A stretch of 64,000 bases of DNA, taken from positions 62,001 through 126,000 of the forward strand of contig JAKADX010000002.1 of NCBI GenBank assembly GCA_021818505.1. Reading direction: 5' to 3'. Position numbers and translations under genes: made by a program. Below, piece after piece: positions 1 to 64,000 of this stretch (within the stretch, counting starts at the first letter, position 1; every line of letters begins with the position of its first letter). A model generated the notes under the pieces. The model searched no databases. It was given only the letters and a program-made list of their open reading frames with translations, and was not told where the DNA came from. The DNA comes from Pseudomonadota bacterium. GTDB lineage: Bacteria > Pseudomonadota > Alphaproteobacteria > Acetobacterales > Acetobacteraceae.

Positions 1-598
1 CGTCGCCCGCCGCCGCCTCCCGCCCGGCAAACCCGAGCCAGGTGTAGGCCATCGAGCCGGGGATCATGCACAGCGCCGAGGCGCCGAGATACGGCCAGAA
101 CCGCACGCGGGTGAGGCCGAAGCCGTAGTTGAGCAGCGCATAGGGAAACACCGGCACCAGCCGCGCCACCGCGACGAAGCGCCAGCCCTGCGCCTCCACC
201 CCCGCCACCAGCCGCGCCAGCCGCGGCCCGGCGCGGCGCTGCACCCAGGCGGCGGCGAGCGTGCGCGCCAGCAGGAACGCCGCCCCGGCGCCCAGCGTGG
301 CGCCCGCGAGGTCCAGCACCACCCCCCAGACCGGCCCGAACGCCACCCCGCCGGCGACGCTGAGCACGGCGGCGGGGAACAGCACCAGCGCGCCGAGCGC
401 GTAGAGCAGCACGAAGATCGCCGGCCCCCACACGCCCAGCCCCTGCAGGGCGGTGGCGATCGCCTCGGGATGCACCGCATCGCGATTGAGGAAGATCCAG
501 CCGGCAGCGGCCAGCAACAGCACAAGGACGGCGAGTCGCGGCGCCGCGGCACGTAACTGGGTCAAGCAGGCGTTCCCGGTCAATCGCTCCCGGCACAT
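1..598 (-). CDS. TVP38/TMEM64-family (SNARE-associated-type) membrane protein, partial
   Basis: The reverse strand reads open from an ATG at 598 to the window edge without a stop, so the 3' end is missing. The N-terminus has a hydrophobic segment (about residues 21-33). It is followed by the family's core: GVWGPAIFVLLYALG, then AGGVAFGPVWGVVLDLAGATLGAG, then FVAVARLVPVFPYALLNYGFG. These are the re-entrant helix signatures of the TVP38/TMEM64/DedA superfamily, inner-membrane proteins linked to lipid or solute transport. The start is uncertain: downstream TTG codons at 583 and 565 are alternatives, the latter with GGGAA before it. It is divergent from the dehydratase gene at 676. Confidence 0.85.
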   Translation of the reverse strand, partial: MCRERLTGNACLTQLRAAAPRLAVLVLLLAAAGWIFLNRDAVHPEAIATALQGLGVWGPAIFVLLYALGALVLFPAAVLSVAGGVAFGPVWGVVLDLAGATLGAGAAFLLARTLAAAWVQRRAGPRLARLVAGVEAQGWRFVAVARLVPVFPYALLNYGFGLTRVRFWPYLGASALCMIPGSMAYTWLGFAGREAAAGD

Positions 599-675
599 AG
601 GCAGCCCGGCGCGGCGATGCCACCCGACCCACGCCGATTCGCGCTATCCTGCGCCCCGCCGGGGAGACACGCAGG

Positions 676-1524
676 ATGGACATGGCGCTGAGCGACTGGA
701 TCGGCCGCACCGAGACCCGCCACGACGTGATCGCCCCCGGCCCCTGCGCGGGGCTGGCGGCGACGCTCGACCGGCCGGAGGGACCGCCGGCGGAGGGCAC
801 GCCGATCCCGCCGCTGTGGCACTGGCTGTATTTCCTCGACCGCGCGCCGGCGAGCGAGCTTGGCCCCGACGGCCATCCCCGGCGCGGCGGCTTCCTGCCG
901 CCGGTTGCGCTGCCGCGGCGCATGTGGGCCGGCGGCCGGCTGACCTTCGTGGCACCGCTGCGCATCGGCGATCGCGTCACCCGCCGCTCGACCATCGCCG
1001 ACGTGTCGGAAAAGACCGGCCGCAGCGGCGCGCTGGTGTTCGTCACCGTCCGCCACGACTACCTCCGCGAGGGCGAGGCCACGCTGGCGCTGAGCGAGCA
1101 GCACGACATCGTCTATCGCGCCGCCCCACGCGCCCACGAGACCCCCGCCACGCCCACGCCCCCGGCCGGCGAGGCGGAGTGGCGGCGCGAATGGCGGCCC
1201 GACCCGGTGCTGCTGTTCCGCTATTCCGCGCTGACCTTCAACGGCCACCGCATCCATTACGACCACCCCTATGCGACGGCGGTCGAGGGCTATCCCGGCC
1301 TGGTCGTCCACGGCCCGCTGATCGCCACCCTGCTGCTGGAGCTGCTGCGCGACGCGCGGCCCGAGGCGCGCCTGACCGCCTTCCGCTTCCGCGCGCTCCG
1401 CCCGACCTTCGCCCCCGCCCCGTTCCTGGTCAGCGGCCGGACGCAGCCGGACGGCAGCGTGCGGCTGTGGGCGCAGGACGAGGCAGGGTGGATGACGATG
1501 GAGGCGACCGCGCAGGTGGCGTGA
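676..1524 (+). CDS. MaoC/FAS1-type acyl-CoA (de)hydratase, mesaconyl-C4-CoA hydratase-like
   Basis: A 282-residue two-hot-dog protein. The N-terminal half (about 5-150) resembles the FAS1-like dehydratase domain. The C-terminal half carries the hydratase segment FNGHRIHYDHPYA, with its His and Asp, followed by GYPGLVVHGPLIATLLLELL, which is typical of MaoC dehydratases. Members of this family hydrate enoyl-CoA-type substrates such as mesaconyl-C4-CoA or itaconyl-CoA. The exact substrate cannot be read from sequence. ATG 676 follows GGGGAGACACGCAGG. A second in-frame ATG at 682 is possible. The gene stands alone between the divergent TVP38 gene and the convergent ParB-like gene. Confidence 0.85.
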   Translation: MDMALSDWIGRTETRHDVIAPGPCAGLAATLDRPEGPPAEGTPIPPLWHWLYFLDRAPASELGPDGHPRRGGFLPPVALPRRMWAGGRLTFVAPLRIGDRVTRRSTIADVSEKTGRSGALVFVTVRHDYLREGEATLALSEQHDIVYRAAPRAHETPATPTPPAGEAEWRREWRPDPVLLFRYSALTFNGHRIHYDHPYATAVEGYPGLVVHGPLIATLLLELLRDARPEARLTAFRFRALRPTFAPAPFLVSGRTQPDGSVRLWAQDEAGWMTMEATAQVA

Positions 1525-1546
1525 GCGGCCGCGCCGCCGCCCCGCC

Positions 1547-2170
1547 TCAGCGCGCCACCGCGCCGGACCAGCCGGGCAGGTAGTCGGCGTCCTCGCTTTT
1601 CGCGAGCGTCAGCGCCGCGTCCAGCGCCGCGTCGAAATCCGCCTCGACCTGCTTGCGCTTCATCCGCCGGCGCAGGAAGTCGGCCCACAGAAACTCGCTG
1701 TACGGCGTTGTGTCCTTGGCAAACCCGCCGCGGCGGCGCAGTTCGCCGGCCAGCGAGCGGAACGGGTCGTCCACCAGGTCCTTGACGGCGCGCGGCACGT
1801 CCTCATAGCCGCGGCGGCGGCCCTTTTCGTCGAACGGATGCGTCCAGCCGCGATTGTCCAGCACGAACCAGAAGCAATCGGGATCGAGCCGGTGCAGATC
1901 GGCCACGATCGTCACCAGCAGCTCGTCCTGACCCTCCTCCAGCAGCGCGAGGGCGAGGTGGTGGTGGTCGATGACGTAATGCTCGCGCTGCGGGCCGAGG
2001 ATGACGGGGATCGTGTGCCGGCCGAGGAACTTGCCCGCCTGCTTGCTGCCCTTGTCGCGCCAGGCTTCGCGTTTCGCCGCGACCTCGCGCATTCCGACGG
2101 TGATCTGCGTGGGCCGCAGGTCGCGGATGGCGACCGGGTGCAGGATCGGCTCGCGCAGGGTAACCATCAC
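1547..2170 (-). CDS. ParB-like (ParBc_2-type) protein of unknown role
   Basis: 207 residues. The first 100 residues look like the compact ParB/sulfiredoxin-fold domain of the ParBc_2 family: RDLRPTQITVGMREV near residues 17-31, and the signature YVIDHHHLALAL near 65-76. The C-terminal part is charged, with a basic stretch RRRMKRKQ. Family members are annotated as putative ParB-like nucleases, but the activity is unproven, and the protein lacks the helix-turn-helix and dimer domains of chromosome-partitioning ParB. It starts at GTG 2170 or ATG 2167. It lies 34 bp downstream of the Hint gene on the same strand and could be cotranscribed with it. Confidence 0.75.
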   Translation of the reverse strand: MMVTLREPILHPVAIRDLRPTQITVGMREVAAKREAWRDKGSKQAGKFLGRHTIPVILGPQREHYVIDHHHLALALLEEGQDELLVTIVADLHRLDPDCFWFVLDNRGWTHPFDEKGRRRGYEDVPRAVKDLVDDPFRSLAGELRRRGGFAKDTTPYSEFLWADFLRRRMKRKQVEADFDAALDAALTLAKSEDADYLPGWSGAVAR

Positions 2171-2203
2171 ATGACCATCACGTGTCGGCCAGCGCGCGGC
2201 CGG

Positions 2204-2902
2204 TCAGGCCGGCAGGCGGAAGTTCGTGCCCTCCGGCGCGATCCAGCGGGGCAGGCCATCCTCCCCCGGCTCGCGCCGCCAGCCCAGCGCCAGCGCCTGC
2301 GTCAGCAGCCGCTGTTCGGCACGGTCGCGCACCGGGCCGGACGCGACCATCGGCGCGCATTGCTCATCCTCGCACGGGCCGCGGTCGAAATCGGGGTGCA
2401 GCATCGCGGTCGTGGCGCCATTGGCAAACGCGGCGCGGTTGGAGGCGTCCAGATACGTCTCCACCGGCATCCCCTCGGCCAGCACGATGCTGTGGGCGGT
2501 CAGTTCGACGTGCCAGTAGATCACTTCCCGCGCCGGCACCTGCGCGACCGTCGCCCCGTTGAGCAGGGCGCGGACCGGCACCAGCACGTCGTCGAGAAAC
2601 ACGCAGTGGTCGGGCGAGAGCCACAGGTCGCGCATCGGCAGGCCCTGGCCGAAGGCGTGGCGGGCGATGCGCACCGGCCAGACCTTTTCGGGGTGCGGAT
2701 GACGGGCGCAATCGACGATGCGGTGGGCCATCCACCAGATCGGCGTCGAGCGACCGGCATTGAGCATCGGCACCCAGATCCCCTCCTCCAGCCGCTCCAC
2801 CGCGATCGGGCCGTCATCGGTCAGGATGCGGGTGCCGGGCAGGAAGCAGTCGCCGTCGATGTCGGCGGCGCGGGAGCGATCGAGGCGGGAGCGGTCAGGC
2901 AT
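2204..2902 (-). CDS. Hint-domain (Hedgehog/intein Hint_2-type) protein, short form
   Basis: About 232 residues from ATG 2902, chosen because GAGGAA lies about 10 nt upstream. An upstream in-frame ATG at 2956 would add 18 residues. The Hint signature starts at Cys19 in GDCFLPGTRILTDDGPIAVE and continues with RIVDCARHPHPEKVWPVRI and RDLWLSPDHCVFLDD. It closely matches the C-terminal half of the protein at 15823-16974. Hint domains perform an N-S acyl shift at the Cys and can cleave or splice the chain. Here only 18 residues precede the Cys, so there is almost no passenger. No C-terminal extein-type Asn junction is seen. Function unknown. Confidence 0.8.
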   Translation of the reverse strand: MPDRSRLDRSRAADIDGDCFLPGTRILTDDGPIAVERLEEGIWVPMLNAGRSTPIWWMAHRIVDCARHPHPEKVWPVRIARHAFGQGLPMRDLWLSPDHCVFLDDVLVPVRALLNGATVAQVPAREVIYWHVELTAHSIVLAEGMPVETYLDASNRAAFANGATTAMLHPDFDRGPCEDEQCAPMVASGPVRDRAEQRLLTQALALGWRREPGEDGLPRWIAPEGTNFRLPA

Positions 2903-3013
2903 ACGGCGCGGTTCCTCGACCTGGGTTACCAGACCGATCCATATCAGCAGGGTCAACGAGTCGAGTACAACAGACCGTGATCGCGGATCGAGCAGCGCGC
3001 TGCCCCGGCGCGG

Positions 3014-3796
3014 TCATCCGGCGGTTTCGGAGACCAGTTTCAGCGGCGGGCCGACCGGATCGGCCGCCGCGTCCGCCTCGGTCAGCGTGCGCCACAGCCC
3101 GCCGGCCAGCACCTCGGCGGGGCGGAAGCGGGCCTTGTAGGCCATCTTGCGGCTCTCCGGCACCCAGTAGCCGAGATAGACATAGGGCAGGTCCAGCGCC
3201 CGCGCCCGCTCGATCAGCCAGAGGATCGTGTAGGTGCCCAGGCTGCGGCGGTCGAGTCCCGGCAGGAAGAACGAATAGACGGCGGACAGGCCGTCGGAGA
3301 GCCGGTCGGTCAGGCAGGCGCCGACCAGCCGGTCGTCGGGGTCGCGGAACTCGACAATGAAGGTCTCGATCGGCGTGTCCTCGACCATGGCGCGGTAGTC
3401 GTAGAAGCTCATCGTCGCCATGTCGCCGTCGCCGTGGCGGGCCTGCTGGTAGCGCTGGAAAAGCTGGTACTGCTCGGCCGTGGCGCGCGCCGGCACCTCG
3501 AACCCCTCCACCTCCGCATTGGCGCGTGCGATGCGGCGCAGCGTGCGCTCCGGGTGGAAATCGGCGGTGGGGATGCGAATCGGGATGCAGGCGTTGCAGG
3601 CCGGGCAGACCGGCGCATAGGCGATGTTGTGGCTGCGCCGGAACCCGGCCCGCGACAGCCGGTCATGCAGCCCATCCGCCTCCGGCCCGGCGATCTCGGT
3701 CACGACCTTCCGCTCCGTCCGCCCCGGCACGTAGGGGCAGGGCAGGGGGGCGGTCGTGTAGAAAAACTGCGGCCGGCGCGGCGGCTTGTAGCTCAT
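3014..3796 (-). CDS. bpt: Aspartate/glutamate leucyl/arginyl-tRNA--protein transferase
   Basis: 260 residues, the normal family length. It transfers an amino acid from aminoacyl-tRNA to the N-terminal acidic residue of proteins, marking them for the N-end-rule ClpS/ClpAP pathway in the cytoplasm. The N-terminal half contains the conserved Cys-rich segment YAPVCPACNACIPIRIP. The C-terminal half has the GNAT-like core SAVYSFFLPGLDRRSLGTY and LPYVYLGYWVPESRKMAYK, both strong family signatures. The ATG at 3796 starts MSYKPPRRPQFFYTTAPLPC. It is transcribed toward the Hint gene, about 110 bp apart. Whether it uses Leu (Bpt) or Arg (Ate-like) cannot be settled from sequence alone. Confidence 0.93.
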   Translation of the reverse strand: MSYKPPRRPQFFYTTAPLPCPYVPGRTERKVVTEIAGPEADGLHDRLSRAGFRRSHNIAYAPVCPACNACIPIRIPTADFHPERTLRRIARANAEVEGFEVPARATAEQYQLFQRYQQARHGDGDMATMSFYDYRAMVEDTPIETFIVEFRDPDDRLVGACLTDRLSDGLSAVYSFFLPGLDRRSLGTYTILWLIERARALDLPYVYLGYWVPESRKMAYKARFRPAEVLAGGLWRTLTEADAAADPVGPPLKLVSETAG

Positions 3797-4196
3797 TGCG
3801 GTCGTGCGGACCTCCCACGCCCATGATCCAGATGCGGGGGGTGCCGGTCAACGGTTGGATGCGGAGTCGGATGCGTCGGCGGCAAGGCCCTCACCCCGGC
3901 CCTCTCCCGTAAACGGGAGAGGGGGGTGAGGGCGCTGGCGCAAGTCCCGGCCCGCAAGTATTGGAATGAAATAGCCCGGGAATAACCTTTGTCTGCAACA
4001 GTCTCCCCCTTGTGTTTGGACAACATGTACAAGGCGATGATTGATGCCGGCGGGCGATCCGGCGGAATTCGCACCCAATAAGTCAGTACCGGGCGACAAT
4101 ATTGCCGCAATGATTTCATCCGGTCCGGACGCCGGCCGGTTCGATACGCATGGTTGGTTGTCCGGGGCGCGGCAGCAACTGGTAAGGGGAACGTGG
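3797..4196. other. Intergenic region upstream of the tandem unknown pair
   Basis: About 400 bases lie between divergent bpt and the gene at 4197. The region holds one REP-like palindrome (3888-3932) and then a stretch (about 3955-4110) visibly less GC-rich than its surroundings, where promoters for the pair are likely. In-frame ATGs at 4041 and 4110 extend the downstream reading frame, but the paralogue alignment argues against them as starts. No RNA gene was recognised. Confidence 0.5.
3888..3932. repeat. REP-like palindrome (single unit)
   Basis: CCCTCACCCCGG is followed by the hairpin core CCCTCTCCCGT-aa-ACGGGAGAGGG and then GGTGAGGG, so the outer arms are also inverted repeats. The same core recurs at eight other loci in this window. 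The unit can form a strong hairpin and lies in the bpt upstream region. Confidence 0.85.
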
Positions 4197-4940
4197 ATGC
4201 CTGGCAGCGCGCCGAGCGACACGATCGAGGACACAAACGCGATCGTGGACGGGAAGACCATCGCGCAATGGACCGAGGGGTGGTGGAACTGGTTGTACCA
4301 CTCGCCTTCCGACCAGAACCCGCTGACGGACACGACGGGAAAGTTTGCAACCGAAAACAACACTGGGCCGGTCTTCTTCCTGACGGGCGCCTTCGTGGCC
4401 GATCCCAGCCAACCGCCGGTCGAGCGATATTTTGACGTGCCGCGCAACACGCCGGTGCTGCTGCCGATGGTCAATTTCGGCGCGACGCCCACCGCGCCGC
4501 TGATCGCGCCCAACGGATATCCGTACCAATCACCAAACGGACGCGGTTCGTCCAACGCGATACGGTCCGCGGAGAACCGCGCGATACAGCAGTTGTACGG
4601 CAGCGTCACGAATGCGTTCGCGACGATCGACGGCACGCCGGTGACGAATCCCTTCGCCGACCGGGTCAACACCAGTTTCTTCTCGATGGGAACCGCGCAG
4701 GCGGGGACGGTTGCCACGGACTTCTTCGGTGAAGTCGCGGGTGCCAGTCTCGATCCCGTCAAGTCCGGCGGCTACTGGCTGATGCTGAAGAACCTTTCCC
4801 CGGGCGATCACACGCTGACATTCGGCGGCAGCATTGCCGGCGTGCCCAACATGGCCGGCACGTATGATCCCAGCACCGGTCGGGCCATCGACTATCCCGC
4901 GTATTCGCTCGGCGTCATCGACCACATCCACGTCGCCTGA
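4197..4940 (+). CDS. Unknown protein, upstream member of a tandem paralogous pair
   Basis: 247 residues from ATG 4197. This start is preferred over 4041 because it aligns residue for residue with the start of the neighbour (MPGSAPSDTIEDTNAIVDGKTIAQW here versus MPGGSSYTIDELKGMVDGKTIAQW) and has AAGGGGAACGTGG before it. The recognisable pattern is DGKTIAQWTEGWWNWLYHSP, then a GPVFFLTG segment, then a V/LP-N core (VLLPMVNF), then a C-terminal DHIHVA. There is no signal peptide or membrane segment. Similar WW-NW / NPL-D-TG / GPVFFLAG proteins occur in many bacteria without known function. The 24-residue segment APLIAPNGYPYQ onward is absent from the neighbour. Confidence 0.75.
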   Translation: MPGSAPSDTIEDTNAIVDGKTIAQWTEGWWNWLYHSPSDQNPLTDTTGKFATENNTGPVFFLTGAFVADPSQPPVERYFDVPRNTPVLLPMVNFGATPTAPLIAPNGYPYQSPNGRGSSNAIRSAENRAIQQLYGSVTNAFATIDGTPVTNPFADRVNTSFFSMGTAQAGTVATDFFGEVAGASLDPVKSGGYWLMLKNLSPGDHTLTFGGSIAGVPNMAGTYDPSTGRAIDYPAYSLGVIDHIHVA

Positions 4941-4995
4941 GGCCGCCGTCGCCGATTCATACCACGACATCGCTGCAACACAGGAGACACGCGCA

Positions 4996-5649
4996 ATGCC
5001 AGGCGGTTCGAGCTATACGATCGATGAACTCAAGGGGATGGTGGACGGCAAGACCATCGCGCAGTGGACGCAGGACTGGTGGACCTGGGTGTTCCAGTCG
5101 TCGGCCAGTGCGAACCCGCTGGAGGACGCCGACGGGGCATTCGCCAACAACAACAACAGCGGCCCGGTGTTCTTCGTCGCCGGCACCAGCGGCGGTTCCG
5201 CCGAGAGGACGTTCACCGTGCCCGCCGGAAAGCCGCTGCTGATTCCGCTGGTGAACTTCGTGGACACCGTTCCGGAAGCGACCGCCAGTTCCCGCGCCTC
5301 GCCGCAGAGCGTCCGCGCGACCGAGAGCCAACTGCTGCAAAAGGCCATCGCCAGCGTCACCAACGTGTTCGCCTCGGTGGACGGGACGGCGGTGAAAAAT
5401 CCGTTCTCGGACCTCGTGCAGACGTCGTTCTTTTCGATGGGGGAGGCCCGCGAGGGGACCGTGGCGACGGCGCTTGGCGAGGAAGTCGGCAACGTCATGG
5501 ACCCGTCGAAGGCGGCGGGCTACTGGGTGATGCTCAAGGGGCTTCCGGCCGGCCAGTACACGCTGAACTTCGGCGGCAGCTCCTCCGGCGTGCCCGGCGC
5601 GCTGGACCCGTTCGCGGTCAACGTCACCGACCACATCACCGCCGTCTGA
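4996..5649 (+). CDS. Unknown protein, downstream member of a tandem paralogous pair
   Basis: 217 residues from ATG 4996, preceded by AGGAGACACGCGCA. It shares with the upstream gene DGKTIAQWTQDWWTWVFQS, NPLEDADGAFA, GPVFFVAG, FTVPAGKPLLIPLVNF, the TNVFASVDGTAVKNPF block, TSFFSMGEAREGTVAT, GGYW/AGYWVMLKGL and a C-terminal DHI. The order is identical, so the pair arose by duplication. The 55 bp gap suggests cotranscription. The Asn/Ser-rich tract FANNNNSGP is unusual. A beta-rich fold with paired Trp residues is likely. Function not recognised. Confidence 0.78.
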   Translation: MPGGSSYTIDELKGMVDGKTIAQWTQDWWTWVFQSSASANPLEDADGAFANNNNSGPVFFVAGTSGGSAERTFTVPAGKPLLIPLVNFVDTVPEATASSRASPQSVRATESQLLQKAIASVTNVFASVDGTAVKNPFSDLVQTSFFSMGEAREGTVATALGEEVGNVMDPSKAAGYWVMLKGLPAGQYTLNFGGSSSGVPGALDPFAVNVTDHITAV

Positions 5650-5659
5650 GCGCGGAGCA

Positions 5660-5770
5660 CCCTCACTCCCGACCCTCTCCCGCAAGCGGGAGAGGGAGCA
5701 GCAAACAGTCAGGCAGCCTTATTCTCTCCCGCTTGCGGGAGAGGGTGCCCGCGCAGCGGGCGGGTGAGGG
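5660..5770. repeat. REP-like pair (BIME) between convergent genes
   Basis: Two inverted copies of the CCCTCTCCCGC/GCGGGAGAGGG hairpin are separated by about 30 bases, flanked by CCCTCACTCCC on the left and GGGTGAGGG on the right. It sits between two convergent genes, where it could act as a bidirectional transcription terminator. Confidence 0.85.
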
Positions 5771-5779
5771 ATGGCCGTC

Positions 5780-7312
5780 CTACGCCAACGCGCCCCGCAG
5801 TTCCTCCAGCGCGTTGTTGGCGTCCTGCCAGCGGTTCTCGTCCATCGCGGCTTTCAGCAATTGCACCTGCTTCATCGCCGGCTTGGAATCCTTGATCTTG
5901 GCAGTTGAGCTTTTCAGGATTTCCACGAAGGCGGCATTGATCCGCTTCTTCTCGGCCTCCAGGCGCTCGTTGCGCTTCGCCGTCGCTTCGGCGAGTTCCT
6001 GCTTGATCTTCTGGCCCTTGCCGCTCGGCACCATCACCGGGGTCGGCTTGAGGTCCTTGAGGTCCTTGACGGAGGCCGCGCCGGTGTCGTGCTCCATCAT
6101 CACGTAGCCGTCGTCGATGAGCTGTTCGAGTTCGATCATCGAGACGGCGAAACCGTCATTGTACCGCCCGCCGGTGAACAGCGCCTTGTCGCCCTCCTGC
6201 TTGGCGAAGGCGCGCAGTTCCTTCTTCAGCTCCGCGGGCGTCCGCCCGCCGGGATCGCGCAGCAGTTCCTTGATCTTGGCAAGCACCGAGTCCTTGAACT
6301 TCGAGATCATCGCGAACTCGGCCTTCTGGTCGAGGCCGGAGTTGATGAACGCGTCGTTGACCGCCATCGACCAGTCGTCTTCCTGCAGGACGCGCCCGCC
6401 CTCCTTCGGATGCTTGGCCGCCCAGCTCGAATCGCCCTCGAACGTGTCGGCGGTGCGCCCCAGGATCACCAGCTTGCGGTTCGTGTCCGCATAGACCTTG
6501 TCGAGCTTGGCACGCACCGCGTCGATCGCCTCCTGCCGCCCGTGCTGCATCAGCGCGTACTGCCTGGGGAAATCGCCGGCGAGCGCGTCGTATTGCCGCA
6601 GCGTTTCGGTATAGTCGCTGGTCAGCCGGTCCAGTTCCGAAACTTTCTCGCGCGCCTCGTTCCAGGCATCGAACAGGGCGCCCGAAAGCTTCGTCAGCGT
6701 CTCGACATCCTTCGTGATCGCGTCAATCTTGCCCTGGTCGGGCGGCGATTCGGTCTTGGCGGTGCGCAGCTCCTTGGTCGCGGTCAGCTTCTTGGCGGTG
6801 CAGTCCTTGCGCTTCTGCGCGACATCATCCAGGTTCCGCTGGAATTCGATCTTCTTGTTGGCCGACTCGGCCACGAAATCCCGCATCTTCTGGACCTGGG
6901 CGTTCAACTCGGTCACCTGACGCGCATTGACGTCGATCGCGGACTTGCCGCCGGTCACGTCGTCGAAACGGCCATCGTCCTCGTCGATCTCGACCAGCGT
7001 CGTGACTTTCTCGAACACCGGGGTGATCGTGACCTGGCCTTCCTTGGTGACGTATTTCTTCAGGGGTTCGGCCGCGCCCCGCGGAATCTGGTCCAGGGAC
7101 TTGAACACGAAGCTGCCGGAACTGGCGTCCACGACTCCGGTGAACGTCTTGGTGGCGCCTTTCGCCTTCGCCTTCGCCTCGTTTTTCTGGGCGCTGGATA
7201 CCTTCTTTTTGGACAGGATCAGCGCGATATCCGACCCGTTCACCGCCAGGACAAAATTGCGGGGTTTCGTCTTTGCCTCGTTCAGCAGCGTCTTGAGCAG
7301 TGCATCGGGCAT
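5780..7312 (-). CDS. Lysine-rich coiled-coil protein of unknown function
   Basis: 510 residues from ATG 7312, chosen for GGAGTTCGCAGA upstream; the longer frame to 7366 has no such signal. Residues 1-110 form a compact module (MPDALLKTLLNEAK..., FVLAVNGSDIALILSKKKVSSAQ). Residues about 125-260 and 410-510 are charged helical stretches likely to form coiled coils (VQKMRDFVAESANKKIEF; QELAEATAKRNERLEAEKKR). There is no signal peptide, membrane segment or recognised enzyme motif. Lys and Asp/Glu use is far higher, and Arg use lower, than in neighbouring proteins, which suggests a different origin or selection. It resembles the 255-residue protein at 14923 in style only. Confidence 0.75.
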   Translation of the reverse strand: MPDALLKTLLNEAKTKPRNFVLAVNGSDIALILSKKKVSSAQKNEAKAKAKGATKTFTGVVDASSGSFVFKSLDQIPRGAAEPLKKYVTKEGQVTITPVFEKVTTLVEIDEDDGRFDDVTGGKSAIDVNARQVTELNAQVQKMRDFVAESANKKIEFQRNLDDVAQKRKDCTAKKLTATKELRTAKTESPPDQGKIDAITKDVETLTKLSGALFDAWNEAREKVSELDRLTSDYTETLRQYDALAGDFPRQYALMQHGRQEAIDAVRAKLDKVYADTNRKLVILGRTADTFEGDSSWAAKHPKEGGRVLQEDDWSMAVNDAFINSGLDQKAEFAMISKFKDSVLAKIKELLRDPGGRTPAELKKELRAFAKQEGDKALFTGGRYNDGFAVSMIELEQLIDDGYVMMEHDTGAASVKDLKDLKPTPVMVPSGKGQKIKQELAEATAKRNERLEAEKKRINAAFVEILKSSTAKIKDSKPAMKQVQLLKAAMDENRWQDANNALEELRGALA

Positions 7313-7432
7313 TCTGCGAACTCCGGGATGATGGTGGGACCGGGAAGCTGCGCGCCGTCCGCACACATGATCGCGACGCGGGTGGCGGCGGTCAATGATT
7401 GGATACCGAGTTGGATGCGACGGCGGCGAGAC

Positions 7433-9763
7433 TCAGCCGCCCGGCGTCAGGGTGATCCGCGCCGCGACACTGCCCGCCTCCGCCGGCAGGGTGACGCTCG
7501 CGCCGTCGCGCCAGCGCGTCAGGAAATTGCGTGACGCGCGGCTGAACGGGTTGCCGGACTGGCCGGGGGCCATGACGAACAGGCTGCGGTCGAGGTCCGA
7601 CAGGTCGTAGGCGCCGCGATATTCCGGGCCGTGGACGTCGGTGAAGGTCGCGGTCTCGGCCACCGAACGGTCGATGGTCGCGCCGTCGCCGGGCACCGCG
7701 ATCCGGCCCTCGGTCAGCGCGCCGAGCACGGGCAGCAGGCGCAGCACCGGATGGGCGAACACCGCCTGATGCAGTTGCCCCCAGCGCCACGCCGCCGGGT
7801 CGCGGCCGAGGCGGCGGGCGAGGTCGGTCGTCGCTTCGGTCAGGCTCGCGGCGAGCATCGCGTCGCAATCCCCGCCGCACCAGTGCGCGCCCGCGGGCGA
7901 GAGCGCGTAGGGCACGAACTGCCACCACGGCGCCACCGCCGCGCGCGCCGCCTCCGGCACGCCGATGCGCGCCAGCACGTCGGCGTAGAAATGCTGCATC
8001 CAGGCGATGAAGATCAGCGGCTGCGGGCTGTTGCGCCGTGCCGCGCCGTCCCAGCCGTCCAGCAGCGCCAGCGCCGCCTTTGCCGTGCCGTCGTCGGGCC
8101 GGATCGTGCGCAGGCGCGCCAGCAGGTCGCGCGCGGTCAGGTCGCGGATGTCGGTCTGCATGGCGGCGAAATCGGCCAGCCCATGCCTGTCGGTCGCGGT
8201 CAGCAACTGGCGGATGCGCCGCGCGCGCTCGTCGGAGAACCAGTCGCGGCCGAGGAAGACCGGAAAATCGGCCGGCGCCACGCGGTCATTGGCGTTCACC
8301 AGCCGCCCCGTCGCCGGGGCCACGACATGGGGCAGTTGCGCGCCGCTGGCCCAGCCGGTCCAGTCGTATGCGCCCTCCGCCCCCGCCACCGCGCGCGCGC
8401 CGTCGCCGGCGCGGCGGATCGGCACGCGGCCGGTGACATAGAGCGCGATGGTGGTCGCATCGGCGACGATCAGGTTCTGCACCGGCGTGGTGATCCCGCC
8501 AGCCGCCTCGCCCGCCTCGGCCACGCTGCGCGCGCGGTTGAGCGCCAGCAGCCCGTCCGGTGCGAGGTCATCCGGCGCGAGGTCGGCGGCGGCGAGGGCC
8601 AGGATCGGGCCTGACGGGTCCACGAGGTCGCTGATGACCGGGCCGTGCCGCGTCTGCCGCACCGTCAGCAGCTCATCGGGCGCGCCGCGCACGCGGATAC
8701 GCTCCTGGCGCGTGACGAACGGCTGCGGGCCGTCGGGCGTGGCGTAGTGGGTGGCATCCGTCAGCGTCTCGACGAACAGGTCCTGCACGTCGGCGCCGGT
8801 ATTGGTGAACGTCCAGGCGATGTGGCCGTTATGGCCGATCACCAGGAACGGCACGCCGGGGGCGGTCGCGCCGGCGCGGGTGCCGCCGGGCCAGTCGAGG
8901 CGGGCGAGATACCACAGGGACGGAAAATTCATCCCCAGATGCGGGTCGCCGGCCAGCAGCGGCGCGCCGGTGACGGAATGCGCGCCATCGACCGCCCAGC
9001 CGTTGGAAGCCGTGTCGGGCAGCGTGAATGGTGCGGGAAACTCCGGGATTGCCGCGGCGAGCCGCGCGGCGGTGCGGGCGAGCGCGGGCGAGGGCGCCAG
9101 CGCCGCCTCCGGATGGCCGGCGGCTGCCCCCGGCGGCCAGAGTTCGTCCACGGCGGCGCGCGGCAGCCGCGCGTCCAGCAGCAGCCGGGCGCGCTCGACC
9201 CGCCAGTTCTCCGACAGGAACAGCGACAGGAACTTGCCCCACAGCAGGCTGTCCACCGCGGTCCACGGGCGCGGCGGGCCGAAGACGACGAACTCCGGCG
9301 CCGCGAAGCGGCCGCGCAACGCGATCCAGGCGTTCACCCCGCGCGCATAGGCGTCGAGCAGGGCACGGGTCTCGGGCGTCAGACGCGGCAGGTCCGCCTC
9401 CGCCAGCCGGCGCAGGCCGAGGGTGCGCGTGAAGCGGTCCATCGGCAGCGCGCGGGCGCCGAACAGCTCGGCGAGTTCGCCGGAGGCCTGGCGGCGCATC
9501 AGGTCCATCTGGAACAGCCGCTCCCGCGCGTGCAGGAAGCCGAGCGCCGCGGCGGCGTCCTCGGCGTTGGCGGCGCGGATATGCGGGATGGCGTCGGCGT
9601 CCAGCGTGATCGCGACCGGGGCGGCGAGGCCGGGGATGGCGGTGGTGAGGTCGCCGCCCGGCAGCGACAGCCAGATCAGCGCCCCGACCGCGGCCCCGGC
9701 CAGCAGCACCAGCACCACCAGGGCGGCGAAGGCGCGGCGCAGGATGCGGAACGCGCGGCGCAC
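7433..9763 (-). CDS. Penicillin acylase-family N-terminal-nucleophile amidohydrolase
   Basis: 776 residues, normal for the family. An N-terminal hydrophobic helix (13-33) gives export or anchoring to the periplasm. Maturation would cleave before the nucleophile Ser253 in LPDTASNGWAVDG, the canonical SNGWAV motif. GDPHLGMNFPSLWY (about 271-284) and WTFTNTGADVQDLF follow. N-terminal alpha-subunit hallmarks HARERLFQMDLMRRQASGELAE are present. Relatives hydrolyse acyl side chains of penicillins, N-acyl-homoserine lactones or other amides. The substrate is not predictable here. It lies 4 bp downstream of the Uma2 gene on the same strand, so the two are probably cotranscribed. Confidence 0.92.
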   Translation of the reverse strand: MRRAFRILRRAFAALVVLVLLAGAAVGALIWLSLPGGDLTTAIPGLAAPVAITLDADAIPHIRAANAEDAAAALGFLHARERLFQMDLMRRQASGELAELFGARALPMDRFTRTLGLRRLAEADLPRLTPETRALLDAYARGVNAWIALRGRFAAPEFVVFGPPRPWTAVDSLLWGKFLSLFLSENWRVERARLLLDARLPRAAVDELWPPGAAAGHPEAALAPSPALARTAARLAAAIPEFPAPFTLPDTASNGWAVDGAHSVTGAPLLAGDPHLGMNFPSLWYLARLDWPGGTRAGATAPGVPFLVIGHNGHIAWTFTNTGADVQDLFVETLTDATHYATPDGPQPFVTRQERIRVRGAPDELLTVRQTRHGPVISDLVDPSGPILALAAADLAPDDLAPDGLLALNRARSVAEAGEAAGGITTPVQNLIVADATTIALYVTGRVPIRRAGDGARAVAGAEGAYDWTGWASGAQLPHVVAPATGRLVNANDRVAPADFPVFLGRDWFSDERARRIRQLLTATDRHGLADFAAMQTDIRDLTARDLLARLRTIRPDDGTAKAALALLDGWDGAARRNSPQPLIFIAWMQHFYADVLARIGVPEAARAAVAPWWQFVPYALSPAGAHWCGGDCDAMLAASLTEATTDLARRLGRDPAAWRWGQLHQAVFAHPVLRLLPVLGALTEGRIAVPGDGATIDRSVAETATFTDVHGPEYRGAYDLSDLDRSLFVMAPGQSGNPFSRASRNFLTRWRDGASVTLPAEAGSVAARITLTPGG

Positions 9764-9767
9764 GGGG

Positions 9768-10325
9768 TCAGAACGAAATGCCGGCGTAGAGTTCGCCGAG
9801 CGGCAGCGCGATGCCGAGTGCGGGCAGGTCGATCGCCGCCTCGATCCCCTCGATCACCGTCGAGGTCCAGGCGCGGGCGGCGTCGCGCGACCACAGCAGG
9901 ACTTCGGGCGCGTCGGGATCGACCAGCAGGACGTAGTCGAGCGTCGGCGACGACTTGTATTCCTCCAGCTTGCGCACGCGATCGAAGGAGCGCGTCGTGG
10001 GCGACAGGACCTCGATAACGAGCCGGGGGGCGACGTAGGTCTGGTCGTCATCGTCGGGTCCGCAGACCACGCCGATATCGGGGCGGCGGACGTTGCCGTT
10101 GGGGATGCGCACTGCCGTGTCGGCGGTGAAGGGCACGCAGGGGCTGCCACGCAGCCGCGCGCGCAGCTCGGCGAGAGCGTTGACCACGATACGATCATGC
10201 CGCCGTCGCGCCCCGGTCATCGCCACCGGCACGCCGTCGATCAGCTCATGCCGCGCGTCCGGCTGGTCGAGGTCCCAGGCCAGGAACTCCTCGGCGGTCA
10301 TGCGGCGCACGGCGGACTGGCTCAT
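9768..10325 (-). CDS. Uma2-family (DUF820) putative endonuclease
   Basis: 185 residues from ATG 10325 (MSQSAVRRMTAEEFLAWDLD); a frame extension to 10343 adds six residues. It matches the Uma2 family order: the N-terminal MTAEEFLAW, HELIDGVPVAMTGARRRHD, then RRPDIGVVCG, then APRLVIEVLSPTTRSFDRVRKLEEYKSS, then DYVLLVDPD. The D-IEVLSP-K/E residues resemble the PD-(D/E)XK nuclease core. Biological role unproven; such genes are abundant in some cyanobacteria and environmental proteobacteria. It ends 4 bp before the penicillin acylase start. Confidence 0.85.
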   Translation of the reverse strand: MSQSAVRRMTAEEFLAWDLDQPDARHELIDGVPVAMTGARRRHDRIVVNALAELRARLRGSPCVPFTADTAVRIPNGNVRRPDIGVVCGPDDDDQTYVAPRLVIEVLSPTTRSFDRVRKLEEYKSSPTLDYVLLVDPDAPEVLLWSRDAARAWTSTVIEGIEAAIDLPALGIALPLGELYAGISF

Positions 10326-10398
10326 GGGCCGAGCGTATAGCACGCGGCGCCAGGGCGCCTATGTTCGCGGGGAGCGAGAGCGCGTGAGGGAGCGGAAC

Positions 10399-10818
10399 AT
10401 GAGCGGGATGCGAATGACGATGGCGGCGGCGGTGGCGGCGGGGGTGCTGCTGGCGGCGCCGGCCGGGGCGCAACTGCAGAACCAGCTCGGCAACGCGCTG
10501 GGCGCGCTGACCGGCGGCGGCGGCGGGACGGCGCTGCCCTCGGTCGGGTCGGCGAGCATGGGCAACATCGCCGGGCTGCTGGAATACTGCGTCACCAACA
10601 ACCTGCTCGGCGGCGGCGCGGGCGGGGTGCAGCAGTCGCTGCTGGGCAAGCTCGGCGGCGCCGGGCAGGCCGCCGGCAACAGCGACTACACCGCCGGCAC
10701 CCAGGGGATGTTGCAGACCGGCGGCGGGCAGGGGTTCAACCTGGGCGGCGACATGATGACGCAGTTGAAGCAGCAGGTCTGCACGATGATCATGCAGCGG
10801 GCGCAGTCGTTCCTTTAG
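10399..10818 (+). CDS. DUF2501-family small exported protein
   Basis: 139 residues from ATG 10399, preceded by GAGGGAGCGGAAC. Residues 1-25 form a typical Sec signal peptide (MRMTMAAAVAAGVLLAAPAGA, cleavage before QLQNQ). The mature part is Gly-rich and carries the family hallmark MGNIAGLLEYCVTNNLLGG, with a second Cys in LKQQVCTMIM, suggesting a periplasmic disulfide. DUF2501 includes E. coli YjjA, whose function is unclear. The gene is convergent with the SDR gene and ends 3 bp before that gene's stop. Confidence 0.82.
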   Translation: MSGMRMTMAAAVAAGVLLAAPAGAQLQNQLGNALGALTGGGGGTALPSVGSASMGNIAGLLEYCVTNNLLGGGAGGVQQSLLGKLGGAGQAAGNSDYTAGTQGMLQTGGGQGFNLGGDMMTQLKQQVCTMIMQRAQSFL

Positions 10819-10821
10819 GGC

Positions 10822-11583
10822 CTATTGCGCCAGGAACCCGCCATCCACCGGCAGCGTGTGCCCGGTCACCATCGCGGCGGCCGGGGACAGCAGGAACAGC
10901 ACCGCGCCGACGATCTCGTCCGGCTCGGCCAGGCGGCCCATCGGGGTCATCGCCTCGATGCGCGCGATCAGGTCGGGCCGGGCGAGCAGGGGGGCGATGA
11001 AGCCGGTGCGCACCCAGGTCGGCGCCACCGCGTTCACCCGCACATCCGGCGCCCACTCCACCGCCAGCGCGCGCGTCAGGTTCACCACCCCGCCCTTGCT
11101 GGCCTGATAGGAGATGTTCGGATAAAGCCCGCCGCCCGACAGCCCCATGATCGAGGCGATGTTGACGATGGCGCCGCGCTTCGCCGCCAGCATGTGCCGC
11201 GCGGCGGCGCGGGCGGCGAGGAACACGGCGGTCAGGTTGAGGTCGATCACCCCCTGCCATTCCTCCAGCGTCAGGTCGATCGAGGGGCGGCGCAGCGCGG
11301 TGCCGGCGTTGTTGACCAGCGCGTCGATGCGTCCCTCGGCGGCGAAGACACGCTCCACGGCCCCGGTCAGCGCGCCCTCGTCGGCGACATCGACGGGGTG
11401 CGCGGTGCCGCCGATCGCGGCGGCGGTCTCGGCCAGCGTCGCGGCGTCGCGGTCGAACAGGTGGACGCGGGCGCCGGAGCGCAGGGCGCCCTCGGCCACC
11501 GCCCGGCCGATGCCGCGCCCGGCGCCGGTGACGATGCAGACCTGGCCGTCGAGGCGGAAGGCGTGGGCGGGATCGAAGGTCAT
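10822..11583 (-). CDS. SDR-family NAD(P)-dependent oxidoreductase
   Basis: 253 residues, classical short-chain dehydrogenase length. The Rossmann glycine motif VTGAGRGIGRAVAE is near residue 17, NNAG near 91, a catalytic Ser in NIASIMG, the YxxxK pair in YQASKGG (about 158-162), and a C-terminal VDGGFLAQ. FDRD after the second strand suggests NAD preference. The substrate is not identifiable. Its first four bases overlap the prmA stop (11580-11583), so the two are translationally coupled. No functional link to prmA is apparent. Confidence 0.9.
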   Translation of the reverse strand: MTFDPAHAFRLDGQVCIVTGAGRGIGRAVAEGALRSGARVHLFDRDAATLAETAAAIGGTAHPVDVADEGALTGAVERVFAAEGRIDALVNNAGTALRRPSIDLTLEEWQGVIDLNLTAVFLAARAAARHMLAAKRGAIVNIASIMGLSGGGLYPNISYQASKGGVVNLTRALAVEWAPDVRVNAVAPTWVRTGFIAPLLARPDLIARIEAMTPMGRLAEPDEIVGAVLFLLSPAAAMVTGHTLPVDGGFLAQ

Positions 11584-12488
11584 GGCGATTGTTCCTCCCC
11601 GGCGCGCCGGCGCAGCACCAGCGTCGTCCAGTTGCCTTCGCGCAGCGCCGCCGCCAGCGTCAAGCCGTGTCGCCGGTGCGCCGCCAGCACCCAGCGCGCC
11701 TGGGAGGCGAGCAGCCCGGCCAGGATGGCCGTCCCGCCCGGCGCGAGATGCGCCGCGAGGTCGCGCGCCATGCGGGTGAGCGGTCGCGCGAGGATGTTGG
11801 CGAAGATCAGGTCATAGGGGCCGGCCGCCCGCAGCGCGCGGCTGCGCCAGCCGTCGGCGCGGATGACGCGCAGGCGCGCGCCGAGGCGGTTGCGCCGCGC
11901 GTTGTCGCGCGCGGTGCGCACCGACCACGCATCGATGTCGGTCGCCAGCACCGGCCGGTGCAGCAGCGCACAGGCCGCCATCGCCAGCACGCCCGAGCCG
12001 GTGCCGAGATCGAGGATGCGGCGCGGGCGGCGGTGCGCCACGCGCTCCAGCGCGCGCAGGCAGCCGCGCGTGGAGCCGTGCTCGCCCGAGCCGAAGGCCA
12101 CGCCCGCGTCGAGCACCAGCGTGATGCGGCCGGGCGCGCGCGGGCCGGCGAGATGCGTGCCGCGCACGGCGAAGCGGCGGCCGATAAGCTGCTCGGGGAA
12201 CGCCGCGCGGGTGCGGGCGAGCCAGCCCTCCGCCTCGGTCGCGCGGCGGTGCGGAGTCGCCGCGATGCCGGTCGCGAGTTCGGCGAGGGCGAGCGCGGCG
12301 GCGAGTTTTTCCTCGTTGGCGCCCTGGTCCTTCACGCCTTCGACGGTCCACAGGCCGGTCGCCTCGTCGAGGAAGAAGCCGACCGCGCCGCAGGCTTGTC
12401 CGATCGCGGCCTCGTAGGCGTCGAGGGCGTCGGCGGGGATGGTCACGGAAATGGTTTCGAGGGTGGTCGCGTGGCGCGAGGGGGTCAC
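11580..12488 (-). CDS. prmA: Ribosomal protein L11 methyltransferase
   Basis: 302 residues. PrmA trimethylates ribosomal protein L11 using S-adenosylmethionine. The N-terminal substrate-binding domain (1-110) is followed by GVAFGSGEHGSTRGCLRAL and the SAM-binding motif ILDLGTGSGVLAMAA. The active-site-adjacent FANILARPLTRMARDLAAHLAPGGTAILAGLL is diagnostic of PrmA (NILA in place of NPPY). It is coupled to the downstream SDR gene by a 4-nt overlap. A REP-like pair occupies the gap back to uvrD, so its promoter must lie within or beside that repeat or in uvrD. Confidence 0.92.
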   Translation of the reverse strand: MTPSRHATTLETISVTIPADALDAYEAAIGQACGAVGFFLDEATGLWTVEGVKDQGANEEKLAAALALAELATGIAATPHRRATEAEGWLARTRAAFPEQLIGRRFAVRGTHLAGPRAPGRITLVLDAGVAFGSGEHGSTRGCLRALERVAHRRPRRILDLGTGSGVLAMAACALLHRPVLATDIDAWSVRTARDNARRNRLGARLRVIRADGWRSRALRAAGPYDLIFANILARPLTRMARDLAAHLAPGGTAILAGLLASQARWVLAAHRRHGLTLAAALREGNWTTLVLRRRAGEEQSP

Positions 12489-12495
12489 GGAATCG

Positions 12496-12593
12496 CCCTC
12501 ACCCCGGCCCTCTCCCGCAGAGCGGGAGAGGGAGCAGAAAGAGCGCGGCTTGCGTCTCCCTCTCCCGCTTGCGGGAGAGGGGTGGGGTGAGGG
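12496..12593. repeat. REP-like pair (BIME) between uvrD and prmA
   Basis: CCCTCACCCCGGCCCTCTCCCGC-aga-GCGGGAGAGGG is followed about 30 bases later by the inverse copy ending GGGGTGAGGG. The two halves are inverted repeats of each other, so the whole 98-base element could form one large cruciform or two hairpins. It fills most of the gap between uvrD (stop at 12598) and the prmA start. Confidence 0.87.
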
Positions 12594-12597
12594 TTCT

Positions 12598-14784
12598 TCA
12601 CGCCCGCTCCACGAACCGGTCCAGCACGCGCTTGCTGCCGGACTTGTCGAACGCGATGTCGAGCTTGTCGTCGTCGGTCGCCGTCACCGTGCCGTAGCCG
12701 AATTTCTGGTGAAAGACGCGCGCGCCGACCTCAATTGCGTCCGCGCGCGGCTGGCGGGCCGGCTGTTCCCACGCCTCGACCACGCGCGTCCGCCGCGCCA
12801 GCAGCGGGAACTGGCCGGGGAAACTCGTGGGCGCCGCCAGCATCCGATCGCGCGTGCGCGCGCTCTCGCCGCTGCGCTCGACGTGTTCATCGGGCAGTTC
12901 TTCGAGGAAGCGGCTGGGGATGGTGGTCTGCCAGTTGGCGTAGATGCGGCGGTTGGCGGCGTGGCTGACGATGGCGCGGCGGCGCGCGCGCGTCAGGCCG
13001 ACATACGCCAGCCGCCGTTCTTCTTCGAGACCCTTGGCGCCGTTCTCGTCCATCGCGCGCTGGTTGGGGAACAGCCCTTCCTCCCAGCCGGGCAAAAAGA
13101 CCGTGTCGAACTCAAGCCCCTTCGCGGCGTGCAGCGTCATCAGGTTGACGCGGTCGGTCTCGGTGTTCTCCTCGTTCTCCATCACCAGCGAGACGTGATC
13201 GAGGAAGCCGGGCAGCGTGTCGAAATCGGACAGCGCCCGCACAAGCTCCTTCAGATTCTCCAGCCGCCCCGGCGCCTCGGCGGATTTGTCCTGACGCCAC
13301 ATCTCGACATAGCCGCTTTCGTCCAGCATGGTCGCGACCGTCTCGACATGGCCCACGGCGGCAAGCTGCTCGCGCCAGCGCAGGAAGCCGCGCAGCAACT
13401 CGCCGATCGCCTTGCGCGCTTTGCCGCGCAATCCGCCGCTCTCCATCATCACCCCGGCGGCGGCGGCGAGCGGGATGGAACGCTCGCGGGCGATCTGGTG
13501 CATGGTGCGCAGCGCCTGCTCGCCGATGCCCCGGCGCGGCAGGTTGACGATGCGCTCGAACGCCAGATCGTCGGCCGACTGGTGCAGCACGCGCATATAG
13601 GCAATCGCGTCGCGAATCTCCGCGCGCTCATAAAAGCGCAGGCCGCCGACGACGCGATAGGGCACGCCGAGCGTGATCAGCCGCTCCTCGAACGCGCGCG
13701 TCTGGAAACCGGCGCGCACCAGCACCGCCATCTCGGCGAGCGCGTGGCTGTCGCGGTGCAGGCTCTCGATGCGCTCGCCGACCATGCGGGCCTCCTCGTC
13801 GGAGTCCCACAAAGCGACGACGCTGACGCGCTCGCCCTCGGCCGCATTGCCGCCGGGGCGCAGCGTCTTGCCGAGCCGGCCTTCGTTGTGCGCGATCAGG
13901 CCCGACGCGGCGGCGAGGATCGGGGCGGTGGAGCGATAGTTGCGCTCCAGCCGCACGATCTTCGCCCCCGGAAAGTCGTGCTCGAAGCGCAGGATGTTCT
14001 CCACCTCCGCCCCGCGCCAGGAATAGATCGACTGGTCGTCGTCGCCCACGCAGCAGATGTTGCGGTGCGACTGCGCCAGCAGCCGCAGCCAGAGATACTG
14101 CACGACGTTGGTGTCCTGGTATTCATCGACCAGGATGAAGCGGAAGCGGCGCTGCCATTCGGCCAGGATGTCGGCGTCGCCGCGCAGGATCTCGGTCATG
14201 TGCAGCAGCAGGTCGCCGAAGTCGCAGACATTCAGCGTTTTCAGCCGTTCCTGATAGGCGCTGTAGAGTTCCACCGCGCGGCCGTTGGCGAAGTCGGTGC
14301 CCTCGGCGGCGGTGACGCGCGCGGGCGGCAGGCCGCGGTCCTTCCAGCGCTGGATGATGGACATGAGCGCCGGCGGCGCCCAGCGTTTGGCGTCGATGCG
14401 CGCGGCCTCCATCACCTGCTTGAGCAGCCGCAACTGATCGTCGGTGTCGAGGATGTTGAAGTTGCCCGTCAGCCCGACGCGCTCGGCGTGCCGGCGCAGC
14501 ATGCGCGCGCCGAGTGCGTGGAAGGTGCCGAGCCACAGCCCCTCGGCGGGCCGGCCGAGCATGGCGGCGACCCGCTCGCGCATCTCGCGCGCCGCCTTGT
14601 TGGTGAAGGTGACGGCGAGCACCTGGCCGGGAAAGGCGCGGCCGGTCAGCAGGATATGCGCGAATCGCGTGGTCAGCACGCGCGTCTTGCCGGTGCCCGC
14701 GCCGGCCAGCACCAGCAGCGGACCATCCAGCGTCTCCACGGCTTCGCGCTGCTCGGCGTTGAGGCGGGCGAGATAGGCGGTCAT
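12598..14784 (-). CDS. uvrD: UvrD/PcrA-type superfamily 1 DNA helicase
   Basis: 728 residues from ATG 14784 (MTAYLARLNAEQREAVETLDG); the frame extension to 14802 runs into an SOS box and is rejected. Helicase motifs run in order: Q-motif LNAEQREAV, Walker A AGAGTGKT, Ia VTFTNKAA, II LVDEYQDTN, III GDDDQSIYSWRGA, IV RNYRS, V MTLHAAKGLEFD, VI YVGLTRAR. The C-terminus (about 670-728) is a Tudor-like tail (VGARVFHQKFGYGTV) as in UvrD/PcrA. It works in nucleotide excision and mismatch repair. SOS control is inferred from the LexA-type box 13 nt upstream. Confidence 0.94.
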   Translation of the reverse strand: MTAYLARLNAEQREAVETLDGPLLVLAGAGTGKTRVLTTRFAHILLTGRAFPGQVLAVTFTNKAAREMRERVAAMLGRPAEGLWLGTFHALGARMLRRHAERVGLTGNFNILDTDDQLRLLKQVMEAARIDAKRWAPPALMSIIQRWKDRGLPPARVTAAEGTDFANGRAVELYSAYQERLKTLNVCDFGDLLLHMTEILRGDADILAEWQRRFRFILVDEYQDTNVVQYLWLRLLAQSHRNICCVGDDDQSIYSWRGAEVENILRFEHDFPGAKIVRLERNYRSTAPILAAASGLIAHNEGRLGKTLRPGGNAAEGERVSVVALWDSDEEARMVGERIESLHRDSHALAEMAVLVRAGFQTRAFEERLITLGVPYRVVGGLRFYERAEIRDAIAYMRVLHQSADDLAFERIVNLPRRGIGEQALRTMHQIARERSIPLAAAAGVMMESGGLRGKARKAIGELLRGFLRWREQLAAVGHVETVATMLDESGYVEMWRQDKSAEAPGRLENLKELVRALSDFDTLPGFLDHVSLVMENEENTETDRVNLMTLHAAKGLEFDTVFLPGWEEGLFPNQRAMDENGAKGLEEERRLAYVGLTRARRRAIVSHAANRRIYANWQTTIPSRFLEELPDEHVERSGESARTRDRMLAAPTSFPGQFPLLARRTRVVEAWEQPARQPRADAIEVGARVFHQKFGYGTVTATDDDKLDIAFDKSGSKRVLDRFVERA

Positions 14785-14796
14785 CGGCGCCCTATA

Positions 14797-14811
14797 GAAC
14801 ACCGCGCGAAC
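14797..14811 (-). promoter_or_regulatory. Alphaproteobacterial LexA (SOS) box upstream of uvrD
   Basis: On the uvrD strand the sequence is GTTC-GCGCGGT-GTTC, a perfect direct repeat GTTC-N7-GTTC, the known alphaproteobacterial LexA operator. It ends 13 nt before the uvrD ATG. A second perfect copy precedes dnaE2, which supports a real operator in this organism. Confidence 0.75.
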
Positions 14812-14922
14812 GGGGCCAACCGGCGGGTCCGATGCGTAATGATACCGAATATCCTGGATTTCGCCTCCGGCCGCGCGCTACACGCTCACCGTTCCGTGAC
14901 AATCGCGGTGGAGGTGCGTCCC

Positions 14923-15690
14923 ATGCCATTCAAGATCCCCCCCTATCCCGACAGCCTGACCAATGCGTCGTGGCAGAAGAACAAGGGCCTGATCGCCAAG
15001 ATGGCCGGGGAGACCGGCATCGGCGACCTGATGAAGAAGGCCGTGGCCGCCTACGGCGCCGTGGACTGGCGCAAATTCAAGATCGCCGAGGTGGCCGCCG
15101 GCTCCGGCATGAGCCGCACGCAGCAGGACATCGACGATGCGGTCAAGGAGGCGCTGAAGGAAGGCCCCAAGATCAAGGCGCTGGACAAGGCGGTGCGCGA
15201 CATCGAGGTGGCTGCGAAGAACCTTGCCGCGGAATGGAAGAACAACAAGAAAATCCCGGCAGCCAGCGTCAAATACGCGCTGGAGATCAGCGAAGAGGCC
15301 AAGACGTTCGACTATCAGATCACCATGGGCACCATCAGCGACGCCCTGGCGGCCGAAAAGAAGGAGACGGAAGACTCGCTCAAAAAGCTGCACGCGGAGT
15401 TCGCCAAGCTCAACGACAAATTGCGCGAATACATCGACAAGTTCGAGGGCGAGGCCAAGAAGGCGACGCTGGCGAAATATACCGATTTCTGGAGCGAGTA
15501 CATCCGCGGCCCCGGCACCGTATTGCCCACGCTGATCAAGAACCACCCGGAAATCAAGGCGGACTGGGACATCTGGAAGCAGTTTTCCAACAAGCTCAAG
15601 ACGCCGGAGAACCAGGACGAGTTCGACAAGCAGATCGCCATCCTGGTCAAGGTGGCGAAGGATCTGAAGCCGAAGATCGCCCATATCTGA
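14923..15690 (+). CDS. Lysine-rich helical protein of unknown function
   Basis: 255 residues from ATG 14923, preceded by GGAGGTGCGTCCC. It is rich in Lys, Glu and Ala and almost entirely predicted helix (LKEGPKIKALDKAVRDIEVA; KKLHAEFAKLNDKLREYIDK), with aromatic-rich stretches SLTNASWQKNKGLIAKM near the start and KYTDFWSEYIRGPGT near 190. There is no signal peptide, membrane segment or enzymatic motif. Like the 510-residue protein at 5780, its codon and residue use (many AAG, AAC and GAG codons, few Arg) contrasts with the Arg/Ala-rich neighbours. It is followed about 130 bp later by a Hint-domain gene. Function not recognised. Confidence 0.75.
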   Translation: MPFKIPPYPDSLTNASWQKNKGLIAKMAGETGIGDLMKKAVAAYGAVDWRKFKIAEVAAGSGMSRTQQDIDDAVKEALKEGPKIKALDKAVRDIEVAAKNLAAEWKNNKKIPAASVKYALEISEEAKTFDYQITMGTISDALAAEKKETEDSLKKLHAEFAKLNDKLREYIDKFEGEAKKATLAKYTDFWSEYIRGPGTVLPTLIKNHPEIKADWDIWKQFSNKLKTPENQDEFDKQIAILVKVAKDLKPKIAHI

Positions 15691-15822
15691 CCGGCGCGGC
15701 CGGGCGGCGGCGGTCCCCCGTCGCCCGGCTGGCGTTCACGTCCTTGTGCGTTATCCCCGACTGCCGCAACTGTTACGACACGTCGCGGGTCCGTGAGCGG
15801 GCAGCGAGTCGAGGGGGCAGCC

Positions 15823-16974
15823 ATGTCGGGAACACTCAGTTTCACGGCCGGTCAGGTCTTCACCGGCGGCACTGATCTGACCGGCGCCGTCGGCCAGATC
15901 GCGCTGACGCAGGCGGGCACGGTTACCTTCGACACCACGCTGACCCCGCCGGTCATCAGCACCCTCACCGTCACCCAGGACGTGCTGGCCTCCAGCACCT
16001 CCACGCCGATTTCCACACCCCTCGGCACGGTGAACGCGACTCTGGAATCGGCAACGATCGAGAGCGTCAACACTGCGGCCCTGGTGACGCTGACCACCAA
16101 CGACCTGCCGCCCAACATCACCCTCCCGACCGGCTTCACCCTGCCGCAGACGGTGGAGGGGACGACGCTGCATGTCAGCGTGGCGGTGTCCGCCGGGATC
16201 GCCGGGCTGGTCAACATCACCGGCGATGTCGGCGTCTATGGCATCAGCGGCAATCTCGCGCTGGTCAGCGTGCAGGACCTGGTGGCCGACGGCGCCACAT
16301 TCGATGTCGGCGCGGCGGTGCTCTCGCTCGGCACGCAGAACACCGGCGCGGTCAGCGAGACCTTCACGCCATCCTTCGGCCCGGCGCCCTGCTTCGCCGC
16401 CGGCACGCGCATCGCGACGCCCGACGGGCCGGTCGCGGTCGAGGCGCTGGCCGCCGGGATGCGCGTGCTGCTCGCCGATGGCGGCAGCGCGGAGGTGGTC
16501 TGGATCGGCCATCGCCGCATCGACTGCGCGCGCCATCCGAAGCCGGAGGATGTCCGCCCGGTGCGCGTCGCCGCCCACGCCTTCGGGCTGGACCGGCCGT
16601 CGCGCGATCTGTGGCTGTCGCCCGACCATTCGGTGTTCATCGACGACGTGCTGATCCCGATCCGCTACCTGATGAACGGTGTCACGGTGGCGCAGGTGGC
16701 GGTGGATCAGGTCGAATACTTCCATGTCGAGCTGCCGCGCCACGCGGTGCTGCTGGCCGAGGGGCTGACGTGCGAAAGCTACCTCGACACCGGCAACCGC
16801 GGCGCGTTCGCCAATGGCGGGACGACGGTGATGGCGCACGCGGATTTCGCCTGGGGCGTGTGGGCGGCGAAGGGCTGCGCGCCGATCGTGATCGACGGCC
16901 CGGCGCGCGATGCCGTGTTCCGCCGGCTGATCGCGCAGGCGATGGTGCTCGGCCAGCGACGGGCGGCGGCCTAG
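15823..16974 (+). CDS. Beta-rich passenger fused to C-terminal Hint domain
   Basis: 383 residues from ATG 15823, preceded by GAGGGGGCAGCC. Residues 1-188 are Thr/Val/Ser-rich, predicted all-beta, with no signal peptide. The Hint domain begins at Cys190 in PCFAAGTRIATPDGPVAVE and includes RRIDCARHPKPEDVRPVRV, RDLWLSPDHSVFIDDVLIPI and the closing AFANGGTTVMAH. The Hint half matches the short protein at 2204-2902 almost throughout. Known chemistry: an acyl shift at the Cys can release or transfer the N-terminal part. Whether that happens here, and where the protein goes, is not shown. Confidence 0.85.
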   Translation: MSGTLSFTAGQVFTGGTDLTGAVGQIALTQAGTVTFDTTLTPPVISTLTVTQDVLASSTSTPISTPLGTVNATLESATIESVNTAALVTLTTNDLPPNITLPTGFTLPQTVEGTTLHVSVAVSAGIAGLVNITGDVGVYGISGNLALVSVQDLVADGATFDVGAAVLSLGTQNTGAVSETFTPSFGPAPCFAAGTRIATPDGPVAVEALAAGMRVLLADGGSAEVVWIGHRRIDCARHPKPEDVRPVRVAAHAFGLDRPSRDLWLSPDHSVFIDDVLIPIRYLMNGVTVAQVAVDQVEYFHVELPRHAVLLAEGLTCESYLDTGNRGAFANGGTTVMAHADFAWGVWAAKGCAPIVIDGPARDAVFRRLIAQAMVLGQRRAAA

Positions 16975-17029
16975 ACAGCGGCTCCCGGCGCGGGCAACTC
17001 AGGGCGAGCCTTTCGCCACGGAGCGCCCG

Positions 17030-17677
17030 ATGCTGTTCGACATGGCCGACCTGTCGCCGGACAACCGCTACAAGCTGCTGACGGCGACGGTGGTGCCGCG
17101 GCCGATCGCCTGGATCACCTCGCTGGACGCCGAGGGGCGGGTGAACGCGGCGCCGTTCTCCTTCTTCAACGCGCTGGTGGGTGAGCCGCCGATCGTCGGC
17201 ATCGGCATCGGCGGGCGCCATCCCGGCCGGGCGCCGGGGCGGTGGAAGGACAGTGCCGCCAATATCCGCGCGCGCGGGCAGTTCGTGGTCAACCTCGTGC
17301 CCTACGCGCTGCGCGAGCAGATGAACGTCACCGCGATCGAATTCGAGGAAGCGGTGGATGAGACGGCGGAGGCCGGGCTGGAGCTGCTGCCGAGCAGCAA
17401 GGTGGCGCCCCCGCGCATCGCGCACAGCCCGGTCGCGCTGGAATGCGAACGGTTCGTGACGCTGGAGGTGGCGACCGACCGCACCATCGTGCTCGGCCGC
17501 GTGGTCGCGGTCCATGTGCGCGACGACGCGGTGCTGGACGCGCAACGCTGCCACATCGACACGCCCGCGCTCGACCTGATCGGGCGGATGCACGGGCGCG
17601 GCTGGTACGCGCGCACCACCGACCGCTTCGAGATGCCACGCATCGCGGTCACGGACTGGGTGCGCAAGAGGGGATAA
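17030..17677 (+). CDS. Flavin reductase-family (FMN-binding split-barrel) protein
   Basis: 215 residues. The N-terminal TATVVPRPIAWITSLDAEGRVNAAPFSFFN is a textbook opening for the DIM6/NTAB flavin-reductase-like domain, followed by PPIVGIGIGG and a KDSAANI segment that binds FMN phosphate. RGQFVVNLVPYALREQMNVTA and LECERFVTLEV complete the domain. Such proteins reduce free FMN for a partner oxygenase or act as FMN-binding oxidoreductases. No partner oxygenase is nearby. It lies 20 bp upstream of the antitoxin-like gene. Confidence 0.87.
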   Translation: MLFDMADLSPDNRYKLLTATVVPRPIAWITSLDAEGRVNAAPFSFFNALVGEPPIVGIGIGGRHPGRAPGRWKDSAANIRARGQFVVNLVPYALREQMNVTAIEFEEAVDETAEAGLELLPSSKVAPPRIAHSPVALECERFVTLEVATDRTIVLGRVVAVHVRDDAVLDAQRCHIDTPALDLIGRMHGRGWYARTTDRFEMPRIAVTDWVRKRG

Positions 17678-17696
17678 GTGGGCTAGGCTGGCACTC

Positions 17697-17945
17697 ATGG
17701 CCGTCATCCGAACACGTCTGCACGTGGCCGCGGACGGCACGATCAGCGGACACGCCCCGCCGACGTTGCCGCCCGGCGAGCATGACGCCGAGATCGCCGT
17801 GACCCCGGTCGAGCCCTCGCACAACGAACGCCGCCGGCGCGACGCCGTGCGTGCCGTGCAGGAGAAGGTCGCGCGCCTGCCGGTTCTCGACCCGCGACCG
17901 CCAAAGGCGATTCTCGGCTACGATCAGTCCGGCCAGTTCGATTGA
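17697..17945 (+). CDS. VapB-type antitoxin-like small protein
   Basis: 82 residues. MAVIRTRLHVAADGTISGHAPPTLPPGEHDAEI is a short beta module seen in small antitoxin-like proteins. The C-terminal AILGYDQSGQFD matches the ILGYD-G ending common in VapB-family antitoxins, which is the toxin-binding tail. Its stop overlaps by one base (TGATG) the start of a 33-residue reading frame that looks like the last part of a PIN-domain toxin, so this appears to be the surviving half of a toxin-antitoxin operon. Confidence 0.6.
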   Translation: MAVIRTRLHVAADGTISGHAPPTLPPGEHDAEIAVTPVEPSHNERRRRDAVRAVQEKVARLPVLDPRPPKAILGYDQSGQFD

Positions 17946-18046
17946 TGGCGGTCGACCATGCGCTGGCTGCGGACAGCGGTCTGCCGCTGCTGTTCAAGGG
18001 CAACGATTTCACGCGGACCGGCATCTGGCCGGCGCTCACGCGCTGA
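17945..18046 (+). pseudogene. C-terminal remnant of a VapC-like PIN-domain toxin
   Basis: A 33-residue frame (MAVDHALAADSGLPLLFKGN, then DFTRTGIWPALTR) starts at the TGATG overlap. The LPLLFKGNDF-T-I-PAL ending is the hallmark C-terminus of PIN-domain VapC RNases. The N-terminal 90-100 residues with the catalytic acidic residues are missing, so no nuclease activity is expected. Its in-frame position right behind the antitoxin suggests an internal deletion that fused the toxin start region to its tail. Confidence 0.6.
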
Positions 18047-18102
18047 TCCCCGGCGGCGCGTCCCACTTCCGTTGCGGCGGCGGCGCTTTGTTCCGAACCT
18101 GT

Positions 18103-18132
18103 TGTGGACAGCTCTGTGGACACAGGGGATAA
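18103..18132. other. Cluster of three DnaA-box-like 9-mers
   Basis: TGTGGACAG, TGTGGACAC and AGGGGATAA follow each other with little spacing; each has two mismatches to the reverse DnaA box TGTGGATAA. The stretch lies in the 160-base gap between the toxin remnant and the MarR stop. No AT-rich unwinding region is adjacent, so an origin is not claimed. Confidence 0.3.
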
Positions 18133-18207
18133 CTTGCGCCTGCGCAAAAATCGCTGAACGGCAATGTCGGGCGCGGAAGGCCGGGGCCTCGGCCGGGGTG
18201 GTCGGCC

Positions 18208-18630
18208 TCATTTCGTGTCAGCGTGCTCCAGAATCGCGAGCAGTGAAGGACTCAGGCGGCGCAGCTCGCCCAGGTGCTCGGCCGACAGCGCCGCCAGCCG
18301 CGCCTGTGCGTCCGGCGTCAGCGTCAGCACCACGCGGCGGCGGTCGGCGGGGTCGTGCGTGCGGCGCACCAGACCGGCCTGCTCCAGCCGGTCAGCCAGT
18401 TCGACCGCGCTGTGCGGGCGGATGGCCAGCCGCTCGGCGAGGTGGCCGATGGTCGGCGCCACCCCCTCCGGCATGCCCTTGATCGCCAGCAGCGCCTGGT
18501 GCTGGCGCGGCGTCAGGCCGGCGGCCGTCGCGGCGGCCTCGCTGAAGGCGAGGAAGCGGCGCAGCAGGAAGCGGAACTCCGCCAGCCTGCGGTAATCGCG
18601 GTCGGTCAGCCCCGGCGCATTCCTGCCCAT
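18208..18630 (-). CDS. MarR-family winged-helix transcriptional regulator
   Basis: 140 residues from ATG 18630, preceded by GAGGGGAGCGGACG. Helical dimerisation segments flank a winged helix. GLTPRQHQALLAIKG precedes IGHLAERLAIRPHSAVELADRLEQAGLVRRTHDPADRRRVVLTLT, the canonical MarR recognition helix and beta-wing (DPADRR). It is divergent from the CLC channel gene with 81 bp between starts, so autoregulation and control of that channel are plausible. The ligand is unknown. Confidence 0.9.
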   Translation of the reverse strand: MGRNAPGLTDRDYRRLAEFRFLLRRFLAFSEAAATAAGLTPRQHQALLAIKGMPEGVAPTIGHLAERLAIRPHSAVELADRLEQAGLVRRTHDPADRRRVVLTLTPDAQARLAALSAEHLGELRRLSPSLLAILEHADTK

Positions 18631-18711
18631 CGTCCGCTCCCCTCGCGCCGGCGGGGCGGCGCCGATATATCGTGCCACGACATTTCCCCGCCATCGACCC
18701 CGACGGAGACC

Positions 18712-20478
18712 ATGCAGACCCCGAATGCCGCCGCCATCCGCCAGCTTGGCGACTTCACCACCAATCCGCGCGTGCTGGCGATTGCCGCGATCGCGATCCT
18801 GGTCGGCAGCGCCGGCACCGTCGCGGGCGTGGCCTTGCTGGCGCTGATCCGGCTCGCCACCAACCTGGCCTATTTCGGCGATTTCAGCCTCGCGGATACG
18901 TCGCTCGGCGCCTCCCCGCTCGGCCTCGCCGCCGCCGTCGTGCCGGTGCTGGGGGCCATCGTCATCGGGCTGATGGCGCGCTACGGCAGCGAGAAGATCA
19001 GGGGCCACGGCATTCCCGAGGCGATCGAGGCGATCCTGCTCGGCCGCTCGCGGCTGGGGCTCAAGGTCGCGATCCTCAAGCCGCTGTCCTCGGCCATCTC
19101 GATCGGCACCGGCGGGCCGTTCGGCGCCGAGGGGCCGATCATCATGACCGGCGGGGCGATCGGCTCGCTGATCGCGCAGATGCTCCCGGTCAGCGACAGC
19201 GAGCGCAAGACGCTGCTGGTGGCGGGCGCCGCCGCCGGCATGACCACGGTGTTCGGCACCCCGATCGCCGCCATCATGCTCGCCGTCGAGCTGCTGCTGT
19301 TCGAGTGGACGCCGCGCAGTTTCGTGCCCGTCGCGGTCGCGGCGATCACGGCTTCGGTGGAGCGCGGCTGGATCGGCCTGGCCGCGCCGCTGTTCCCGTT
19401 CGACGGCGGCATGGTGACCTCGCTGCCGGCGGTGTTGTGCTGGGTGATGGTGGGCGTGCTGGCGGGGCTGCTCTCCGGCGTGCTGACGCGGCTGGTCTAT
19501 GCCTGCGAGGATGCGTTCGCCCGCCTGCCGATCCACTGGATGTGGTGGCCGGCACTGGGCGGCGTGGTGGTCGGCCTCGGCGGGCTGATCGAGCCGCGCG
19601 CGCTCGGCGTCGGCTACGCCAATATCGCGCAGATGCTGCACGGCGGGATGCCGCCGCTGCCGGGGCTGACGCTGCTGGCGGTCAAGGCGGTGATCTGGGC
19701 GGTGGCGCTGGGGTCGGGCACCTCGGGCGGCGTGCTGGCGCCGCTGCTCATCATGGGCGGGGGCATGGGGGCGGCACTGGCGCCGCTGCTGCCGGCGGCC
19801 TCGGCGGGGTTCTGGCCGCTGCTGGGCATGGCCGCGACCATGGGCGGCACCATGCGCTCGCCGCTGACCGCGACCTTCTTCGCCGTGGAGGTCACCGGCA
19901 ACACCCATGTCCTGCTGCCGCTGATCGGTGCCTGCGTGGCCGCGCATCTGGTCACGGTGCTGCTGATGCGCCGCTCCATCCTGACCGAGAAGGTGGCGCG
20001 GCGGGGGCATCATCTGTCGCGCGAGTATCGCGTCGATCCGTTCGCGCTGACGCGGGCGGAGGCGGTGATGACGCGGGTGGTGCAGACGCTGCCGGCGGCG
20101 ATGACGCTGCACCAGGCGGCGCGCTTCCTGGCCGATCCGCAGACGCGCCATCCGAGTTTCCCGGTGCTGGACGAGTCCGGGCGCGTGCTCGGCATCGTCG
20201 ATCCGCCGGCGGTGCTGCGCTGGCGCCGCGCCGGTCGGCACCGGCAGGCGACGCTGGGCGCGCTGCTCGGCCCGCGCCCGCCGCTGGTCGCCTACCCCGA
20301 CGAGTATCTGGACGCGCTGATCGAGCGCATGACCCAGGCCAATGTCGCCCACATCCCGGTCGTCGCGCGCGCCGACGGTCGGCTGGTCGGATATCTCGGC
20401 TGGAAGGACCTGATGGCGGCGCGGGCGCGATCGCAGACGGAGGAGCGGGAGCGGGTCGTGCTCTACCGGGTGCGGTGA
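18712..20478 (+). CDS. CLC-family chloride channel/transporter with CBS pair
   Basis: 588 residues from ATG 18712, preceded by GGAGACC. The transmembrane core (about 15-435) has the CLC selectivity signatures: GHGIPEAIEAIL (the GxGIP-like motif), GPFGAEGPIIMTGG with the gating Glu of the GxEGP motif, and GTSGGVLAPLLIMGG (the GxxxP motif). The cytoplasmic C-terminus (about 455-575) carries two CBS domains (AVMTRVVQTLPAAMTLHQAA; HIPVVARADGRLVGYLGWKDL) that may bind nucleotides. Inner membrane; chloride/proton exchange or chloride conduction. It is possibly controlled by the divergent MarR gene. Confidence 0.93.
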   Translation: MQTPNAAAIRQLGDFTTNPRVLAIAAIAILVGSAGTVAGVALLALIRLATNLAYFGDFSLADTSLGASPLGLAAAVVPVLGAIVIGLMARYGSEKIRGHGIPEAIEAILLGRSRLGLKVAILKPLSSAISIGTGGPFGAEGPIIMTGGAIGSLIAQMLPVSDSERKTLLVAGAAAGMTTVFGTPIAAIMLAVELLLFEWTPRSFVPVAVAAITASVERGWIGLAAPLFPFDGGMVTSLPAVLCWVMVGVLAGLLSGVLTRLVYACEDAFARLPIHWMWWPALGGVVVGLGGLIEPRALGVGYANIAQMLHGGMPPLPGLTLLAVKAVIWAVALGSGTSGGVLAPLLIMGGGMGAALAPLLPAASAGFWPLLGMAATMGGTMRSPLTATFFAVEVTGNTHVLLPLIGACVAAHLVTVLLMRRSILTEKVARRGHHLSREYRVDPFALTRAEAVMTRVVQTLPAAMTLHQAARFLADPQTRHPSFPVLDESGRVLGIVDPPAVLRWRRAGRHRQATLGALLGPRPPLVAYPDEYLDALIERMTQANVAHIPVVARADGRLVGYLGWKDLMAARARSQTEERERVVLYRVR

Positions 20479-20487
20479 GGCCGGCCG

Positions 20488-23400
20488 CTACTCCGAACCG
20501 AGCAGGTCGCTGACCCGGCTGGCCAGCGTGTGGATCGCGAAGGGCTTGGCCAGGATCGGGATGTCGGTATCCGCTTCCTCCGGCACCGCGCCGGGGTAGC
20601 CGCTGACCAGCAGCAGCTTCAGGTCCGGGCGCAGCGCGCGGGCGGCCGCGGCCAGTTGGCGGCCGTTCATGCTGCCGGGCAGGCCGATATCGATGACCAT
20701 CAGGTCCGCCTTCGCCCCGGCCTGCAACAGGTGCAGTGCCGCCTCCGCATCGCCCACCGCCGGGGCGTCATAGCCCATCTCGGTCAGCGCCTCGGTCAGC
20801 ACCGCGCGCACCGCGGCGTCGTCCTCCACCACCCGCACGGTCGCGCGGCGCACCGCCGGCGCCGCCGCGTCCGGCGCACCATCGGCCGGCGCCTGGTCCA
20901 GCGGCCCGATGGCGCAGGGCAGCCAGAGCGTGACGGTGGTGCCGGCGCCCGGCGCGGTGTCGATGCGCACCTGCCCGCCGGACTGGCCGACGAAGCCATA
21001 GACCATGCTCAGGCCCAGCCCGGTGCCGAGTCCCGGCGGCTTGGTGGTGAAGAACGGGTCGAAGGCGCGGGCCGCCACGTCGGCCGGCATTCCGGTGCCG
21101 GTGTCGGTGACGCTGAGCGCCAGATAGCGCCCCGCCGGCAGGTCGAGCGCGCGCGCCGCCGCGCCGTCCAGATCGCGGTTGGCCGCGGCGATGGTCAGGC
21201 GCCCGCCATCGGGCATCGCGTCGCGGGCGTTGATGGCGAGGTTGAGCAGCGCGTTCTCAAGCTGGTTGCGATCGACCAGGCAGCGCCACAGGCCGGGGGG
21301 TGTCGCCACCGCGACGGCGATGGCGGGGCCGACGGAGCGGCGGATCAGGTCGGCCATCCCGCCGACCAGTTCCTCGATATCGGTCGGGCGCGGGGCCAGC
21401 GTCTGCTGGCGCGAGAAGGCGAGCAGCCGGTGGGTCAGTGCCGACGCGCGCCCCACCGCGCTCTGCGCCGAGGCGACGAAGCGGTCGAGTCCCTCGGTCC
21501 GCCCGGTCGCCGCGCGCACCTGCAACAGGTCGAGATTGATGCCGATCGCGGTCAGCAGGTTGTTGAAGTCGTGCGCGATGCCGCCGGTAAGCTGGCCCAC
21601 CGCCTCCATCTTCTGCGCCTGGCGCAGCGACGCCTCGGCGCTGAGCAGTTCGGCGGTGCGCTCCTCGATCAGCCGCTCCAGCGTCTCGTTCAGGCGCTGC
21701 TGCGCCTCGTGCTCGCGCCGCTCGGCATCGATATCGACGATGGCGATAACCGCGCCGGAAATCATGCCCGCGGCATCGCGCAGCGGCGCCGCGCTGACGC
21801 GCACCCAGAGCGGCGGGGCCGGCGGGGCGACGTGCAGGAAGTCGATGCCGGGGACGGTTTCCCCGCGCAGCGCCCGGACACTCGGGAACTCCGTGCCGGG
21901 CACCAGGCGACCGTGGACGTCGAGGGCGGTCCAGCGCCGCTCGCCATCCGGCTGGCCGGCGCCGACCGTGGCGTCGGGCAGGAAGCGGCGCAGCGCGGAG
22001 TTGCTCAGCAGGGTGCGGCCCTCGCGGTCCACGAAGGCGACGCCGACCGGCAGGTGCTCGATCAGCGCGGCGAGTCGCGCCCGCTCCTCCGCCAGCCGCT
22101 GTTCGCTCGCGCGACGCTCGGTCACGTCCACGGCCGAACTCAGGCGCAGCCGCTGCCCGTCGGTCTGCGGGCCGAGTGACGTGCCGTGAAAGTGCCACAG
22201 GCGCGTGCTGCCGTCGCGGATCCTCACCTGCCACTCGCCGGCGTCCACGTCGCTCTGGTCGCCGAACGTCGCGGCGATCGTGGCCTCGTTTTCGTCTTCC
22301 CTGCCGGGATAGGCCAGCCGGAACCAGTCGGCGCGGGTGGCGATCTGTTCGCGGGAGTATCCGGTGAGTTCCAGCCATTTGCGGCTGAGCGCCAGCACCT
22401 CGCCGGTCTCGGCGTGCAGCATCGTGGGGAAGGGAAGCGCGAGCACGGCGGCGCGCAGCATCGATTCGCTCTCGCGCAACCGCGTCTCGGCCGCCTTGCG
22501 CTCGGTGATATCGACGGCGGAACTCACGCGCAGCCGCCGCCCATCGGGCAGCCGGCCGAGGGCGGCGGTATGGAACTCCCAGATCCGGCTGCCGCCGTCG
22601 CTGACGCGAATCTCCCACTCACGGGTCAGCCCTTCGCGTTCGTGCGCGAAGTCCGCATCGATGAACGCGTTCACCTCGTGCTCACGGTCGGGGACGGCGA
22701 GTCGCACCCAGGCGTGACGCGTGGACATCTGCGCGCGGCTATAGCCGGTCAGCTCCATCCATGTGTCGCTGAGTTCCAGCACTTCCCCGTCCTCGGCGTG
22801 GAGCATGGTGGGGAAGGGGGCAGCGCGCACCGCGGTGCGCAGCATCGATTCGCTCTCGCGCAGCCGCGTCTCGGCCGCCTTGCGCTCGGTGACATCGACG
22901 GCGGAGCTGACGCGCAGGCGCCGCCCGTCGGGCAGCCGGCCGAGCGCCGCGCCGTGGAACTCCCAGGTGCGCAGGCCGCCGTCGCCGGTGCTGACGACCT
23001 GCTCGTCGCACACCGCGTCCGTGTTGCTGGCGAAAGCCGCGTCGATTGCCGCGTTGATCGCGTGCTCATCGTCGGGATGCGCAAGCCGGATCCAGTCGTG
23101 GCGCATGGCGATCTGCGCGCGGGTGTAGCCGGTCAGCGCCAGCCATGTGCGGCTGATTTCCAGCACCTCTCCGTCCTCGGCGTGCAGCATGGTGGGAAAC
23201 GGAGCGGCGCGGACGGCGGCGCGCAGCATCGCTTCGCTCTCGCGCAGCCGCGCTTCGGACGCCTTGCGCTCGGTGACATCGACGGCGGAGCTTTTGCGCA
23301 GCCGCCGCCCGTCGGGCAGCCGGCCGAGGGTCGCGCTGTGGAATTCCCAGATGCGGGTGCTGCCGTCGCAGACGCGGATTTCCCACTCGCCGTTCGTCAG

Positions 23401-24066
23401 GTCGGCCTCGTCGCCGAAGCTCGACTGGATCAGGGCGTTGACCGCATCCTCGCGGCCGGGATGGGCCAGACGCACCCAGTCCTGGCGCGTGGCGATCTGC
23501 GCGCGGGTGTAGCCGGTCAGCTCCAGCCATCGGCTGCTGAGTTCCAGCACCTCCCCGTCCTCGGCGTGCATCATGGTCGGGAACGGGGCGGCGCGGATCG
23601 CGGCGCGGAGCATGGCTTCGCTCTCGCGCAGCGCCTCCTCGTGCGCGCGGCGGCGGGTGGTGTCGCGCAGCACCTTCAGGAAGCCCAGATGCGCCCCGTC
23701 GGGCCCGCGCAGCGTGATCAGCTCCCCGCTGCCCCAGAGCCGCCCGCCGCCGGCGCGGTCGTGCCAGCACTCGGCGGTGATGCGGCCCTGCGCCAGCGCC
23801 TCGCGCAGCCGCGCGGCCGGGGCGCCGGCGGCGCGGTCCTCGTCGGTGAAGATGCGCGCGATCGACGTGCCGCGCATCTCGGCGGCCGACCAGCCGAAGA
23901 TGCGCTCGGCGCCGCTGTTCCAGTCGGTGATGCGCCCGTCCGGGTCGGTAGCGATGATGGCGAGGTCCAGCGCGCCGCCGAACAGGGCGCGGTAGCGCAG
24001 GGCATCGTCCTCGCAGGGAGTCGCCGCGGGCGGGACGTCGTGATTGCCGGCGTCGTCGCGGGCCAT
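20488..24066 (-). CDS. Hybrid sensor histidine kinase with six PAS-like domains and receiver
   Basis: 1192 residues from ATG 24066, preceded by GGAGAGCGACGG. No membrane segment, so cytoplasmic. Order: PAS 1 (about 20-140), four tandem copies of a 128-residue PAS/PAC unit (147-658), another PAS-like domain (660-780), a coiled coil, a HisKA-type phosphoacceptor His832 in [11 protein letters not shown], an HATPase with [21 protein letters not shown] and [12 protein letters not shown], and a C-terminal receiver (about 1068-1190) with the phosphoacceptor Asp in [10 protein letters not shown]. This HDFNN-type kinase probably phosphorylates its own receiver. It follows a second kinase on the same strand, 64 bp apart. 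Confidence 0.92.
22093..23628 (-). repeat. Four tandem 384-bp in-frame repeats (PAS/PAC units)
   Basis: Each unit is exactly 128 codons and starts with the same segment (LRESE-MLR-A-RA-PFPTM), then [37 protein letters not shown]. Starts fall at residues 147, 275, 403 and 531 of the kinase. Equal spacing shows in-register duplication without indels, followed by divergence. Confidence 0.9.
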
Positions 24067-24130
24067 CCGTCGCTCTCCTACGCGCCCCCGCGCGGTGCTC
24101 GCCGATCGCGCCGCCGGGGCCGGGGATGTG

Positions 24131-26035
24131 TCATGAAGCCGCACGCAGCCAGAGCCGCACCGTGGTCCCCGCGCCCGGCGCGCTCTCGATCGTCAGCACG
24201 CCGCCCGACTGTTCCGCGAAGCTGCGTGCCAAAGCAAGTCCCAGGCCGGTGCCGCGCCCGGCCGGCTTGGTGGTGAAGAACGGTTCGGTCGCGCGCGCGA
24301 GTTGATCCGGCGTCATGCCGATGCCGGTGTCGGCGACCGAGAGCACGAGGTAGTGCCCCGTCGCAAGCCCCTCCGGGAGGGGCGCGACGGCCGGTGCGAC
24401 GGCCAGCCGCAGCTCTCCGCCCAGCGGCATGGCGTCGCGCGCGTTCACGGCGAGGTTGATCAGCACGGTCTCCAACTGGCCGCGATCGACCAGGACGGGC
24501 GGCAGGTCGTCTGGCAGCGCAAGCGTCAGCCGCACCCGCGTGCCCAGCGTCGCCGCCAGCAGATCCCGCAGTTCCGCCAGCACGTGCGCGAGCGGGGTCG
24601 GCGCGGGCGTGCCGGTGCCGTTGCCGCCACGGCGGGCGAAGCTGAGCAGCCGGCCGGTGATCGCCGTCCCGTGCTGCCCGGCATTGCCCAGCAGCCGCGC
24701 CACCCGCTCCACCGCCTCGGGGTCGGCGCTGTGCTTGTGCAGCAGGTGAGCGGCGGTGGAAACCGTTTGCAGGACGTTGTTGAAGTCGTGCGCGATGCCG
24801 CCGGCAAGCTGGCCGAGGGCCTGCATCCGCTCGCCCTGGGCCGCCTGCGCCTGCGCCGCTTCGCGCGCCGCCACCTCCTCGGTCACGCGATGCTCCAGGG
24901 TCGCCGCCAGGTCCTGCAACCGGGCGACGGCCTCGCGCCGGGCCGAGGCGGCATCGTGCAGGGCGGCGGCCACGGCATCGGCCTCCGGCAGGCCGCTGGG
25001 CGGCAGCGGCTGCGCGGCATCGGGCACGGCGGCCAGGGCCTGCAACCGCAGGATCGGTTGCAGGATGCCGCGCGCCACCCAGCCGGCGAGCAGGAACGCG
25101 CCCAGCATCACCACCCCGCCGGCGAGCAGGGAAATGGTGGTGACGCGCCATAGCGGGGCGAGCAGCGCACGCTCCGGCACGCCCAACACGACGTGCCAGG
25201 GGCTGCCCGCGCCATCCAGCCCCGGCACGGTGGCGAGAATCAGGCGCAGGTCGGTGCCGTCGGCGCGGTGGCCGGGGATGATGGCCGAGGCGTTCGCGGC
25301 GTGCATGGTCGCGATCGTGCGGGCACTCAGCAGGCTGCCGGGTTGCAGCGAGGTGGCCGGTATGTGCAGCAGCACCCGCCCGTCGGTATCGGCGATCGCG
25401 CGGCCCCAGTCATCCGGCTCGCGCTCGGTGGCCAGGACGCCGGCCAGCGCGGTCATGTCCAGCGCCAGTTCCAGGTCCCAGGCGACGCGCCCGTCGCGCA
25501 GCACCGGCACCTGGATGCAGAACCCCGGCCGGCCGTCGAGCGCGTCCGGCCGGTAGCCGGAGACGAGCGGGGCCGTGCGCGCGAACACGAGGCGCATGTT
25601 GTTCGGATTGAGCCGGCCCGGCTCGCCCCCTGCGACGAACACGGCCCGCCCATCGGGATCGATCACGCGCAGCGCCGCGGCGGTGCGGCGCAGCGTGAGG
25701 AAGCCCAGTGCCTTGGGCCGGAACGCGTCGAACCGTCCCTCATGCAGGTCGGCCGACAGCGCGAGCGTCTGCAGGGCGGCGATCTCGGATTGCAGCATAC
25801 GGCCGACATCGGCGGCGATGCCGCGTGCCTCGCCCAGCGCATGACTCTCGGCGGCGTCGCGCGCGATGCGATATTCGAGGTAGTCGCCGACCAGCGTGAG
25901 CACCAGCAGCGGCAGCACCGACAGCGCCGCCAGCAGGTTGAGCCGGCCGCGCAGCCCGAGCGCACGCCGGGGCACCACGGCCGAGGCGCCCGGCTGCGTC
26001 GCCGCGTGACGCAGAACCGATTGCAGGTAGGTCAC
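24131..26035 (-). CDS. Membrane-bound sensor histidine kinase
   Basis: About 634 residues from GTG 26035; a GTG at 26116 would add 27 residues. Two transmembrane helices (about 33-53 and 300-322) bracket a periplasmic ligand-binding region that looks Cache-like (LRVIDPDGRAVFVAGGEP; IADTDGRVLLHIP). A HAMP-like or coiled linker follows, then the phosphoacceptor His in [12 protein letters not shown] and an HATPase with NLAVNARDAMPLGG, DTGIGM and GTGLGLALARSF. No receiver. A 13-codon frame (26073-26032) with GGGGAG before it ends in GTGA overlapping the 26035 start, suggesting translational coupling. The ligand is unknown. Confidence 0.87.
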   Translation of the reverse strand: MTYLQSVLRHAATQPGASAVVPRRALGLRGRLNLLAALSVLPLLVLTLVGDYLEYRIARDAAESHALGEARGIAADVGRMLQSEIAALQTLALSADLHEGRFDAFRPKALGFLTLRRTAAALRVIDPDGRAVFVAGGEPGRLNPNNMRLVFARTAPLVSGYRPDALDGRPGFCIQVPVLRDGRVAWDLELALDMTALAGVLATEREPDDWGRAIADTDGRVLLHIPATSLQPGSLLSARTIATMHAANASAIIPGHRADGTDLRLILATVPGLDGAGSPWHVVLGVPERALLAPLWRVTTISLLAGGVVMLGAFLLAGWVARGILQPILRLQALAAVPDAAQPLPPSGLPEADAVAAALHDAASARREAVARLQDLAATLEHRVTEEVAAREAAQAQAAQGERMQALGQLAGGIAHDFNNVLQTVSTAAHLLHKHSADPEAVERVARLLGNAGQHGTAITGRLLSFARRGGNGTGTPAPTPLAHVLAELRDLLAATLGTRVRLTLALPDDLPPVLVDRGQLETVLINLAVNARDAMPLGGELRLAVAPAVAPLPEGLATGHYLVLSVADTGIGMTPDQLARATEPFFTTKPAGRGTGLGLALARSFAEQSGGVLTIESAPGAGTTVRLWLRAAS

Positions 26036-26159
26036 GCGGCGGCGCGCCGGCGGCAGCCGGTGGCGATGGTCATCCAAATCTCCCCCTGCGCGCGCGATAA
26101 CATCGGCGCGCGCCACATTTTGCTCACAATTTCGTCAGAATCGGCGCCCGCGCGCCCGG

Positions 26160-26519
26160 TCACCGCGGCTCGCCAGCGCCGGCGGGCGCCGCTGCGTCGA
26201 GCGCCACCTCCAGCGCGGTGGTGGAAAACGGCTTGGTCAGGTGGATGATGTTGTGGCCGTGCAGTTGCGCGATGTGGGCGGGGTGACCGGAGCACAGCAC
26301 CACGCCGACCCCCCGCGCGCGCGCCCGCGCGGCCAGGTCGAGACCGCTGCCGCCGGGCAGCACCAGATCAGCCAGCAGCACGTCCCAGGGATCGCGCTCC
26401 AGCGCCGCCACCGCCTCCGCGAAGGTGCCGACCGCGCCGACGGTGTGTCCCGCTTCCACCAGCACGTCGCTCAACGTTTCGCGCACCGCCGGGTCATCCT
26501 CGACCAGCAGCACGCGCAT
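26160..26519 (-). CDS. Single-domain response regulator (receiver only)
   Basis: 119 residues from ATG 26519, preceded by AGGGGCAAAGAAC. A complete CheY-like receiver: acidic pocket VEDDPAVRETL, phosphoacceptor Asp in VLLADLVLPGGSGL (about 51), the Ser/Thr switch in LCSGHP and Lys in LTKPFS. There is no output domain. It lies 43-125 bp upstream of the membrane kinase on the same strand and is a natural partner or phosphate relay for it. Confidence 0.9.
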   Translation of the reverse strand: MRVLLVEDDPAVRETLSDVLVEAGHTVGAVGTFAEAVAALERDPWDVLLADLVLPGGSGLDLAARARARGVGVVLCSGHPAHIAQLHGHNIIHLTKPFSTTALEVALDAAAPAGAGEPR

Positions 26520-26650
26520 GTTCTTTGCCCCTGGCGGTTCGATCACGAATGCTAACACACGCATCCGTGAGGCGCCACTGGTGCCGACGATCACAAATCG
26601 GCGTGGATGCAACCGTTAATGATTCCGGCCGGCCAACACCCCGCGCGGGG

Positions 26651-27088
26651 TCAGGCCGCGACGCAGACCTCCGAGCGGGCGACCAGGCCGCGGGCGGCGG
26701 CGATCGCGGCGAGCAGGTCGAGTCGACGGAACGGCTTGAGCAGCAGCGGCACGGTGCCGGCCAGCCATGCCGGCACCGACCCGGCCGGGCCAGCATAGCC
26801 GGTGGCGAGGACGATCGGCATGGCGGGATGGCGCGTCCGCGCCGCCGCCGCCACGTCGAAGCCGTTATACGGCCCGCCGAGGATCACGTCGGTCACCAGC
26901 AGGTCGAACGGGCCGGGTGGGGAGGTCGCGAGCGCCGCCAGCGCCGGTTCGGCGGCCGGGAGGGCGGTGATGCGCATCCCCTCGCCCTCCAGCAGACTGG
27001 CCATCGCTTCCCGCACCTCGATATCGTCTTCCACGAGTAACGCGTGCAGACCGATTAACGAAGCGGTCGATACGAGGGACGATGACAT
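26651..27088 (-). CDS. Single-domain response regulator (receiver only)
   Basis: 145 residues from ATG 27088; the frame continues upstream to 27190, but the receiver fold starts at LHALLVEDDIEVREAM. It has phosphoacceptor Asp in LLVTDVILGG, switch residue in LATGYAG and Lys in LLLKPFR. An insertion (YNGFDVAAAARTRHP) follows the Asp. No output domain. It is the first gene of the four-gene signalling run on this strand. Its ATG overlaps, within a CATG palindrome, an ATG of the opposite-strand lipoprotein frame. Confidence 0.87.
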   Translation of the reverse strand: MSSSLVSTASLIGLHALLVEDDIEVREAMASLLEGEGMRITALPAAEPALAALATSPPGPFDLLVTDVILGGPYNGFDVAAAARTRHPAMPIVLATGYAGPAGSVPAWLAGTVPLLLKPFRRLDLLAAIAAARGLVARSEVCVAA

Positions 27089-27200
27089 GTCTTCTGACAA
27101 TCCTGAGCCGAGAGATCGCGCCACCAGCGAACCAGGCGAGTATGCGACACAACTGCTCACCCCGCCGGATATATTCGACAATTGCGGCATTCAATTTCCT

Positions 27201-27578
27201 GTGTGGAACGTGCTCCGATCCACATTGGTCGTGGCGGTTGCGTTAGCGACACTTGCCGGATGTGGTACCGGCTTAAGCGCACAAAGGCGTTACGTCGGAA
27301 CTCTGGCCGGCTGCGACGGAAACGGGACAGCAACTCTTACACGCATCAGGAACGAGTTTGCTTTTGCACCCAACGACGGCGCGCTGCTGATCCGCGGCAC
27401 CGTGGCAGCCGACGGGAGCCTGCGCGGCACGCTCAACACCCAGCCGCCGGGCAAGCCGCCTTATATGCTGATCGTCACTGGTCAGGCGACGAAAGATGTC
27501 GTGACGGTGACCTATGCGACGCCGCAATGCACCGCGCATGGCAGCCTGAAGCTGCGCCCGGTGACACTGATGCCCTAG
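27201..27578 (+). CDS. Small lipoprotein of unknown function
   Basis: 125 residues from GTG 27201, giving a proper lipoprotein signal: a short N-region with Arg6, a hydrophobic stretch STLVVAVALATLAG and lipobox LAGC with Cys21. An in-frame ATG at 27087 would bury this in a 38-residue extension and is less likely. The mature domain is small and beta-rich (YVGTLAGCDGNGTATLTRI; GTVAADGSLRGTLNTQPPGK), resembling a substitution-matrix barrel. Extra Cys residues may form a disulfide. The gene shows lower GC than its neighbours. Function unknown. Confidence 0.72.
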   Translation: MWNVLRSTLVVAVALATLAGCGTGLSAQRRYVGTLAGCDGNGTATLTRIRNEFAFAPNDGALLIRGTVAADGSLRGTLNTQPPGKPPYMLIVTGQATKDVVTVTYATPQCTAHGSLKLRPVTLMP

Positions 27579-27609
27579 GCGGCGGGCGGCCGCGGCCGGC
27601 ACGCCCGGG

Positions 27610-28146
27610 TCAGTACGCGCTGGTCAGCGTGACCGGCGCGATGCCGCGGTCGAGGATGCCGAGCGCGCGGGCGGCGCCCCGGCTGAGGTCGATGATGCGG
27701 CTGCGGGTGCCGGGCCGGTCGTTGATGGTCACGACCACCGACCGATTCGTGCCGTCGAGCGCCACGCGCACCCGGCTGCCGAGCGGCAGGGTGGCATGGG
27801 CGGCGGTCAGGCCGTCCTGCTCATAGCGGGCGCCGGAGGCAGTGGGATGGCCCTGCCAGCGCGGGCCGCCATACCAGGAGGCGATGCCGTGCTGCCGCCA
27901 GCCCAGGCTGTCGTCGAAGAAGCCGATGGTGTTGGCCGGGCCGGGCGGGGCCGCGCGGCGGCGGGCCTGCGCGGCGGGCCGGGACGATTTCTGCCGCGCG
28001 GCGAGCGGGCGGCGCAGGTCGATGGGATTCTGCTGGCCGCCGCTGAAGTGCCGGCCATCGGCATGTGCCTGGGTCGGCAGCAACGGCACGGCGAGCAGCA
28101 GCGAGGCGAGCATGCCGGGAACGATCCGGCGGCTGGGGCGGGGCAT
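27610..28146 (-). CDS. rlpA: RlpA-family septal-ring lytic transglycosylase (double-psi beta-barrel)
   Basis: 178 residues from ATG 28146, preceded by GGGAGAGCCTTC. Residues 1-29 form a Sec signal peptide (GMLASLLLAVPLLPTQAHA); no lipobox Cys is visible, unlike E. coli RlpA. A basic, Pro-rich linker leads to the DPBB domain (about 85-178): GIASWYGGPRWQGHPTASG, LTAAHATLPLGSRVRV, VVTINDRPG and RIIDLSRGAARALGI. The conserved His and Asp of RlpA enzymes are present. No SPOR domain. It acts on denuded glycan strands in the periplasm. It is divergent from the phage-like cluster. Confidence 0.88.
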   Translation of the reverse strand: MPRPSRRIVPGMLASLLLAVPLLPTQAHADGRHFSGGQQNPIDLRRPLAARQKSSRPAAQARRRAAPPGPANTIGFFDDSLGWRQHGIASWYGGPRWQGHPTASGARYEQDGLTAAHATLPLGSRVRVALDGTNRSVVVTINDRPGTRSRIIDLSRGAARALGILDRGIAPVTLTSAY

Positions 28147-28665
28147 GAAGGCTCTCCCTTTTGTTTCAGGCGACCGGCGCGCGGTGAAGCGCGACGGCCG
28201 CCGGATCGACAACGGGACCGAAACGGTCGTTCAGTACAACGGGCCAGGACAGGAATAGGCCGGGATCAAACAGCGGCGCGATCGGAGCAAGTCTGGTGCG
28301 ATCGGTCAACCCCCGATCGGCCGAGACCGCCGGAAGGCCCGAAAAAGTCACAAGCAGAGCCATCGAAATCCCGCCACATTCTCGCCACAATCGGGATTGA
28401 TTGGCGCCGCGCCAGTCACTTGCAGGCAATACTTACAACTCACAAAAGCGTTGCTGTCGAGATCGCAAAGTGATTGTGCGGCGCGATGAACCGCCTGTCA
28501 TGAAGGGTGTGGCAGCCGCGCCACGGCCGTTAGTTGGTGCTGAAATAAAGTTAGAAAAACTTGCCCAGCCGCCCCGGAATCCGCTATAGCCTGCGTCATC
28601 ATCGGCGGCGTGTGCGGGCGTGACGCCCCACGCGGCGCCGCCACCGATCTTGCACCGGAACCGAC
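28147..28665. other. Intergenic boundary between host rlpA and the phage-like cluster
   Basis: 519 bases with no supported gene. The part from about 28290 to 28600 is visibly less GC-rich than the rest of the window (for example ACTTACAACTCACAAAAGCG and GAAATAAAGTTAGAAAAAC). No direct repeat, tRNA fragment or integrase gene marks an attachment site. A possible sigma70-type promoter lies at 28561-28590. Confidence 0.5.
28561..28590 (+). promoter_or_regulatory. Candidate sigma70-type promoter of the phage-like cluster
   Basis: TTGCCC (28561-28566) and TATAGC (28585-28590) are separated by 18 bases, just after an A-rich tract, and lie about 75 bases upstream of the terminase ATG. It is the only such signal noticed in the boundary region, and all 25 kb downstream is co-oriented. 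Confidence 0.35.
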
Positions 28666-30027
28666 ATGACGCTGCGGCACTGGGCCAGGCAGGTGCTGCG
28701 CGCGCAGCGCCTGACCCCGGCCGCGCACCATCGGCTGCTGCTGGACGAACTCGACGCGCTGGCATCACGGCGATCCGACCGGCTGCTGGTGGCCATGCCG
28801 CCGGGCAGCGCCAAAAGCACATACGCCAGCGTGATCTTTCCGGCCTGGATGCTGCGCCGGCGCCCGCGCACACGCATCATCGCCGCCTGTCACACCGAGC
28901 AGCTCGCCGCCCATTTCGGCCGCCAGGTGCGCGCGCTGCTCGCCGCCGAATCGGACAAGGACGGGGACGAGCCGGGCGAGGCCGCGATCGCGCGCGACGA
29001 ACGCGCCGCCGCGCGGTTCGCGACCAGGGCCGGCGGCGGATATTTCGGGGTCGGCGTGCGCGGGCCGTTGGCCGGGCGGCGTGCCGACCTGATCGTCATC
29101 GACGACCCGGTGAAATCCTGGGCCGAGGCCGACAGCGAGGCGGCGCGGCAGGCGCTGTGGGACTGGTTCCGCGCCGACCTGACCACGCGCCTGTCGCCCG
29201 GCGGGCGGATCGCGCTGGTGATGACGCGCTGGCACGAGGATGACCTGGCCGGCCGCGTGCTGGCCGCCGAGGATGGCTGGCGCACGTTGATTTTGCCCGC
29301 GCTGGCCGACGCGGATGACGACCCGCTCGGCCGGGCGCCGGACGCGCCGCTCTGGCCGGCGCAGGAGGACGCGGCGGCCCTGGCGCGCCGGCGTTCGGTT
29401 CTCGGCCCGCGCGCCTGGGCGGCGCTGTATCAGCAACGCCCCAGGTCGGACGCCGAGGCGCTGTTCCAGACCGCCCGCATCGCGGTGCTGGAGGAGCCGC
29501 CGGCCTGCCGGCGCGTGGTGCGCGCCTGGGACCTGGCGGCGACGGCGGCCGGCGGCGCCGCGCGCGACCCGGACTGGACGGTGGGCGTGAAGCTCGGCCG
29601 CACCGAGGCCGGCGGCGTGGTCGTGCTGGATGTGCTGCGCCTGCGCGCGGGGCCGGCGGAGGTCGCGCGGATGATCGTGCAGACGGCGAAGCTCGACGGC
29701 GGCAGCGTGCCGGTCGGCCTGCCGCAGGACCCCGGACAGGCGGGCAAGCAGCAGGTGGCGTGGCTTTCGGGCCTGCTGTCCGGCTTTCGTGTCGTCGCCG
29801 GGCCGGAGACCGGATCGAAGCTGACCCGCGCGACGCCCGCCGCGGCCGCGGTCGCGGGCGGACAGATGGCAGTGCTGCGCGGGAACTGGAACCGCGCCTT
29901 CCTCGATGAGCTGCGCGACTTTCCAGGCGGGCGCAAGGACGATCAGGTGGACGCGCTGGCCCGCGCGCTGGCGATGCTGAGCGAGGCGCGGGCGCGGCGG
30001 CTGGATGTGGCGTTCATGGGGCGCTGA
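28666..30027 (+). CDS. Phage terminase large subunit (TerL)
   Basis: 453 residues. The packaging ATPase has Walker A in MPPGSAKST (44-52) and Walker B DLIVIDDPVK (141-150) with a catalytic acidic residue, plus the coupling segment MTRWHEDDLAGR. The C-terminal RNase H-like nuclease has acidic residues in AWDLAAT and the closing KDDQVDALARALAM, plus the GLPQDPGQAGK segment found in many TerL proteins. All key residues look intact, so the motor could be functional. First gene of the cluster. No small-terminase gene is recognisable upstream. The ribosome-binding site is weak (CCGGAACCGAC). Confidence 0.93.
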   Translation: MTLRHWARQVLRAQRLTPAAHHRLLLDELDALASRRSDRLLVAMPPGSAKSTYASVIFPAWMLRRRPRTRIIAACHTEQLAAHFGRQVRALLAAESDKDGDEPGEAAIARDERAAARFATRAGGGYFGVGVRGPLAGRRADLIVIDDPVKSWAEADSEAARQALWDWFRADLTTRLSPGGRIALVMTRWHEDDLAGRVLAAEDGWRTLILPALADADDDPLGRAPDAPLWPAQEDAAALARRRSVLGPRAWAALYQQRPRSDAEALFQTARIAVLEEPPACRRVVRAWDLAATAAGGAARDPDWTVGVKLGRTEAGGVVVLDVLRLRAGPAEVARMIVQTAKLDGGSVPVGLPQDPGQAGKQQVAWLSGLLSGFRVVAGPETGSKLTRATPAAAAVAGGQMAVLRGNWNRAFLDELRDFPGGRKDDQVDALARALAMLSEARARRLDVAFMGR

Positions 30028-30048
30028 GGGTCTTTTCGTGGAGATCGC

Positions 30049-31458
30049 ATGTTCGACACCATCGCCTCGCTGATTCCGCGCGACGCGGATTATCCGCCGC
30101 GGACGCGCCGGCTCGATCTGTTCACGCGCGTGCTGGACGGGCGGCTGTACGACGCGCTGCCCTATGCCTTTCACGACGAGCGCGGGGCGGGCGGCGAATA
30201 CGTGCCGCTGCGCCAGCGCCGGCCGAGCGTGCGCTATCCGCTGGCGCGCATCGTCGTCGATGACAGCCTGTCGCTGGTGTTCGGCGAAGGGCATTTCCCG
30301 ACGCTGGAATGCGACGACGCGCCGACGCGCGCGGCACTCGCCGACATCGCGCGCGATTGCGGGCTGAACGCGGTGATGCTGGAGGCGGCGCTGCGCGGCT
30401 CGGTCGGCAGTGTGGCGATCCTGCTGCGGGTGCTGCGCGGGCGGGTGTTCTGCCAGGTGTTGCAGAGCCTGTTCCTGACCCCCGAATGGGACGCCGAGGA
30501 ACCCGACACGCTGGCCCGCGTGACCGAGCGGCGCAAGGTGCCGGGGGCCGAGTTGGCCGCGCGCGGCTACGACATTGCCGATCCGCGCGCGGAATACTGG
30601 TTCGTGCGGGTGTGGGACGCGGAGTGGGAACGCTGGTTCGTCCCCACGCCGGCCGCCGGCCCGGCGCCACGCGAGATCGACGCGGCGCGCAGCGTGCGGC
30701 ACGGCCTGGGCTTCGTGCCGATGGTGTGGGTGAGGAACCTGCCCGGCGGCGACGACATCGACGGCGCCTGCACCTTTGCCGCCGCGATCGAGACCGGCAT
30801 CGAGATCGACTATCAGTTGTCGCAGGCGGGGCGGGGCCTGAAATACTCCTCCGACCCGCTGCTGCTGATCCGCGAGCCGGCGGCGACGGACGGGGAGATC
30901 GTGCGCGGTGCGGGCAACGCGCTGGTGGTCAGCGAAAAGGGCGACGCGAAGCTGCTGGAGATCGGCGGCACCGCGTCGGGTGCCGTCCTGGACTACGTGC
31001 GGCTGCTGCGCGAGTTCGCGCTGGAAGGCGTGCACGGCAACCGCGCCAGCGCCGAGCGGCTGGCCGCCCCGCAGAGCGGGCGCGCGCTGGAGCTGATGAA
31101 TCTCGGCCTGATCTGGCTCGCCGACAACCTGCGCGTGAGCTACGGCGGCGCGCTGCTGCAGATCGCAAGGATGATCGTGGCGGCGTCGCAGACGTTCCCG
31201 CTGCGCACGCGCGCGGACATGGTGGGGCCGATGCAGGCGGGGGCGGCGATCCGGCTGCGCTGGCCGAACTGGTACCCGGCCGACGCGGCCGACCGGCGGC
31301 AGGATGCGGCAACGCTCGCGACACTCGCCGGCGCCGGCCAGATCAGCCGCGAGACGGCGGTGAAGTTCATCGCTCAGGACTACGGGATCGCGGATGTAGG
31401 GGCGGAGCTGGCGCGCATTGCGGCGGAGCAGCCCTCACCCCGGCCCTCTCCCGCATAG
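30049..31458 (+). CDS. Phage portal protein
   Basis: 469 residues, of usual length for SPP1 gp6-like portals. It follows TerL by 21 bp. Features include PLARIVVDDSLSLVFGEG near residue 65-80, repeated references to an active central domain (FVRVWDAEWERWFVP), and the helical stem and crown (EGVHGNRASAERLAAPQSGRALELM). The dodecamer would form the DNA gate of the head. The C-terminal SPRPSPA and its stop codon are encoded by the beginning of a REP-like repeat, so the original C-terminus has been replaced or extended by that insertion. Confidence 0.85.
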   Translation: MFDTIASLIPRDADYPPRTRRLDLFTRVLDGRLYDALPYAFHDERGAGGEYVPLRQRRPSVRYPLARIVVDDSLSLVFGEGHFPTLECDDAPTRAALADIARDCGLNAVMLEAALRGSVGSVAILLRVLRGRVFCQVLQSLFLTPEWDAEEPDTLARVTERRKVPGAELAARGYDIADPRAEYWFVRVWDAEWERWFVPTPAAGPAPREIDAARSVRHGLGFVPMVWVRNLPGGDDIDGACTFAAAIETGIEIDYQLSQAGRGLKYSSDPLLLIREPAATDGEIVRGAGNALVVSEKGDAKLLEIGGTASGAVLDYVRLLREFALEGVHGNRASAERLAAPQSGRALELMNLGLIWLADNLRVSYGGALLQIARMIVAASQTFPLRTRADMVGPMQAGAAIRLRWPNWYPADAADRRQDAATLATLAGAGQISRETAVKFIAQDYGIADVGAELARIAAEQPSPRPSPA

Positions 31459-31529
31459 CGGGAGAGGGGGCGAATAGGGCGTTGCTTGCTTCTCCCTCTC
31501 CCGCTCGCGGGAGAGGGCCGGGGTGAGGT
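31432..31529. repeat. REP-like pair overlapping the portal 3' end
   Basis: Two inverted CCCTCTCCCGC/GCGGGAGAGGG hairpins, flanked by CCCTCACCCCGG and CCGGGGTGAGG, are separated by about 30 bases. The first arm codes for the last eight or nine residues and the stop of the portal. Confidence 0.87.
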
Positions 31530-31554
31530 GCCGGCGACAGAAAGGATGCAGTGC

Positions 31555-31926
31555 ATGAGCGAAGAAACGACCACCGACGACGTCGCCACCCTCCAGGCGC
31601 GCATCGCCGAGATCGAGGCCGATGCGCGCGCGCGCATCCTGCGCGCGGAGCTGCGCGCGGAGGCAGTGCGCGCCGGCATGGTCGATCTGGACGGGATCAA
31701 GCTGATCGACACCGCGCGCGTGCGCTTCGCCGAAAGCGGCGAGGTCGAGGGCGCGGCGGCGCTGATGCAGGAGATGAAGCGCGCGAAACCGTGGCTGTTC
31801 GCGCCCGCGTCATCGTCCTCTACCGCCGCGGCGCCAAAGACCGAGCCGCCGCGCGCGAAGTCGGCGATGGAGATGAGCGAGGAGGAATGGCGCGCGGCGC
31901 GCGCGGAGATGCTGCGGCGACGCTGA
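31555..31926 (+). CDS. Putative head scaffolding/morphogenesis protein
   Basis: 123 residues from ATG 31555, with AAAGGA upstream. The longer frame from 31486 translates the REP-like repeat and is rejected. The N-terminus is a charged coiled-coil helix (LQARIAEIEADARARILRAE), the middle reads VDLDGIKLIDTARV, then a KPWLF segment, and the C-terminus is helical (MSEEEWRAARAEMLRRR). The position between portal and capsid, size and helical content fit a scaffold. No protease motif is seen. Confidence 0.65.
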   Translation: MSEETTTDDVATLQARIAEIEADARARILRAELRAEAVRAGMVDLDGIKLIDTARVRFAESGEVEGAAALMQEMKRAKPWLFAPASSSSTAAAPKTEPPRAKSAMEMSEEEWRAARAEMLRRR

Positions 31927-31964
31927 GACGCCGAGGCGAGTGAACCACGACAACGAGGACCGAC

Positions 31965-33287
31965 ATGGGCATCCAGAACTTTCCCGCCGCCTTGCAGCCG
32001 ATCATCCAGCAGGGCTTCCTGGAGCGCGAGTTCCAGGCCGCGCTGAGCAGCAAGCTCGGCTACCGCGCCGTCGCCGACCGTGAGGAGTTCGCCGTCGGCA
32101 TCGGCGAGACGCTGACCAAGACGCGCGCGGGACTGAAGCCCAGCATCACCACGCCGCTGGCGCCGGCGACCAACACCAACCTCGACAACGGGCTGACGCC
32201 GGCGAGCTTCGGCGTGGAGCAGTACACGCTCACGCTGAACTTCTACGCCGCCACCGCCGACCTCAACATCGTCACCAGCCGCGTCGGCATCGCCAGCCAG
32301 TTCCTGCTGAATGCCGCGATCAACGGCGAGCAGGCGGCGCGCAGCCTGGACGAACTCGCGCGCAACGCGCTGTTCGCCGCGTATTTCGGCGGCAACACGC
32401 GCGTGCGCACGGCGCTTTCCACCGCGCAGCCGACGGTGGAGGTGGACGACATCCGCGGGTTTCAGTCCGTCTTCGTCAATGGCGTGCAGCAGCCGGTGAG
32501 TGCGGCCAATCCGCTGGCCGTGATGGTGGGCGCGGATCAGTACACGCTGGTCGGCGTGACGGCGGACGCGAGCAATGTCTCGATGGCGCCGAACGGGATT
32601 TCCGGCACGCTGACCTTCTCCGCCAACGTCTCCACGACCGACGGTGCGGCCGGGGCGACGGTGCAGGCGGCGACCGCGAGTGCGATCCTGCGGCCGAACG
32701 CGCGCACCAACACCTCCCTGGTGCAGTCCACCGACCAGCTCGACATGAGCACGCTGCTGGCGGCGGTGGCGACGCTGCGGCAGAACGCGGTGCCGGAGAT
32801 CGACGGCGCCTACAACTGCTATCTCGATCCGCAGAGCGCGCGGCAGTTGTTCAACGACCAGGCGTTCCAGCGCCTGTTCACCGGGGCCACCAGCGCCAAC
32901 GCGGTGTACAAGCGCGGCATGGTCAACGACTTCCTCGGCCTGCGCTTCGTGCCGACGACGGAGGCGTTCGTGCAGGCGCATCCGACGATCAACGGCGCCT
33001 TGATCCGCCGGCCGATCGTGTGCGGCAAGGGCGCACTGATCGAGGGCGACTTCGCCGGCATGGACAAGGCCGACGTGGCGCCGAAGGACGCCATCGTGTC
33101 GATGGTCGATAACGTCGCGATGGTGACGCGCGAGCCGATCGACCGCCTGCAACAGATCATCGCGCAGAGCTGGTACTGGATTGGCGGTTTCGTCGCCCCG
33201 TCCGACACCACGACCACGCCGACGACGGTGCCGACCGCGACCAACTCCGCGTTCAAGCGCGCGGTGATGATCGAGCACATCGGCTAG
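31965..33287 (+). CDS. Probable major capsid protein
   Basis: 440 residues, preceded by GAGGACCGAC. The position after the scaffold and length suit a capsid protein. GIQNFPAALQPIIQQGFLER opens a mobile N-arm. LNFYAATADLNIVTSRVGI and AINGEQAARSLDELARNALF look like the spine helix and P-domain. An Ala/Thr/Val-rich insertion (about 165-250, VTADASNVSMAPNGISGTL) may be a surface domain. YNCYLDPQSARQLFNDQAFQRLF and GMVNDFLGLRF are typical of coat proteins of large-capsid families. The Thr-rich DTTTTPTTVPT near the C-terminus is a flexible linker. Confidence 0.8.
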   Translation: MGIQNFPAALQPIIQQGFLEREFQAALSSKLGYRAVADREEFAVGIGETLTKTRAGLKPSITTPLAPATNTNLDNGLTPASFGVEQYTLTLNFYAATADLNIVTSRVGIASQFLLNAAINGEQAARSLDELARNALFAAYFGGNTRVRTALSTAQPTVEVDDIRGFQSVFVNGVQQPVSAANPLAVMVGADQYTLVGVTADASNVSMAPNGISGTLTFSANVSTTDGAAGATVQAATASAILRPNARTNTSLVQSTDQLDMSTLLAAVATLRQNAVPEIDGAYNCYLDPQSARQLFNDQAFQRLFTGATSANAVYKRGMVNDFLGLRFVPTTEAFVQAHPTINGALIRRPIVCGKGALIEGDFAGMDKADVAPKDAIVSMVDNVAMVTREPIDRLQQIIAQSWYWIGGFVAPSDTTTTPTTVPTATNSAFKRAVMIEHIG

Positions 33288-33288
33288 C

Positions 33289-33394
33289 CCCTCACCCCGG
33301 CCCTCTCCCGCAGGCGGGAGAGGGAGAAGAGTCGCTGCGGATGCCTGCCCTCTTCCGCTTGCGGGAGAGGGTGGCGCGCAGCGCCGGGTGAGGG
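33289..33394. repeat. REP-like pair after the capsid gene
   Basis: CCCTCACCCCGGCCCTCTCCCGC-ag-GCGGGAGAGGG is followed by an inverse copy (TCTTCCGCTTGCGGGAGAGGG) and CCGGGTGAGGG. It begins right after the capsid stop and may attenuate or insulate transcription between the highly expressed capsid gene and downstream genes. Confidence 0.87.
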
Positions 33395-33412
33395 CGGGGC
33401 ACGAGGCAGCAG

Positions 33413-33790
33413 ATGGCATTCACATCGGCGCAGGCGGCGGACATCCGCCGCTTCTGCGGCTATCCCGCATACGGCGCGGGGCCGGCGGGGTTTCAGGGCT
33501 GGCGGTTCTTCACCGCCTACGGGCTGCTGGAATTCCGCATCAACAACCTCAGCACGGACGAGGAGAACGTGGTCAGCAACTATCTCGTCCAGCTCAACGT
33601 GCTTGAGGGCGCGGTGACGGAGAGCGGCGAGCGGCTCGATACCGCGCAGGCGTCGATCTGGACGCGCAATCCGGCCGAATTGCGCGAACGCATCGCGCTG
33701 TTCGACACCTGGCGGCGGCGGCTGTGCGGGTTTCTCGGCTTGCCGCCGGGACCGGCCCTGGGCGACGGCACGCTGCGCGTGGTGGTGTGA
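33413..33790 (+). CDS. Probable head-tail connector protein
   Basis: 125 residues. It sits directly after the capsid gene, the usual place of a head-completion protein, and overlaps the next gene by one base (TGATG). Mostly helical, with an aromatic N-terminal region (FCGYPAYGAGPAGFQGWRFF) and C-terminal LREFDTWRRRL-like helix (ALFDTWRRRLCGFLGLPPG). No motif identifies it beyond context. Function by position only. Confidence 0.6.
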   Translation: MAFTSAQAADIRRFCGYPAYGAGPAGFQGWRFFTAYGLLEFRINNLSTDEENVVSNYLVQLNVLEGAVTESGERLDTAQASIWTRNPAELRERIALFDTWRRRLCGFLGLPPGPALGDGTLRVVV

Positions 33791-34446
33791 TGCTGCCAGG
33801 TCGCAATGTGCCGGACGCGATCCGGCGGGGGCTGGGGCTGGCGGCGCGCGGGGCGGGCGACTGGTGCGACCTGTATCGCGCGACCTCGGCCGAGATGCCG
33901 CTGGCGATCGGCAACCGCGCGATGCGGCTGCCCGCCGCGTTCGTCGCGGTGTCGAACCCGCAGGCGGCGGTTTCGTACGGAGCCGCGGTCTGGCAGGGAA
34001 TTTTCGATGCCGGCTATGCGCGGCCGGGCGATTATCTGGTCGGCAACGACGGCGTGTTCTTCATCGCCTCGATGCCGCGGCTGGGGCCGGTGCTGTGCGT
34101 CAAGGCGAACCGCACGGTGACGCTGGAGCGGCCGAACCCGCCTTCGCTGGCGGGGCTGACGCGCTATGGCGGCGTGCAGCAGGCGCAGACGACGGCGCTG
34201 ATGACGGCGTGGCCGGCGAGCGTGCTGGCGCGTCAGCGCGACGGCGGGCGCGGCGCGCTGCCGGGCGACGCGCCGGGGGTCACGGGCGGCGCGGGCGGCT
34301 GGGAAGTGCTGATGCCCGGCACGCCGGGCGTGCTGCTGCGGCCAGGCGATCTGGTGCGCGACGATCTCGGCCGCACCGCGGTGCTGTCGGGGACGGAGCT
34401 GACCGCGCTCGGCTGGCGATTGTTCGCACGGCAGGCGGGAAGCTGA
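33790..34446 (+). CDS. Phage neck/tail-completion protein, unassigned
   Basis: 218 residues from ATG 33790, overlapping the previous stop and the next start by one base each (TGATG both times), so translation is coupled. Contents look mixed alpha/beta: GDWCDLYRATSAEMPLAIG, then GDYLVGNDGVFFIASMPRLG, then a Gly-rich stretch and LMPGTPGVLLRPGDLVRDDL. The last part resembles a small beta-barrel. Its place between connector and sheath suggests a neck or tail-terminator role. Confidence 0.55.
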   Translation: MLPGRNVPDAIRRGLGLAARGAGDWCDLYRATSAEMPLAIGNRAMRLPAAFVAVSNPQAAVSYGAAVWQGIFDAGYARPGDYLVGNDGVFFIASMPRLGPVLCVKANRTVTLERPNPPSLAGLTRYGGVQQAQTTALMTAWPASVLARQRDGGRGALPGDAPGVTGGAGGWEVLMPGTPGVLLRPGDLVRDDLGRTAVLSGTELTALGWRLFARQAGS

Positions 34447-35279
34447 TGGCCGATCAGGCGGATGTCGAAGCGGCGCTGGCCGGCATCGTCGGCGGGGCGC
34501 TGTATCCGAGCGGGCTGGAAGCCGGCTGCGTCGTGCCCGGTGCCGTCGTGCGCATCTATCGCGGCTGGCCGACGCCGGCCGCGCTGGACGCCGATCTTGC
34601 AGCCGGGCGCGTCAATGTCAGCGTCGGCGGCGTGCCGGGATCGACGCGGCTGACGACGCGCTATCCCGACCAGTGGCGTGTGGTGAAGCCGGCGGTGCCG
34701 GTGCTGTCGGCATCGGTTGCGGCTGGCGTCGCGACCTTTGCCGGTACGGCAACGCTGGGTCAGCTCGCCGCGCTGCTGGTCGATGGGCGCGCGGCCGTGC
34801 ATCGCACCGAGGCGGGCGACACGCCGGCGAGCGTGGCCGCGGCGCTGGCCGGCGAGTTGCGGCAGGTCGGCGTGAGCGCCACGGCGAACGGCGCCGCCGT
34901 GACCGTGAGTGGCGCGCGCAGCGTGGTGGCGCGCATCGTCGCCGACCAGGTGGCGACGCGCGAGACGCGGCGGCAGTTGCAGCATTTCGCGGTGACGTGC
35001 TGGTGCGCCGATCCGCCGACGCGCGACGCGATCGGCGCCGCCATCGACGCGGCACTGTCGGGCATCGACTTCGTCGGCCTGCCGGACGGATCGAGCGGAC
35101 GGGTGCTGTTCGTCGCCTCCGTCACTTCCGACCGCTGGGAGGATGCGACGCTGTATCGCCGCGAACTGACCTACAGCGTCGAATACGCGACCACGATCAC
35201 CGCGACGCAGCCGAGCATGATCGTGGGCGGGACGCAGATTTCGCCCGAAGGTAGCACGATCGCCAACCTGCTGGGCTGA
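34446..35279 (+). CDS. Phage structural protein upstream of sheath, possible tail terminator
   Basis: 277 residues from ATG 34446. The first 70 residues (MADQADVEAALAGIVGGALY, RIYRGWPTP) and the last 100 (QLQHFAVTCWCADPPTRDAI, RRELTYSVEYATTI) flank a repetitive central module (VSASVAAGVATFAGTATLGQ, then DTPASVAAALAGELRQVGVS). That module resembles the FG-loop or flagellin-IN-like segments also seen in the long fibre. The C-terminal YSVEYATT- strand pattern is typical of tail terminators. By position and size it is a tail-completion or terminator candidate. Confidence 0.5.
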   Translation: MADQADVEAALAGIVGGALYPSGLEAGCVVPGAVVRIYRGWPTPAALDADLAAGRVNVSVGGVPGSTRLTTRYPDQWRVVKPAVPVLSASVAAGVATFAGTATLGQLAALLVDGRAAVHRTEAGDTPASVAAALAGELRQVGVSATANGAAVTVSGARSVVARIVADQVATRETRRQLQHFAVTCWCADPPTRDAIGAAIDAALSGIDFVGLPDGSSGRVLFVASVTSDRWEDATLYRRELTYSVEYATTITATQPSMIVGGTQISPEGSTIANLLG

Positions 35280-35297
35280 CCGCAAAGGAGAGACAGA

Positions 35298-36869
35298 ATG
35301 CCGATCGTGCAGCAGGGCAGCATCAACACGACCGCGCTGGTGGTGCCCGACCTCTATGTCCAGATCGTGCCGCCGCAGAACCTGGTGCTGAACGGCGTGC
35401 CGACCGACATCGTCGGGATCGTCGGCAGCGCGAGCTGGGGGCCGGTGGGCCAGCCGGTGATCGTCGGCGGCATGGCCGACTATGCTGTCGCGTTCGGCCC
35501 GGTGATGGCGCGCACATACGACATGGGCACGCAGGTCGCGACGGCGGTGCAGCAGGGTGCGCAGAACTTCCGCTGCGTGCGCGTGACCGACGGCACGGAC
35601 AGCGCGGCGTCGCTGGCGCTGCCGTCGATCGGGTTCACGTTCACCGCCGCCTATACCGGCAGCCTGGGCAACCAGATCAGCGTGGCACTGAGCAGCGGGT
35701 CGAAGGCGAACACCTGGCGGCTGACGGTGGCGCTGCCGGGTCTGGTGCCGGAGGTGTACGACAACATCGCAGGCAGCGGTGCGGCATTCTGGCAGGCGCT
35801 GGCAAGTGCGGTGAATGCCGGGCAGGGGCCGCAGCGCGGACCGAGCGCGCTGGTGACGGCCGATGCCGGCGTGGCGAATGTGGCACCGGCGGCGTTCAGC
35901 TACGCGTTCAGCAGCGGCACGCCGGGCAATGACGGGGCGGCCGGCGTCAACGCGGGCGTGCTGGTGGGGTCGGACGTGATCCCACGCAAGGGCATGTATG
36001 CGCTGCGTGGCCAGGGGTGCAGCATCGCGCTGCTGGCGGACGCCGATGACGCGACGCAGTGGACGACGCAGGCGGCGTTCGGGCTGTCCGAAGGCATCTA
36101 CATGATCCTGACCGGCCCGGCCGGGGACACCATCGCCAATGCGGTCAGCACCAAGCAGTCGGTGGGGCTCGATACCTACGCCTGCAAGCTGATGTTCGGC
36201 GACTGGATCTGGTGGAACGATCCGGTGAACGCGGTGCTGCGCGTGGTTTCGCCGCAGGGTTTCGTGGCGGGGCGCTTGGCCAATCTCTCGCCCGAGCAGT
36301 CGAGCCTGAACAAGCCGCTCTATGCCGTGGTGGGCAGCCAGAAATCCGGCGCGCCGGGCAGCGGGCAGAACAGCAGCTACGCCACCGCCGACCTCGCGGC
36401 GCTGTTGCAGGCGGGGATCGACGTGATCGCCAATCCGCAGCCGGGTGGCGCGTTCTGGGGCGTGCGCGGCGGGCACAACGCCAGCAGCAATGCCGCGACC
36501 AACGGCGACAACTACACGCGGCTGACCAACTACATCGCCGCCACGCTTGCCTCCGGCATGGGGCAGTATGTCGGGCAGGTCATCAATGCCACGTTGTTCC
36601 AGCGCATCCGTGCCACGCAACTGAGTTTTCTGCAGAACATGCTGAGCCAGGGGATGCTGGGCAGCACCGACGGCAGCCTGCCGTACAGCGTGATCTGCGA
36701 CACGTCGAACAACCCGACCAGCCGCACGTCGCTGGGTTACGTGCAGTCGGACGCGCAGGTGCAGTACCAGGCGATCAACGAGAAGTTCATCGTCAACATC
36801 GAGGGCGGGCAGACCGTGCAGGTGGCGACACAGGTGTTGCCGGGCACGCCGGGGGCGCTGGCGGCGTAA
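35298..36869 (+). CDS. Contractile tail sheath protein
   Basis: 523 residues, usual for sheath, preceded by AAAGGAGAGACAGA. The N-terminal domain has GVPTDIVGIVGSASWGPVGQP and the middle is variable. The C-terminal conserved domain carries GVRGGHNASSNAATNGDNYT, RLTNYIAATL and the end IVNIEGGQTVQVATQVLPG. These are hallmarks of the gpFI/gp18-type sheath that contracts around the tube. Its presence defines the element as myovirus-like rather than RcGTA-like. Confidence 0.93.
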   Translation: MPIVQQGSINTTALVVPDLYVQIVPPQNLVLNGVPTDIVGIVGSASWGPVGQPVIVGGMADYAVAFGPVMARTYDMGTQVATAVQQGAQNFRCVRVTDGTDSAASLALPSIGFTFTAAYTGSLGNQISVALSSGSKANTWRLTVALPGLVPEVYDNIAGSGAAFWQALASAVNAGQGPQRGPSALVTADAGVANVAPAAFSYAFSSGTPGNDGAAGVNAGVLVGSDVIPRKGMYALRGQGCSIALLADADDATQWTTQAAFGLSEGIYMILTGPAGDTIANAVSTKQSVGLDTYACKLMFGDWIWWNDPVNAVLRVVSPQGFVAGRLANLSPEQSSLNKPLYAVVGSQKSGAPGSGQNSSYATADLAALLQAGIDVIANPQPGGAFWGVRGGHNASSNAATNGDNYTRLTNYIAATLASGMGQYVGQVINATLFQRIRATQLSFLQNMLSQGMLGSTDGSLPYSVICDTSNNPTSRTSLGYVQSDAQVQYQAINEKFIVNIEGGQTVQVATQVLPGTPGALAA

Positions 36870-36881
36870 GGGGAGAGCAGG

Positions 36882-37310
36882 ATGTCGGGCAACACATTCT
36901 CGGTCGGCCGCGACTGTCAGGTCGTGGTGATGGGGCCGTACGGGCGCGTCGATCTGACGCATGTCACCGGCTTCGAGAGCCGGCAGCTCACCGCCTCGGT
37001 GCGCGTCGATCGCATCGACGGCACGCATCTGGGCGCGGAGCTGCCGAAGGGCTGGGAGGGGCAGTTCGATCTGGAACGCGGCAGTTCGGCGGCCGAGGAT
37101 TTCATCGCGCGGGTGGAGGCGGATTTCTACGCCGGCCGCGCGCCGGCGGCGGGCACGATGTATCAGTACATCGCGGAGTCCGATGGTTCCACCAGCACCT
37201 ATCAGTTCGACGGTGCCGTGTTCCGGTTGTCGCACGCCGGCGCGTGGAAGGGTGATGCCAGCGTCAGGCAGCGGCTGGAGTTCTTCGCATCGACAAGGAC
37301 GCGGCTGTGA
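36882..37310 (+). CDS. Tail tube protein
   Basis: 142 residues, 12 bp after the sheath and preceded by GGGGAGAGCAGG. A small all-beta tube monomer: FSVGRDCQVVVMGPYGRVDL, a VTGFESRQLTASVRVDRIDG segment, and YQFDGAVFRLSHAGAWKGDA near the end. Pairing with the upstream sheath is diagnostic. The stop overlaps the GTG start of the chaperone (GTGA). Confidence 0.88.
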   Translation: MSGNTFSVGRDCQVVVMGPYGRVDLTHVTGFESRQLTASVRVDRIDGTHLGAELPKGWEGQFDLERGSSAAEDFIARVEADFYAGRAPAAGTMYQYIAESDGSTSTYQFDGAVFRLSHAGAWKGDASVRQRLEFFASTRTRL

Positions 37311-37666
37311 GCGACACGCCCTCCGCCCGGCTGATCGCGGCGGCGCAGGCAGCGCCAGCGGCGATCGACGCGACCGGGCGGCACCTCTCGCTGCGGCGGC
37401 TGACGGCGCTGGACAAGCTGCGGCTGTACAAGGCCGCGGGTCCGGCGCTGGCGCAGAACGCGCCGTGGATGGGGGTGGCCCTGCTGGCCGCGAGTGTCAC
37501 CGCGATCGACGACATTCCCGTCCCGGCGCCGGCGACCGAGACGCAGATCGAGGCGCTGGTCGGCCGGCTCGGCGAGGACGGGCTGGCGGCGGTAGCCGAT
37601 GCGCTGACGCTGCCGGCGGACGGCGTGGAGGACGCGGCGGGAAACTCGCCCGGCACCCCGACTTGA
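37307..37666 (+). CDS. Tail assembly chaperone, unshifted form
   Basis: 119 residues from GTG 37307, which overlaps the tube stop by four bases. Mostly helical (LRRLTALDKLRLYKAAGPALAQ; ETQIEALVGRLGEDGLAAVADAL), consistent with a gpG-type chaperone that binds tape-measure protein. Its end, GNSPGTPT then TGA, lies just after the slippery heptamer. The -1 shifted product is described separately. Confidence 0.75.
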   Translation: MSDTPSARLIAAAQAAPAAIDATGRHLSLRRLTALDKLRLYKAAGPALAQNAPWMGVALLAASVTAIDDIPVPAPATETQIEALVGRLGEDGLAAVADALTLPADGVEDAAGNSPGTPT

Positions 37667-37815
37667 TCGACTGCCTCTATCTGGTCAGGAACGGGGTGCC
37701 GTTCGACGTGGCGTTCGCGCTGGATGCGGCGGAGCGCCTGGCGTTCGTCGTCGCGTTCGGCGAACTCGACGGCGGCAGCTACGACTTTGCCGCGCGGCGG
37801 TGGAGGGACGGGTGA
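37307..37815 (+). CDS. Tail assembly chaperone, -1 frameshift fusion form
   Basis: After the slippery site at 37639-37645, a -1 shift continues as GKLARHPDLIDCLYLVRNGV, then FDVAFALDAAERLAFVVAFG and FAARRWRDG, about 169 residues in total. This is the gpG/gpGT arrangement known from many tailed phages. The extension has the D-A-xx-L-A-F-V-V pattern of the short T domain. The stop (37813-37815) overlaps the next ATG (TGATG), so the fusion frame is translationally coupled to the next gene. Confidence 0.72.
37639..37645 (+). promoter_or_regulatory. Programmed -1 frameshift slippery heptamer
   Basis: GGGAAAC in the register G-GGA-AAC relative to the 0-frame is a canonical X-XXY-YYZ site. The 0-frame stop follows 18 bases later and the -1 frame is open to 37815. 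A stimulatory structure may form in the GC-rich sequence that follows. Confidence 0.72.
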
Positions 37816-38564
37816 TGGCCGACCGGCTGCACGCGCACGCGCTCGGGGCGGCGGAGCGGATGCTCGGGCCGATGGCGCGGGCGGCGAGGAAGGTGATGGG
37901 CGCGGCGGCGGGGCCGGCGGTGCCGCGTACGCGGCGGCGGCCGGCGACGGTGATGGCGGCCGAGGCAAAGCCGGCGCTGGCGCCGCGTCGGGTGACGGGC
38001 GCGGTTCATGTGATGCCCACGCACCCTCACCCCGGCCCTCTCCCGCAAGCGGGAGAGGGAGCGGTAAGCAAGCGACGGCCTGCTTTCCCTGTCCCGATTG
38101 CGAAAGAGGATGGTGCGTGGCTCCGGGCGAGCGAGGCGCCGGTTCCGCCGGCGCACCCGCCGCGCCGGGTGGCGGCTGTGACGCCGTCGTTACCCGTGCG
38201 GGCGTCATCGACACCGCCGCCGCTCCCCCTCCTGCTCGCGGGAGAGGGCCGGGGTGAGGGCAGGCCGGCAGCGCCCGGGCAGGTTCCAGCGAGACCGATG
38301 CCGGTGGTTCCGCCGCTCGCGGTGCCGCCGAGGCGGGAGCCGGCGCTGCCGCCGCCGCGCGCAGCCGACACGGCCGCCCCGCCACCGCCGGCCGCCCCGC
38401 CGCCCGCGCCGGCGCCGCTGGACGAGGCGAGGCTTGGCCGCTGGCTCGCCGAGCATCTGGCGGAGGAGACGCGGCGGCCGGCGCGGGGGGCGACGGGGTT
38501 CGACCCGCGGCTCTCGCCCGGCTGGCCGGGGACGCTGCAAGGCCCGTGGGGCTGGGGAGGGTGA
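37815..38564 (+). CDS. Proline-rich protein in the tape-measure position
   Basis: 249 residues from ATG 37815. The position directly after the frameshifting chaperone is where tape-measure genes sit, but this protein is short and Pro/Ala/Arg-rich, without long coiled coils or membrane segments. Residues about 70-150 are translated REP-like repeats (HPHPGPLPQAGEGA; LPLLLAGEGRGEG). Unique parts remain at the N-terminus (RLHAHALGAAERMLGPMARA) and C-terminus (DEARLGRWLAEHLAEETRRP). It may be a degenerate or replaced tape measure, or an unrelated minor tail protein. Expression is plausible since the frame is kept open. Confidence 0.6.
   Translation: MADRLHAHALGAAERMLGPMARAARKVMGAAAGPAVPRTRRRPATVMAAEAKPALAPRRVTGAVHVMPTHPHPGPLPQAGEGAVSKRRPAFPVPIAKEDGAWLRASEAPVPPAHPPRRVAAVTPSLPVRASSTPPPLPLLLAGEGRGEGRPAAPGQVPARPMPVVPPLAVPPRREPALPPPRAADTAAPPPPAAPPPAPAPLDEARLGRWLAEHLAEETRRPARGATGFDPRLSPGWPGTLQGPWGWGG
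38024..38260. repeat. REP-like units inserted in frame inside a gene
   Basis: A unit at 38024-38061 (CCCTCACCCCGGCCCTCTCCCGC-aa-GCGGGAGAGGG), a decayed second arm near 38090-38113, and a third arm at 38227-38260 ending GAGGGCCGGGGTGAGGG. They are read through in frame by the proline-rich protein. Confidence 0.8.
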
Positions 38565-38567
38565 GGG

Positions 38568-39251
38568 ATGGCGGATTTCCTGCTGCTCGGGCCAGTGACG
38601 TTCCAGAGCTTCGAGCTGCCGCCGCGCATCGGCTTCGGCGGCGAGCAGCGGCTGGCGGTGCATCGGCTGCCGGGCGGGGCGCGGGTGATCGACGCGATGG
38701 GGCCGGACGATGCGCCGATCGCCTGGGCGGGCGCGTTCAGCGGGCCGGACGCGGCCGATCGGGCGCGGCTGCTCGACCTGTTGCGCGCCGAGGGGCTGCC
38801 GCTGCCGCTGGCCTGGGATGCCTTCGCCTATCTGGTGGTGATCGCGGCGTTCGAGGCGAGCTATGAGCGGCCGAACTGGGTGCCGTACCGGCTCGCCTGC
38901 GTCGTGCTGGCCGATCAGACGCAGGTGGCGATGGCACTCGCCGCGCCGCTCGTGAGCACGGTGGCAGCCGATCTCGGCGCGGCGACGGCGGTGGATACCT
39001 CGGCTGCCTCGGCGGCGCTGGCCGCACCGGGGGCGACCACGTTGGGCACCTCGGCCTATGGCTCGGTGGTCGCGGCGGTGGGGGCGGCGCAGGCGTCGGC
39101 GGCCTCCGGCGTGAGCAGTGCCGGGGCGGCGCTGATGGCCGCGGACGATCCGGTGAGTGCGGCGACGGCGGCGGGTCAATTGGCGCAGATGGCCGATGCC
39201 AACGGATTTCTCTCCCGCGCCGCCGCCAACCTTGCGAACGCCACCAGTTGA
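38568..39251 (+). CDS. Baseplate/tail protein (gp53-like), with Ala-rich C-terminus
   Basis: 227 residues, 3 bp after the previous stop. Residues 1-110 are an ordered module: FLLLGPVTFQSFELPPRIGF, then QRLAVHRLPGGARVIDAMG, then a WAGAFSGPDA segment and DAFAYLVVIAAFEASYERPN. In related clusters this module precedes a LysM tail protein and a gpD-like hub. The C-terminal half is Ala/Ser/Thr low-complexity and probably helical (AAVGAAQASAASGVSSAGAA). It would sit at the tail tip or baseplate. Assignment is by similarity in order and sequence pattern only. Confidence 0.65.
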   Translation: MADFLLLGPVTFQSFELPPRIGFGGEQRLAVHRLPGGARVIDAMGPDDAPIAWAGAFSGPDAADRARLLDLLRAEGLPLPLAWDAFAYLVVIAAFEASYERPNWVPYRLACVVLADQTQVAMALAAPLVSTVAADLGAATAVDTSAASAALAAPGATTLGTSAYGSVVAAVGAAQASAASGVSSAGAALMAADDPVSAATAAGQLAQMADANGFLSRAAANLANATS

Positions 39252-39305
39252 GCGGGTCGCTGGACGTGGGCGCGGGCGGTATGCCATGCGTCGGCCGACG
39301 AAACC

Positions 39306-41585
39306 GTGCGAGGTGTGATGCCGACTGCCCTGCCCTCGGATGTCCCGCCCGATCCGACCGCCGCCGGAGAGGCGCTTGCCGAGACACAGCGGCTGCTGCT
39401 GGACTTCGAGCCGTTCGGGACCACCGATCTGTTCGGACAGGTGCAGCGCGCGGCGGGCATCGAGCCGCTGGGGCTGCTGCGTTTCGCGGCCATTCCGCTC
39501 GACAGCCTGATTGCCGCGCTGGACCACGATTTCGCCGGGATCGGCACGCCGGAGCAGACGCGTATCGGGCTGGACGGCCCGCGCGAATATGTGGTCGAGG
39601 ACACGCGCTTCGCGCTGCGGATCGCGACTGGCATCGGCCCGGCGCAAGGTTCGGCGGCGGAGGTGTTCCCAGGAATCTGCCGCCGCCTGGCGTTCCTTGC
39701 CGCAAGACTGCTGGAGGACGTGCGCGAGGCGCGGAAGGTGTTCGTCGTCACCGCCGGCCCGGACGAGACGCCGCAGCGCCTGCTGCGCCTGCGGCACGCG
39801 CTGGCGCGGCACGGCGGGGCAATGCTGCTGGCGGTGCAACCCACCGCTGACCCGGCGCAGGCGGGTGGGGTGGAATGGGTGGGTCCGGGCACGTTGCGCG
39901 GATGGCTGGCGCGGCAGACGACGGTTCAGGACTGGGCCGACCTGTGCCGCCGCGCCGCCGATCTTCGGCGGGCTGCCCTGTCGGAGCAGGCGGCGCCGTC
40001 CGCATCGTCCGCCCGACCGGCGGACTTCGCGCCGGTGCCGGCGCCGGCGGTCGCGGCGCAACCGCGCGGCGGCCTGCGCGTCGGCATTTGCGCGATCGTG
40101 CGCGACGAGGCCGAGTATATCGAGGAATGGGTTGACTTCCACCGCCGCCAGGGCGTCACGGCGTTCCGCATCTACGACAACGGCAGCATCGACGACACGC
40201 CCCGCATCATCGAGCGGCTGGGCATCGAGCCGGTGATCTGGGCCGGCCACCCGCCGGATTTCGACGCGCAGCAGCGCGCCGCCTATATCGAGGGCGCCGG
40301 TATGCTTGCCCCACACGCGGACTGGATCGCCTTTATCGACATCGACGAATTCGTCTTCGGCCGCGGCCGCTCGCTGCCGGACGCGCTTGCGGCACTGCCC
40401 CTGGATGCCGGCGCGGTCGCGGTGCAGCAGCGCGTGTTCGGATCAAACGGGCAGCAGCGCAAACGTCCGGGCGGCGTGCTGCAGCGGTTCACGCGCAGCG
40501 CGCCGTGCGACCACGCCGAACATCGCTGGTTCAAGACGATTGCCAGGCCGGGGGCGATCGAGGCGTTCGATAGCGTCCACAGCGTCGTGCTGCGCGAGGG
40601 ACGCTATGTCATGGCCGATGGCTCATCGCTCGTCCGCGCCGGGCCGCATCCCGGCGAGGCAGGCCGGCGCGTTGAGGGATCGATCGGACTGCATCACTAT
40701 CCGCTGAAATCGCTGGAGGAGTTCCGGGCCAAGCAGGCGAAATGGTCCGACCGGCGCGCGGCGGTACGCATGAACGACGCCTATTTCTACAACCGCGACC
40801 GCTACGCCAATGAAGAGGAATGCCGCGATCTGGCGGAGCCGCGCGATCAGGCCGCCCCGCCCGTCGTGGCGCCGCCGCGGCGCGCGATCACGCCGATCCT
40901 GTTCGTGCAGACGGCTGATCCGTTTGCGTACCGCGCGATGCTCGACCTGACATCGGCGGTGAATATCCGGTACTGCGAGACGCGGGGCTATGGATACGAA
41001 AGCTACCTCGGCATCAAGCGGGGTGTGCTGCCGTTCCACGCCATTTACAATCGCATCTTCATTCTTCATGAACTGATGGAGCGCGGCTATCGCGGTTGGG
41101 TCGCCTATCTCGACGCCGATGCGTTCGTGGCGGACTGGTCATTCGACATCGACGCCTATCTCGACGCCAACAAGGACCGCTGCCTGATCGCCGCGACAGG
41201 CGGATCGAGCACGCCGTGGGACGTGAATGACGGCGTGCTGTTTCTCGATCTCGGCAGTTCGGACGGCCGGCTGCTGGTCTGGGAATGGCTGGCGAAGTTC
41301 AGGTCGCTGATTCCAGAATGGTACCTCACCTCGCCTGACGCGAAGTGGGATCAGTGTCCGAACGACCAGGATTTGCTGTACGAGGCTTTGAAGACGGGAT
41401 CGCTGCTAGAGAAGATCAGGAAGGAGGAGGACGGCGACCTGTTCAATTACCGCGACGGCCGCTTCATCAGGCAGGCAACGCGGGGCAGCTTCACGAACGA
41501 AGAGCAGCGCCTGGCCTGGATCCGCGAGCAGGTGAGGAGCATCCTGGAACGCAATCCGGCTCAGCCGACCGGCGGTCGGAGGTGA
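39306..41585 (+). CDS. Multidomain glycosyltransferase (GT92-like plus a second GT-A-like domain)
   Basis: 759 residues. Residues 1-235 form a separate domain (TTDLFGQVQRAAGIEPLGLL; EYVVEDTRFALRIATG) of the kind found beside glycosyltransferases. Residues about 258-510 are a GT92-type domain: GICAIVRDEAEYIEEWVDFH, FRIYDNGSIDDT and a DxD-like FIDIDEF. Residues about 535-740 have a second GT-A-like fold (GWVAYLDADAFVADWSFD, DQCPNDQDLLYEAL) reminiscent of GT34-type enzymes. It lies inside the tail genes and overlaps the next glycosyltransferase by GTGA. It may decorate fibres or host surface glycans. Confidence 0.82.
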   Translation: MRGVMPTALPSDVPPDPTAAGEALAETQRLLLDFEPFGTTDLFGQVQRAAGIEPLGLLRFAAIPLDSLIAALDHDFAGIGTPEQTRIGLDGPREYVVEDTRFALRIATGIGPAQGSAAEVFPGICRRLAFLAARLLEDVREARKVFVVTAGPDETPQRLLRLRHALARHGGAMLLAVQPTADPAQAGGVEWVGPGTLRGWLARQTTVQDWADLCRRAADLRRAALSEQAAPSASSARPADFAPVPAPAVAAQPRGGLRVGICAIVRDEAEYIEEWVDFHRRQGVTAFRIYDNGSIDDTPRIIERLGIEPVIWAGHPPDFDAQQRAAYIEGAGMLAPHADWIAFIDIDEFVFGRGRSLPDALAALPLDAGAVAVQQRVFGSNGQQRKRPGGVLQRFTRSAPCDHAEHRWFKTIARPGAIEAFDSVHSVVLREGRYVMADGSSLVRAGPHPGEAGRRVEGSIGLHHYPLKSLEEFRAKQAKWSDRRAAVRMNDAYFYNRDRYANEEECRDLAEPRDQAAPPVVAPPRRAITPILFVQTADPFAYRAMLDLTSAVNIRYCETRGYGYESYLGIKRGVLPFHAIYNRIFILHELMERGYRGWVAYLDADAFVADWSFDIDAYLDANKDRCLIAATGGSSTPWDVNDGVLFLDLGSSDGRLLVWEWLAKFRSLIPEWYLTSPDAKWDQCPNDQDLLYEALKTGSLLEKIRKEEDGDLFNYRDGRFIRQATRGSFTNEEQRLAWIREQVRSILERNPAQPTGGRR

Positions 41586-42451
41586 ACCAGCCCGCACCGG
41601 GGGAGGAGCACGGTACGCCGTTCTCGCTCTACGCGGGTCACTATGTCGAATATGGCCTGCTGCTGCGCCAAACCCCACCGGCCCGCGTCGGCATCTGCGC
41701 GATCGTGCGCGACGAGGCGAGCTATATCGAGGAATGGGTGGCGTTCCATCGCTGCCAGGGCGTTTCGCTGTTCCGCATCTATGACAACGGCAGCACCGAC
41801 GGCACGGCGGAACTACTGCGTCGGCTCGGCATCGAGCCGGTGCTTTGGGGCGGCATGGACGAGAATTTCGACAGCCAGCAGCGCGCCGCCTACATGGAGG
41901 GGGCGCAGATGCTGGCGGGGCAAGTGGACTGGCTCGCCTTCATCGACGTGGATGAGTTCATGTTCTGTCGGAGCTGGTCGCTTGCCGAGGCGCTGTCGGT
42001 AATACTGGGCAATGTCGGCGCGATCGCCGTGCAGCAGGACGTGTTCGGATCGGGCGGCCAGACCGCACGACTGCCGGGGCCGGTCACGACGCGCTTCACG
42101 CGGCGCGCGGCGCTGACTCATCCCGAGTGCCGGTGGTTCAAGACCATCGCACGTCCCGAACTCGTTGCGGGCTTCGACAGCGTGCACAGCGTGACGCTGA
42201 AGTCCGGCGCCTATCTGATGGCGGACGCCTCACCGCTGACGCGCACGGGGCCGCATCCGGGTGAGGCGGCGCGGCGGGTCGAAGGCGTGATCCGTATGCA
42301 CCATTATATGCTGAAGTCGCTGGAGGAGTTCTGCGCCAAACAGGCGAAGTGGGCAACGCGAAACCTTCGGGCACGGATGAGCGACGACTACTTCTTCGAG
42401 CGCGACCGCTATGCCAATGCCGAGGAGTGTCGGGACTTGGCGTCCGGCTGA
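41582..42451 (+). CDS. GT92-family glycosyltransferase
   Basis: 289 residues from GTG 41582, coupled to the preceding gene by a GTGA overlap. The single domain is very close to the middle of that gene: GICAIVRDEASYIEEWVAFH, FRIYDNGSTDGT, FIDVDEFMF with the DxD, then HPECRWFKTIARPE, GPHPGEAARRVEG, and the end DRYANAEECRDLASG. The pair arose by duplication. There is no membrane segment or signal peptide. The acceptor is unknown. It is followed by a REP-like unit. Confidence 0.85.
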   Translation: MNQPAPGEEHGTPFSLYAGHYVEYGLLLRQTPPARVGICAIVRDEASYIEEWVAFHRCQGVSLFRIYDNGSTDGTAELLRRLGIEPVLWGGMDENFDSQQRAAYMEGAQMLAGQVDWLAFIDVDEFMFCRSWSLAEALSVILGNVGAIAVQQDVFGSGGQTARLPGPVTTRFTRRAALTHPECRWFKTIARPELVAGFDSVHSVTLKSGAYLMADASPLTRTGPHPGEAARRVEGVIRMHHYMLKSLEEFCAKQAKWATRNLRARMSDDYFFERDRYANAEECRDLASG

Positions 42452-42452
42452 G

Positions 42453-42486
42453 CCCTCACCCCAACCCTCTTCCTGGCGGGAGAGGG
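42453..42486. repeat. REP-like single unit, partly decayed
   Basis: CCCTCACCCCAACCCTCTTCCTGGCGGGAGAGGG starts right after the glycosyltransferase stop. The left stem has diverged (CTCTTCCTGGC), so the hairpin is weaker than at the other loci. Confidence 0.7.
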
Positions 42487-42502
42487 AGAAGGACATCATC
42501 AC

Positions 42503-42688
42503 ATGCAAATCATCCAGGTCGCCGGCGGCGACCTTTTTCGTGTTGCGGCCACGTATCTCGGCGACGCGACGCAGTGGGTCCGCATCGCGCAACTGAACGC
42601 GATCAGCGACCCCTGGCTGTCCGGCACGACCACGCTGCGTATCCCCGACCGCAATCCCGGCGCGGGAGGCGGCGTTGCTGCCCAGTGA
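42503..42688 (+). CDS. LysM-type tail protein (gpX-like)
   Basis: 61 residues. A single LysM domain: QIIQVAGGDLFRVAATYLGD, then WVRIAQLNAISDPWL, then TTLRIPDRN. In P2-like phages the LysM protein gpX sits next to gpD and binds at the tail tip. Here it overlaps the hub gene by 14 bases, which fits. Its position after two glycosyltransferases means those genes split an otherwise standard baseplate operon. Confidence 0.82.
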   Translation: MQIIQVAGGDLFRVAATYLGDATQWVRIAQLNAISDPWLSGTTTLRIPDRNPGAGGGVAAQ

Positions 42689-43709
42689 GGTGTGGCGCGC
42701 GCCGCGGCTGCGCGTGTTGGCCGACGGCGTGCCGCTGGCAGGCGCGATCGAGGCGCACGTGGTGTCGGCCGGCGGGTTCTTTGCCGATTTCTTCCGCGTG
42801 CACGCGGCGCTGGCGGGCGACGCGGCGGCGTGGGCCGCGCGCGACAGCGTGGCGATCGACGTGCAGATGGCGCTCGACCCGTTCGGCGGGTTCGCGAGCA
42901 TCGTGCAGGGCAACGCGGACGCCGTCGGCATCGATCCGATCGCGGGCGTGCTGACGATCGAAGGACGCGACTATGCCGCGCAACTGATCGAGGCACGCAC
43001 GCAGGAAACCTTTGCCAACCGCACATCGAGCGAGATCGCGACAATCCTCGCCGGCCGCCACAACCTGGCCGCCGACGTGCAGCCGACCACCACGCCGGTC
43101 GGGCGGTACTGGGAACTGGAGCACGACAGCCTGACGCTGGACGCGGGCGCGCGGGCGACGACGGAGTGGGACCTGCTGGCCACGCTGGCGGGGTGGGAGG
43201 GGTTCGATCTGTGGGTCTCGGGCAGCACGCTGCATTTCCGCCCGCCCGACACGCTGACGCCGCCGCCGGTGCTGTCGGCCGTGGCGAGCGCGACGGGGCC
43301 AGCGGATTTCGCGCGATTGCGGCTGGACCGCGCGCTGGCGTTCGCCGGCGACATCAGCGTGACGGTGAAAAGCTGGCACAGCCGCGCCGGCAGCGCGACC
43401 GTCCAGACCGCGAGCACGCAGCGCGGATCGGGCAACGTGCAAAGCTACGTGTTCGTGGTGCCGAACCTGACGCCCGACGCGGCGCTGCTGCTGGCGCAGC
43501 GGCGGCTGGCGGAACTGGCGGGGCACGAATTGCTGCTGCGCGCGGAGATGCCGGGCGAACTCGCGCTCGCGCCGCGCGGGTTCTTCCAGTTGGTTGGCAC
43601 CGGCACGCCGTTCGACTGCGTCTGGCGGATCGACGAAGTGGAGCGCCACATCTCGATGCGCGACGGGTTCTCGCAGGTGGTGCGGGCGCGCGCCGGGTCT
43701 GCGGCATAG
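42675..43709 (+). CDS. Baseplate hub protein (late control gpD-like)
   Basis: 344 residues from TTG 42675, preceded by GGGAGGCGGCG. Beta-rich hub architecture: RLRVLADGVPLAGAIEAHVV, then EGRDYAAQLIEART, ASEIATILAGRH-type helix segment (TSSEIATILAGRHNLAADVQ), and VTVKSWHSRAGSATV. These match the gpD/gp27-type hub that joins tube and spike. The rare TTG start may reduce the amount made relative to the tube. Confidence 0.8.
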   Translation: MLPSEVWRAPRLRVLADGVPLAGAIEAHVVSAGGFFADFFRVHAALAGDAAAWAARDSVAIDVQMALDPFGGFASIVQGNADAVGIDPIAGVLTIEGRDYAAQLIEARTQETFANRTSSEIATILAGRHNLAADVQPTTTPVGRYWELEHDSLTLDAGARATTEWDLLATLAGWEGFDLWVSGSTLHFRPPDTLTPPPVLSAVASATGPADFARLRLDRALAFAGDISVTVKSWHSRAGSATVQTASTQRGSGNVQSYVFVVPNLTPDAALLLAQRRLAELAGHELLLRAEMPGELALAPRGFFQLVGTGTPFDCVWRIDEVERHISMRDGFSQVVRARAGSAA

Positions 43710-43723
43710 CGGCGGGGACACCG

Positions 43724-44245
43724 ATGCAACGCTTCCTCAACGCGCTGAAGGCGCAGGCGGCGGCGCTGGACGCCGCGCACGGGCGGCCGCGTTTCGGCAC
43801 CGTGGTCAGCGTCGATCCGGCGCGGCACGCGGCGCGCGTCGCCTTGCAGCCTGAAGGCGTCGTCACCGGCTGGCTGCCGGTGGTGAGCCCGCTGGTCGGC
43901 GCCGGCTGGGGCATCGCGGTGCCGCCGATGCCGGGCCAGCAGGTGCTGGTGCTGCCGCAGGACGGCGAGGGCGACCAGGGCATCATCGTCGGCGGTGCCT
44001 GGAGCGATGCCAACGCCGCGCCCGGCGCGCCGGTGGGCGAAATCTGGCTGGTCCACCAGTCAGGCAGCTTCATCAAGCTCGCCAATGACGGCACGGTGCG
44101 CGTCAACGGCGACCTGCATGTCAACGGCGACGTGTATGACCGTCATGGCAGTCTTGATCGGCTGCGCGGCAATTACAACGCCCACGCCCATCCGGACCCA
44201 CAGGGCGGGATCACGGGCGCGACGACGAACCCCGATCCCGAGTAG
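43724..44245 (+). CDS. Baseplate spike protein (gpV-like)
   Basis: 173 residues from ATG 43724. An OB-fold N-terminus (RFGTVVSVDPARHAARVALQ; GWLPVVSP) is followed by a PMPGQQVLVLPQDGEGDQGI segment and a beta-helical C-terminus with GSFIKLANDGTVRVNGDLHV. The end, NYNAHAHPDPQGG, holds His residues that may bind the tip metal ion. It is the membrane-puncturing tip on the hub. Confidence 0.87.
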   Translation: MQRFLNALKAQAAALDAAHGRPRFGTVVSVDPARHAARVALQPEGVVTGWLPVVSPLVGAGWGIAVPPMPGQQVLVLPQDGEGDQGIIVGGAWSDANAAPGAPVGEIWLVHQSGSFIKLANDGTVRVNGDLHVNGDVYDRHGSLDRLRGNYNAHAHPDPQGGITGATTNPDPE

Positions 44246-44254
44246 CGGCCTTCG

Positions 44255-44311
44255 CCCTCACCCGGCGCTGCGCGCCACCCTCTCCCGCGAGCGGGAGAGG
44301 GCCGGGGTGAG
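44255..44311. repeat. REP-like unit between spike and gp25-like genes
   Basis: CCCTCACCCGGCGCTGCGCGCCACCCTCTCCCGC-ga-GCGGGAGAGGGCCGGGGTGAG. The left flank contains an extra CGGCGCTGCGCGCC palindrome also seen at 33375-33390 and 48250-48270. Confidence 0.85.
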
Positions 44312-44334
44312 TGTGCGGCCAACAGGAATCCGCA

Positions 44335-44706
44335 ATGCCCGATCTTTCGCACCTCTACGGCGCCGACCTTGCGTTGGACGCCACCGGCGATCTTGCGACC
44401 GTCGATGCGACGGCGCTCGGCCAGCAGCGCGTGCTGCGCCGGCTGCTGACCAATCCTGGCGATTATCTCTGGAACCCTGCGTATGGCGCGGGGCTGGGGC
44501 AGTTCGTCGGGCAACCGGCGAACGCGGCGCGCATCCGCTCCGTGATCCGCAGCCAGATTTTTCAGGAAGCCGCCGTCGCGCGCACGCCGGAGCCGACGAT
44601 CGATGTCGCGGTGGCGCCCAATGGCGCGGTCACGGTCGCGATCCTTTACGCCGACGCGACCACGGGGGCGTCGCAGAGCCTGACTTTCACCGTCGGAGCG
44701 GTCTGA
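44335..44706 (+). CDS. Baseplate wedge protein (gp25/gpW-like)
   Basis: 123 residues from ATG 44335, preceded by AGGAATCCGCA. A compact domain: LYGADLALDATGDLATVDAT, ALGQQRVLRRLLTNPGDYLW, NPAYGAGLGQFVGQP, and an R-I-R-S-V-I helix, all typical of the T4 gp25/P2 gpW family that nucleates the sheath. The EPR-type wedge motif is represented by RTPEPTIDV. It is followed 3 bp later by gpJ. Confidence 0.85.
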   Translation: MPDLSHLYGADLALDATGDLATVDATALGQQRVLRRLLTNPGDYLWNPAYGAGLGQFVGQPANAARIRSVIRSQIFQEAAVARTPEPTIDVAVAPNGAVTVAILYADATTGASQSLTFTVGAV

Positions 44707-44709
44707 GCG

Positions 44710-45834
44710 ATGCAACTCAACCTTCGCACCTTCGATGCCATCGTCACCTCCGCCGCCGCCGCCGTGCAGGGCGCGGCGTCGCAGGTGCTCGACCTCACCG
44801 TCGGCTCCGCGCTGCGCGCGGTGCTGGAGGCGAATGCGGGCCTCGGTCTGTGGCTGCAATGGCTGATCCTGCAGGTGTTGCAGACGACGCGGGCGGCAAC
44901 CAGCAGCGGCAACGACCTGGACACGTGGGTCGCGGATTTCGGGTTGACGCGCCTGCCCTCGGTCGCCGCCAACGGCAGCGTGACCTTCGCGCGGTTCGCA
45001 CCAGTGGCGACGGCGCTGGTGCCGGTCGGCACCCTGGTGCGCACGTCGGACGGCACGCAGAGCTTCGCCGTCACCGCCGATCCCACGAACCTCGCGTTCA
45101 GCGCCGCACAGAACGGCTACACGCTGGCCGCGGGCACCGCGTCGGTGACGGTGCCGGTGCAGGCGAGTGTCGCGGGGTCGGGGGGGAATGTGCTGGCGGG
45201 CACGATCAGCCTGATCGCCGCCGCGATCCCCGGCGTGGATACCGTCAGCAACGCCGCCCCGATCGCCGGCGGGCTGGACGGGGAGAGCGATCCGGCGCTG
45301 CGCAGCCGCTTCGCCGCCTTTCTCGACAGCCGCGCGCGCGCCACCTCGGTTGCTGTCGGCTATGCCGTCAGTTCGGTGCAGCAGGGTCTGCAGTACACGA
45401 TCCAGGAGAACGCGACGCAATCGGGCGCGACGCAGCCGGGCAGCTTCGTCGTGACCGTCGATGACGGCACGGGCGCGCCGCCCTCGGCACTGCTCACCGC
45501 CGTCGCCACCGCGATCGAGGCGGTGCGGCCGCTCGGCTCGGTCTGGACGGTGGTCCCGCCGAACGTGACGCACGCCACGATCGACATGACCATCACGACC
45601 GGCGCGACGCTGTCGCACGCCGCCGTCGCGGCAACAGTTGCCGCCGCCGTCACGAGCTTCGTCAACGCGCTGCCGGTCGGTGCCGCGCTGCCGTGGTCGC
45701 GGCTGGCGCAGGTCGCGTATGACGCATCGGCGTCGGTGGCCAATGTCAGCGCGGTGACGCTGAACGGCGGCACGTTGGACATCGTGCCCGGCCCCGGCGG
45801 CGTGGTGAAGGCCGGCACGGTGACGGTGAACTGA
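44710..45834 (+). CDS. Baseplate J-like protein
   Basis: 374 residues. It has the gpJ/gp6-type order: an N-terminal helical part (SQVLDLTVGSALRAVLEANA), SGNDLDTWVADFGLTRLP, a beta part (VTFARFAPVATALVPVGTLV; FAVTADPTNLAFSAAQNGYT), then NAAPIAGGLDGESDPALRSR, the family hallmark, and a C-terminal Ala-rich helix. It forms the baseplate wedge ring that triggers sheath contraction. Confidence 0.9.
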   Translation: MQLNLRTFDAIVTSAAAAVQGAASQVLDLTVGSALRAVLEANAGLGLWLQWLILQVLQTTRAATSSGNDLDTWVADFGLTRLPSVAANGSVTFARFAPVATALVPVGTLVRTSDGTQSFAVTADPTNLAFSAAQNGYTLAAGTASVTVPVQASVAGSGGNVLAGTISLIAAAIPGVDTVSNAAPIAGGLDGESDPALRSRFAAFLDSRARATSVAVGYAVSSVQQGLQYTIQENATQSGATQPGSFVVTVDDGTGAPPSALLTAVATAIEAVRPLGSVWTVVPPNVTHATIDMTITTGATLSHAAVAATVAAAVTSFVNALPVGAALPWSRLAQVAYDASASVANVSAVTLNGGTLDIVPGPGGVVKAGTVTVN

Positions 45835-45835
45835 C

Positions 45836-46492
45836 ATGACCGGAGATTCTGCCGACATGCTGGCGAGGCTTGCGAGTCTGCTGCCGCTGCGCTGGTTTCC
45901 CGATCCGAGCCCGGTGCTCTCGGCGCTGCTCGCGGGACTGTCCGACGGCTGGGCATGGCTGTATTCGATGCTCGGCTACGCAAGGCTGCAGACGCGCATC
46001 GCCACCGCGACCGACAGCTTCCTCGACCTGGTCTCGTTGGACTGCTTCGGCGGCACGCTACCGCGCCGCACCGGCGAGAGCGACGATTCCTTCCGCGCGC
46101 GCATCCGGCGCGAATTGCTGCGCGAGCGGGCGACGCGGCCGGCGCTGGTCTCCGTGCTGACCGACCTGACCGGCCGCGCGCCGGTGATCTTCGAGCCGGC
46201 GCGACCGGCCGATACCGGCGCGTATGGCGTCGCCCTCGGCTACGGCGTGGCCGGTGGTTGGGGCAGCCTGGCTCTGCCGTTCCAGGTTTTCGTCACCGCG
46301 TTCCGCCCGCTCGGCGCCGGCGTGCCGAACGTGGCGGGCTGGGGCGTTGGTGCGGGCGGCTGGGGCGTGGGCGCGATCGAATACGCCTCCCGCCCGATGA
46401 TCGAGGCGCAGGTCGCCGACGCCGACATCACCACCGCCATCGCGCGCACCATGCCGGTCGCGACGATCGGGTGGACTCGGATTTCCGACTGA
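45836..46492 (+). CDS. Baseplate/tail protein I (gpI-like)
   Basis: 218 residues, starting one base after gpJ. N-terminal helices (MLARLASLLPLRWFPDPSPV; LSALLAGLSDGWAWLYSMLG) and the GESDDSFRARIRRELLRERA helix match tail-protein-I-type wedge proteins. The C-terminal half is Gly/Trp-rich (GYGVAGGWGSLALPFQVFVT; VGAGGWGVGAIEYASRP) and may bind the fibre. The J-then-I order is standard for P2-like baseplates. Confidence 0.78.
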   Translation: MTGDSADMLARLASLLPLRWFPDPSPVLSALLAGLSDGWAWLYSMLGYARLQTRIATATDSFLDLVSLDCFGGTLPRRTGESDDSFRARIRRELLRERATRPALVSVLTDLTGRAPVIFEPARPADTGAYGVALGYGVAGGWGSLALPFQVFVTAFRPLGAGVPNVAGWGVGAGGWGVGAIEYASRPMIEAQVADADITTAIARTMPVATIGWTRISD

Positions 46493-46514
46493 GACGCACT
46501 TCGCGAGGACCGCA

Positions 46515-47747
46515 ATGGACCGCATCATCGTCTATCCCGGCAGCATTCCGCAGGACACCGACCTGCTCAACACCAACCGCAACGTCATGCTGGCGCTGCA
46601 CGGGCTGATCGCGGCAACGCTCGGCACCACGACGGCGGTCGATGGGTTGCAGGTGGCGCCGACCTCGCCGGCGTCGATGAACATCACCGTCAGCCCCGGC
46701 ACGCTGACGCAGTATGGCCCGGTGGACAGCATCGGCTATGGCTCGGTCGCCGCCGACACGCTGGATCAGATCGTCAAGCAGGCGGTGCAGCTTCAGCCGG
46801 TGACGATGTCGCTGACCGCGCCGCTGACGGCCGGCACCACCATCGGCTATCTGCTGGAGGCAGCGTTCAGCGAGGCCGACACCGACGCGACGGTCCTGCC
46901 CTACTACAACGCCGCCAATCCGACGCAGCCGTATCTTGGGCCGGGCAACAACGGCTCGGCGCAGAACACGCTGCGCCAGCAGAGCGTGGTGTTGCAGCTG
47001 AAGGCCGGCGCGCCGGCGACCACGGGCACCGAGGTGACGCCGCCGGTCGATCCGGGCTGGGTGGCGCTGGCGGCCATCGCGGTCAGCTACGGTGCGACCG
47101 CGATCGACAGCTCGCTGATCTTCCCTGCCTGGACCACGCGGTTTGTCAATTTCAAGCTGCCCGATCTTCGGCCCGGCTTTGCCAGCGCCGTCGCCTTCAC
47201 CAGCAGCGGCAGTTTCACCGTGCCGGTGGGCGTGACGCGGCTGAAGGTGCGCGTGGTGGGCGGCGGCGGCGCCGGCGGGACGCACGCGACGCAGCCGGGC
47301 GGCGGCGGCGGCGCGGGCGGGGAGGCGACGGAGTGGCTCTCCGGCGTGGTGCCGGGGACGATCATTCCCGTCACCGTCGGCGCCGGCGGGCAGCCGAGCA
47401 GCGGCGCGGGCAATGGCGGCACTGGCGGGGCCAGCAGCTTCGGCAGCTACGTGTCCGCGACCGGCGGGACCGGCGGCGGCGGCGGGTCCGGCAGCGGCAC
47501 GCCGACGGGCGGGCAGGGCGGCAGCGGCAGCGGCGGGACGGTGAATCTCGCCGGCTCCTGGGGCGGTGATGCGATCCCGTCCGCCGGGCGTGGCGGCGAT
47601 GGCGGTGGGCCGGGCGCGGGCAAGGGCGGCACGGGTGTTGCCGGACAGAGCGCGCCGGCGGGCAGTGCCGGTGGCGGCGGGGGCGGCGGCGGCAACGGGC
47701 TGGCGGGCGGCGCCGGCGGCGGCGGCCTGGTCATGGTGGAGTACTGA
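46515..47747 (+). CDS. Tail fibre/adhesin with glycine-rich tip
   Basis: 410 residues, preceded by CGAGGACCGCA. Residues 1-210 are a baseplate-attached region (NTNRNVMLALHGLIAATLGT; LTQYGPVDSIGYGSVAADTL). Residues about 215-410 are a glycine-rich module opened by FTSSGSFTVPVGVTRLKVRV and made of GGGG/GAGG runs, ending GGGGLVMVEY. Such modules can form polyglycine-II helix bundles, as in some Salmonella-phage adhesins. It may contact the host surface. Confidence 0.75.
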   Translation: MDRIIVYPGSIPQDTDLLNTNRNVMLALHGLIAATLGTTTAVDGLQVAPTSPASMNITVSPGTLTQYGPVDSIGYGSVAADTLDQIVKQAVQLQPVTMSLTAPLTAGTTIGYLLEAAFSEADTDATVLPYYNAANPTQPYLGPGNNGSAQNTLRQQSVVLQLKAGAPATTGTEVTPPVDPGWVALAAIAVSYGATAIDSSLIFPAWTTRFVNFKLPDLRPGFASAVAFTSSGSFTVPVGVTRLKVRVVGGGGAGGTHATQPGGGGGAGGEATEWLSGVVPGTIIPVTVGAGGQPSSGAGNGGTGGASSFGSYVSATGGTGGGGGSGSGTPTGGQGGSGSGGTVNLAGSWGGDAIPSAGRGGDGGGPGAGKGGTGVAGQSAPAGSAGGGGGGGGNGLAGGAGGGGLVMVEY

Positions 47748-47750
47748 GCG

Positions 47751-48242
47751 ATGACGAGCACCGCGGTTCCCCAGGTCTGGCGCCCCTCCGGCGCGCGCAC
47801 GGTGGCGCTGGACGCGCTGCTGCCGCTGCCGCGCGGCGTGGTGCCGAGCGACATCCCGCCGCTGGTCTGGCCGGCGAAAGACCCCGGCGACGTGCTCGAC
47901 TACGCGCTGGATGCGACGGCGGCACTGGCCGGCGACACCACCGACCGCGTCGCCACTGTCGCGGTCACGCTGGTTCCCAACGCATCCAGTGCTGACCTGC
48001 AACTCGGCAACATCGTCGCGGACGGCGCGGTGGCCGTGATCTGGCTGTCGGGCGGCCAGGCCGGCACGGTCTATTCGGTGCAGGTGTCGCTGAGCACGCT
48101 GAACGGCCGCACCATCGGCCGCACCGTGCTGCTGCCGGTGCAGGAGATGGCGGCGGTCGCACCGCCCGCCGGCGTGCTGACGACCGATGCCGGCGCGATC
48201 GTCACCGACCAGAACGGCAATCCGATCCTGGTCGGCGCGTAG
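47751..48242 (+). CDS. Phage fibre/tail adaptor-like protein
   Basis: 163 residues. Opens VPQVWRPSGARTVALDALLP, then PLVWPAKDPGDVLDYALDAT, a beta-sandwich segment (VATVAVTLVPNASSADLQLG; VYSVQVSLSTLNGRTIGRTV) and a C-terminal ILVGA. The arrangement is that of fibre-tail adaptor proteins with a single Ig-like domain. It lies between the two fibre genes. Confidence 0.65.
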   Translation: MTSTAVPQVWRPSGARTVALDALLPLPRGVVPSDIPPLVWPAKDPGDVLDYALDATAALAGDTTDRVATVAVTLVPNASSADLQLGNIVADGAVAVIWLSGGQAGTVYSVQVSLSTLNGRTIGRTVLLPVQEMAAVAPPAGVLTTDAGAIVTDQNGNPILVGA

Positions 48243-48249
48243 CGCGCAG

Positions 48250-48362
48250 CCCTCAGCCGGCGCTTCGCGCCACCCTCTCCCGCAAGCGGGAGAGGGAAGA
48301 AAGATCCCAGTCGCTGCCTGCCCTTTCCCTCTCCCGCTTGCGGGAGAGGGCCGGGGTGAGGG
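48250..48362. repeat. REP-like pair upstream of the long fibre gene
   Basis: CCCTCAGCCGGCGCTTCGCGCCACCCTCTCCCGC-aa-GCGGGAGAGGG is followed about 40 bases later by the inverse copy ending GAGAGGGCCGGGGTGAGGG. The long fibre's ATG is 20 bases further on. Confidence 0.87.
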
Positions 48363-48382
48363 CGCCTTTTTCGGAGACCCCG

Positions 48383-51300
48383 ATGCCGACAGTGCAGCAA
48401 TTGCCTGCCGCCACCACGGTCAATCTGACCGACGACATCATGCTCGACCAAAACGGCACCAGCGTCAACGCGACGGTGGCGCAGGTGCTCGACGCGATGC
48501 CGCTCGGCACGGGGCTGGTACGCAACGGCGATACGGTGGCGGCGGATACGACGGTGCTGGCGCCGCTGGCCAGTCCGACACTGACCGGCACGCCGAGCGC
48601 GCCGACGCCGCCGCCGGGCGACAACTCCACGCTACTTGCCACGACCGCGTTCGTGATGGCCAATACCGGCACTGCCGTCGGCACCGGCACGCTGACGCTG
48701 ACCGGCGACGTGACCGGCACGGGCAGCGGCACCATCGCGACCACGCTGGCGAGCGTGGCCACCGCCGGCACCTATGAGCGCGTCACCGTCGATGCGAAAG
48801 GGCGCGTGACCGCCGGCGGGACGCTCGGTGCCTCGGACATCACCGCCGCGCTCGGCTTCACGCCGATCGCCGGCAACGAGACCATCACGCTGTCCGGCGA
48901 CATTGCCGGCAGCGGCGCGACGGCGATCACGGCCACATTGCCGGTCGTGGTGAATCCCGGCGCCTATGCCAAGGTCACGGTCGATCCGAAGGGACGTGTC
49001 ACGGCCGGCGGCGCGCTCGGCACCGCCGATATCAGTGCCGCGCTGGGCTATGTGCCGATCGGCGCGAACGAGACGATCACGCTGTCGGGCGACATCAGCG
49101 GCAGCGGCACGACCGCGATCACCGCGATGTTGCCGGTGGTGGTGGCGCCCGGCCCGTACGCGAAGGTGACGGTGGATGCCAAGGGGCGCGTGACCGCCGG
49201 CGGCCCGCTCGGCACCGCCGATATCAGCGCCGCGCTCGGCTATGTGCCGATCGGTGCCAACGAGACGATCACGCTGTCGGGCGACATCAGCGGCAGCGGC
49301 GCGACCGCGATCACCGCGACGCTGCCGGCGGTGGTGGCGCCGGGCGCTTATGCCAAGGTGACGGTCGATGCCAAGGGGCGCGTCACCGCCGGCGGCACGC
49401 TGGCGGCGGGCGACCTTGCCGGTGTCGATCTCTCCGGAGCCGACGCGACGGCGAGCGGCGCGGCGACCGCGCGCACGCTGGCCGCGCGCGCGCATGACGT
49501 CATCAACGTGCTGGACTACGGCGCCGATCCGACCGGCGCGAGCGACAGCGCCGCCGCTTTCTCCGCCGCGATGAGCGCGGTGGCGTCGGGTGCCTGGGGA
49601 CGTGTGTTCGTGCCGCGCGGCACCTATCAACTCGCCAGCGTCGTCAACCAGCCTTCGGGCCGGTCGATCGCGGTCATCTTCGACGACGGTGCCAACATCA
49701 GCGGCGCCGGCTATCTCGGCGTCGATCGCGTGGAGAGCGCGCAGGGACCGTTCGCGCTGCGCCAGAACGCCGGCGGCTTCTTCGGCTTCGCGCCGACTGT
49801 CGGCGACGCGGCGAACCCCGGCTTCGCCACCGACCTGATCTTCAACACGCCGCAGAACAGCCTGTCGATGCGCGTCGGCTGGGACCGGCGCTACACCAAC
49901 ACGAACATCTACGGCAAGGTCCACAGCGGCATCGATATCGCCGAGCAGCGGGTGCATTCCTGGCCGAACCTGTACGACAACAGCTCCGGCTGGGGGCTGT
50001 GGGAAGTCATCAACGGCCCCACGATCGACGAGGACACCGCTGCGCGCGCCGGGCTGTCGGCCTCGGCGGAGTTGTGCGAGATCGACGTCGTCAACAACCA
50101 GGCCGAGGCCGGCTGGACCTGGCAGGCGGGCCAGGGCAACACCGTGCAGGGCATGTCGATCGACCCGTGGGGGCAGAACGGCCTCTATGGCGGCAATATC
50201 CTGTTCACCTACGGCACGGTCGGTTCGTACGACGGCAATGCCGGCGGGCTGAACGCGCGCTGGTTCAGCTATCCGGCGGTGTTTTCCTCGGGCAATCCGC
50301 CGGCGGTCCCGGCCGGCGGCACCATTGTCGTCAACGGCACCACGATCACCCTGACGGCAGGCGAGAGTCTCGCGAACATTGCCGCCGCGATCAATGCCGC
50401 CGCCATCGCCGATGTGCGCGCCGCCGCGACGACATGGGGCGGGGTGGTGTCGCGGCTGGTGATCTACAGCACGGCGGCAGGCGATCTCGGCACGTTGACG
50501 CTGTCGGGCACGGCGTTGCCGGTCCTGGGCATCGCGTCGGGCAGCTACACGACGCCGCGCGGTCAGTACGCCGCCGCCGTCGGCGACGCCGGAGCGGTCG
50601 CGGTCGGCGACAAGCTGGTGGTGAACGGTGCGACGGTGACGGTGGGCGGCGCCGGCGCAGCGTCTGACGTGGCGGCGGCGATCAATGCCGCGGCCATTCC
50701 CGGCATCGCCGCCGACACCAACGCCAACGGCGTCATCGTCATCACCTGCTTCATGCCGCTGCAATCCGGCGGGCTGGTGCTGGCGGATGCGAGCGGCTTC
50801 ACGACGCTGGAAAAGATCGGGCTGCGGCCTGGCACGTACCTGCCGCCGACGCCGCCCAAGGGGTTCGCGACGGCGTATTCCGACGTGACCTCGCCGGTCT
50901 GCCTGCCCACCGACCAGATCACCATCAGCGCGACCGACATCAACGGCACGGCGTATGGTCCGGTCACGGTGACGCTGAATGGCGGCGCCGGCACCGGCTG
51001 GCCACAGGACGTGGCGGCGTCGATCCAGGCGTCGCTGATCGCCGCCGGCTTCTACGGCAGCGACTTCACCGCGCTGTCTTCCGGCAGCGCCGTGGTGGCC
51101 GTGCGCGCCGTCGGCGGCGGGCTGAACCAGGGCGTGCAGATCAGGAATACCGCCGGTGGCACCCTGACGCTCGCGAACGCGCACGGCGCGCCGCTCGATA
51201 CGCTCGGCATCGCGCCAGGGACGTATCAGCCGGGCGGCTATTCCGCCGGCTCGCAGACCGTGTTCATGGCGGCCGAGGACGCGATCGCCGCGGGCGGGCG

Positions 51301-52690
51301 CGGCGTGTTCATCGGCGGCGTGTCGAACGCGACCGACCTCACGGTCTGGCCGCACACGCCGCTGGAGACGCGCGGCGGCTTCCTGCACGGGCTGCGGCTG
51401 GATCGCGCGACCTATGCCGACGGCAACGCGATCGTCGTGGCCCCGACGCATGCGATCGCCTGGGGCAGCGCCGCGCAGGGGCAGCACACGCTCGCCGTTG
51501 CGTCGGGCACATTGCAGTTCGACGGTCAGCCGATCGTCAACAGCGTCGCCTTCGACGCCGCGTTCGGCAGCGAGGTCGGCGACCTGCTGGTGCGCACCGC
51601 CTCGGGCTGGGCGGCGCTGACGCCGGGCGCGCAGGGGGCGACGCTGACGGCGAACGGGCCGGGCACCCCGATCGCGTGGACCCAGCCGCCCGCGGCGGAG
51701 TGGACCGCCGGCGCGGTCGCCGCGCTCGGGGTCGGCCTGACGCTGAATGCCGGCACGCTGGAGACAGCACCGGCAACGACCGTGTTCACCTCCAACGGCA
51801 TCTGGACGCCGCGGGCGACCAGCACCTTCGCGCGCGTCCGGTTGCTCGGCGGGGGCGGCGGCGGCGGCGGCGGGGCGCAGACGGCAAGCGGGACGCAGGC
51901 GGCGGGGGGGGGCGGGGGCGGCGGCGGCGGGGTGTTCATCTGGCAGGGGCGCATCGGCGACCTGCCGGCAGGTCCCTACACGGTCACGATCGGCGCCGGG
52001 GGCACCGGCGGCGCCGCGGCGAGCGCCGCCGGCACCGCCGGCAGCAACGGCGCGGCCGGCGGGACAACGACGCTCGCCAATGTCGGGCAGGCGGGGGGCG
52101 GCGGCGGGGGCGCCGGCGGTCAGATCAACGGGGCAAGCGGCGCCGGCGCAAGTGGCATGGGCGCCGCCTATGGCATCGCGCTGACGCTGACCGGGGGCAC
52201 GGCGTCGGGGCCGAACGGCGGCGGCGGCAATGGCTTCGGCAATGCCGGCGCGAGCAACGGCACCCAGGGCACCACGGTCTCCTTCGGCCCGGTCGGCTCG
52301 CCGGGCGGCGGCTGCACGGCGGCGGGGGTGGCGTGTCAGGGCGGCCTCTCGCCCGCGCAGCCTTCGGGCGGCGGCGCGGGCGGCGGCGTTTCCAGCGCGC
52401 CGGGATCGAACAACGGGGCGACTGGCGGATGGGTCGCGGCGTATGTCACGACCGAAGCGGCCGGCGGCAGCAGCACCACCCCGACCGGCAGCGCCGGCAC
52501 GCCGGGCGTCGGCAACCAGCCCGGCACCGGCGGCGGCGGCGGCTATGGCAATGCCGCCGGCCCAGGCGGGGCGGGCGGGGCCGGCGCCAATGGCGGCGGC
52601 GGCGGCGGCGGCGGAACCTGCCTGAACGGCTCCACGCCCGGCGCCGGCGGTCCCGGCGGTGCCGGCCTCGCCGTGATCGAGGAGTGGTGA
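48383..52690 (+). CDS. Long tail fibre with pectate-lyase-like and glycine-rich domains
   Basis: 1435 residues from ATG 48383, preceded by GGAGACCCCG. Order: N-terminal attachment region (VQQLPAATTVNLTDDIMLDQ), three 64-residue repeats (about 135-330: ITLSGDISGSG-TAIT, YAKVTVDAKGRVTAGG), a beta-helix opening (VINVLDYGADPTGASDSAAA, VFVPRGTYQLAS), then NG-T-T / ANIAAAINAAAI modules like flagellin-IN repeats, then a C-terminal glycine-rich tip (RLLGGGGGGGGG) to the end GLAVIEEW. A pectate-lyase-like fold often degrades or binds capsule or LPS glycans. This is the likely specificity determinant. Confidence 0.82.
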   Translation: MPTVQQLPAATTVNLTDDIMLDQNGTSVNATVAQVLDAMPLGTGLVRNGDTVAADTTVLAPLASPTLTGTPSAPTPPPGDNSTLLATTAFVMANTGTAVGTGTLTLTGDVTGTGSGTIATTLASVATAGTYERVTVDAKGRVTAGGTLGASDITAALGFTPIAGNETITLSGDIAGSGATAITATLPVVVNPGAYAKVTVDPKGRVTAGGALGTADISAALGYVPIGANETITLSGDISGSGTTAITAMLPVVVAPGPYAKVTVDAKGRVTAGGPLGTADISAALGYVPIGANETITLSGDISGSGATAITATLPAVVAPGAYAKVTVDAKGRVTAGGTLAAGDLAGVDLSGADATASGAATARTLAARAHDVINVLDYGADPTGASDSAAAFSAAMSAVASGAWGRVFVPRGTYQLASVVNQPSGRSIAVIFDDGANISGAGYLGVDRVESAQGPFALRQNAGGFFGFAPTVGDAANPGFATDLIFNTPQNSLSMRVGWDRRYTNTNIYGKVHSGIDIAEQRVHSWPNLYDNSSGWGLWEVINGPTIDEDTAARAGLSASAELCEIDVVNNQAEAGWTWQAGQGNTVQGMSIDPWGQNGLYGGNILFTYGTVGSYDGNAGGLNARWFSYPAVFSSGNPPAVPAGGTIVVNGTTITLTAGESLANIAAAINAAAIADVRAAATTWGGVVSRLVIYSTAAGDLGTLTLSGTALPVLGIASGSYTTPRGQYAAAVGDAGAVAVGDKLVVNGATVTVGGAGAASDVAAAINAAAIPGIAADTNANGVIVITCFMPLQSGGLVLADASGFTTLEKIGLRPGTYLPPTPPKGFATAYSDVTSPVCLPTDQITISATDINGTAYGPVTVTLNGGAGTGWPQDVAASIQASLIAAGFYGSDFTALSSGSAVVAVRAVGGGLNQGVQIRNTAGGTLTLANAHGAPLDTLGIAPGTYQPGGYSAGSQTVFMAAEDAIAAGGRGVFIGGVSNATDLTVWPHTPLETRGGFLHGLRLDRATYADGNAIVVAPTHAIAWGSAAQGQHTLAVASGTLQFDGQPIVNSVAFDAAFGSEVGDLLVRTASGWAALTPGAQGATLTANGPGTPIAWTQPPAAEWTAGAVAALGVGLTLNAGTLETAPATTVFTSNGIWTPRATSTFARVRLLGGGGGGGGGAQTASGTQAAGGGGGGGGGVFIWQGRIGDLPAGPYTVTIGAGGTGGAAASAAGTAGSNGAAGGTTTLANVGQAGGGGGGAGGQINGASGAGASGMGAAYGIALTLTGGTASGPNGGGGNGFGNAGASNGTQGTTVSFGPVGSPGGGCTAAGVACQGGLSPAQPSGGGAGGGVSSAPGSNNGATGGWVAAYVTTEAAGGSSTTPTGSAGTPGVGNQPGTGGGGGYGNAAGPGGAGGAGANGGGGGGGGTCLNGSTPGAGGPGGAGLAVIEEW
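48788..49400 (+). repeat. 192-bp tandem repeats in the long fibre gene
   Basis: The segment GTCGATG-CAAGGG-CGTGACCGCCGG recurs at 48788, 48980, 49172 and 49364, exactly 192 bases apart. Three complete 64-codon units are present, plus a partial one. Copies 2 and 3 are nearly identical. Such repeats can recombine and change fibre length. Confidence 0.85.
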
Positions 52691-52696
52691 GGCAGC

Positions 52697-53020
52697 ATGT
52701 CCGACACTGCGGGCCACGGGCTGCTCGCCTGGGCCGGGATCGCCGTCAGCGCGATCGGCGGCCTGCTCGGCCATCTGCACCTGCGCGTGAGCCGGCTGGA
52801 GGATCGCGTCAGCGACGGCCACGCGGCCTTGCAGGCGCAACTGGGCGGCGGCGACGACAAGCTGTGGCTGGGCCTGGCCGAGATGCGGCGCGACGAGGTC
52901 GCCTTCCGCGAGCGGCTGCTGCGCGAGATGGCGAGCAAGGCCGACATCAGCGAGTTGCGCGCGAGCGTCGAGCGCCTCGCCTCCGACTTCGCGCACCACC
53001 GCCGCGGCGGCGGCGACTGA
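52697..53020 (+). CDS. Small membrane protein with coiled coil, lysis-associated
   Basis: 107 residues. One N-terminal transmembrane helix (GLLAWAGIAVSAIGGLLGHL) is followed by heptad-rich helices (RVSRLEDRVSDGHAALQAQL; ISELRASVERLASDFAHH). Position immediately before the lysozyme and size suggest a spanin-like or accessory holin role. No lipobox or second gene embedded in it was found, so a two-component spanin is not demonstrated. Confidence 0.6.
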   Translation: MSDTAGHGLLAWAGIAVSAIGGLLGHLHLRVSRLEDRVSDGHAALQAQLGGGDDKLWLGLAEMRRDEVAFRERLLREMASKADISELRASVERLASDFAHHRRGGGD

Positions 53021-53030
53021 GGAACCCGAC

Positions 53031-53573
53031 ATGGACGTGTTCGCAAGGGCCTTCGCCGTCGTGATCGGCGAGGAGGGCGGGTGGTCGGCCGAGCGCGCCG
53101 ATCCGGGCAACTGGACCGGCGGGGCGGTGGGCAGCGGCGCACTGCGCGGGACGAAGTTCGGCATCTCGGCGGCGGCCTATCCGACGCTGGACATCGCCGC
53201 GCTGACGCTGGCCGAGGCGCAGGCGATCTACCGCCGCGATTACTGGGACCGGGTGCGCGGCGACGAGCTGCCGCCGCCGCTGGCGCTGCTGGTGTTCGAC
53301 GCCGCCGTCAACAACGGCGTCGGCCGCGCGGCGCGCTGGCTGCAACTCGCCGCCGGTGCCGCGCCGGACGGTGTGATCGGGCCGGTCACGCTGGCGGCGG
53401 TCGCGGCGCGTGCCGGGGAGGGGGACGCGCTGTGCGCCGAATTCCTGGCCCGGCGCATGGACTTCATGGCGACGCTGCCGACCTGGCGCAGCTTCGGCCT
53501 CGGCTGGGCGCGGCGCCTGTGCGCGCTGCCCTATCGGTCGATGACGTTTTTCGAGGGGGGTTCCAATGGTTGA
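53031..53573 (+). CDS. Endolysin, GH108-type N-acetylmuramidase with peptidoglycan-binding end
   Basis: 180 residues. The catalytic Glu15 lies in VIGEEGGWS, the EGG signature of GH108, followed by KFGISAAAYP and ALTLAEAQAIYRRDYWD. The C-terminal part (LLVFDAAVNNGVGRAARWLQ; DGVIGPVTLAAVAA) is a family-typical peptidoglycan-binding module. No signal peptide, so it needs a holin. It overlaps the holin gene by 8 bases. Confidence 0.9.
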   Translation: MDVFARAFAVVIGEEGGWSAERADPGNWTGGAVGSGALRGTKFGISAAAYPTLDIAALTLAEAQAIYRRDYWDRVRGDELPPPLALLVFDAAVNNGVGRAARWLQLAAGAAPDGVIGPVTLAAVAARAGEGDALCAEFLARRMDFMATLPTWRSFGLGWARRLCALPYRSMTFFEGGSNG

Positions 53574-54207
53574 CATCGCGGGCGTCGCGGAGGACGCGGC
53601 GAAGGGCGCCGCCATGGGCAGCGTCGTGCCGGGCATCGGCACGGTGGTCGGCGCGGTCGGCGGCGCGGCGCTGGGCCTGATCGGCGACAGCGACGTGGCG
53701 AAATGGCTGTTCGGCAGCAAGGGCGCGGCGGTCGCGCAGAAGGCGGTCGCGGCCGTGCAATCGGTCACCGGCACCACCGATCCGGCGGCGCAGGACGCCG
53801 TCCTCGCCAGGGATCCGCAACGCGCCGTGCAGCTCAAGCTGCAACTGACCCAGATCGCGGCCCAGCAGGCCGAGGCGGTGCGGCAGGACGCGCTGACGGC
53901 GCTGCAGGCGCGGCTGAAGGACGTTCAGGACGCGCGCACCCAGCAACTCGGCCTCGCCAAGGCCGGCAGCCGCGTGCAGTGGGCGCCGGCGATCGTCAGT
54001 GTCGTGGTGCTGGCTACCTTCGCCGTCATGATGTGGGCCGCGCTGACGCGGCAGTTGCCGCCGGGCAGCGAGACGATCCTGAACGTGCTGATGGGGATGC
54101 TCGGTGCCGGCTTCACCGCTGTGCTGAATTTCTGGCTGGGCAGCAGCAGCGACAGCCACCGCAAGACCGACCTGCTGTTCCAGAGTTCGCCGCCGCCCGC
54201 TACGTAG
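53566..54207 (+). CDS. 3TM-type phage holin
   Basis: 213 residues. An N-terminal Gly/Ala-rich hydrophobic helix (GSVVPGIGTVVGAVGGAALG), a charged helical middle (LKLQLTQIAAQQAEAVRQDA) and two C-terminal transmembrane helices (APAIVSVVVLATFAVMMWAA; ILNVLMGMLGAGFTAVLNFW) ending WLGSSSDSHRKTD. This matches the three-TM holin family found beside GH108 endolysins. The late placement after lysozyme makes it the last cluster gene; the next gene is on the opposite strand. Confidence 0.85.
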   Translation: MVDIAGVAEDAAKGAAMGSVVPGIGTVVGAVGGAALGLIGDSDVAKWLFGSKGAAVAQKAVAAVQSVTGTTDPAAQDAVLARDPQRAVQLKLQLTQIAAQQAEAVRQDALTALQARLKDVQDARTQQLGLAKAGSRVQWAPAIVSVVVLATFAVMMWAALTRQLPPGSETILNVLMGMLGAGFTAVLNFWLGSSSDSHRKTDLLFQSSPPPAT

Positions 54208-54237
54208 CCGGGAGCGGCGGAGACGGCGTCGGGCGCG

Positions 54238-54450
54238 TCAGGCTGTGGGGTCGGTCGAGAACAGCAGGCAGTGCAGGTTGCGATAGATGAACAGGCCGCC
54301 CCGCCGCTCCGGCACTTGCGGGTCGCAGAGCAGGTGCCGATCCTTCATGTCCAACGGCCGGCCGAGATTGAGCGGGTGCGCCACCCGCAGCTCGGTGAAG
54401 GTCATGGCGCCCGTGGACATGATGTAGCCCGTGAGGAGCAGGCCGAACAT
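54238..54450 (-). CDS. Small unknown protein (70 residues)
   Basis: Starts at ATG 54450, preceded by GGAGGACCGA, a strong ribosome-binding site. The N-terminus is mildly hydrophobic (MFGLLLTGYIMSTGAM), then FTELRVAHPLNLGRPLDMKD, RHLLCDPQVPERRGG and LFIYRNLHCLLFSTDPTA. Two Cys residues. No family recognised. It is convergent with the phage-like cluster and only 30 bp from the holin stop. Confidence 0.65.
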   Translation of the reverse strand: MFGLLLTGYIMSTGAMTFTELRVAHPLNLGRPLDMKDRHLLCDPQVPERRGGLFIYRNLHCLLFSTDPTA

Positions 54451-54539
54451 TCGGTCCTCCGGTGGACGGACGTGCCGTCGCTGTTGTTGTTGGATGCACC
54501 ATGTCGCAACTGGTGCAAGTTGGCAAGAAAGGGCGGAGC

Positions 54540-54704
54540 ATGGATGAGGAGGCCGAGCACCGGGCGCCGCGCTGGCTGCCGGCGCTGGTGCTGCTGGCGG
54601 TGGCGGCGCTGCTGATCGGCGGCTGGCTGCTGTTCCCGCGCCTGGCCGCCTACATGCACCGCCAGGACTGCATCGCCAGCGGCCACGTGAACTGCGGCGA
54701 CTGA
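54540..54704 (+). CDS. Small single-span membrane protein (54 residues)
   Basis: ATG 54540 is preceded by AAGGGCGGAGC. A charged N-terminus (MDEEAEHRAPRW), one transmembrane helix (LPALVLLAVAALLIGGWLLF) and a tail with two Cys (HRQDCIASGHVNCGD), the last probably periplasmic. Divergent from the 70-residue gene with 89 bp between starts. No family recognised. Confidence 0.6.
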   Translation: MDEEAEHRAPRWLPALVLLAVAALLIGGWLLFPRLAAYMHRQDCIASGHVNCGD

Positions 54705-54710
54705 ACGGTA

Positions 54711-55424
54711 TCAGGCTGGCGGCACGGCGGCGGCGGGCGCGCCGAGCAGCCAGCCTTGCGCCAGCGTGGCGCCGGCGCGCTGCATGGCCCAGAGTTGCGG
54801 CAGCGTTTCGATCTGCGTGGCGATGGCGCGCGCGCCGGTCGCGGCGGCCAGCCGCAGCAACTCCGTCAGCAGCGTCCGCCCGCGCGGCCCGGCCATCGCC
54901 GTGCGCAGCACCCCACCGGAAAGCTTCAGCGCATCGAACCGCGCCGCCTGCAACAGCGCCAGCGAGGCCGCGCCGCCATCCACCTCGTCCAGTGCGACGC
55001 GCATTCCGCCGGCCCGCAACTCGGCAATCGCCGCCACTGCGGCGGCGAGGTCGTCGATCGCGTCGATTCGCACCAGTTCGATCGCCGTCGCGCCCGCGTC
55101 CAGAACCGTCCGCGCGAAGCCGGGCTGTTGCAGCGAGCGGGCGCAGACGTTCACCGAGACCGGCTGCGGCAGCGTGCGCGCCATCGCCAGCACCGCCGCG
55201 TCCAGCGCCGCCCCGAGCCCCGCCGCATCGGCGGCCGCCACGAAGGCGCGCGGCGGCTGGGCGGGCGGGCGCAGCAGCACCTCGGCATGGTCGGGCAGGC
55301 GGGTGTCGATCGCGACCACCGGCTGCAACGCCAGCGTGAAGCGGCGCCCCTCGATCGCCGCCGCGATCGTCTCGCGCGGCGCGTGCGCGGCGGCGACGGC
55401 GGGGCGGCGCAGCGTGTAGGACAT
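54711..55424 (-). CDS. Degenerate EAL-domain protein, probably not a phosphodiesterase
   Basis: 237 residues. The EAL fold is recognisable: FTLALQPVVAIDTRLPDHAE, EVLLRP in place of EALLRW, VSVNVCARSL, a long Ala-rich core, and AQGWLLG in place of QGYLFG. Catalytic positions are altered: VALDEVDGG replaces DDFGTG, KLSGG replaces the K-D motif, and ATQIET replaces AEGVET. The first EAL Glu remains in EVLLR. It may bind c-di-GMP or another protein instead of hydrolysing it. It follows dnaE2 on the same strand by 26 bp. Confidence 0.8.
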   Translation of the reverse strand: MSYTLRRPAVAAAHAPRETIAAAIEGRRFTLALQPVVAIDTRLPDHAEVLLRPPAQPPRAFVAAADAAGLGAALDAAVLAMARTLPQPVSVNVCARSLQQPGFARTVLDAGATAIELVRIDAIDDLAAAVAAIAELRAGGMRVALDEVDGGAASLALLQAARFDALKLSGGVLRTAMAGPRGRTLLTELLRLAAATGARAIATQIETLPQLWAMQRAGATLAQGWLLGAPAAAVPPA

Positions 55425-55450
55425 GGGGCACGCTACCGCACCGGCCCGCG

Positions 55451-58400
55451 TCAGCGGAAGTCGCGTGAGCGTGGCAGCGGGCGGTTGCGCGGCATCTGGG
55501 GGCGCACGATCTCATCGGCACGCGCCGGTGGTGGCGCCATGCCCGCCTCATCCAGCCGGCGCAGCGCGGCACTGCGATCCTCCAGCCGTTCGGCGACGAT
55601 GTGCACGATGCCCTCCGGCGAACGCTGCACCGTGCCGTGGACCAGCAGCAACGCGCTGCCCAGCAGGGCGCGGCGGTCGCGCTCGATGATCGCGGGCCAG
55701 ACGACGACGTTGGCGATGGCGGTCTCGTCCTCGATGGTGGCGAACACCACGCCCGCGGCACTGCCCGGCCGCTGGCGCACCAGCACCACGCCGGCGACCG
55801 AGACGCGTGCCCCATCGCGCCGCTGCGTCGCCTCCGCACAGCTCAGGATGCCCTCGGCGGCGAGGGCGGCGCGCAGGAAGCGCAGCGGGTGCGCCTTCAA
55901 CGACAATCCGGCGGTCTGGTAGTCGGCGACGACGTGTTCGGCGAGCGCCATGTGCGGCAGCCGCGCCCGGTCGGCCGGCGCGTCGAGGGCCGCGAACAGC
56001 GGCAGCGGCGGCGCCTCCGCCAGCCCGCGCACGCGCCAGAGCGCCGCGCGGCGGTCCATCCCCAGACTGCGCATGGCATCGGCCTCGGCCAGAAGCTGCA
56101 GCGCGGCGCGGGGAAGAAGGCGGGCGAGGGTGGGGAAGTCGCGGGGGCGCGAAGCACCCTCCAGCATCGTCGCCCATTCCTCCCGGAACCCCGCGATCAG
56201 CCGCAACCCCAGCCGCAGCGTCGGCCCGTCCTCCAGCGTGCAGTCCCATCCGCTCGCGTTCACGTCCATGCCGCGCACCGCGACGCCATGCTCGCGCGCG
56301 TCACGCACGATCTGCGCGGGGGCATAGAATCCCATCGGCTGCGCGTTCAGCAGCGCGCAGGCGAACGCGGCCGGGTGGTGGCATTTCAGCCATGCCGAGA
56401 CATACACGAGATGCGCGAAACTCGCCGCATGACTCTCGGGAAATCCATAGGTGCCGAAGCCCTCGATCTGATGGAAGCAGCGTTCGGCGAAATCGCGCGC
56501 ATAGCCGCGCGCCACCATGCCATCGACCATCTTGGTAAAGAATCGGTGAATCGTGCCGACATGACGGAACGTCGCCATCGCCCGGCGCAGCGCATTCGCT
56601 TCCTCCGGCGTGAAGCGCGCCGCCTCGATGGCAATCCGCATGGCCTGTTCCTGGAACAGCGGCACGCCGAGCGTGCGGCCGAGCACGCGGCGCAACTCGT
56701 CGGGCGGGCCGTGCTGCGGCGCGGGTGAGGGGAAATGCACCGCTTCGAGTCCCTGCCGGCGGCGCAGATAGGGATGCACCATGTCACCCTGGATCGGGCC
56801 GGGGCGGACGATCGCGACCTCGATCACCAGGTCGTAGAAGCAGGCCGGTTTCAGCCGCGGCAGCATGTTCATCTGTGCGCGGCTCTCCACCTGAAACACG
56901 CCGACGCTGTCGCCACGTTGCAGCATCCGCCACACGGCCGGATCGTCGCGCGGGATGTCGGCAAGGTCGGCGATCGGGAAACCGCGCTGCCGGAGCAGTT
57001 CGAAGCATTTGCGGATGCAGGTGAGCATCCCCAGCGCCAGCACATCGACCTTCATGATGCCGAGCGCGTCGATATCGTCCTTGTCCCATTCGATGAAAAA
57101 TCGGTCGGCCATGGCGGCGGGGCCGACCGGCACCGTCTCGATCAGCTTCCCGCGCGTCAGCACGAAGCCGCCGACATGCTGCGACAGATGGCGCGGAAAC
57201 CCGACCAGTTCGCGCGCCAGGGCGACGGTGCGGCGCAGCAGCGGATCGGCGGGGTCGAAGCCGATCTCGCGCAGCCGCTCGTCGGGCCAAAGCTCATCGC
57301 CGGCGGCCCAGCTCTGCGCCGCCAGCGCCGCCGTCGCGTCCTCCGGCAATCCCATCACCTTGCCGACCTCGCGGATCGCCATTTTCGGGCGGTAGTGGAT
57401 GACGGTCGCGGCGATCGCGGCGCGGTCGTGGCCGTAGCGTTGATAGATGTACTGGATGACTTCCTCGCGCCGCTCATGCTCGAAATCCACGTCGATATCC
57501 GGCGGCTCGCGCCGCTCGGCGGAGACGAAGCGTTCGAACAGCAGGTCGATCTCGGTCGGATCGACGGCGGTGACGCCGAGGCAGTAACACACGGCGGAAT
57601 TCGCCGCCGAGCCGCGCCCCTGGCAGAGAATTCCTTTCCCCCGCGCGAACCGCACGATGTCGTGGACGGTGAGGAAGTAGCGCGCGTAGCCGAGTTGCGC
57701 GATCAGCGCGAGTTCCTTCGTGACGGTGGCGCGCACTTTCTCCGGCACGCCGCCGGGATAGCGTTGTGCCGTGCCCTGCCACGCCAGCGCCGCCAGATGC
57801 GCGTCCGGCGTGGTGCCCGCCGGCACCGGCTCGTCGGGATAGTCATAGGCCAGGTCATCAAGCGAGAAGCGGCAGCGCGCCACCACATCGAGCGTGCGCG
57901 CGAGTGCGCCAGGATGCTCGCGGAACAGCCGCGCCATCGCTTCGGGCGATTTCAGGTGCCGCTCGGCGTTCGCCAGCAGCGCGAAGCCGGCCTGCTCGAC
58001 CGTGGTGCCGAGCCGGATCGCCGTCATCACGTCGTGCAGCGGGCGGCGTTCGGGCGCGTGATACAGCGGCTCATTGACCGCGACGAAATCCGCGTCCAGT
58101 TCGGCCGCCATGCGCAGCCGCGCGTCGTCGAACGCATCGAGCCGGCAGGATGCCGCCAGATGCAGGTGCGTGCCGAACATCGCGCGCAGGTCGCGGAACG
58201 CGGCAGCAAACGCCTCGTCCGGCCGCTCGGGCGGCAGCGCCAGCAGCACCAGCCCGTCGGCATGGTCGAGCAGATCGGCGCGGTCGAGCAGGCATTCGCC
58301 CTTGGGCGCGCGGCGCTTGCCGATGGTCAGCAGCGTGGTCAGCCGCCCCCAGGCGGCGCGATCCTCGGGATAGGCGATCAGGTCCGGCGTGCCGTCGCGA

Positions 58401-58609
58401 AACACCAGCCGGCTGCCGACCAGCAGCCGCAACCCCACCTGCTTGCCCGCCTCATGCGCGCGCACCACGCCGGCGACGGTGTTGCGGTCGGCGATGCCGA
58501 GTGCCGCCAGCCCCAGCGCGGCGGCCTGCGCCACCATCTCCTCCGGCCGGCTGGCGCCGCGCAGGAAGGAGAAGGCGGTGGCGGCGGCGAGTTCGGCGAA
58601 GGCGGACAT
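55451..58609 (-). CDS. dnaE2: Error-prone DNA polymerase DnaE2 (ImuC-type)
   Basis: 1052 residues from ATG 58609 (MSAFAELAAATAFSFLRGAS). A PHP domain (1-200, IADRNTVAGVVRAHE), palm with the metal-binding PDIDVDFEHERREEVIQYIY, fingers (MADRFFIEWDKDDIDALGIM), SRAQMNMLPRLKPACFYDLV, then HPAAFACALLNAQPMGFY, and an OB-fold near the C-terminus (RVSVAGVVLVRQRPGSAAGV). These are DnaE2 hallmarks; it makes damage-induced mutations by translesion synthesis. The usual imuA and imuB partners are absent from this locus. A LexA box lies 5 bases before the ATG. Confidence 0.94.
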   Translation of the reverse strand: MSAFAELAAATAFSFLRGASRPEEMVAQAAALGLAALGIADRNTVAGVVRAHEAGKQVGLRLLVGSRLVFRDGTPDLIAYPEDRAAWGRLTTLLTIGKRRAPKGECLLDRADLLDHADGLVLLALPPERPDEAFAAAFRDLRAMFGTHLHLAASCRLDAFDDARLRMAAELDADFVAVNEPLYHAPERRPLHDVMTAIRLGTTVEQAGFALLANAERHLKSPEAMARLFREHPGALARTLDVVARCRFSLDDLAYDYPDEPVPAGTTPDAHLAALAWQGTAQRYPGGVPEKVRATVTKELALIAQLGYARYFLTVHDIVRFARGKGILCQGRGSAANSAVCYCLGVTAVDPTEIDLLFERFVSAERREPPDIDVDFEHERREEVIQYIYQRYGHDRAAIAATVIHYRPKMAIREVGKVMGLPEDATAALAAQSWAAGDELWPDERLREIGFDPADPLLRRTVALARELVGFPRHLSQHVGGFVLTRGKLIETVPVGPAAMADRFFIEWDKDDIDALGIMKVDVLALGMLTCIRKCFELLRQRGFPIADLADIPRDDPAVWRMLQRGDSVGVFQVESRAQMNMLPRLKPACFYDLVIEVAIVRPGPIQGDMVHPYLRRRQGLEAVHFPSPAPQHGPPDELRRVLGRTLGVPLFQEQAMRIAIEAARFTPEEANALRRAMATFRHVGTIHRFFTKMVDGMVARGYARDFAERCFHQIEGFGTYGFPESHAASFAHLVYVSAWLKCHHPAAFACALLNAQPMGFYAPAQIVRDAREHGVAVRGMDVNASGWDCTLEDGPTLRLGLRLIAGFREEWATMLEGASRPRDFPTLARLLPRAALQLLAEADAMRSLGMDRRAALWRVRGLAEAPPLPLFAALDAPADRARLPHMALAEHVVADYQTAGLSLKAHPLRFLRAALAAEGILSCAEATQRRDGARVSVAGVVLVRQRPGSAAGVVFATIEDETAIANVVVWPAIIERDRRALLGSALLLVHGTVQRSPEGIVHIVAERLEDRSAALRRLDEAGMAPPPARADEIVRPQMPRNRPLPRSRDFR

Positions 58610-58614
58610 GGAGT

Positions 58615-58629
58615 GAACATATAGCGAAC
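58615..58629 (-). promoter_or_regulatory. Alphaproteobacterial LexA (SOS) box of dnaE2
   Basis: On the gene strand, GTTC-GCTATAT-GTTC is a perfect GTTC-N7-GTTC. It ends 5 bases before the dnaE2 ATG, so the box covers the place where a ribosome-binding site would be. The AT-rich GCTATAT spacer could serve as the -10 element, which would make the transcript nearly leaderless. Confidence 0.8.
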
Positions 58630-58783
58630 ATCTGCCGGTGACCAGCTTCGGCCTAGCCCGTTCCACAGTGCCAACGGGCCACACCACCGGTCGTTTCGCC
58701 TTGCCGCGACTCCGCCGCTCACGTTTCCGTTAGAATGCGCTTGGTCGCGCGCACCGGCGCGGCCGGGGGACGGAGGGGATCGG

Positions 58784-59176
58784 GTGCCAGGCGCGGATGT
58801 GCGGCCCGGCGAGGGCAATGTCGTGTTTCTCTCCCGCCGGATGGCGGCGCCGGCGGCGGCCGATCCGAAGCTGGAGGCGGTGGCGCGGCTGCGGGCCGTG
58901 CTGCCGCGCGGCAGCATCCTCTACGCCGTCCGCCGCGCGCATGATCCGGATACCGGCTGGATCGTCTGCGACTTCTACCGCATCGAGGCGGGCGAGGTGA
59001 CCCGGCTGACCGACGAGGTCGCCCGCGCGCTCGACTGCTTCGACCCCGCGCGCGAGGTCGGCGTGAAGCTGCGGCGTGCGCAGGGCTTCGATCCGTTGGC
59101 GGGCGCGATCGACGGACGGCTCTCCACCCTGCTGCACGGCACGCCGGGCGCGATCGGGCAGCGGATGATCGGCTAG
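58784..59176 (+). CDS. Unknown small protein (130 residues)
   Basis: GTG 58784 is preceded by GGAGGGGATCGG. A compact mixed alpha/beta protein: EAVARLRAVLPRGSILYAVR, DPDTGWIVCDFYRIEAGEVT, RLTDEVARALDCFDPAREVG. No signal peptide, membrane segment or recognised motif. It is divergent from dnaE2 and ends 3 bp before the mscL stop, convergent with mscL. Function unknown. Confidence 0.7.
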   Translation: MPGADVRPGEGNVVFLSRRMAAPAAADPKLEAVARLRAVLPRGSILYAVRRAHDPDTGWIVCDFYRIEAGEVTRLTDEVARALDCFDPAREVGVKLRRAQGFDPLAGAIDGRLSTLLHGTPGAIGQRMIG

Positions 59177-59179
59177 CGG

Positions 59180-59644
59180 CTACGCCGGCTTGCGCTCGGC
59201 CAGCAGGTCGCGGATTTCGCCCAGCAGCACGACTTCCGGCGCCGGCGGCGGCGGGGCGGAGGATACCGGCGCGGGCTTGGGATACAGCTTGCTCAACAGC
59301 CGCACCACCCAGAACACCGCGAAGGCGACAATGATGAACTGGAACACGGCGTTGAGGAACACGCCGATGTTCAGCGTCACCGCGCCGGCCGCCTGTGCGG
59401 CCGCCAGCGTCGGCGCCGCCTGGCCGCGCAGCGTGATGAAGATGTTGCTGAAGTCGATGCCGCCGACGATCAGGCCGATCAGCGGCGTGAAGATGTCCTT
59501 GACCAGCGAGTTGACGATGCTGGTGAAGGCGGCGCCGATGATGATGCCCACGGCAAGATCGACGACGTTGCCGCGCATGATGAAGGCCTGGAACTCCTGC
59601 ACCCAGGCGGGACGGCGGACGGCCAGGCTGCTCGTGTCGATCAT
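59180..59644 (-). CDS. mscL: Large-conductance mechanosensitive channel
   Basis: 154 residues. The N-terminal amphipathic helix EFQAFIMRGNVVDLAVGIII leads into TM1 (AVGIIIGAAFTSIVNSLVKD), the canonical pore-lining helix, then FTPLIGLIVGG. TM2 is FLNAVFQFIIVAFAVFWVVR. The C-terminal cytoplasmic helix EVVLLGEIRDLLAERK is present. It forms a pentameric channel that opens under hypo-osmotic shock. The promoter lies in the 180-bp gap shared with the divergent desaturase gene. Confidence 0.96.
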   Translation of the reverse strand: MIDTSSLAVRRPAWVQEFQAFIMRGNVVDLAVGIIIGAAFTSIVNSLVKDIFTPLIGLIVGGIDFSNIFITLRGQAAPTLAAAQAAGAVTLNIGVFLNAVFQFIIVAFAVFWVVRLLSKLYPKPAPVSSAPPPPAPEVVLLGEIRDLLAERKPA

Positions 59645-59826
59645 TGTTCCCTCGTGTTTTCTTGTGTCCGCGCATCAAAAACGGCACTCGCCGTCGCCTT
59701 CAGCCTGCGCCGGCCTTGCGTGGCGCGCAACCGGGCCGGCGCCGCAACTCGCGGGATTTCGTCTTGCAACCATTATGCTGCCGGGCCTAACGTGCTCCTG
59801 TTCACACGAACGCGAGAGGTGGCGCG

Positions 59827-60789
59827 ATGCGCGACGGCGTGGCGGCCCCGGCAGGGGTGCCGCTGGCGGAGCTTGGCCCGATCCCGGCGATCGAATGGCC
59901 CACCGTTGCCCTCGCGCTCGGCATCTACGGCTCCTGGACCGCGCTGACCTGCTGGCACGCCGCGCTGCCGGCCTGGGCGGTGTTTCCGGCGCTGGCGTGG
60001 CTCGCCGCCTGGCACGGATCGTTGCAGCACGAGGTGCTGCACGGCCATCCGACGCGGTTCCGCTGGCTCAACGACGCGCTCGGCTTTCCGCCGCTGGCGC
60101 TGTGGCTGCCCTATGCGATCTATCGCCGCTCGCATCTGCGCCACCACATCGACGTGCGGCTGACCGACCCGCTCGACGATCCGGAAAGCTATTACTGGAC
60201 GCCGGAGTTGTGGGCCTCGCTCAGCCGTCCCGGCCGTGTGCTGGTCAGCCTGCAAACCACGCTGCTCGGCCGGCTGCTGCTCGGGCCGGGCTGGAGCCTC
60301 TGCCGCTTCTACTACTTCCAGGCACAGTTCGTCTGGCGCGGGGAGGGGGCGGCGCGGCGGGTGTGGGCGGCGCACGCGCTTGGCGTCGTGGCGGTGCTGG
60401 GATGGCTCTGGGGCGTGTGCGGCATCTCACCGCTGCTGTATCTGTTCGCCGTGGTGTATCCGGCGACCTCGCTGCTGTTGTTGCGATCCTTCGCCGAGCA
60501 TCGCGCCGCGGCCGGGGTGCCGCAGCGCATCGCGCTGGTCGAGAACACGCGGCTGTTCGGCCTGCTGTTCCTGTTCAACAATCTGCATGTCGTGCACCAC
60601 CTGTGGCCGCGCGTGCCGTGGTGGCGTATTCCGCGCCTGTATCGGCGCCATCGCGCCGCTCTGATCGTGGCCAATGGCGGGCTGCTGTATGACGGCTACG
60701 CTGATGTCGCGCGCCGCTATCTGCTGACGCCGCACGACGCGCTGCTGCACCCGCAGGGCCGCGCCCCCATTCCCGGAGTTCCCGCGTGA
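59827..60789 (+). CDS. Membrane fatty acid desaturase
   Basis: 320 residues with three histidine boxes: HEVLHGH (68-74), HLRHH (103-107) and HVVHH (about 257-261), the di-iron ligands of membrane desaturases. Hydrophobic segments (VALALGIYGSWTALTCW; AVFPALAWLAAW; ALGVVAVLGWLWGVCG) surround them. The final GTGA overlap with the RraA gene suggests cotranscription. Substrate class (fatty acyl chain or other lipid) is not decidable. Confidence 0.87.
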   Translation: MRDGVAAPAGVPLAELGPIPAIEWPTVALALGIYGSWTALTCWHAALPAWAVFPALAWLAAWHGSLQHEVLHGHPTRFRWLNDALGFPPLALWLPYAIYRRSHLRHHIDVRLTDPLDDPESYYWTPELWASLSRPGRVLVSLQTTLLGRLLLGPGWSLCRFYYFQAQFVWRGEGAARRVWAAHALGVVAVLGWLWGVCGISPLLYLFAVVYPATSLLLLRSFAEHRAAAGVPQRIALVENTRLFGLLFLFNNLHVVHHLWPRVPWWRIPRLYRRHRAALIVANGGLLYDGYADVARRYLLTPHDALLHPQGRAPIPGVPA

Positions 60790-61472
60790 TCGAAGACCCG
60801 CCGCTGCTGACCATCCTGCGCGACCGTCCGCGCCCCGACGCGGCGCTGGTGGCGCGGCTGGCTGGTGCCGCGACCGGGCACGTGATCGACGCGATGGACG
60901 GCGCCGGGGCGATGGCGGCCGCGATCAAGCCGATCGACCCGGCGCGCGCGGCCTTCGTCGGCGTCGCACTGCCGTGCCAGACCGGGCCGGGCGACAATCT
61001 CGCGGTGATGGCCGCACTCGCGCTGGCGCAGCCGGGCGACGTGATCGTGGCCGCTGCCGACGGGTTCGCGGGGTCCGCGATCATGGGCGACAATGTCGCC
61101 TGGATGGCGCGCAACGCCGGCGCGGTCGCACTCGTCACCGACGGCGCGGTGCGCGACGCCGCCGGCATAAGGGAGATCGGGGTGCCGCTGTTCGCCGCCG
61201 CCGTCACGCCCAATTCCTGCGCGCGCAGCGGCCCGGGACGGATCGGCCTGCCGGTCGTGTGCGGCGGCGTTGCGGTCGCCGCGGGCGATGTGCTGGTCGG
61301 CGATGCCGATGGTGTCGTGGTGATCCCGGCCGCACTGCTCGGCGCCGTTGTCGCGCGGCTGGATCGCGTGCGCGAGGCCGAGCGCGCGTTGCAGGCGCGC
61401 CTCGGCCAGGGGATCACGCATCTGGATGCGATGGCGGCCCTGCTGGCGAGCGACCGCGTGCGCTACGTCTGA
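60786..61472 (+). CDS. RraA-family protein (HMG/4-carboxy-4-hydroxy-2-oxoadipate aldolase-like)
   Basis: 228 residues from GTG 60786, overlapping the desaturase stop by GTGA. Motifs VTDGAVRDAAGIREIGVPLF and GDVLVGDADGVVVIP are the family's metal- and substrate-binding segments; the Arg and Asp of the RD pair (VRDAAG) are intact. N-terminal TGHVIDAMDGAGAMAAAI is also typical. Members are either aldolases or the RNase E inhibitor RraA; the intact RD pair favours an aldolase here. Confidence 0.87.
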   Translation: MIEDPPLLTILRDRPRPDAALVARLAGAATGHVIDAMDGAGAMAAAIKPIDPARAAFVGVALPCQTGPGDNLAVMAALALAQPGDVIVAAADGFAGSAIMGDNVAWMARNAGAVALVTDGAVRDAAGIREIGVPLFAAAVTPNSCARSGPGRIGLPVVCGGVAVAAGDVLVGDADGVVVIPAALLGAVVARLDRVREAERALQARLGQGITHLDAMAALLASDRVRYV

Positions 61473-61478
61473 AAGCCC

Positions 61479-62111
61479 CTACGCCCGTCCCGCCGTCGTC
61501 GAGAGCAGCAGCGGATCGACCTTCAGCTTGGCCAGCGCGCGGCGCCATTTCGTCTCGTGGTCGGTGTCGAACAGCAGATCCGGGTCGGCCGGCGCCGACA
61601 GCCAGGCGTTCTGCGCGATCTCCTGCTCCAACTGTCCCGGCCCCCAGCCGGCATAGCCGAGCGCGAGCATCCCCAGCCGCGGTCCGCCGCCGCCGGCGAT
61701 CGCCTTGAGGATGTCCAGACTCGCGGTCAGTGCCATCGCGTCATCGACGCGCAGGCTGCCGTCACCGGTCCAGTCGGCGGTGTGCAGGACAAACCCGCGT
61801 GCATTGTCCACCGGCCCGCCCTGGCACAGCCGGATGGTGCGCGCCGGCGGCACCGGATCGACCCCGAGTTGCTGTAACAGGTCGGAAAAGCTCGGGCTCG
61901 CGAGCGGCCGGTTGACCACGATGCCCATCGCGCCGTCAGAGGTGTGCGCGCACAGATAGACGACGCTGGTGGCGAAGCGCGGGTCCATCATCGCCGGCAT
62001 CGCGATCAGCAACTGGCCGGTCAGCGTCATCTCCGCGTGCGCAATGAGGCCGCCGGCTTTCGCCGCCGGTCCGGTCGAGTCGCCCGATGCTGAGGAACTC
62101 TTGCGCGGCAT
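61479..62111 (-). CDS. YqgE/AlgH-family protein (UPF0301)
   Basis: About 210 residues from ATG 62111; upstream in-frame codons at 62153 and 62168 are possible starts. The family signature LTGQLLIAMPAMMDPRFATS, VVYLCAHTSDGAMGIVVNRP, GGPVDNARGFVLHT and LGYAGWGPGQLEQEI are all present. UPF0301 proteins are conserved in proteobacteria; AlgH is linked to alginate regulation in Pseudomonas, but the general role is unclear. It is divergent from the peroxiredoxin gene. Confidence 0.9.
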   Translation of the reverse strand: MPRKSSSASGDSTGPAAKAGGLIAHAEMTLTGQLLIAMPAMMDPRFATSVVYLCAHTSDGAMGIVVNRPLASPSFSDLLQQLGVDPVPPARTIRLCQGGPVDNARGFVLHTADWTGDGSLRVDDAMALTASLDILKAIAGGGGPRLGMLALGYAGWGPGQLEQEIAQNAWLSAPADPDLLFDTDHETKWRRALAKLKVDPLLLSTTAGRA

Positions 62112-62267
62112 GGAATGTATCTTGGCGCCTTGCGCGTGCAACGCAAGCGTCATCGCGCCTTTGCGCACGAGTCGGCACGGGGGCGTGACAGGTGCGCCCG
62201 CTTGGCGTTACGTCAGCGCCGCCCGCGCCGATCCCGGCCGGCACCCAGCAGGAGGCGAACAAGCACC

Positions 62268-62750
62268 ATGACCATCAAGGTGGGCGACCAGATCCCTTCG
62301 GCGAAACTGATGACGCCCTCGCCGGACGGACCGAAGGAGATCAGCACCGACGACATCTTCAAGGGCAGGAAGGTGGTGCTGTTCGCCGTCCCCGGCGCCT
62401 TCACCCCGACCTGCAGCGCCAAGCACCTGCCGGGCTTCATCGAACATGCGGCGGAGCTGCGCGCCAAGGGCGTGGACACCATTGCGTGCATGGCGGTCAA
62501 CGATGCCTTCGTCATGGGCGCCTGGAGCAAGGACCAGAACGTGGGTGAGCGGATTCTCATGCTCGCCGACGGCTCCGGTACCTTCACCCGGCTGCTCGGC
62601 CTGGAACTCGACCTGGTGGCGCGCGGCCTGGGCGTGCGCAGCCAGCGTTTCGCCCTCGTCGCCGAGGATGGCCGCGTGACGCATCTGGCGGTCGAGCAAC
62701 CGGGCGGATTTGACGTGAGCCGGGCCGAGGCGGTGCTCGCCGCGCTCTGA
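62268..62750 (+). CDS. Prx5-type peroxiredoxin
   Basis: 160 residues from ATG 62268, preceded by AGGAGGCGAACAAGCACC. The peroxidatic Cys is in VPGAFTPTCSAKHLPGFIEH, the canonical PGAFTPTCS motif, followed by VDTIACMAVNDAFVMGAWSK with a second Cys. Length and motif order match the Prx5/hybrid type (AhpC-TSA redoxin family) that reduces H2O2 and alkyl hydroperoxides. Cytoplasmic. Confidence 0.93.
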   Translation: MTIKVGDQIPSAKLMTPSPDGPKEISTDDIFKGRKVVLFAVPGAFTPTCSAKHLPGFIEHAAELRAKGVDTIACMAVNDAFVMGAWSKDQNVGERILMLADGSGTFTRLLGLELDLVARGLGVRSQRFALVAEDGRVTHLAVEQPGGFDVSRAEAVLAAL

Positions 62751-62841
62751 CCTGGGGGGCGGCGGCGTTTGACGTGGCCGACAATTGCGAGTAATTCGCA
62801 TCTTCAAGTCGGGGATGGTCCCCGGCACCGGAGACTCCTGC

Positions 62842-63171
62842 GTGTTCCTTCGCCTGCTGCCCGCCGCCGCCCTGCTGGTCCTGCCCGTCGCCGCCGCGCG
62901 CGCCGCCGACCCGCCGCTGGAGCTGACGATCAAGGACCATGCCTTTGCCCCCGCTGAACTGCGCGTGAAGGCCGGGCAGCCGGTGGTGCTGCACATCCGC
63001 AACGAGGACGCGACCGCCGAGGAGTTCGACTCCGCCTCGCTGAAGGTTGAGAAGGTGATCCCCGCCCACGGCGAGGCGACGGTGCGCATCCGTCCCCTCA
63101 AGCCCGGCACGTACAAGTTCGAGGGCGAGTATCACGAGGATACCGCCCAGGGTACACTGGTGGCCGAGTAG
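62842..63171 (+). CDS. Periplasmic cupredoxin-like protein (iron-transport partner)
   Basis: 109 residues from GTG 62842, preceded by GGAGACTCCTGC; ATG 62815 is an alternative start. The signal peptide is FLRLLPAAALLVLPVAAARA. The mature cupredoxin-like fold is PLELTIKDHAFAPAELRVKA, HIRNEDATAEEFDSASL, and GTYKFEGEYHEDTAQGTLVA. The classical Cys ligand is missing and His/Glu residues replace it. It lies 15 bp before the FTR1 gene, so it probably supplies or senses metal for that permease. Confidence 0.8.
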   Translation: MFLRLLPAAALLVLPVAAARAADPPLELTIKDHAFAPAELRVKAGQPVVLHIRNEDATAEEFDSASLKVEKVIPAHGEATVRIRPLKPGTYKFEGEYHEDTAQGTLVAE

Positions 63172-63186
63172 CAGGAGAAGGGGAGC

Positions 63187-64000
63187 GTGCTCGCCGCCCT
63201 CGTCATCGTCTTCCGCGAGGTCATCGAGGCCGGGCTGATCGTCGGCATCGTGCTGGCGGCCACGCGCGGGGTGACCGGGCGCGGGCGGGTGGTCGCCGCC
63301 GGGGTCGGCGGCGGCGTGCTCGGCGCCTGTCTGCTCGCCGCCTTCGCCGGGGAACTCTCGGCGCTGTTCGCGGGCGCGGGGCAGGAGGTGTTCAACGCCG
63401 CCGTGCTGCTCGCCGCCGTCGCGATGCTGACCTGGCACAATGTCTGGATGGCCGGGCACGGGCGCAGCATGGCGCGCGAGCTGCGCGCGGCCGGCACTGC
63501 GGTCGTGGCCGGAGAACGGCCGCCGGCGGCGCTGGCGGTGGTGGTCGGCATCGCGGTGCTGCGCGAAGGCTCGGAGGTGGTGCTGTTCCTGTATGGCGTG
63601 CTGGCGGGCGGCACCTCGGCGGCGGCGCTGGCGACCGGCGGGGTGCTCGGCGTCGCGGCGGGTGCCGCGGTGGCGGCGATGATGTATTACGGGCTGCTGG
63701 CGATCCCGGCGGCGCGGCTGTTCCAGGCGACCGGCTGGCTCATCACCCTGCTCGCCGCCGGCATGGCGGCGACGGCCGTCGCGTTCCTCCAGCAGGGCGG
63801 GTTCGCGCAGGTGATGCAGGCGCCGCTGTGGGACACATCGTGGCTGCTCGCCGACGGCTCCATCCCCGGCCGGCTGGCGCACGCGCTGGTGGGCTACACC
63901 GACCAGCCGGATGGGCTGCAACTGCTCGCCTGGGCGGCGACGGTGGCGCTCATCTGGACGATGACGCGGGCGGTGGCGCGGCGCGCGCGGCCCGCCGGTC
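63187..64000 (+). CDS. FTR1-family iron permease, truncated by window edge
   Basis: From GTG 63187, preceded by AGGAGAAGGGGAGC; the frame is open to the window end (271 residues seen). Seven or so hydrophobic helices include two REXXE motifs, the iron-binding signature: REVIE (10-14) and REGSE (126-130). The N-terminal LAALVIVFREVIEAGLIVGI and later GIAVLREGSEVVLFLYGVLA are typical of FTR1/EfeU. Inner membrane; iron import, probably with the adjacent cupredoxin-like protein. Confidence 0.9.
   Translation, partial: MLAALVIVFREVIEAGLIVGIVLAATRGVTGRGRVVAAGVGGGVLGACLLAAFAGELSALFAGAGQEVFNAAVLLAAVAMLTWHNVWMAGHGRSMARELRAAGTAVVAGERPPAALAVVVGIAVLREGSEVVLFLYGVLAGGTSAAALATGGVLGVAAGAAVAAMMYYGLLAIPAARLFQATGWLITLLAAGMAATAVAFLQQGGFAQVMQAPLWDTSWLLADGSIPGRLAHALVGYTDQPDGLQLLAWAATVALIWTMTRAVARRARPAG

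Follow-up and report, generated by a model that had tools for sequence, protein, structure and literature searches.

A conserved contractile-tailed phage-derived operon of Acetobacteraceae as a probable trans-regulated gene transfer agent

The gene transfer agent (GTA) RcGTA has a tail that we take to be non-contractile; we likewise take DUF2460 to mark RcGTA-type tail proteins and DUF6456 to be the GafA/GafZ regulator family. The tails of BaGTA and BhGTA are also described as non-contractile (PMC9662315), and a published survey reports no RcGTA-like cluster among 62 genomes of Acetobacterales (PMC6821227). Caulobacter RogA is a repressor of gafYZ; GafZ is probably an antiterminator, and its single target is the promoter of the GTA cluster, with a putative site between the -35 and -10 elements (PMC11150451, PMC9632790). 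Phage 21 Q is described as binding to a direct repeat that lies between the -35 and -10 elements and as requiring a -10-like sequence downstream of the start (PMC6606751). Sphagnum contigs include phage regions of Acetobacteraceae in which genes for structure, packaging and lysis are present but a complete lysogeny module is missing; these were read as temperate or degraded prophage, with GTAs discussed only in general (PMC12142844). Our literature search, whose coverage leaves out most subscription papers, found no paper on a GTA in Acetobacteraceae and none that names the family DUF6362.

The operon, its neighbours and its phage relatives

The window, which is the whole 64-kb stretch of DNA analysed here, lies on a 199-kb contig of the source genome, labelled G000. 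Positions 28666-54207 form an operon of about 25.6 kb with a complete set of head, packaging, contractile-tail and lysis genes. A codon-model gene finder places 27 plus-strand genes between the start of TerL and the end of a holin-like gene, and PHROG and Pfam matches name TerL, portal, scaffold, major capsid, sheath, baseplate wedge, baseplate J, fibres and a GH108 endolysin among them:

28666..30027, plus, large terminase (TerL); phrog_38 (E 3.6e-91), PF17289, PF03237
30049..31458, plus, portal; phrog_145/64
31486..31926, plus, scaffold; PF06810, phrog_194
31965..33287, plus, major capsid protein; phrog_1357 (E 1.5e-35)
33413..33790, plus, conserved head/neck protein, role unassigned; phrog_14539, kept in relatives
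33790..34446, plus, conserved head-tail joining protein, by position; phrog_14605 (longer reading frame 33724-34446)
34446..35279, plus, conserved 277-aa protein preceding the sheath; family in 33/35 clustered regions, phiKX1 included; no Pfam match for a relative
35298..36869, plus, contractile tail sheath; phrog_23 (E 7.8e-47)
36882..37310, plus, tail tube, by position; phrog_12993, no named function
37307..37666, plus, tail assembly protein, by position; phrog_20383
37663..37815, plus, conserved 50-aa protein, tail-chaperone-like by position; family in 10/35 regions
37800..38564, plus, Pro/Ala-rich tape-measure candidate by position, at most 254 aa; longest ORF of the interval
38568..39251, plus, conserved tail protein, by position; phrog_21362, no named function
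39318-41585 and 41582-42451, plus, two glycosyltransferase genes; PF13704
42503..42688, plus, conserved 61-aa tail protein, by position; family in 23/35 regions
42675..43709, plus, baseplate/tail protein; phrog_52
43724..44245, plus, baseplate spike candidate, by position; family in 27/35 regions
44335..44706, plus, baseplate wedge; phrog_120, phrog_975
44710..45834, plus, baseplate J; PF04865, phrog_6
45857..46492, plus, baseplate protein; phrog_26379, phrog_7378
46515..47747, plus, tail fibre 1; phrog_863, PF21722
47751..48242, plus, fibre-tail adaptor; PF23148 (Gp77)
48383..52690, plus, large tail fibre/spike; phrog_7389, PF12708 (pectate-lyase-like)
52697..53020, plus, small coiled-region protein with a single membrane-like segment, lysis accessory by position; no family
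53031..53573, plus, GH108 endolysin; PF05838, PF09374, phrog_315
53566..54207, plus, holin-like membrane protein, name inferred from hydrophobic segments; phrog_1544, unknown function

On the left, the neighbours of the operon are host rlpA (minus strand), a response regulator and histidine kinases; on the right they are host EAL, dnaE2 and mscL genes, all on the minus strand. The 64-kb window contains no detectable tRNA gene, and no att-like repeat was found, the longest exact word common to both flanks being 15 nt, comparable to what randomly chosen pairs within the window share (mean 14.9, maximum 26, n=51). Besides its true site, the terL DNA has only short chance-like matches in its own genome. 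Eight PF00589 integrase matches occur in the source genome, none of them on the 199-kb contig, and no small terminase is recognisable in the cluster. The original prediction from this DNA, of a co-oriented TerL-to-holin cluster directly flanked by host genes and devoid of integrase, small terminase and flanking repeat, agrees with all of these results. It needs correction on three points. One is that the tape-measure candidate, at most 254 aa, is very short. Its claim that repressor and replication genes are missing holds for the operon itself, but a control cassette exists beyond the left edge of the window, 29 kb from TerL. Its assignment of every gene to packaging, head, tail, baseplate, fibres or lysis does not hold for 39318-42451, the two glycosyltransferase genes. 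These are missing from 15 of the 15 relatives in which both neighbouring genes were found, find a weak 26% match only in the prophage-type genome G052, and have a GC content of 0.673 vs 0.72 in the surroundings; the pair is apparently an insertion.

That head, packaging and tail genes are all kept in the host chromosome is one feature by which a GTA may be recognised. The locus resembles RcGTA and CcGTA in having a structural cluster and unlinked regulators, but differs from them in its contractile sheath gene, which is present and conserved. Searches for DUF2460 and DUF6456 gave no match in G000, with a positive Caulobacter control in both cases; DUF2460 occurs in 20 of 397 genomes of the family, eight of which bear the cluster, the same-genus G001 among them. 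Judged by DUF2460, DUF6456 and the tail type encoded, G000 would not belong to the Rhodogtaviriformidae (RcGTA type).

Closer relatives are the Komagataeibacter temperate myophages phiKX1/phiKX2, which have a homologous capsid (51.5%); the portal, sheath, tube and baseplate J of phiKX1 group with the families of the cluster. However, phiKX1 has an integrase and a small terminase adjoining TerL, neither of which is recognisable in the cluster, its tape-measure candidate is 742 aa in length whereas the one here is very short, and it has no match to the window-type TerL at the cut-off used. A short tape-measure ORF (about 309 aa) is likewise present in the prophage-type G029. The closest phage TerL (46.4%) is that of Acetobacter phage phiAO1, but the phiAO1 capsid is not among the capsid matches. 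The Sphagnum phage-like contigs, likened here by description only, are possibly the same element (PMC12142844).

Outside G000, the absence of an integrase near the cluster is drawn from the best PF00589 matches of 32 genomes and from profile searches, which found none in 53 cluster regions (1.51 Mb) save in the control phage phiKX1, and none in 160 further loci that partly overlap the 53 regions. In leave-one-out runs the profile recovered 7/7 members, L182 and L184 having been dropped as unmatched by the motif filter. Among the same 53 regions, TerS of the phiKX1 type matches only phiKX1 itself. The original prediction had named an integrase/repressor module beside the cluster in relatives as evidence against domestication; relatives do often carry a repressor module just upstream of TerL, but the searched regions yielded no integrase.

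Distribution, inheritance and selection

Capsid homologues at least 64% identical are present in 107 of the 397 sampled Acetobacteraceae genomes, the remaining 290 being without, on a list compiled by hand (E<=1e-160, plus the partial G153 and G016) in which weaker matches of unlisted identity, among them G173, G274, G313 and G413, count as without. The carriers span about 38 genera by a tally made by hand and include the named species Acidocella facilis, A. aromatica, A. aquatica, Acidiphilium iwatense, Acidisphaera rubrifaciens, Acidisoma silvae and Rhodopila globiformis. More than one capsid match occurs in only four of the 107 carriers, and among the matches listed an identity gap separates these capsids from a prophage-type group at 53-59%. 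Gene order is kept in relatives.

The cluster tree and an rpoB+uvrB tree were compared for 30 genomes having uvrB, terL and capsid (rpoB was matched in 28/30 and used for 25, the others being entered as gaps). The two trees have 12 of 27 splits in common, compared with a mean of 0.21 and a maximum of 3 in 2000 shuffles, and the cluster tree recovers 8/9 strong marker splits; cluster and marker distances are correlated as well, with a modest r (Mantel r 0.33, p 0.0009). Such congruence indicates that, in these 30 genomes, the cluster has been passed on vertically with its host. The dN/dS check proposed with the original prediction gave 0.05-0.44 where estimable for 11 cluster genes compared in 7 within-genus pairs; several of the pairs were saturated, and values printed as 0 denote saturated synonymous sites. 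These ratios point to purifying selection on the head, tail and packaging genes in the pairs tested. The TerL residues K50-S51-T52, D146-D147, D289 and D425/D426/D429, which we presume to have ATPase and nuclease catalytic roles, are invariant in 30/30 genomes.

These data bear directly on whether the cluster is a defective or cryptic prophage that has lost its early module and is now decaying. The failure to find an integrase, a phiKX1-type small terminase or att-like repeats would fit such decay, as would the stop in the capsid of G227 and the same-genus G004, where no TerL lies beside the cluster and the promoter precedes portal. Stops are also flagged in the portal alignments of G006, G106 and G043 and in the sheath of G003; some of them are alignment ends, because the same flag appears in 5/25 rpoB alignments. 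However, decay is improbable for a cluster that spans about 38 genera, is under purifying selection, follows the host tree and has a conserved promoter of its own, with capsid frames open among the matches listed save that of G227. Of the two alternatives in the original prediction, the freshly stripped prophage thus finds no support, and the domesticated element is favoured by conservation across the genera, mostly single-copy occurrence, tree congruence and purifying selection.

The promoter before terL and the separate DUF6362 cassette

Two further features concern control:

28560..28608, plus, conserved late promoter (predicted), 106 nt before terL; PWM score 39.7
contig C92:58408-61371, just outside the window, regulatory cassette; XRE repressor, RepA-like ATPase, DUF6362

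The predicted promoter consists of a -35-like TTGCCC, an embedded CCCC(A/G) element, a -10-like TATA and then a CATGATGG-like block. It is the sole site in the source genome at up to 3 mismatches and precedes terL in 30/30 examined genomes having terL, as scored by a matrix derived from terL upstream regions themselves. A site lies in the 300 bp upstream of terL in 74 of 83 distinct sequences, some of which share a genome. Of the nine sequences without it, at least four (G106, G006, L213 = G127, L193 = G053) carry it further upstream. A scan of 36 regions (1.18 Mb) found no site beyond the cluster, none of 415 shuffled regions reached the cut-off, and the conserved promoter is absent from phiKX1.

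Both the cluster and DUF6362 are present in 96 of the 397 genomes, the cluster only in 11, DUF6362 only in 30 and neither in 260 (DUF6362 carriers were listed by hand at E<=1e-43 plus the truncated G003); the mismatched genomes are possibly, though not certainly, due to fragmented assemblies. DUF6362 lies within 10 kb of the cluster in 32 genomes and on another contig in 51, drafts that give no distance. Along one contig its distance to the capsid gene is 58 kb to 2.66 Mb in four genomes, three of which have at least 230 kb, circularity being ignored (the other way round the 3.64-Mb contig of G195 would be about 0.98 Mb if closed). The families traced as unlinked parts are XRE, GcrA-like, RepA-like and DUF6362. 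The production genes are therefore dispersed in the genome, as is expected of a GTA, though DUF6362 is within 10 kb in 32 genomes. DUF6362 distances track cluster distances (r 0.46, p 0.0001, n=22), and do so in the unlinked subset (at least 29 kb or another contig; r 0.67, p 0.003, n=8), which includes G055 at 29 kb and G000 at 33 kb, capsid to DUF6362.

The DUF6362 model weakly resembles the phage 21 Q antiterminator best. Phage 21 Q takes the first four places in VIA-align (Z 8.1-9.0), with model residues 27-165 aligned at Z 9.0 and rmsd 3.4 over 108 aligned positions; this likeness is not decisive, the rows being only about 1 Z above those of sigma region 4, and VIA-align warns that helical models with Z below about 13 may signify merely a common arrangement. 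The promoter also has its likeness to the phage 21 QBE promoter, in the conserved spacer element and the block after -10. In contrast to phage 21 Q, DUF6362 has no sequence match to any PDB chain (neither its profile nor that of the capsid matched PDB sequences), and antitermination here is putative. Foldseek gave the model no significant match (best E 0.16), and a tblastn search of 50,697 phage records with a single DUF6362 protein gave none at E 1e-3. The protein does match phrog_6836 (E 1.7e-16, unknown function), and therefore phage relatives exist. No homology between DUF6362 and DUF6456 was detected (hhalign probability 0.1).

The cassette also speaks to a phage that is still active, temperate or plasmid-like, in which the genes for regulation and replication have split from the structural genes and which is moved by an integrase or transposase that has escaped identification. 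An XRE repressor and a RepA/primase-like ATPase would suit such a phage, as would the 32 genomes with cluster and cassette within 10 kb, the existence of related true phages such as phiKX1, the mitomycin-inducible myophages of acetic-acid bacteria (PMC8566455) and at least 513 relatives in IMG/VR. The ATPase is found in the cassette of G000, G037, G038, G106 and G127 and was not called in several others, and phage-like replication may be possible given this primase/helicase-like protein in some genomes. However, a regulator at least 230 kb from the structural genes in three genomes and on other contigs in 51 drafts, no integrase near cluster or regulator in the regions examined, and a length of at most 31.3 kb for all of the best 80 of the IMG/VR contigs make a split phage as hard to credit as a decaying one.

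A proposed GTA and its implications

We conclude, with a probability of about 0.72, that the cluster descends from a phage, has been domesticated and vertically inherited, and works like a trans-regulated, contractile-tailed GTA. From its genes we infer repression, antitermination, headful packaging of host DNA and transfer to kin. The XRE repressor cassette would release DUF6362; this protein, a Q-like late regulator or antiterminator working in trans, would switch on the operon at the single promoter before TerL. Small contractile-tailed particles would result, TerL, with no recognisable small terminase, would fill their heads with host DNA, and holin and endolysin would then free them. Counting against this reading are the 290 family genomes that lack the capsid, the 30 genomes with DUF6362 alone and the 11 with the cluster alone, the TerL missing beside the cluster in G004, the capsid stop of G227, the modest Mantel r, the primase/helicase-like ATPase of some cassettes, the weak fold match of DUF6362, the short tape-measure ORF of the prophage-type G029 and the DUF2460 matches in eight cluster-bearing genomes. 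With somewhat less assurance, we favour the fuller view of a new contractile-tailed GTA family that was already present in the ancestors of much of the acidophilic Acetobacteraceae (order Acetobacterales). On this view a Q21-fold antiterminator derived from the ancestral phage is the unlinked, trans-acting host switch and an independent counterpart of GafZ control.

A tailocin-like contractile particle that serves as a weapon or delivers proteins, and whose head genes persist only because assembly needs them, has a slimmer chance than either phage explanation. The large fibres, the short tape-measure candidate and the TerL missing beside the cluster in G004 would accord with it, but TerL, portal and capsid are all constrained, the presumed ATPase and nuclease residues of TerL are intact, and we know of no tailocin with TerL, portal and capsid genes. 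Least credible is a particle in which packaging is incidental and which benefits the host in some other way, for instance through programmed lysis or by interfering with related phages: the conserved promoter and the lysis genes of the source genome would suit it, but it does not explain the constraint on packaging and injection machinery.

An old phage has thus apparently become an inherited part of many bacteria of the acetic-acid family, and the kept head, tail and lysis genes, the one promoter and the separate switch gene suggest that the cells use the particle to share their own DNA. The carriers in named species make induction and transfer directly testable, and the IMG/VR relatives suggest that many 'virus' contigs of this group may be host-owned loci. 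If the GTA reading is true, this widespread equivalent, contractile-tailed and regulated in trans, would have been domesticated independently along the lines of known GTAs, in which the integrase is lost, the head is kept and the late promoter is placed under a separate regulator.

Gene content and distribution of the cluster

The best explanation as a whole, to which we assign a probability of about 0.72, is that a phage ancestor has been domesticated in Acetobacteraceae, with loss of the integrase and small terminase, retention of head and packaging genes, and a short tail. The window derives from a 4.44-Mb, GC-rich draft genome (G000), and its cluster-bearing relatives include named Acetobacteraceae. 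The co-oriented structural cluster of the original prediction is borne out, as plus-strand genes fill the interval from terL to the holin-like gene, host genes lie on both sides, no integrase is found on the 199-kb contig C92, and no repeat longer than chance is shared between the two flanks. No tRNA gene is found within the 64-kb window.

Main features (window coordinates unless prefixed by the contig)
28666-54207, plus strand: TerL, portal, scaffold, capsid, joining proteins, sheath, tube, short tape-measure candidate, baseplate wedge and J, fibres, GH108 endolysin, holin-like protein
C92:58408-61371: regulatory cassette, 29 kb left of TerL, just outside the window

The tail module also contains two glycosyltransferase genes (PF13704; 39318-42451), on which the original prediction was silent. 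They look like an insertion in sequence comparisons, because they are missing from all 15 compared relatives in which both neighbours, g12 and g16, are found; their GC content is 0.673 versus 0.72 for the cluster, and they could modify fibres or the surface.

A capsid search over 397 family genomes gives a match in 166, and identities among the matches listed form two groups, 64-100% and 53-59%. By hand tally, the former comprises 107 genomes (105 full-length and 2 partial matches) in about 38 genera, including 5/5 genomes of the window's genus, and multiple matches occur in four of these 107. Named carriers among the best 80 of 211 relatives include Acidocella, Acidiphilium iwatense, Acidisphaera, Acidisoma, Rhodopila globiformis and Limobrevibacterium. 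There are at least 513 IMG/VR relatives, the best 80 contigs being no longer than 31.3 kb. Among phages, the capsid best matches the Komagataeibacter temperate myophage phiKX1 (51.5%) and TerL the Acetobacter phage phiAO1 (46.4%).

Mobility genes, tail length and phiKX1-like relatives

A local integrase profile, which recovered 7/7 leave-one-out controls, was run on 53 fetched regions totalling 1.51 Mb and detects only phiKX1's own integrase. It detects none in a second set of 160 loci (80 genomic and 80 IMG/VR), part of which overlaps the first set. The small terminase of phiKX1, used as query against the 53 regions, matches only itself.

In the tape-measure interval, the longest ORF spans 245-456 aa in 26 of the 27 clusters measured and 103 aa in the remaining one (G183), although the ORF is clearly over-long or in the wrong frame in a few cases. 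The window's ORF has 254 aa, whereas those of phiKX1 and G052 reach 742 and 768 aa. By our own reading, several relatives retain both ends of the phiKX1 tape-measure protein around a Pro/Ala-rich middle, and the candidate's start differs in the window's genus. Tail length usually corresponds to about 0.15 nm per tape-measure residue, at which the predicted tail would be about 40 nm. Myophages of acetic acid bacteria are reported at 156 nm (PMC8566455).

The 53-59% capsid group is phiKX1-like. In both members inspected, G029 and G052, we read a small-terminase-like gene adjoining a different TerL. Short tape-measure ORFs are not confined to the cluster type, since prophage-type G029 has one of about 309 aa; given this short ORF and a fetched span in which no integrase is found, some members of this group may also be domesticated.

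A conserved promoter and a candidate regulator

A conserved predicted promoter, with consensus CTTGCCCAnangCCCCanntTggnnTATanatntngncATGaTgg, precedes terL. Of 83 distinct sequences covering the 300 bp before terL, 74 contain it, against 0/415 shuffled sequences at the cut-off. Without the 300-bp limit it is found in all 30 of the compared genomes that have terL; as the matrix was built from terL upstream regions, this presence is partly by construction, and occurrences elsewhere are the independent evidence. An additional site lies before terL in G010 and G056, and between portal and scaffold in G014. A scan of 36 regions (1.18 Mb) gives no match outside the cluster. At ≤3 mismatches the G000 genome contains the element only once, and phiKX1, G029 and G052 lack it.

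In many relatives a short cassette precedes terL, in which a minus-strand XRE repressor gene faces plus-strand genes for a GcrA-like HTH protein and DUF6362, some cassettes also encoding a RepA/primase-like ATPase. Across the 397 genomes, cluster and DUF6362 occur together in 96 and are both missing from 260, whereas 11 carry just the cluster and 30 just DUF6362 (odds ratio 76, the genomes not being independent). Capsid and DUF6362 lie within 10 kb in 32 genomes, and 10-50 kb apart in nine; in four more the separation along the contig is 58 kb, 230 kb, 1.14 Mb or 2.66 Mb. In 51 they are on different contigs, which for drafts yields no distance. Because the two are often unlinked and distances among DUF6362 proteins track those among clusters, inheritance, and not linkage alone, seems to keep the regulator together with the cluster. 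The DUF6362-only genomes (e.g. G102, G177, G225 and G262, of one genus) have no capsid of ≥64% identity; their clusters may be lost, divergent or unassembled.

The DUF6362 model (mean pLDDT 80) aligns best with phage 21 Q (top four rows, Z 8.1-9.0, residues 27-165), followed by sigma region 4 (Z about 7-8). Since Foldseek gives no significant match and the alignment tool cautions on such Z values for helical models, a Q-like fold is a lead consistent with the promoter, and is not decisive. No homology is detected between DUF6362 and DUF6456, which we take to be the domain of GafA/GafZ. We propose that one late promoter would be under a trans-acting, possibly Q-like regulator, which the XRE repressor would hold down. 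Phage 21 Q is reported to bind a direct repeat located between -35 and -10, and to require a -10-like pause element past the start (PMC6606751). Caulobacter GafZ, a likely antiterminator, is reported to have a single target, the gene-transfer-agent promoter, in which its putative site falls between -35 and -10 (PMC11150451).

Near the cassette, 1.4 kb away, G000 encodes a 213-aa LexA/S24-type repressor (C92:56341-56982, locus L099), which the Caulobacter repressor RogA, as described, matches in size and make-up; in G043 and G120 its family also occurs 3' of the cluster. Beside the cassette, and also to the left of the cluster, are genes for several large proteins belonging to one family (L099; window 15793-16974), which share a C-terminal part that we take to be Hint-like.

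Inheritance and likely function

The gene order from terL, portal, scaffold and capsid through sheath and tube to baseplate and fibre is kept in relatives as far as contigs reach. A tree of nine cluster genes shares 12/27 splits with an rpoB+uvrB tree of 30 genomes, against a mean of 0.21 and a maximum of 3 in 2000 label shuffles, and recovers 8/9 strongly supported marker splits; distances in the two data sets correlate significantly, though modestly (r 0.33, p 0.0009). The gene rlpA lies directly before terL in nine of ten members of one cluster-tree clade (the exception is G002), as expected if the locus is inherited in place; the same holds in G127, and in G106 rlpA is one gene further away. 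In within-genus comparisons, dN/dS is 0.05-0.44 for particle genes versus 0.04-0.15 for rpoB and uvrB, with synonymous sites saturated in some pairs. Residues that we take to be the TerL Walker A, Walker B and nuclease aspartates are intact in 30/30.

Two individual loci differ. G002 (L040/L041) has two extra genes between terL and portal, one with a presumably PEP-CTERM-like end. In G004 (L043, about 876-1064 of the oriented contig), of the same genus, the conserved promoter stands directly before portal with no terL there; terL may have been lost or moved.

For a maintained, host-switched particle that packages and injects DNA, we infer gene transfer as the simplest function. Against such a domesticated gene-transfer element stand its patchy presence in the family, the lack of TerL at the G004 cluster, a few stops flagged in cluster genes of relatives, the replication-like ATPase of some cassettes and the indecisive DUF6362 fold match. 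Shared Sphagnum phage-like contigs matching Acetobacteraceae genomes, reported to have no complete lysogeny module, are read in that study as temperate or degraded prophages (PMC12142844); they are possibly fragments of this element. Our literature search found no paper calling the element a gene transfer agent. DUF2460, a marker of the Rhodobacter-type agent RcGTA, occurs in 20/397 family genomes, eight of them cluster carriers. Since neither DUF2460 nor DUF6456 is found in the G000 genome, the element would be a case independent of RcGTA.
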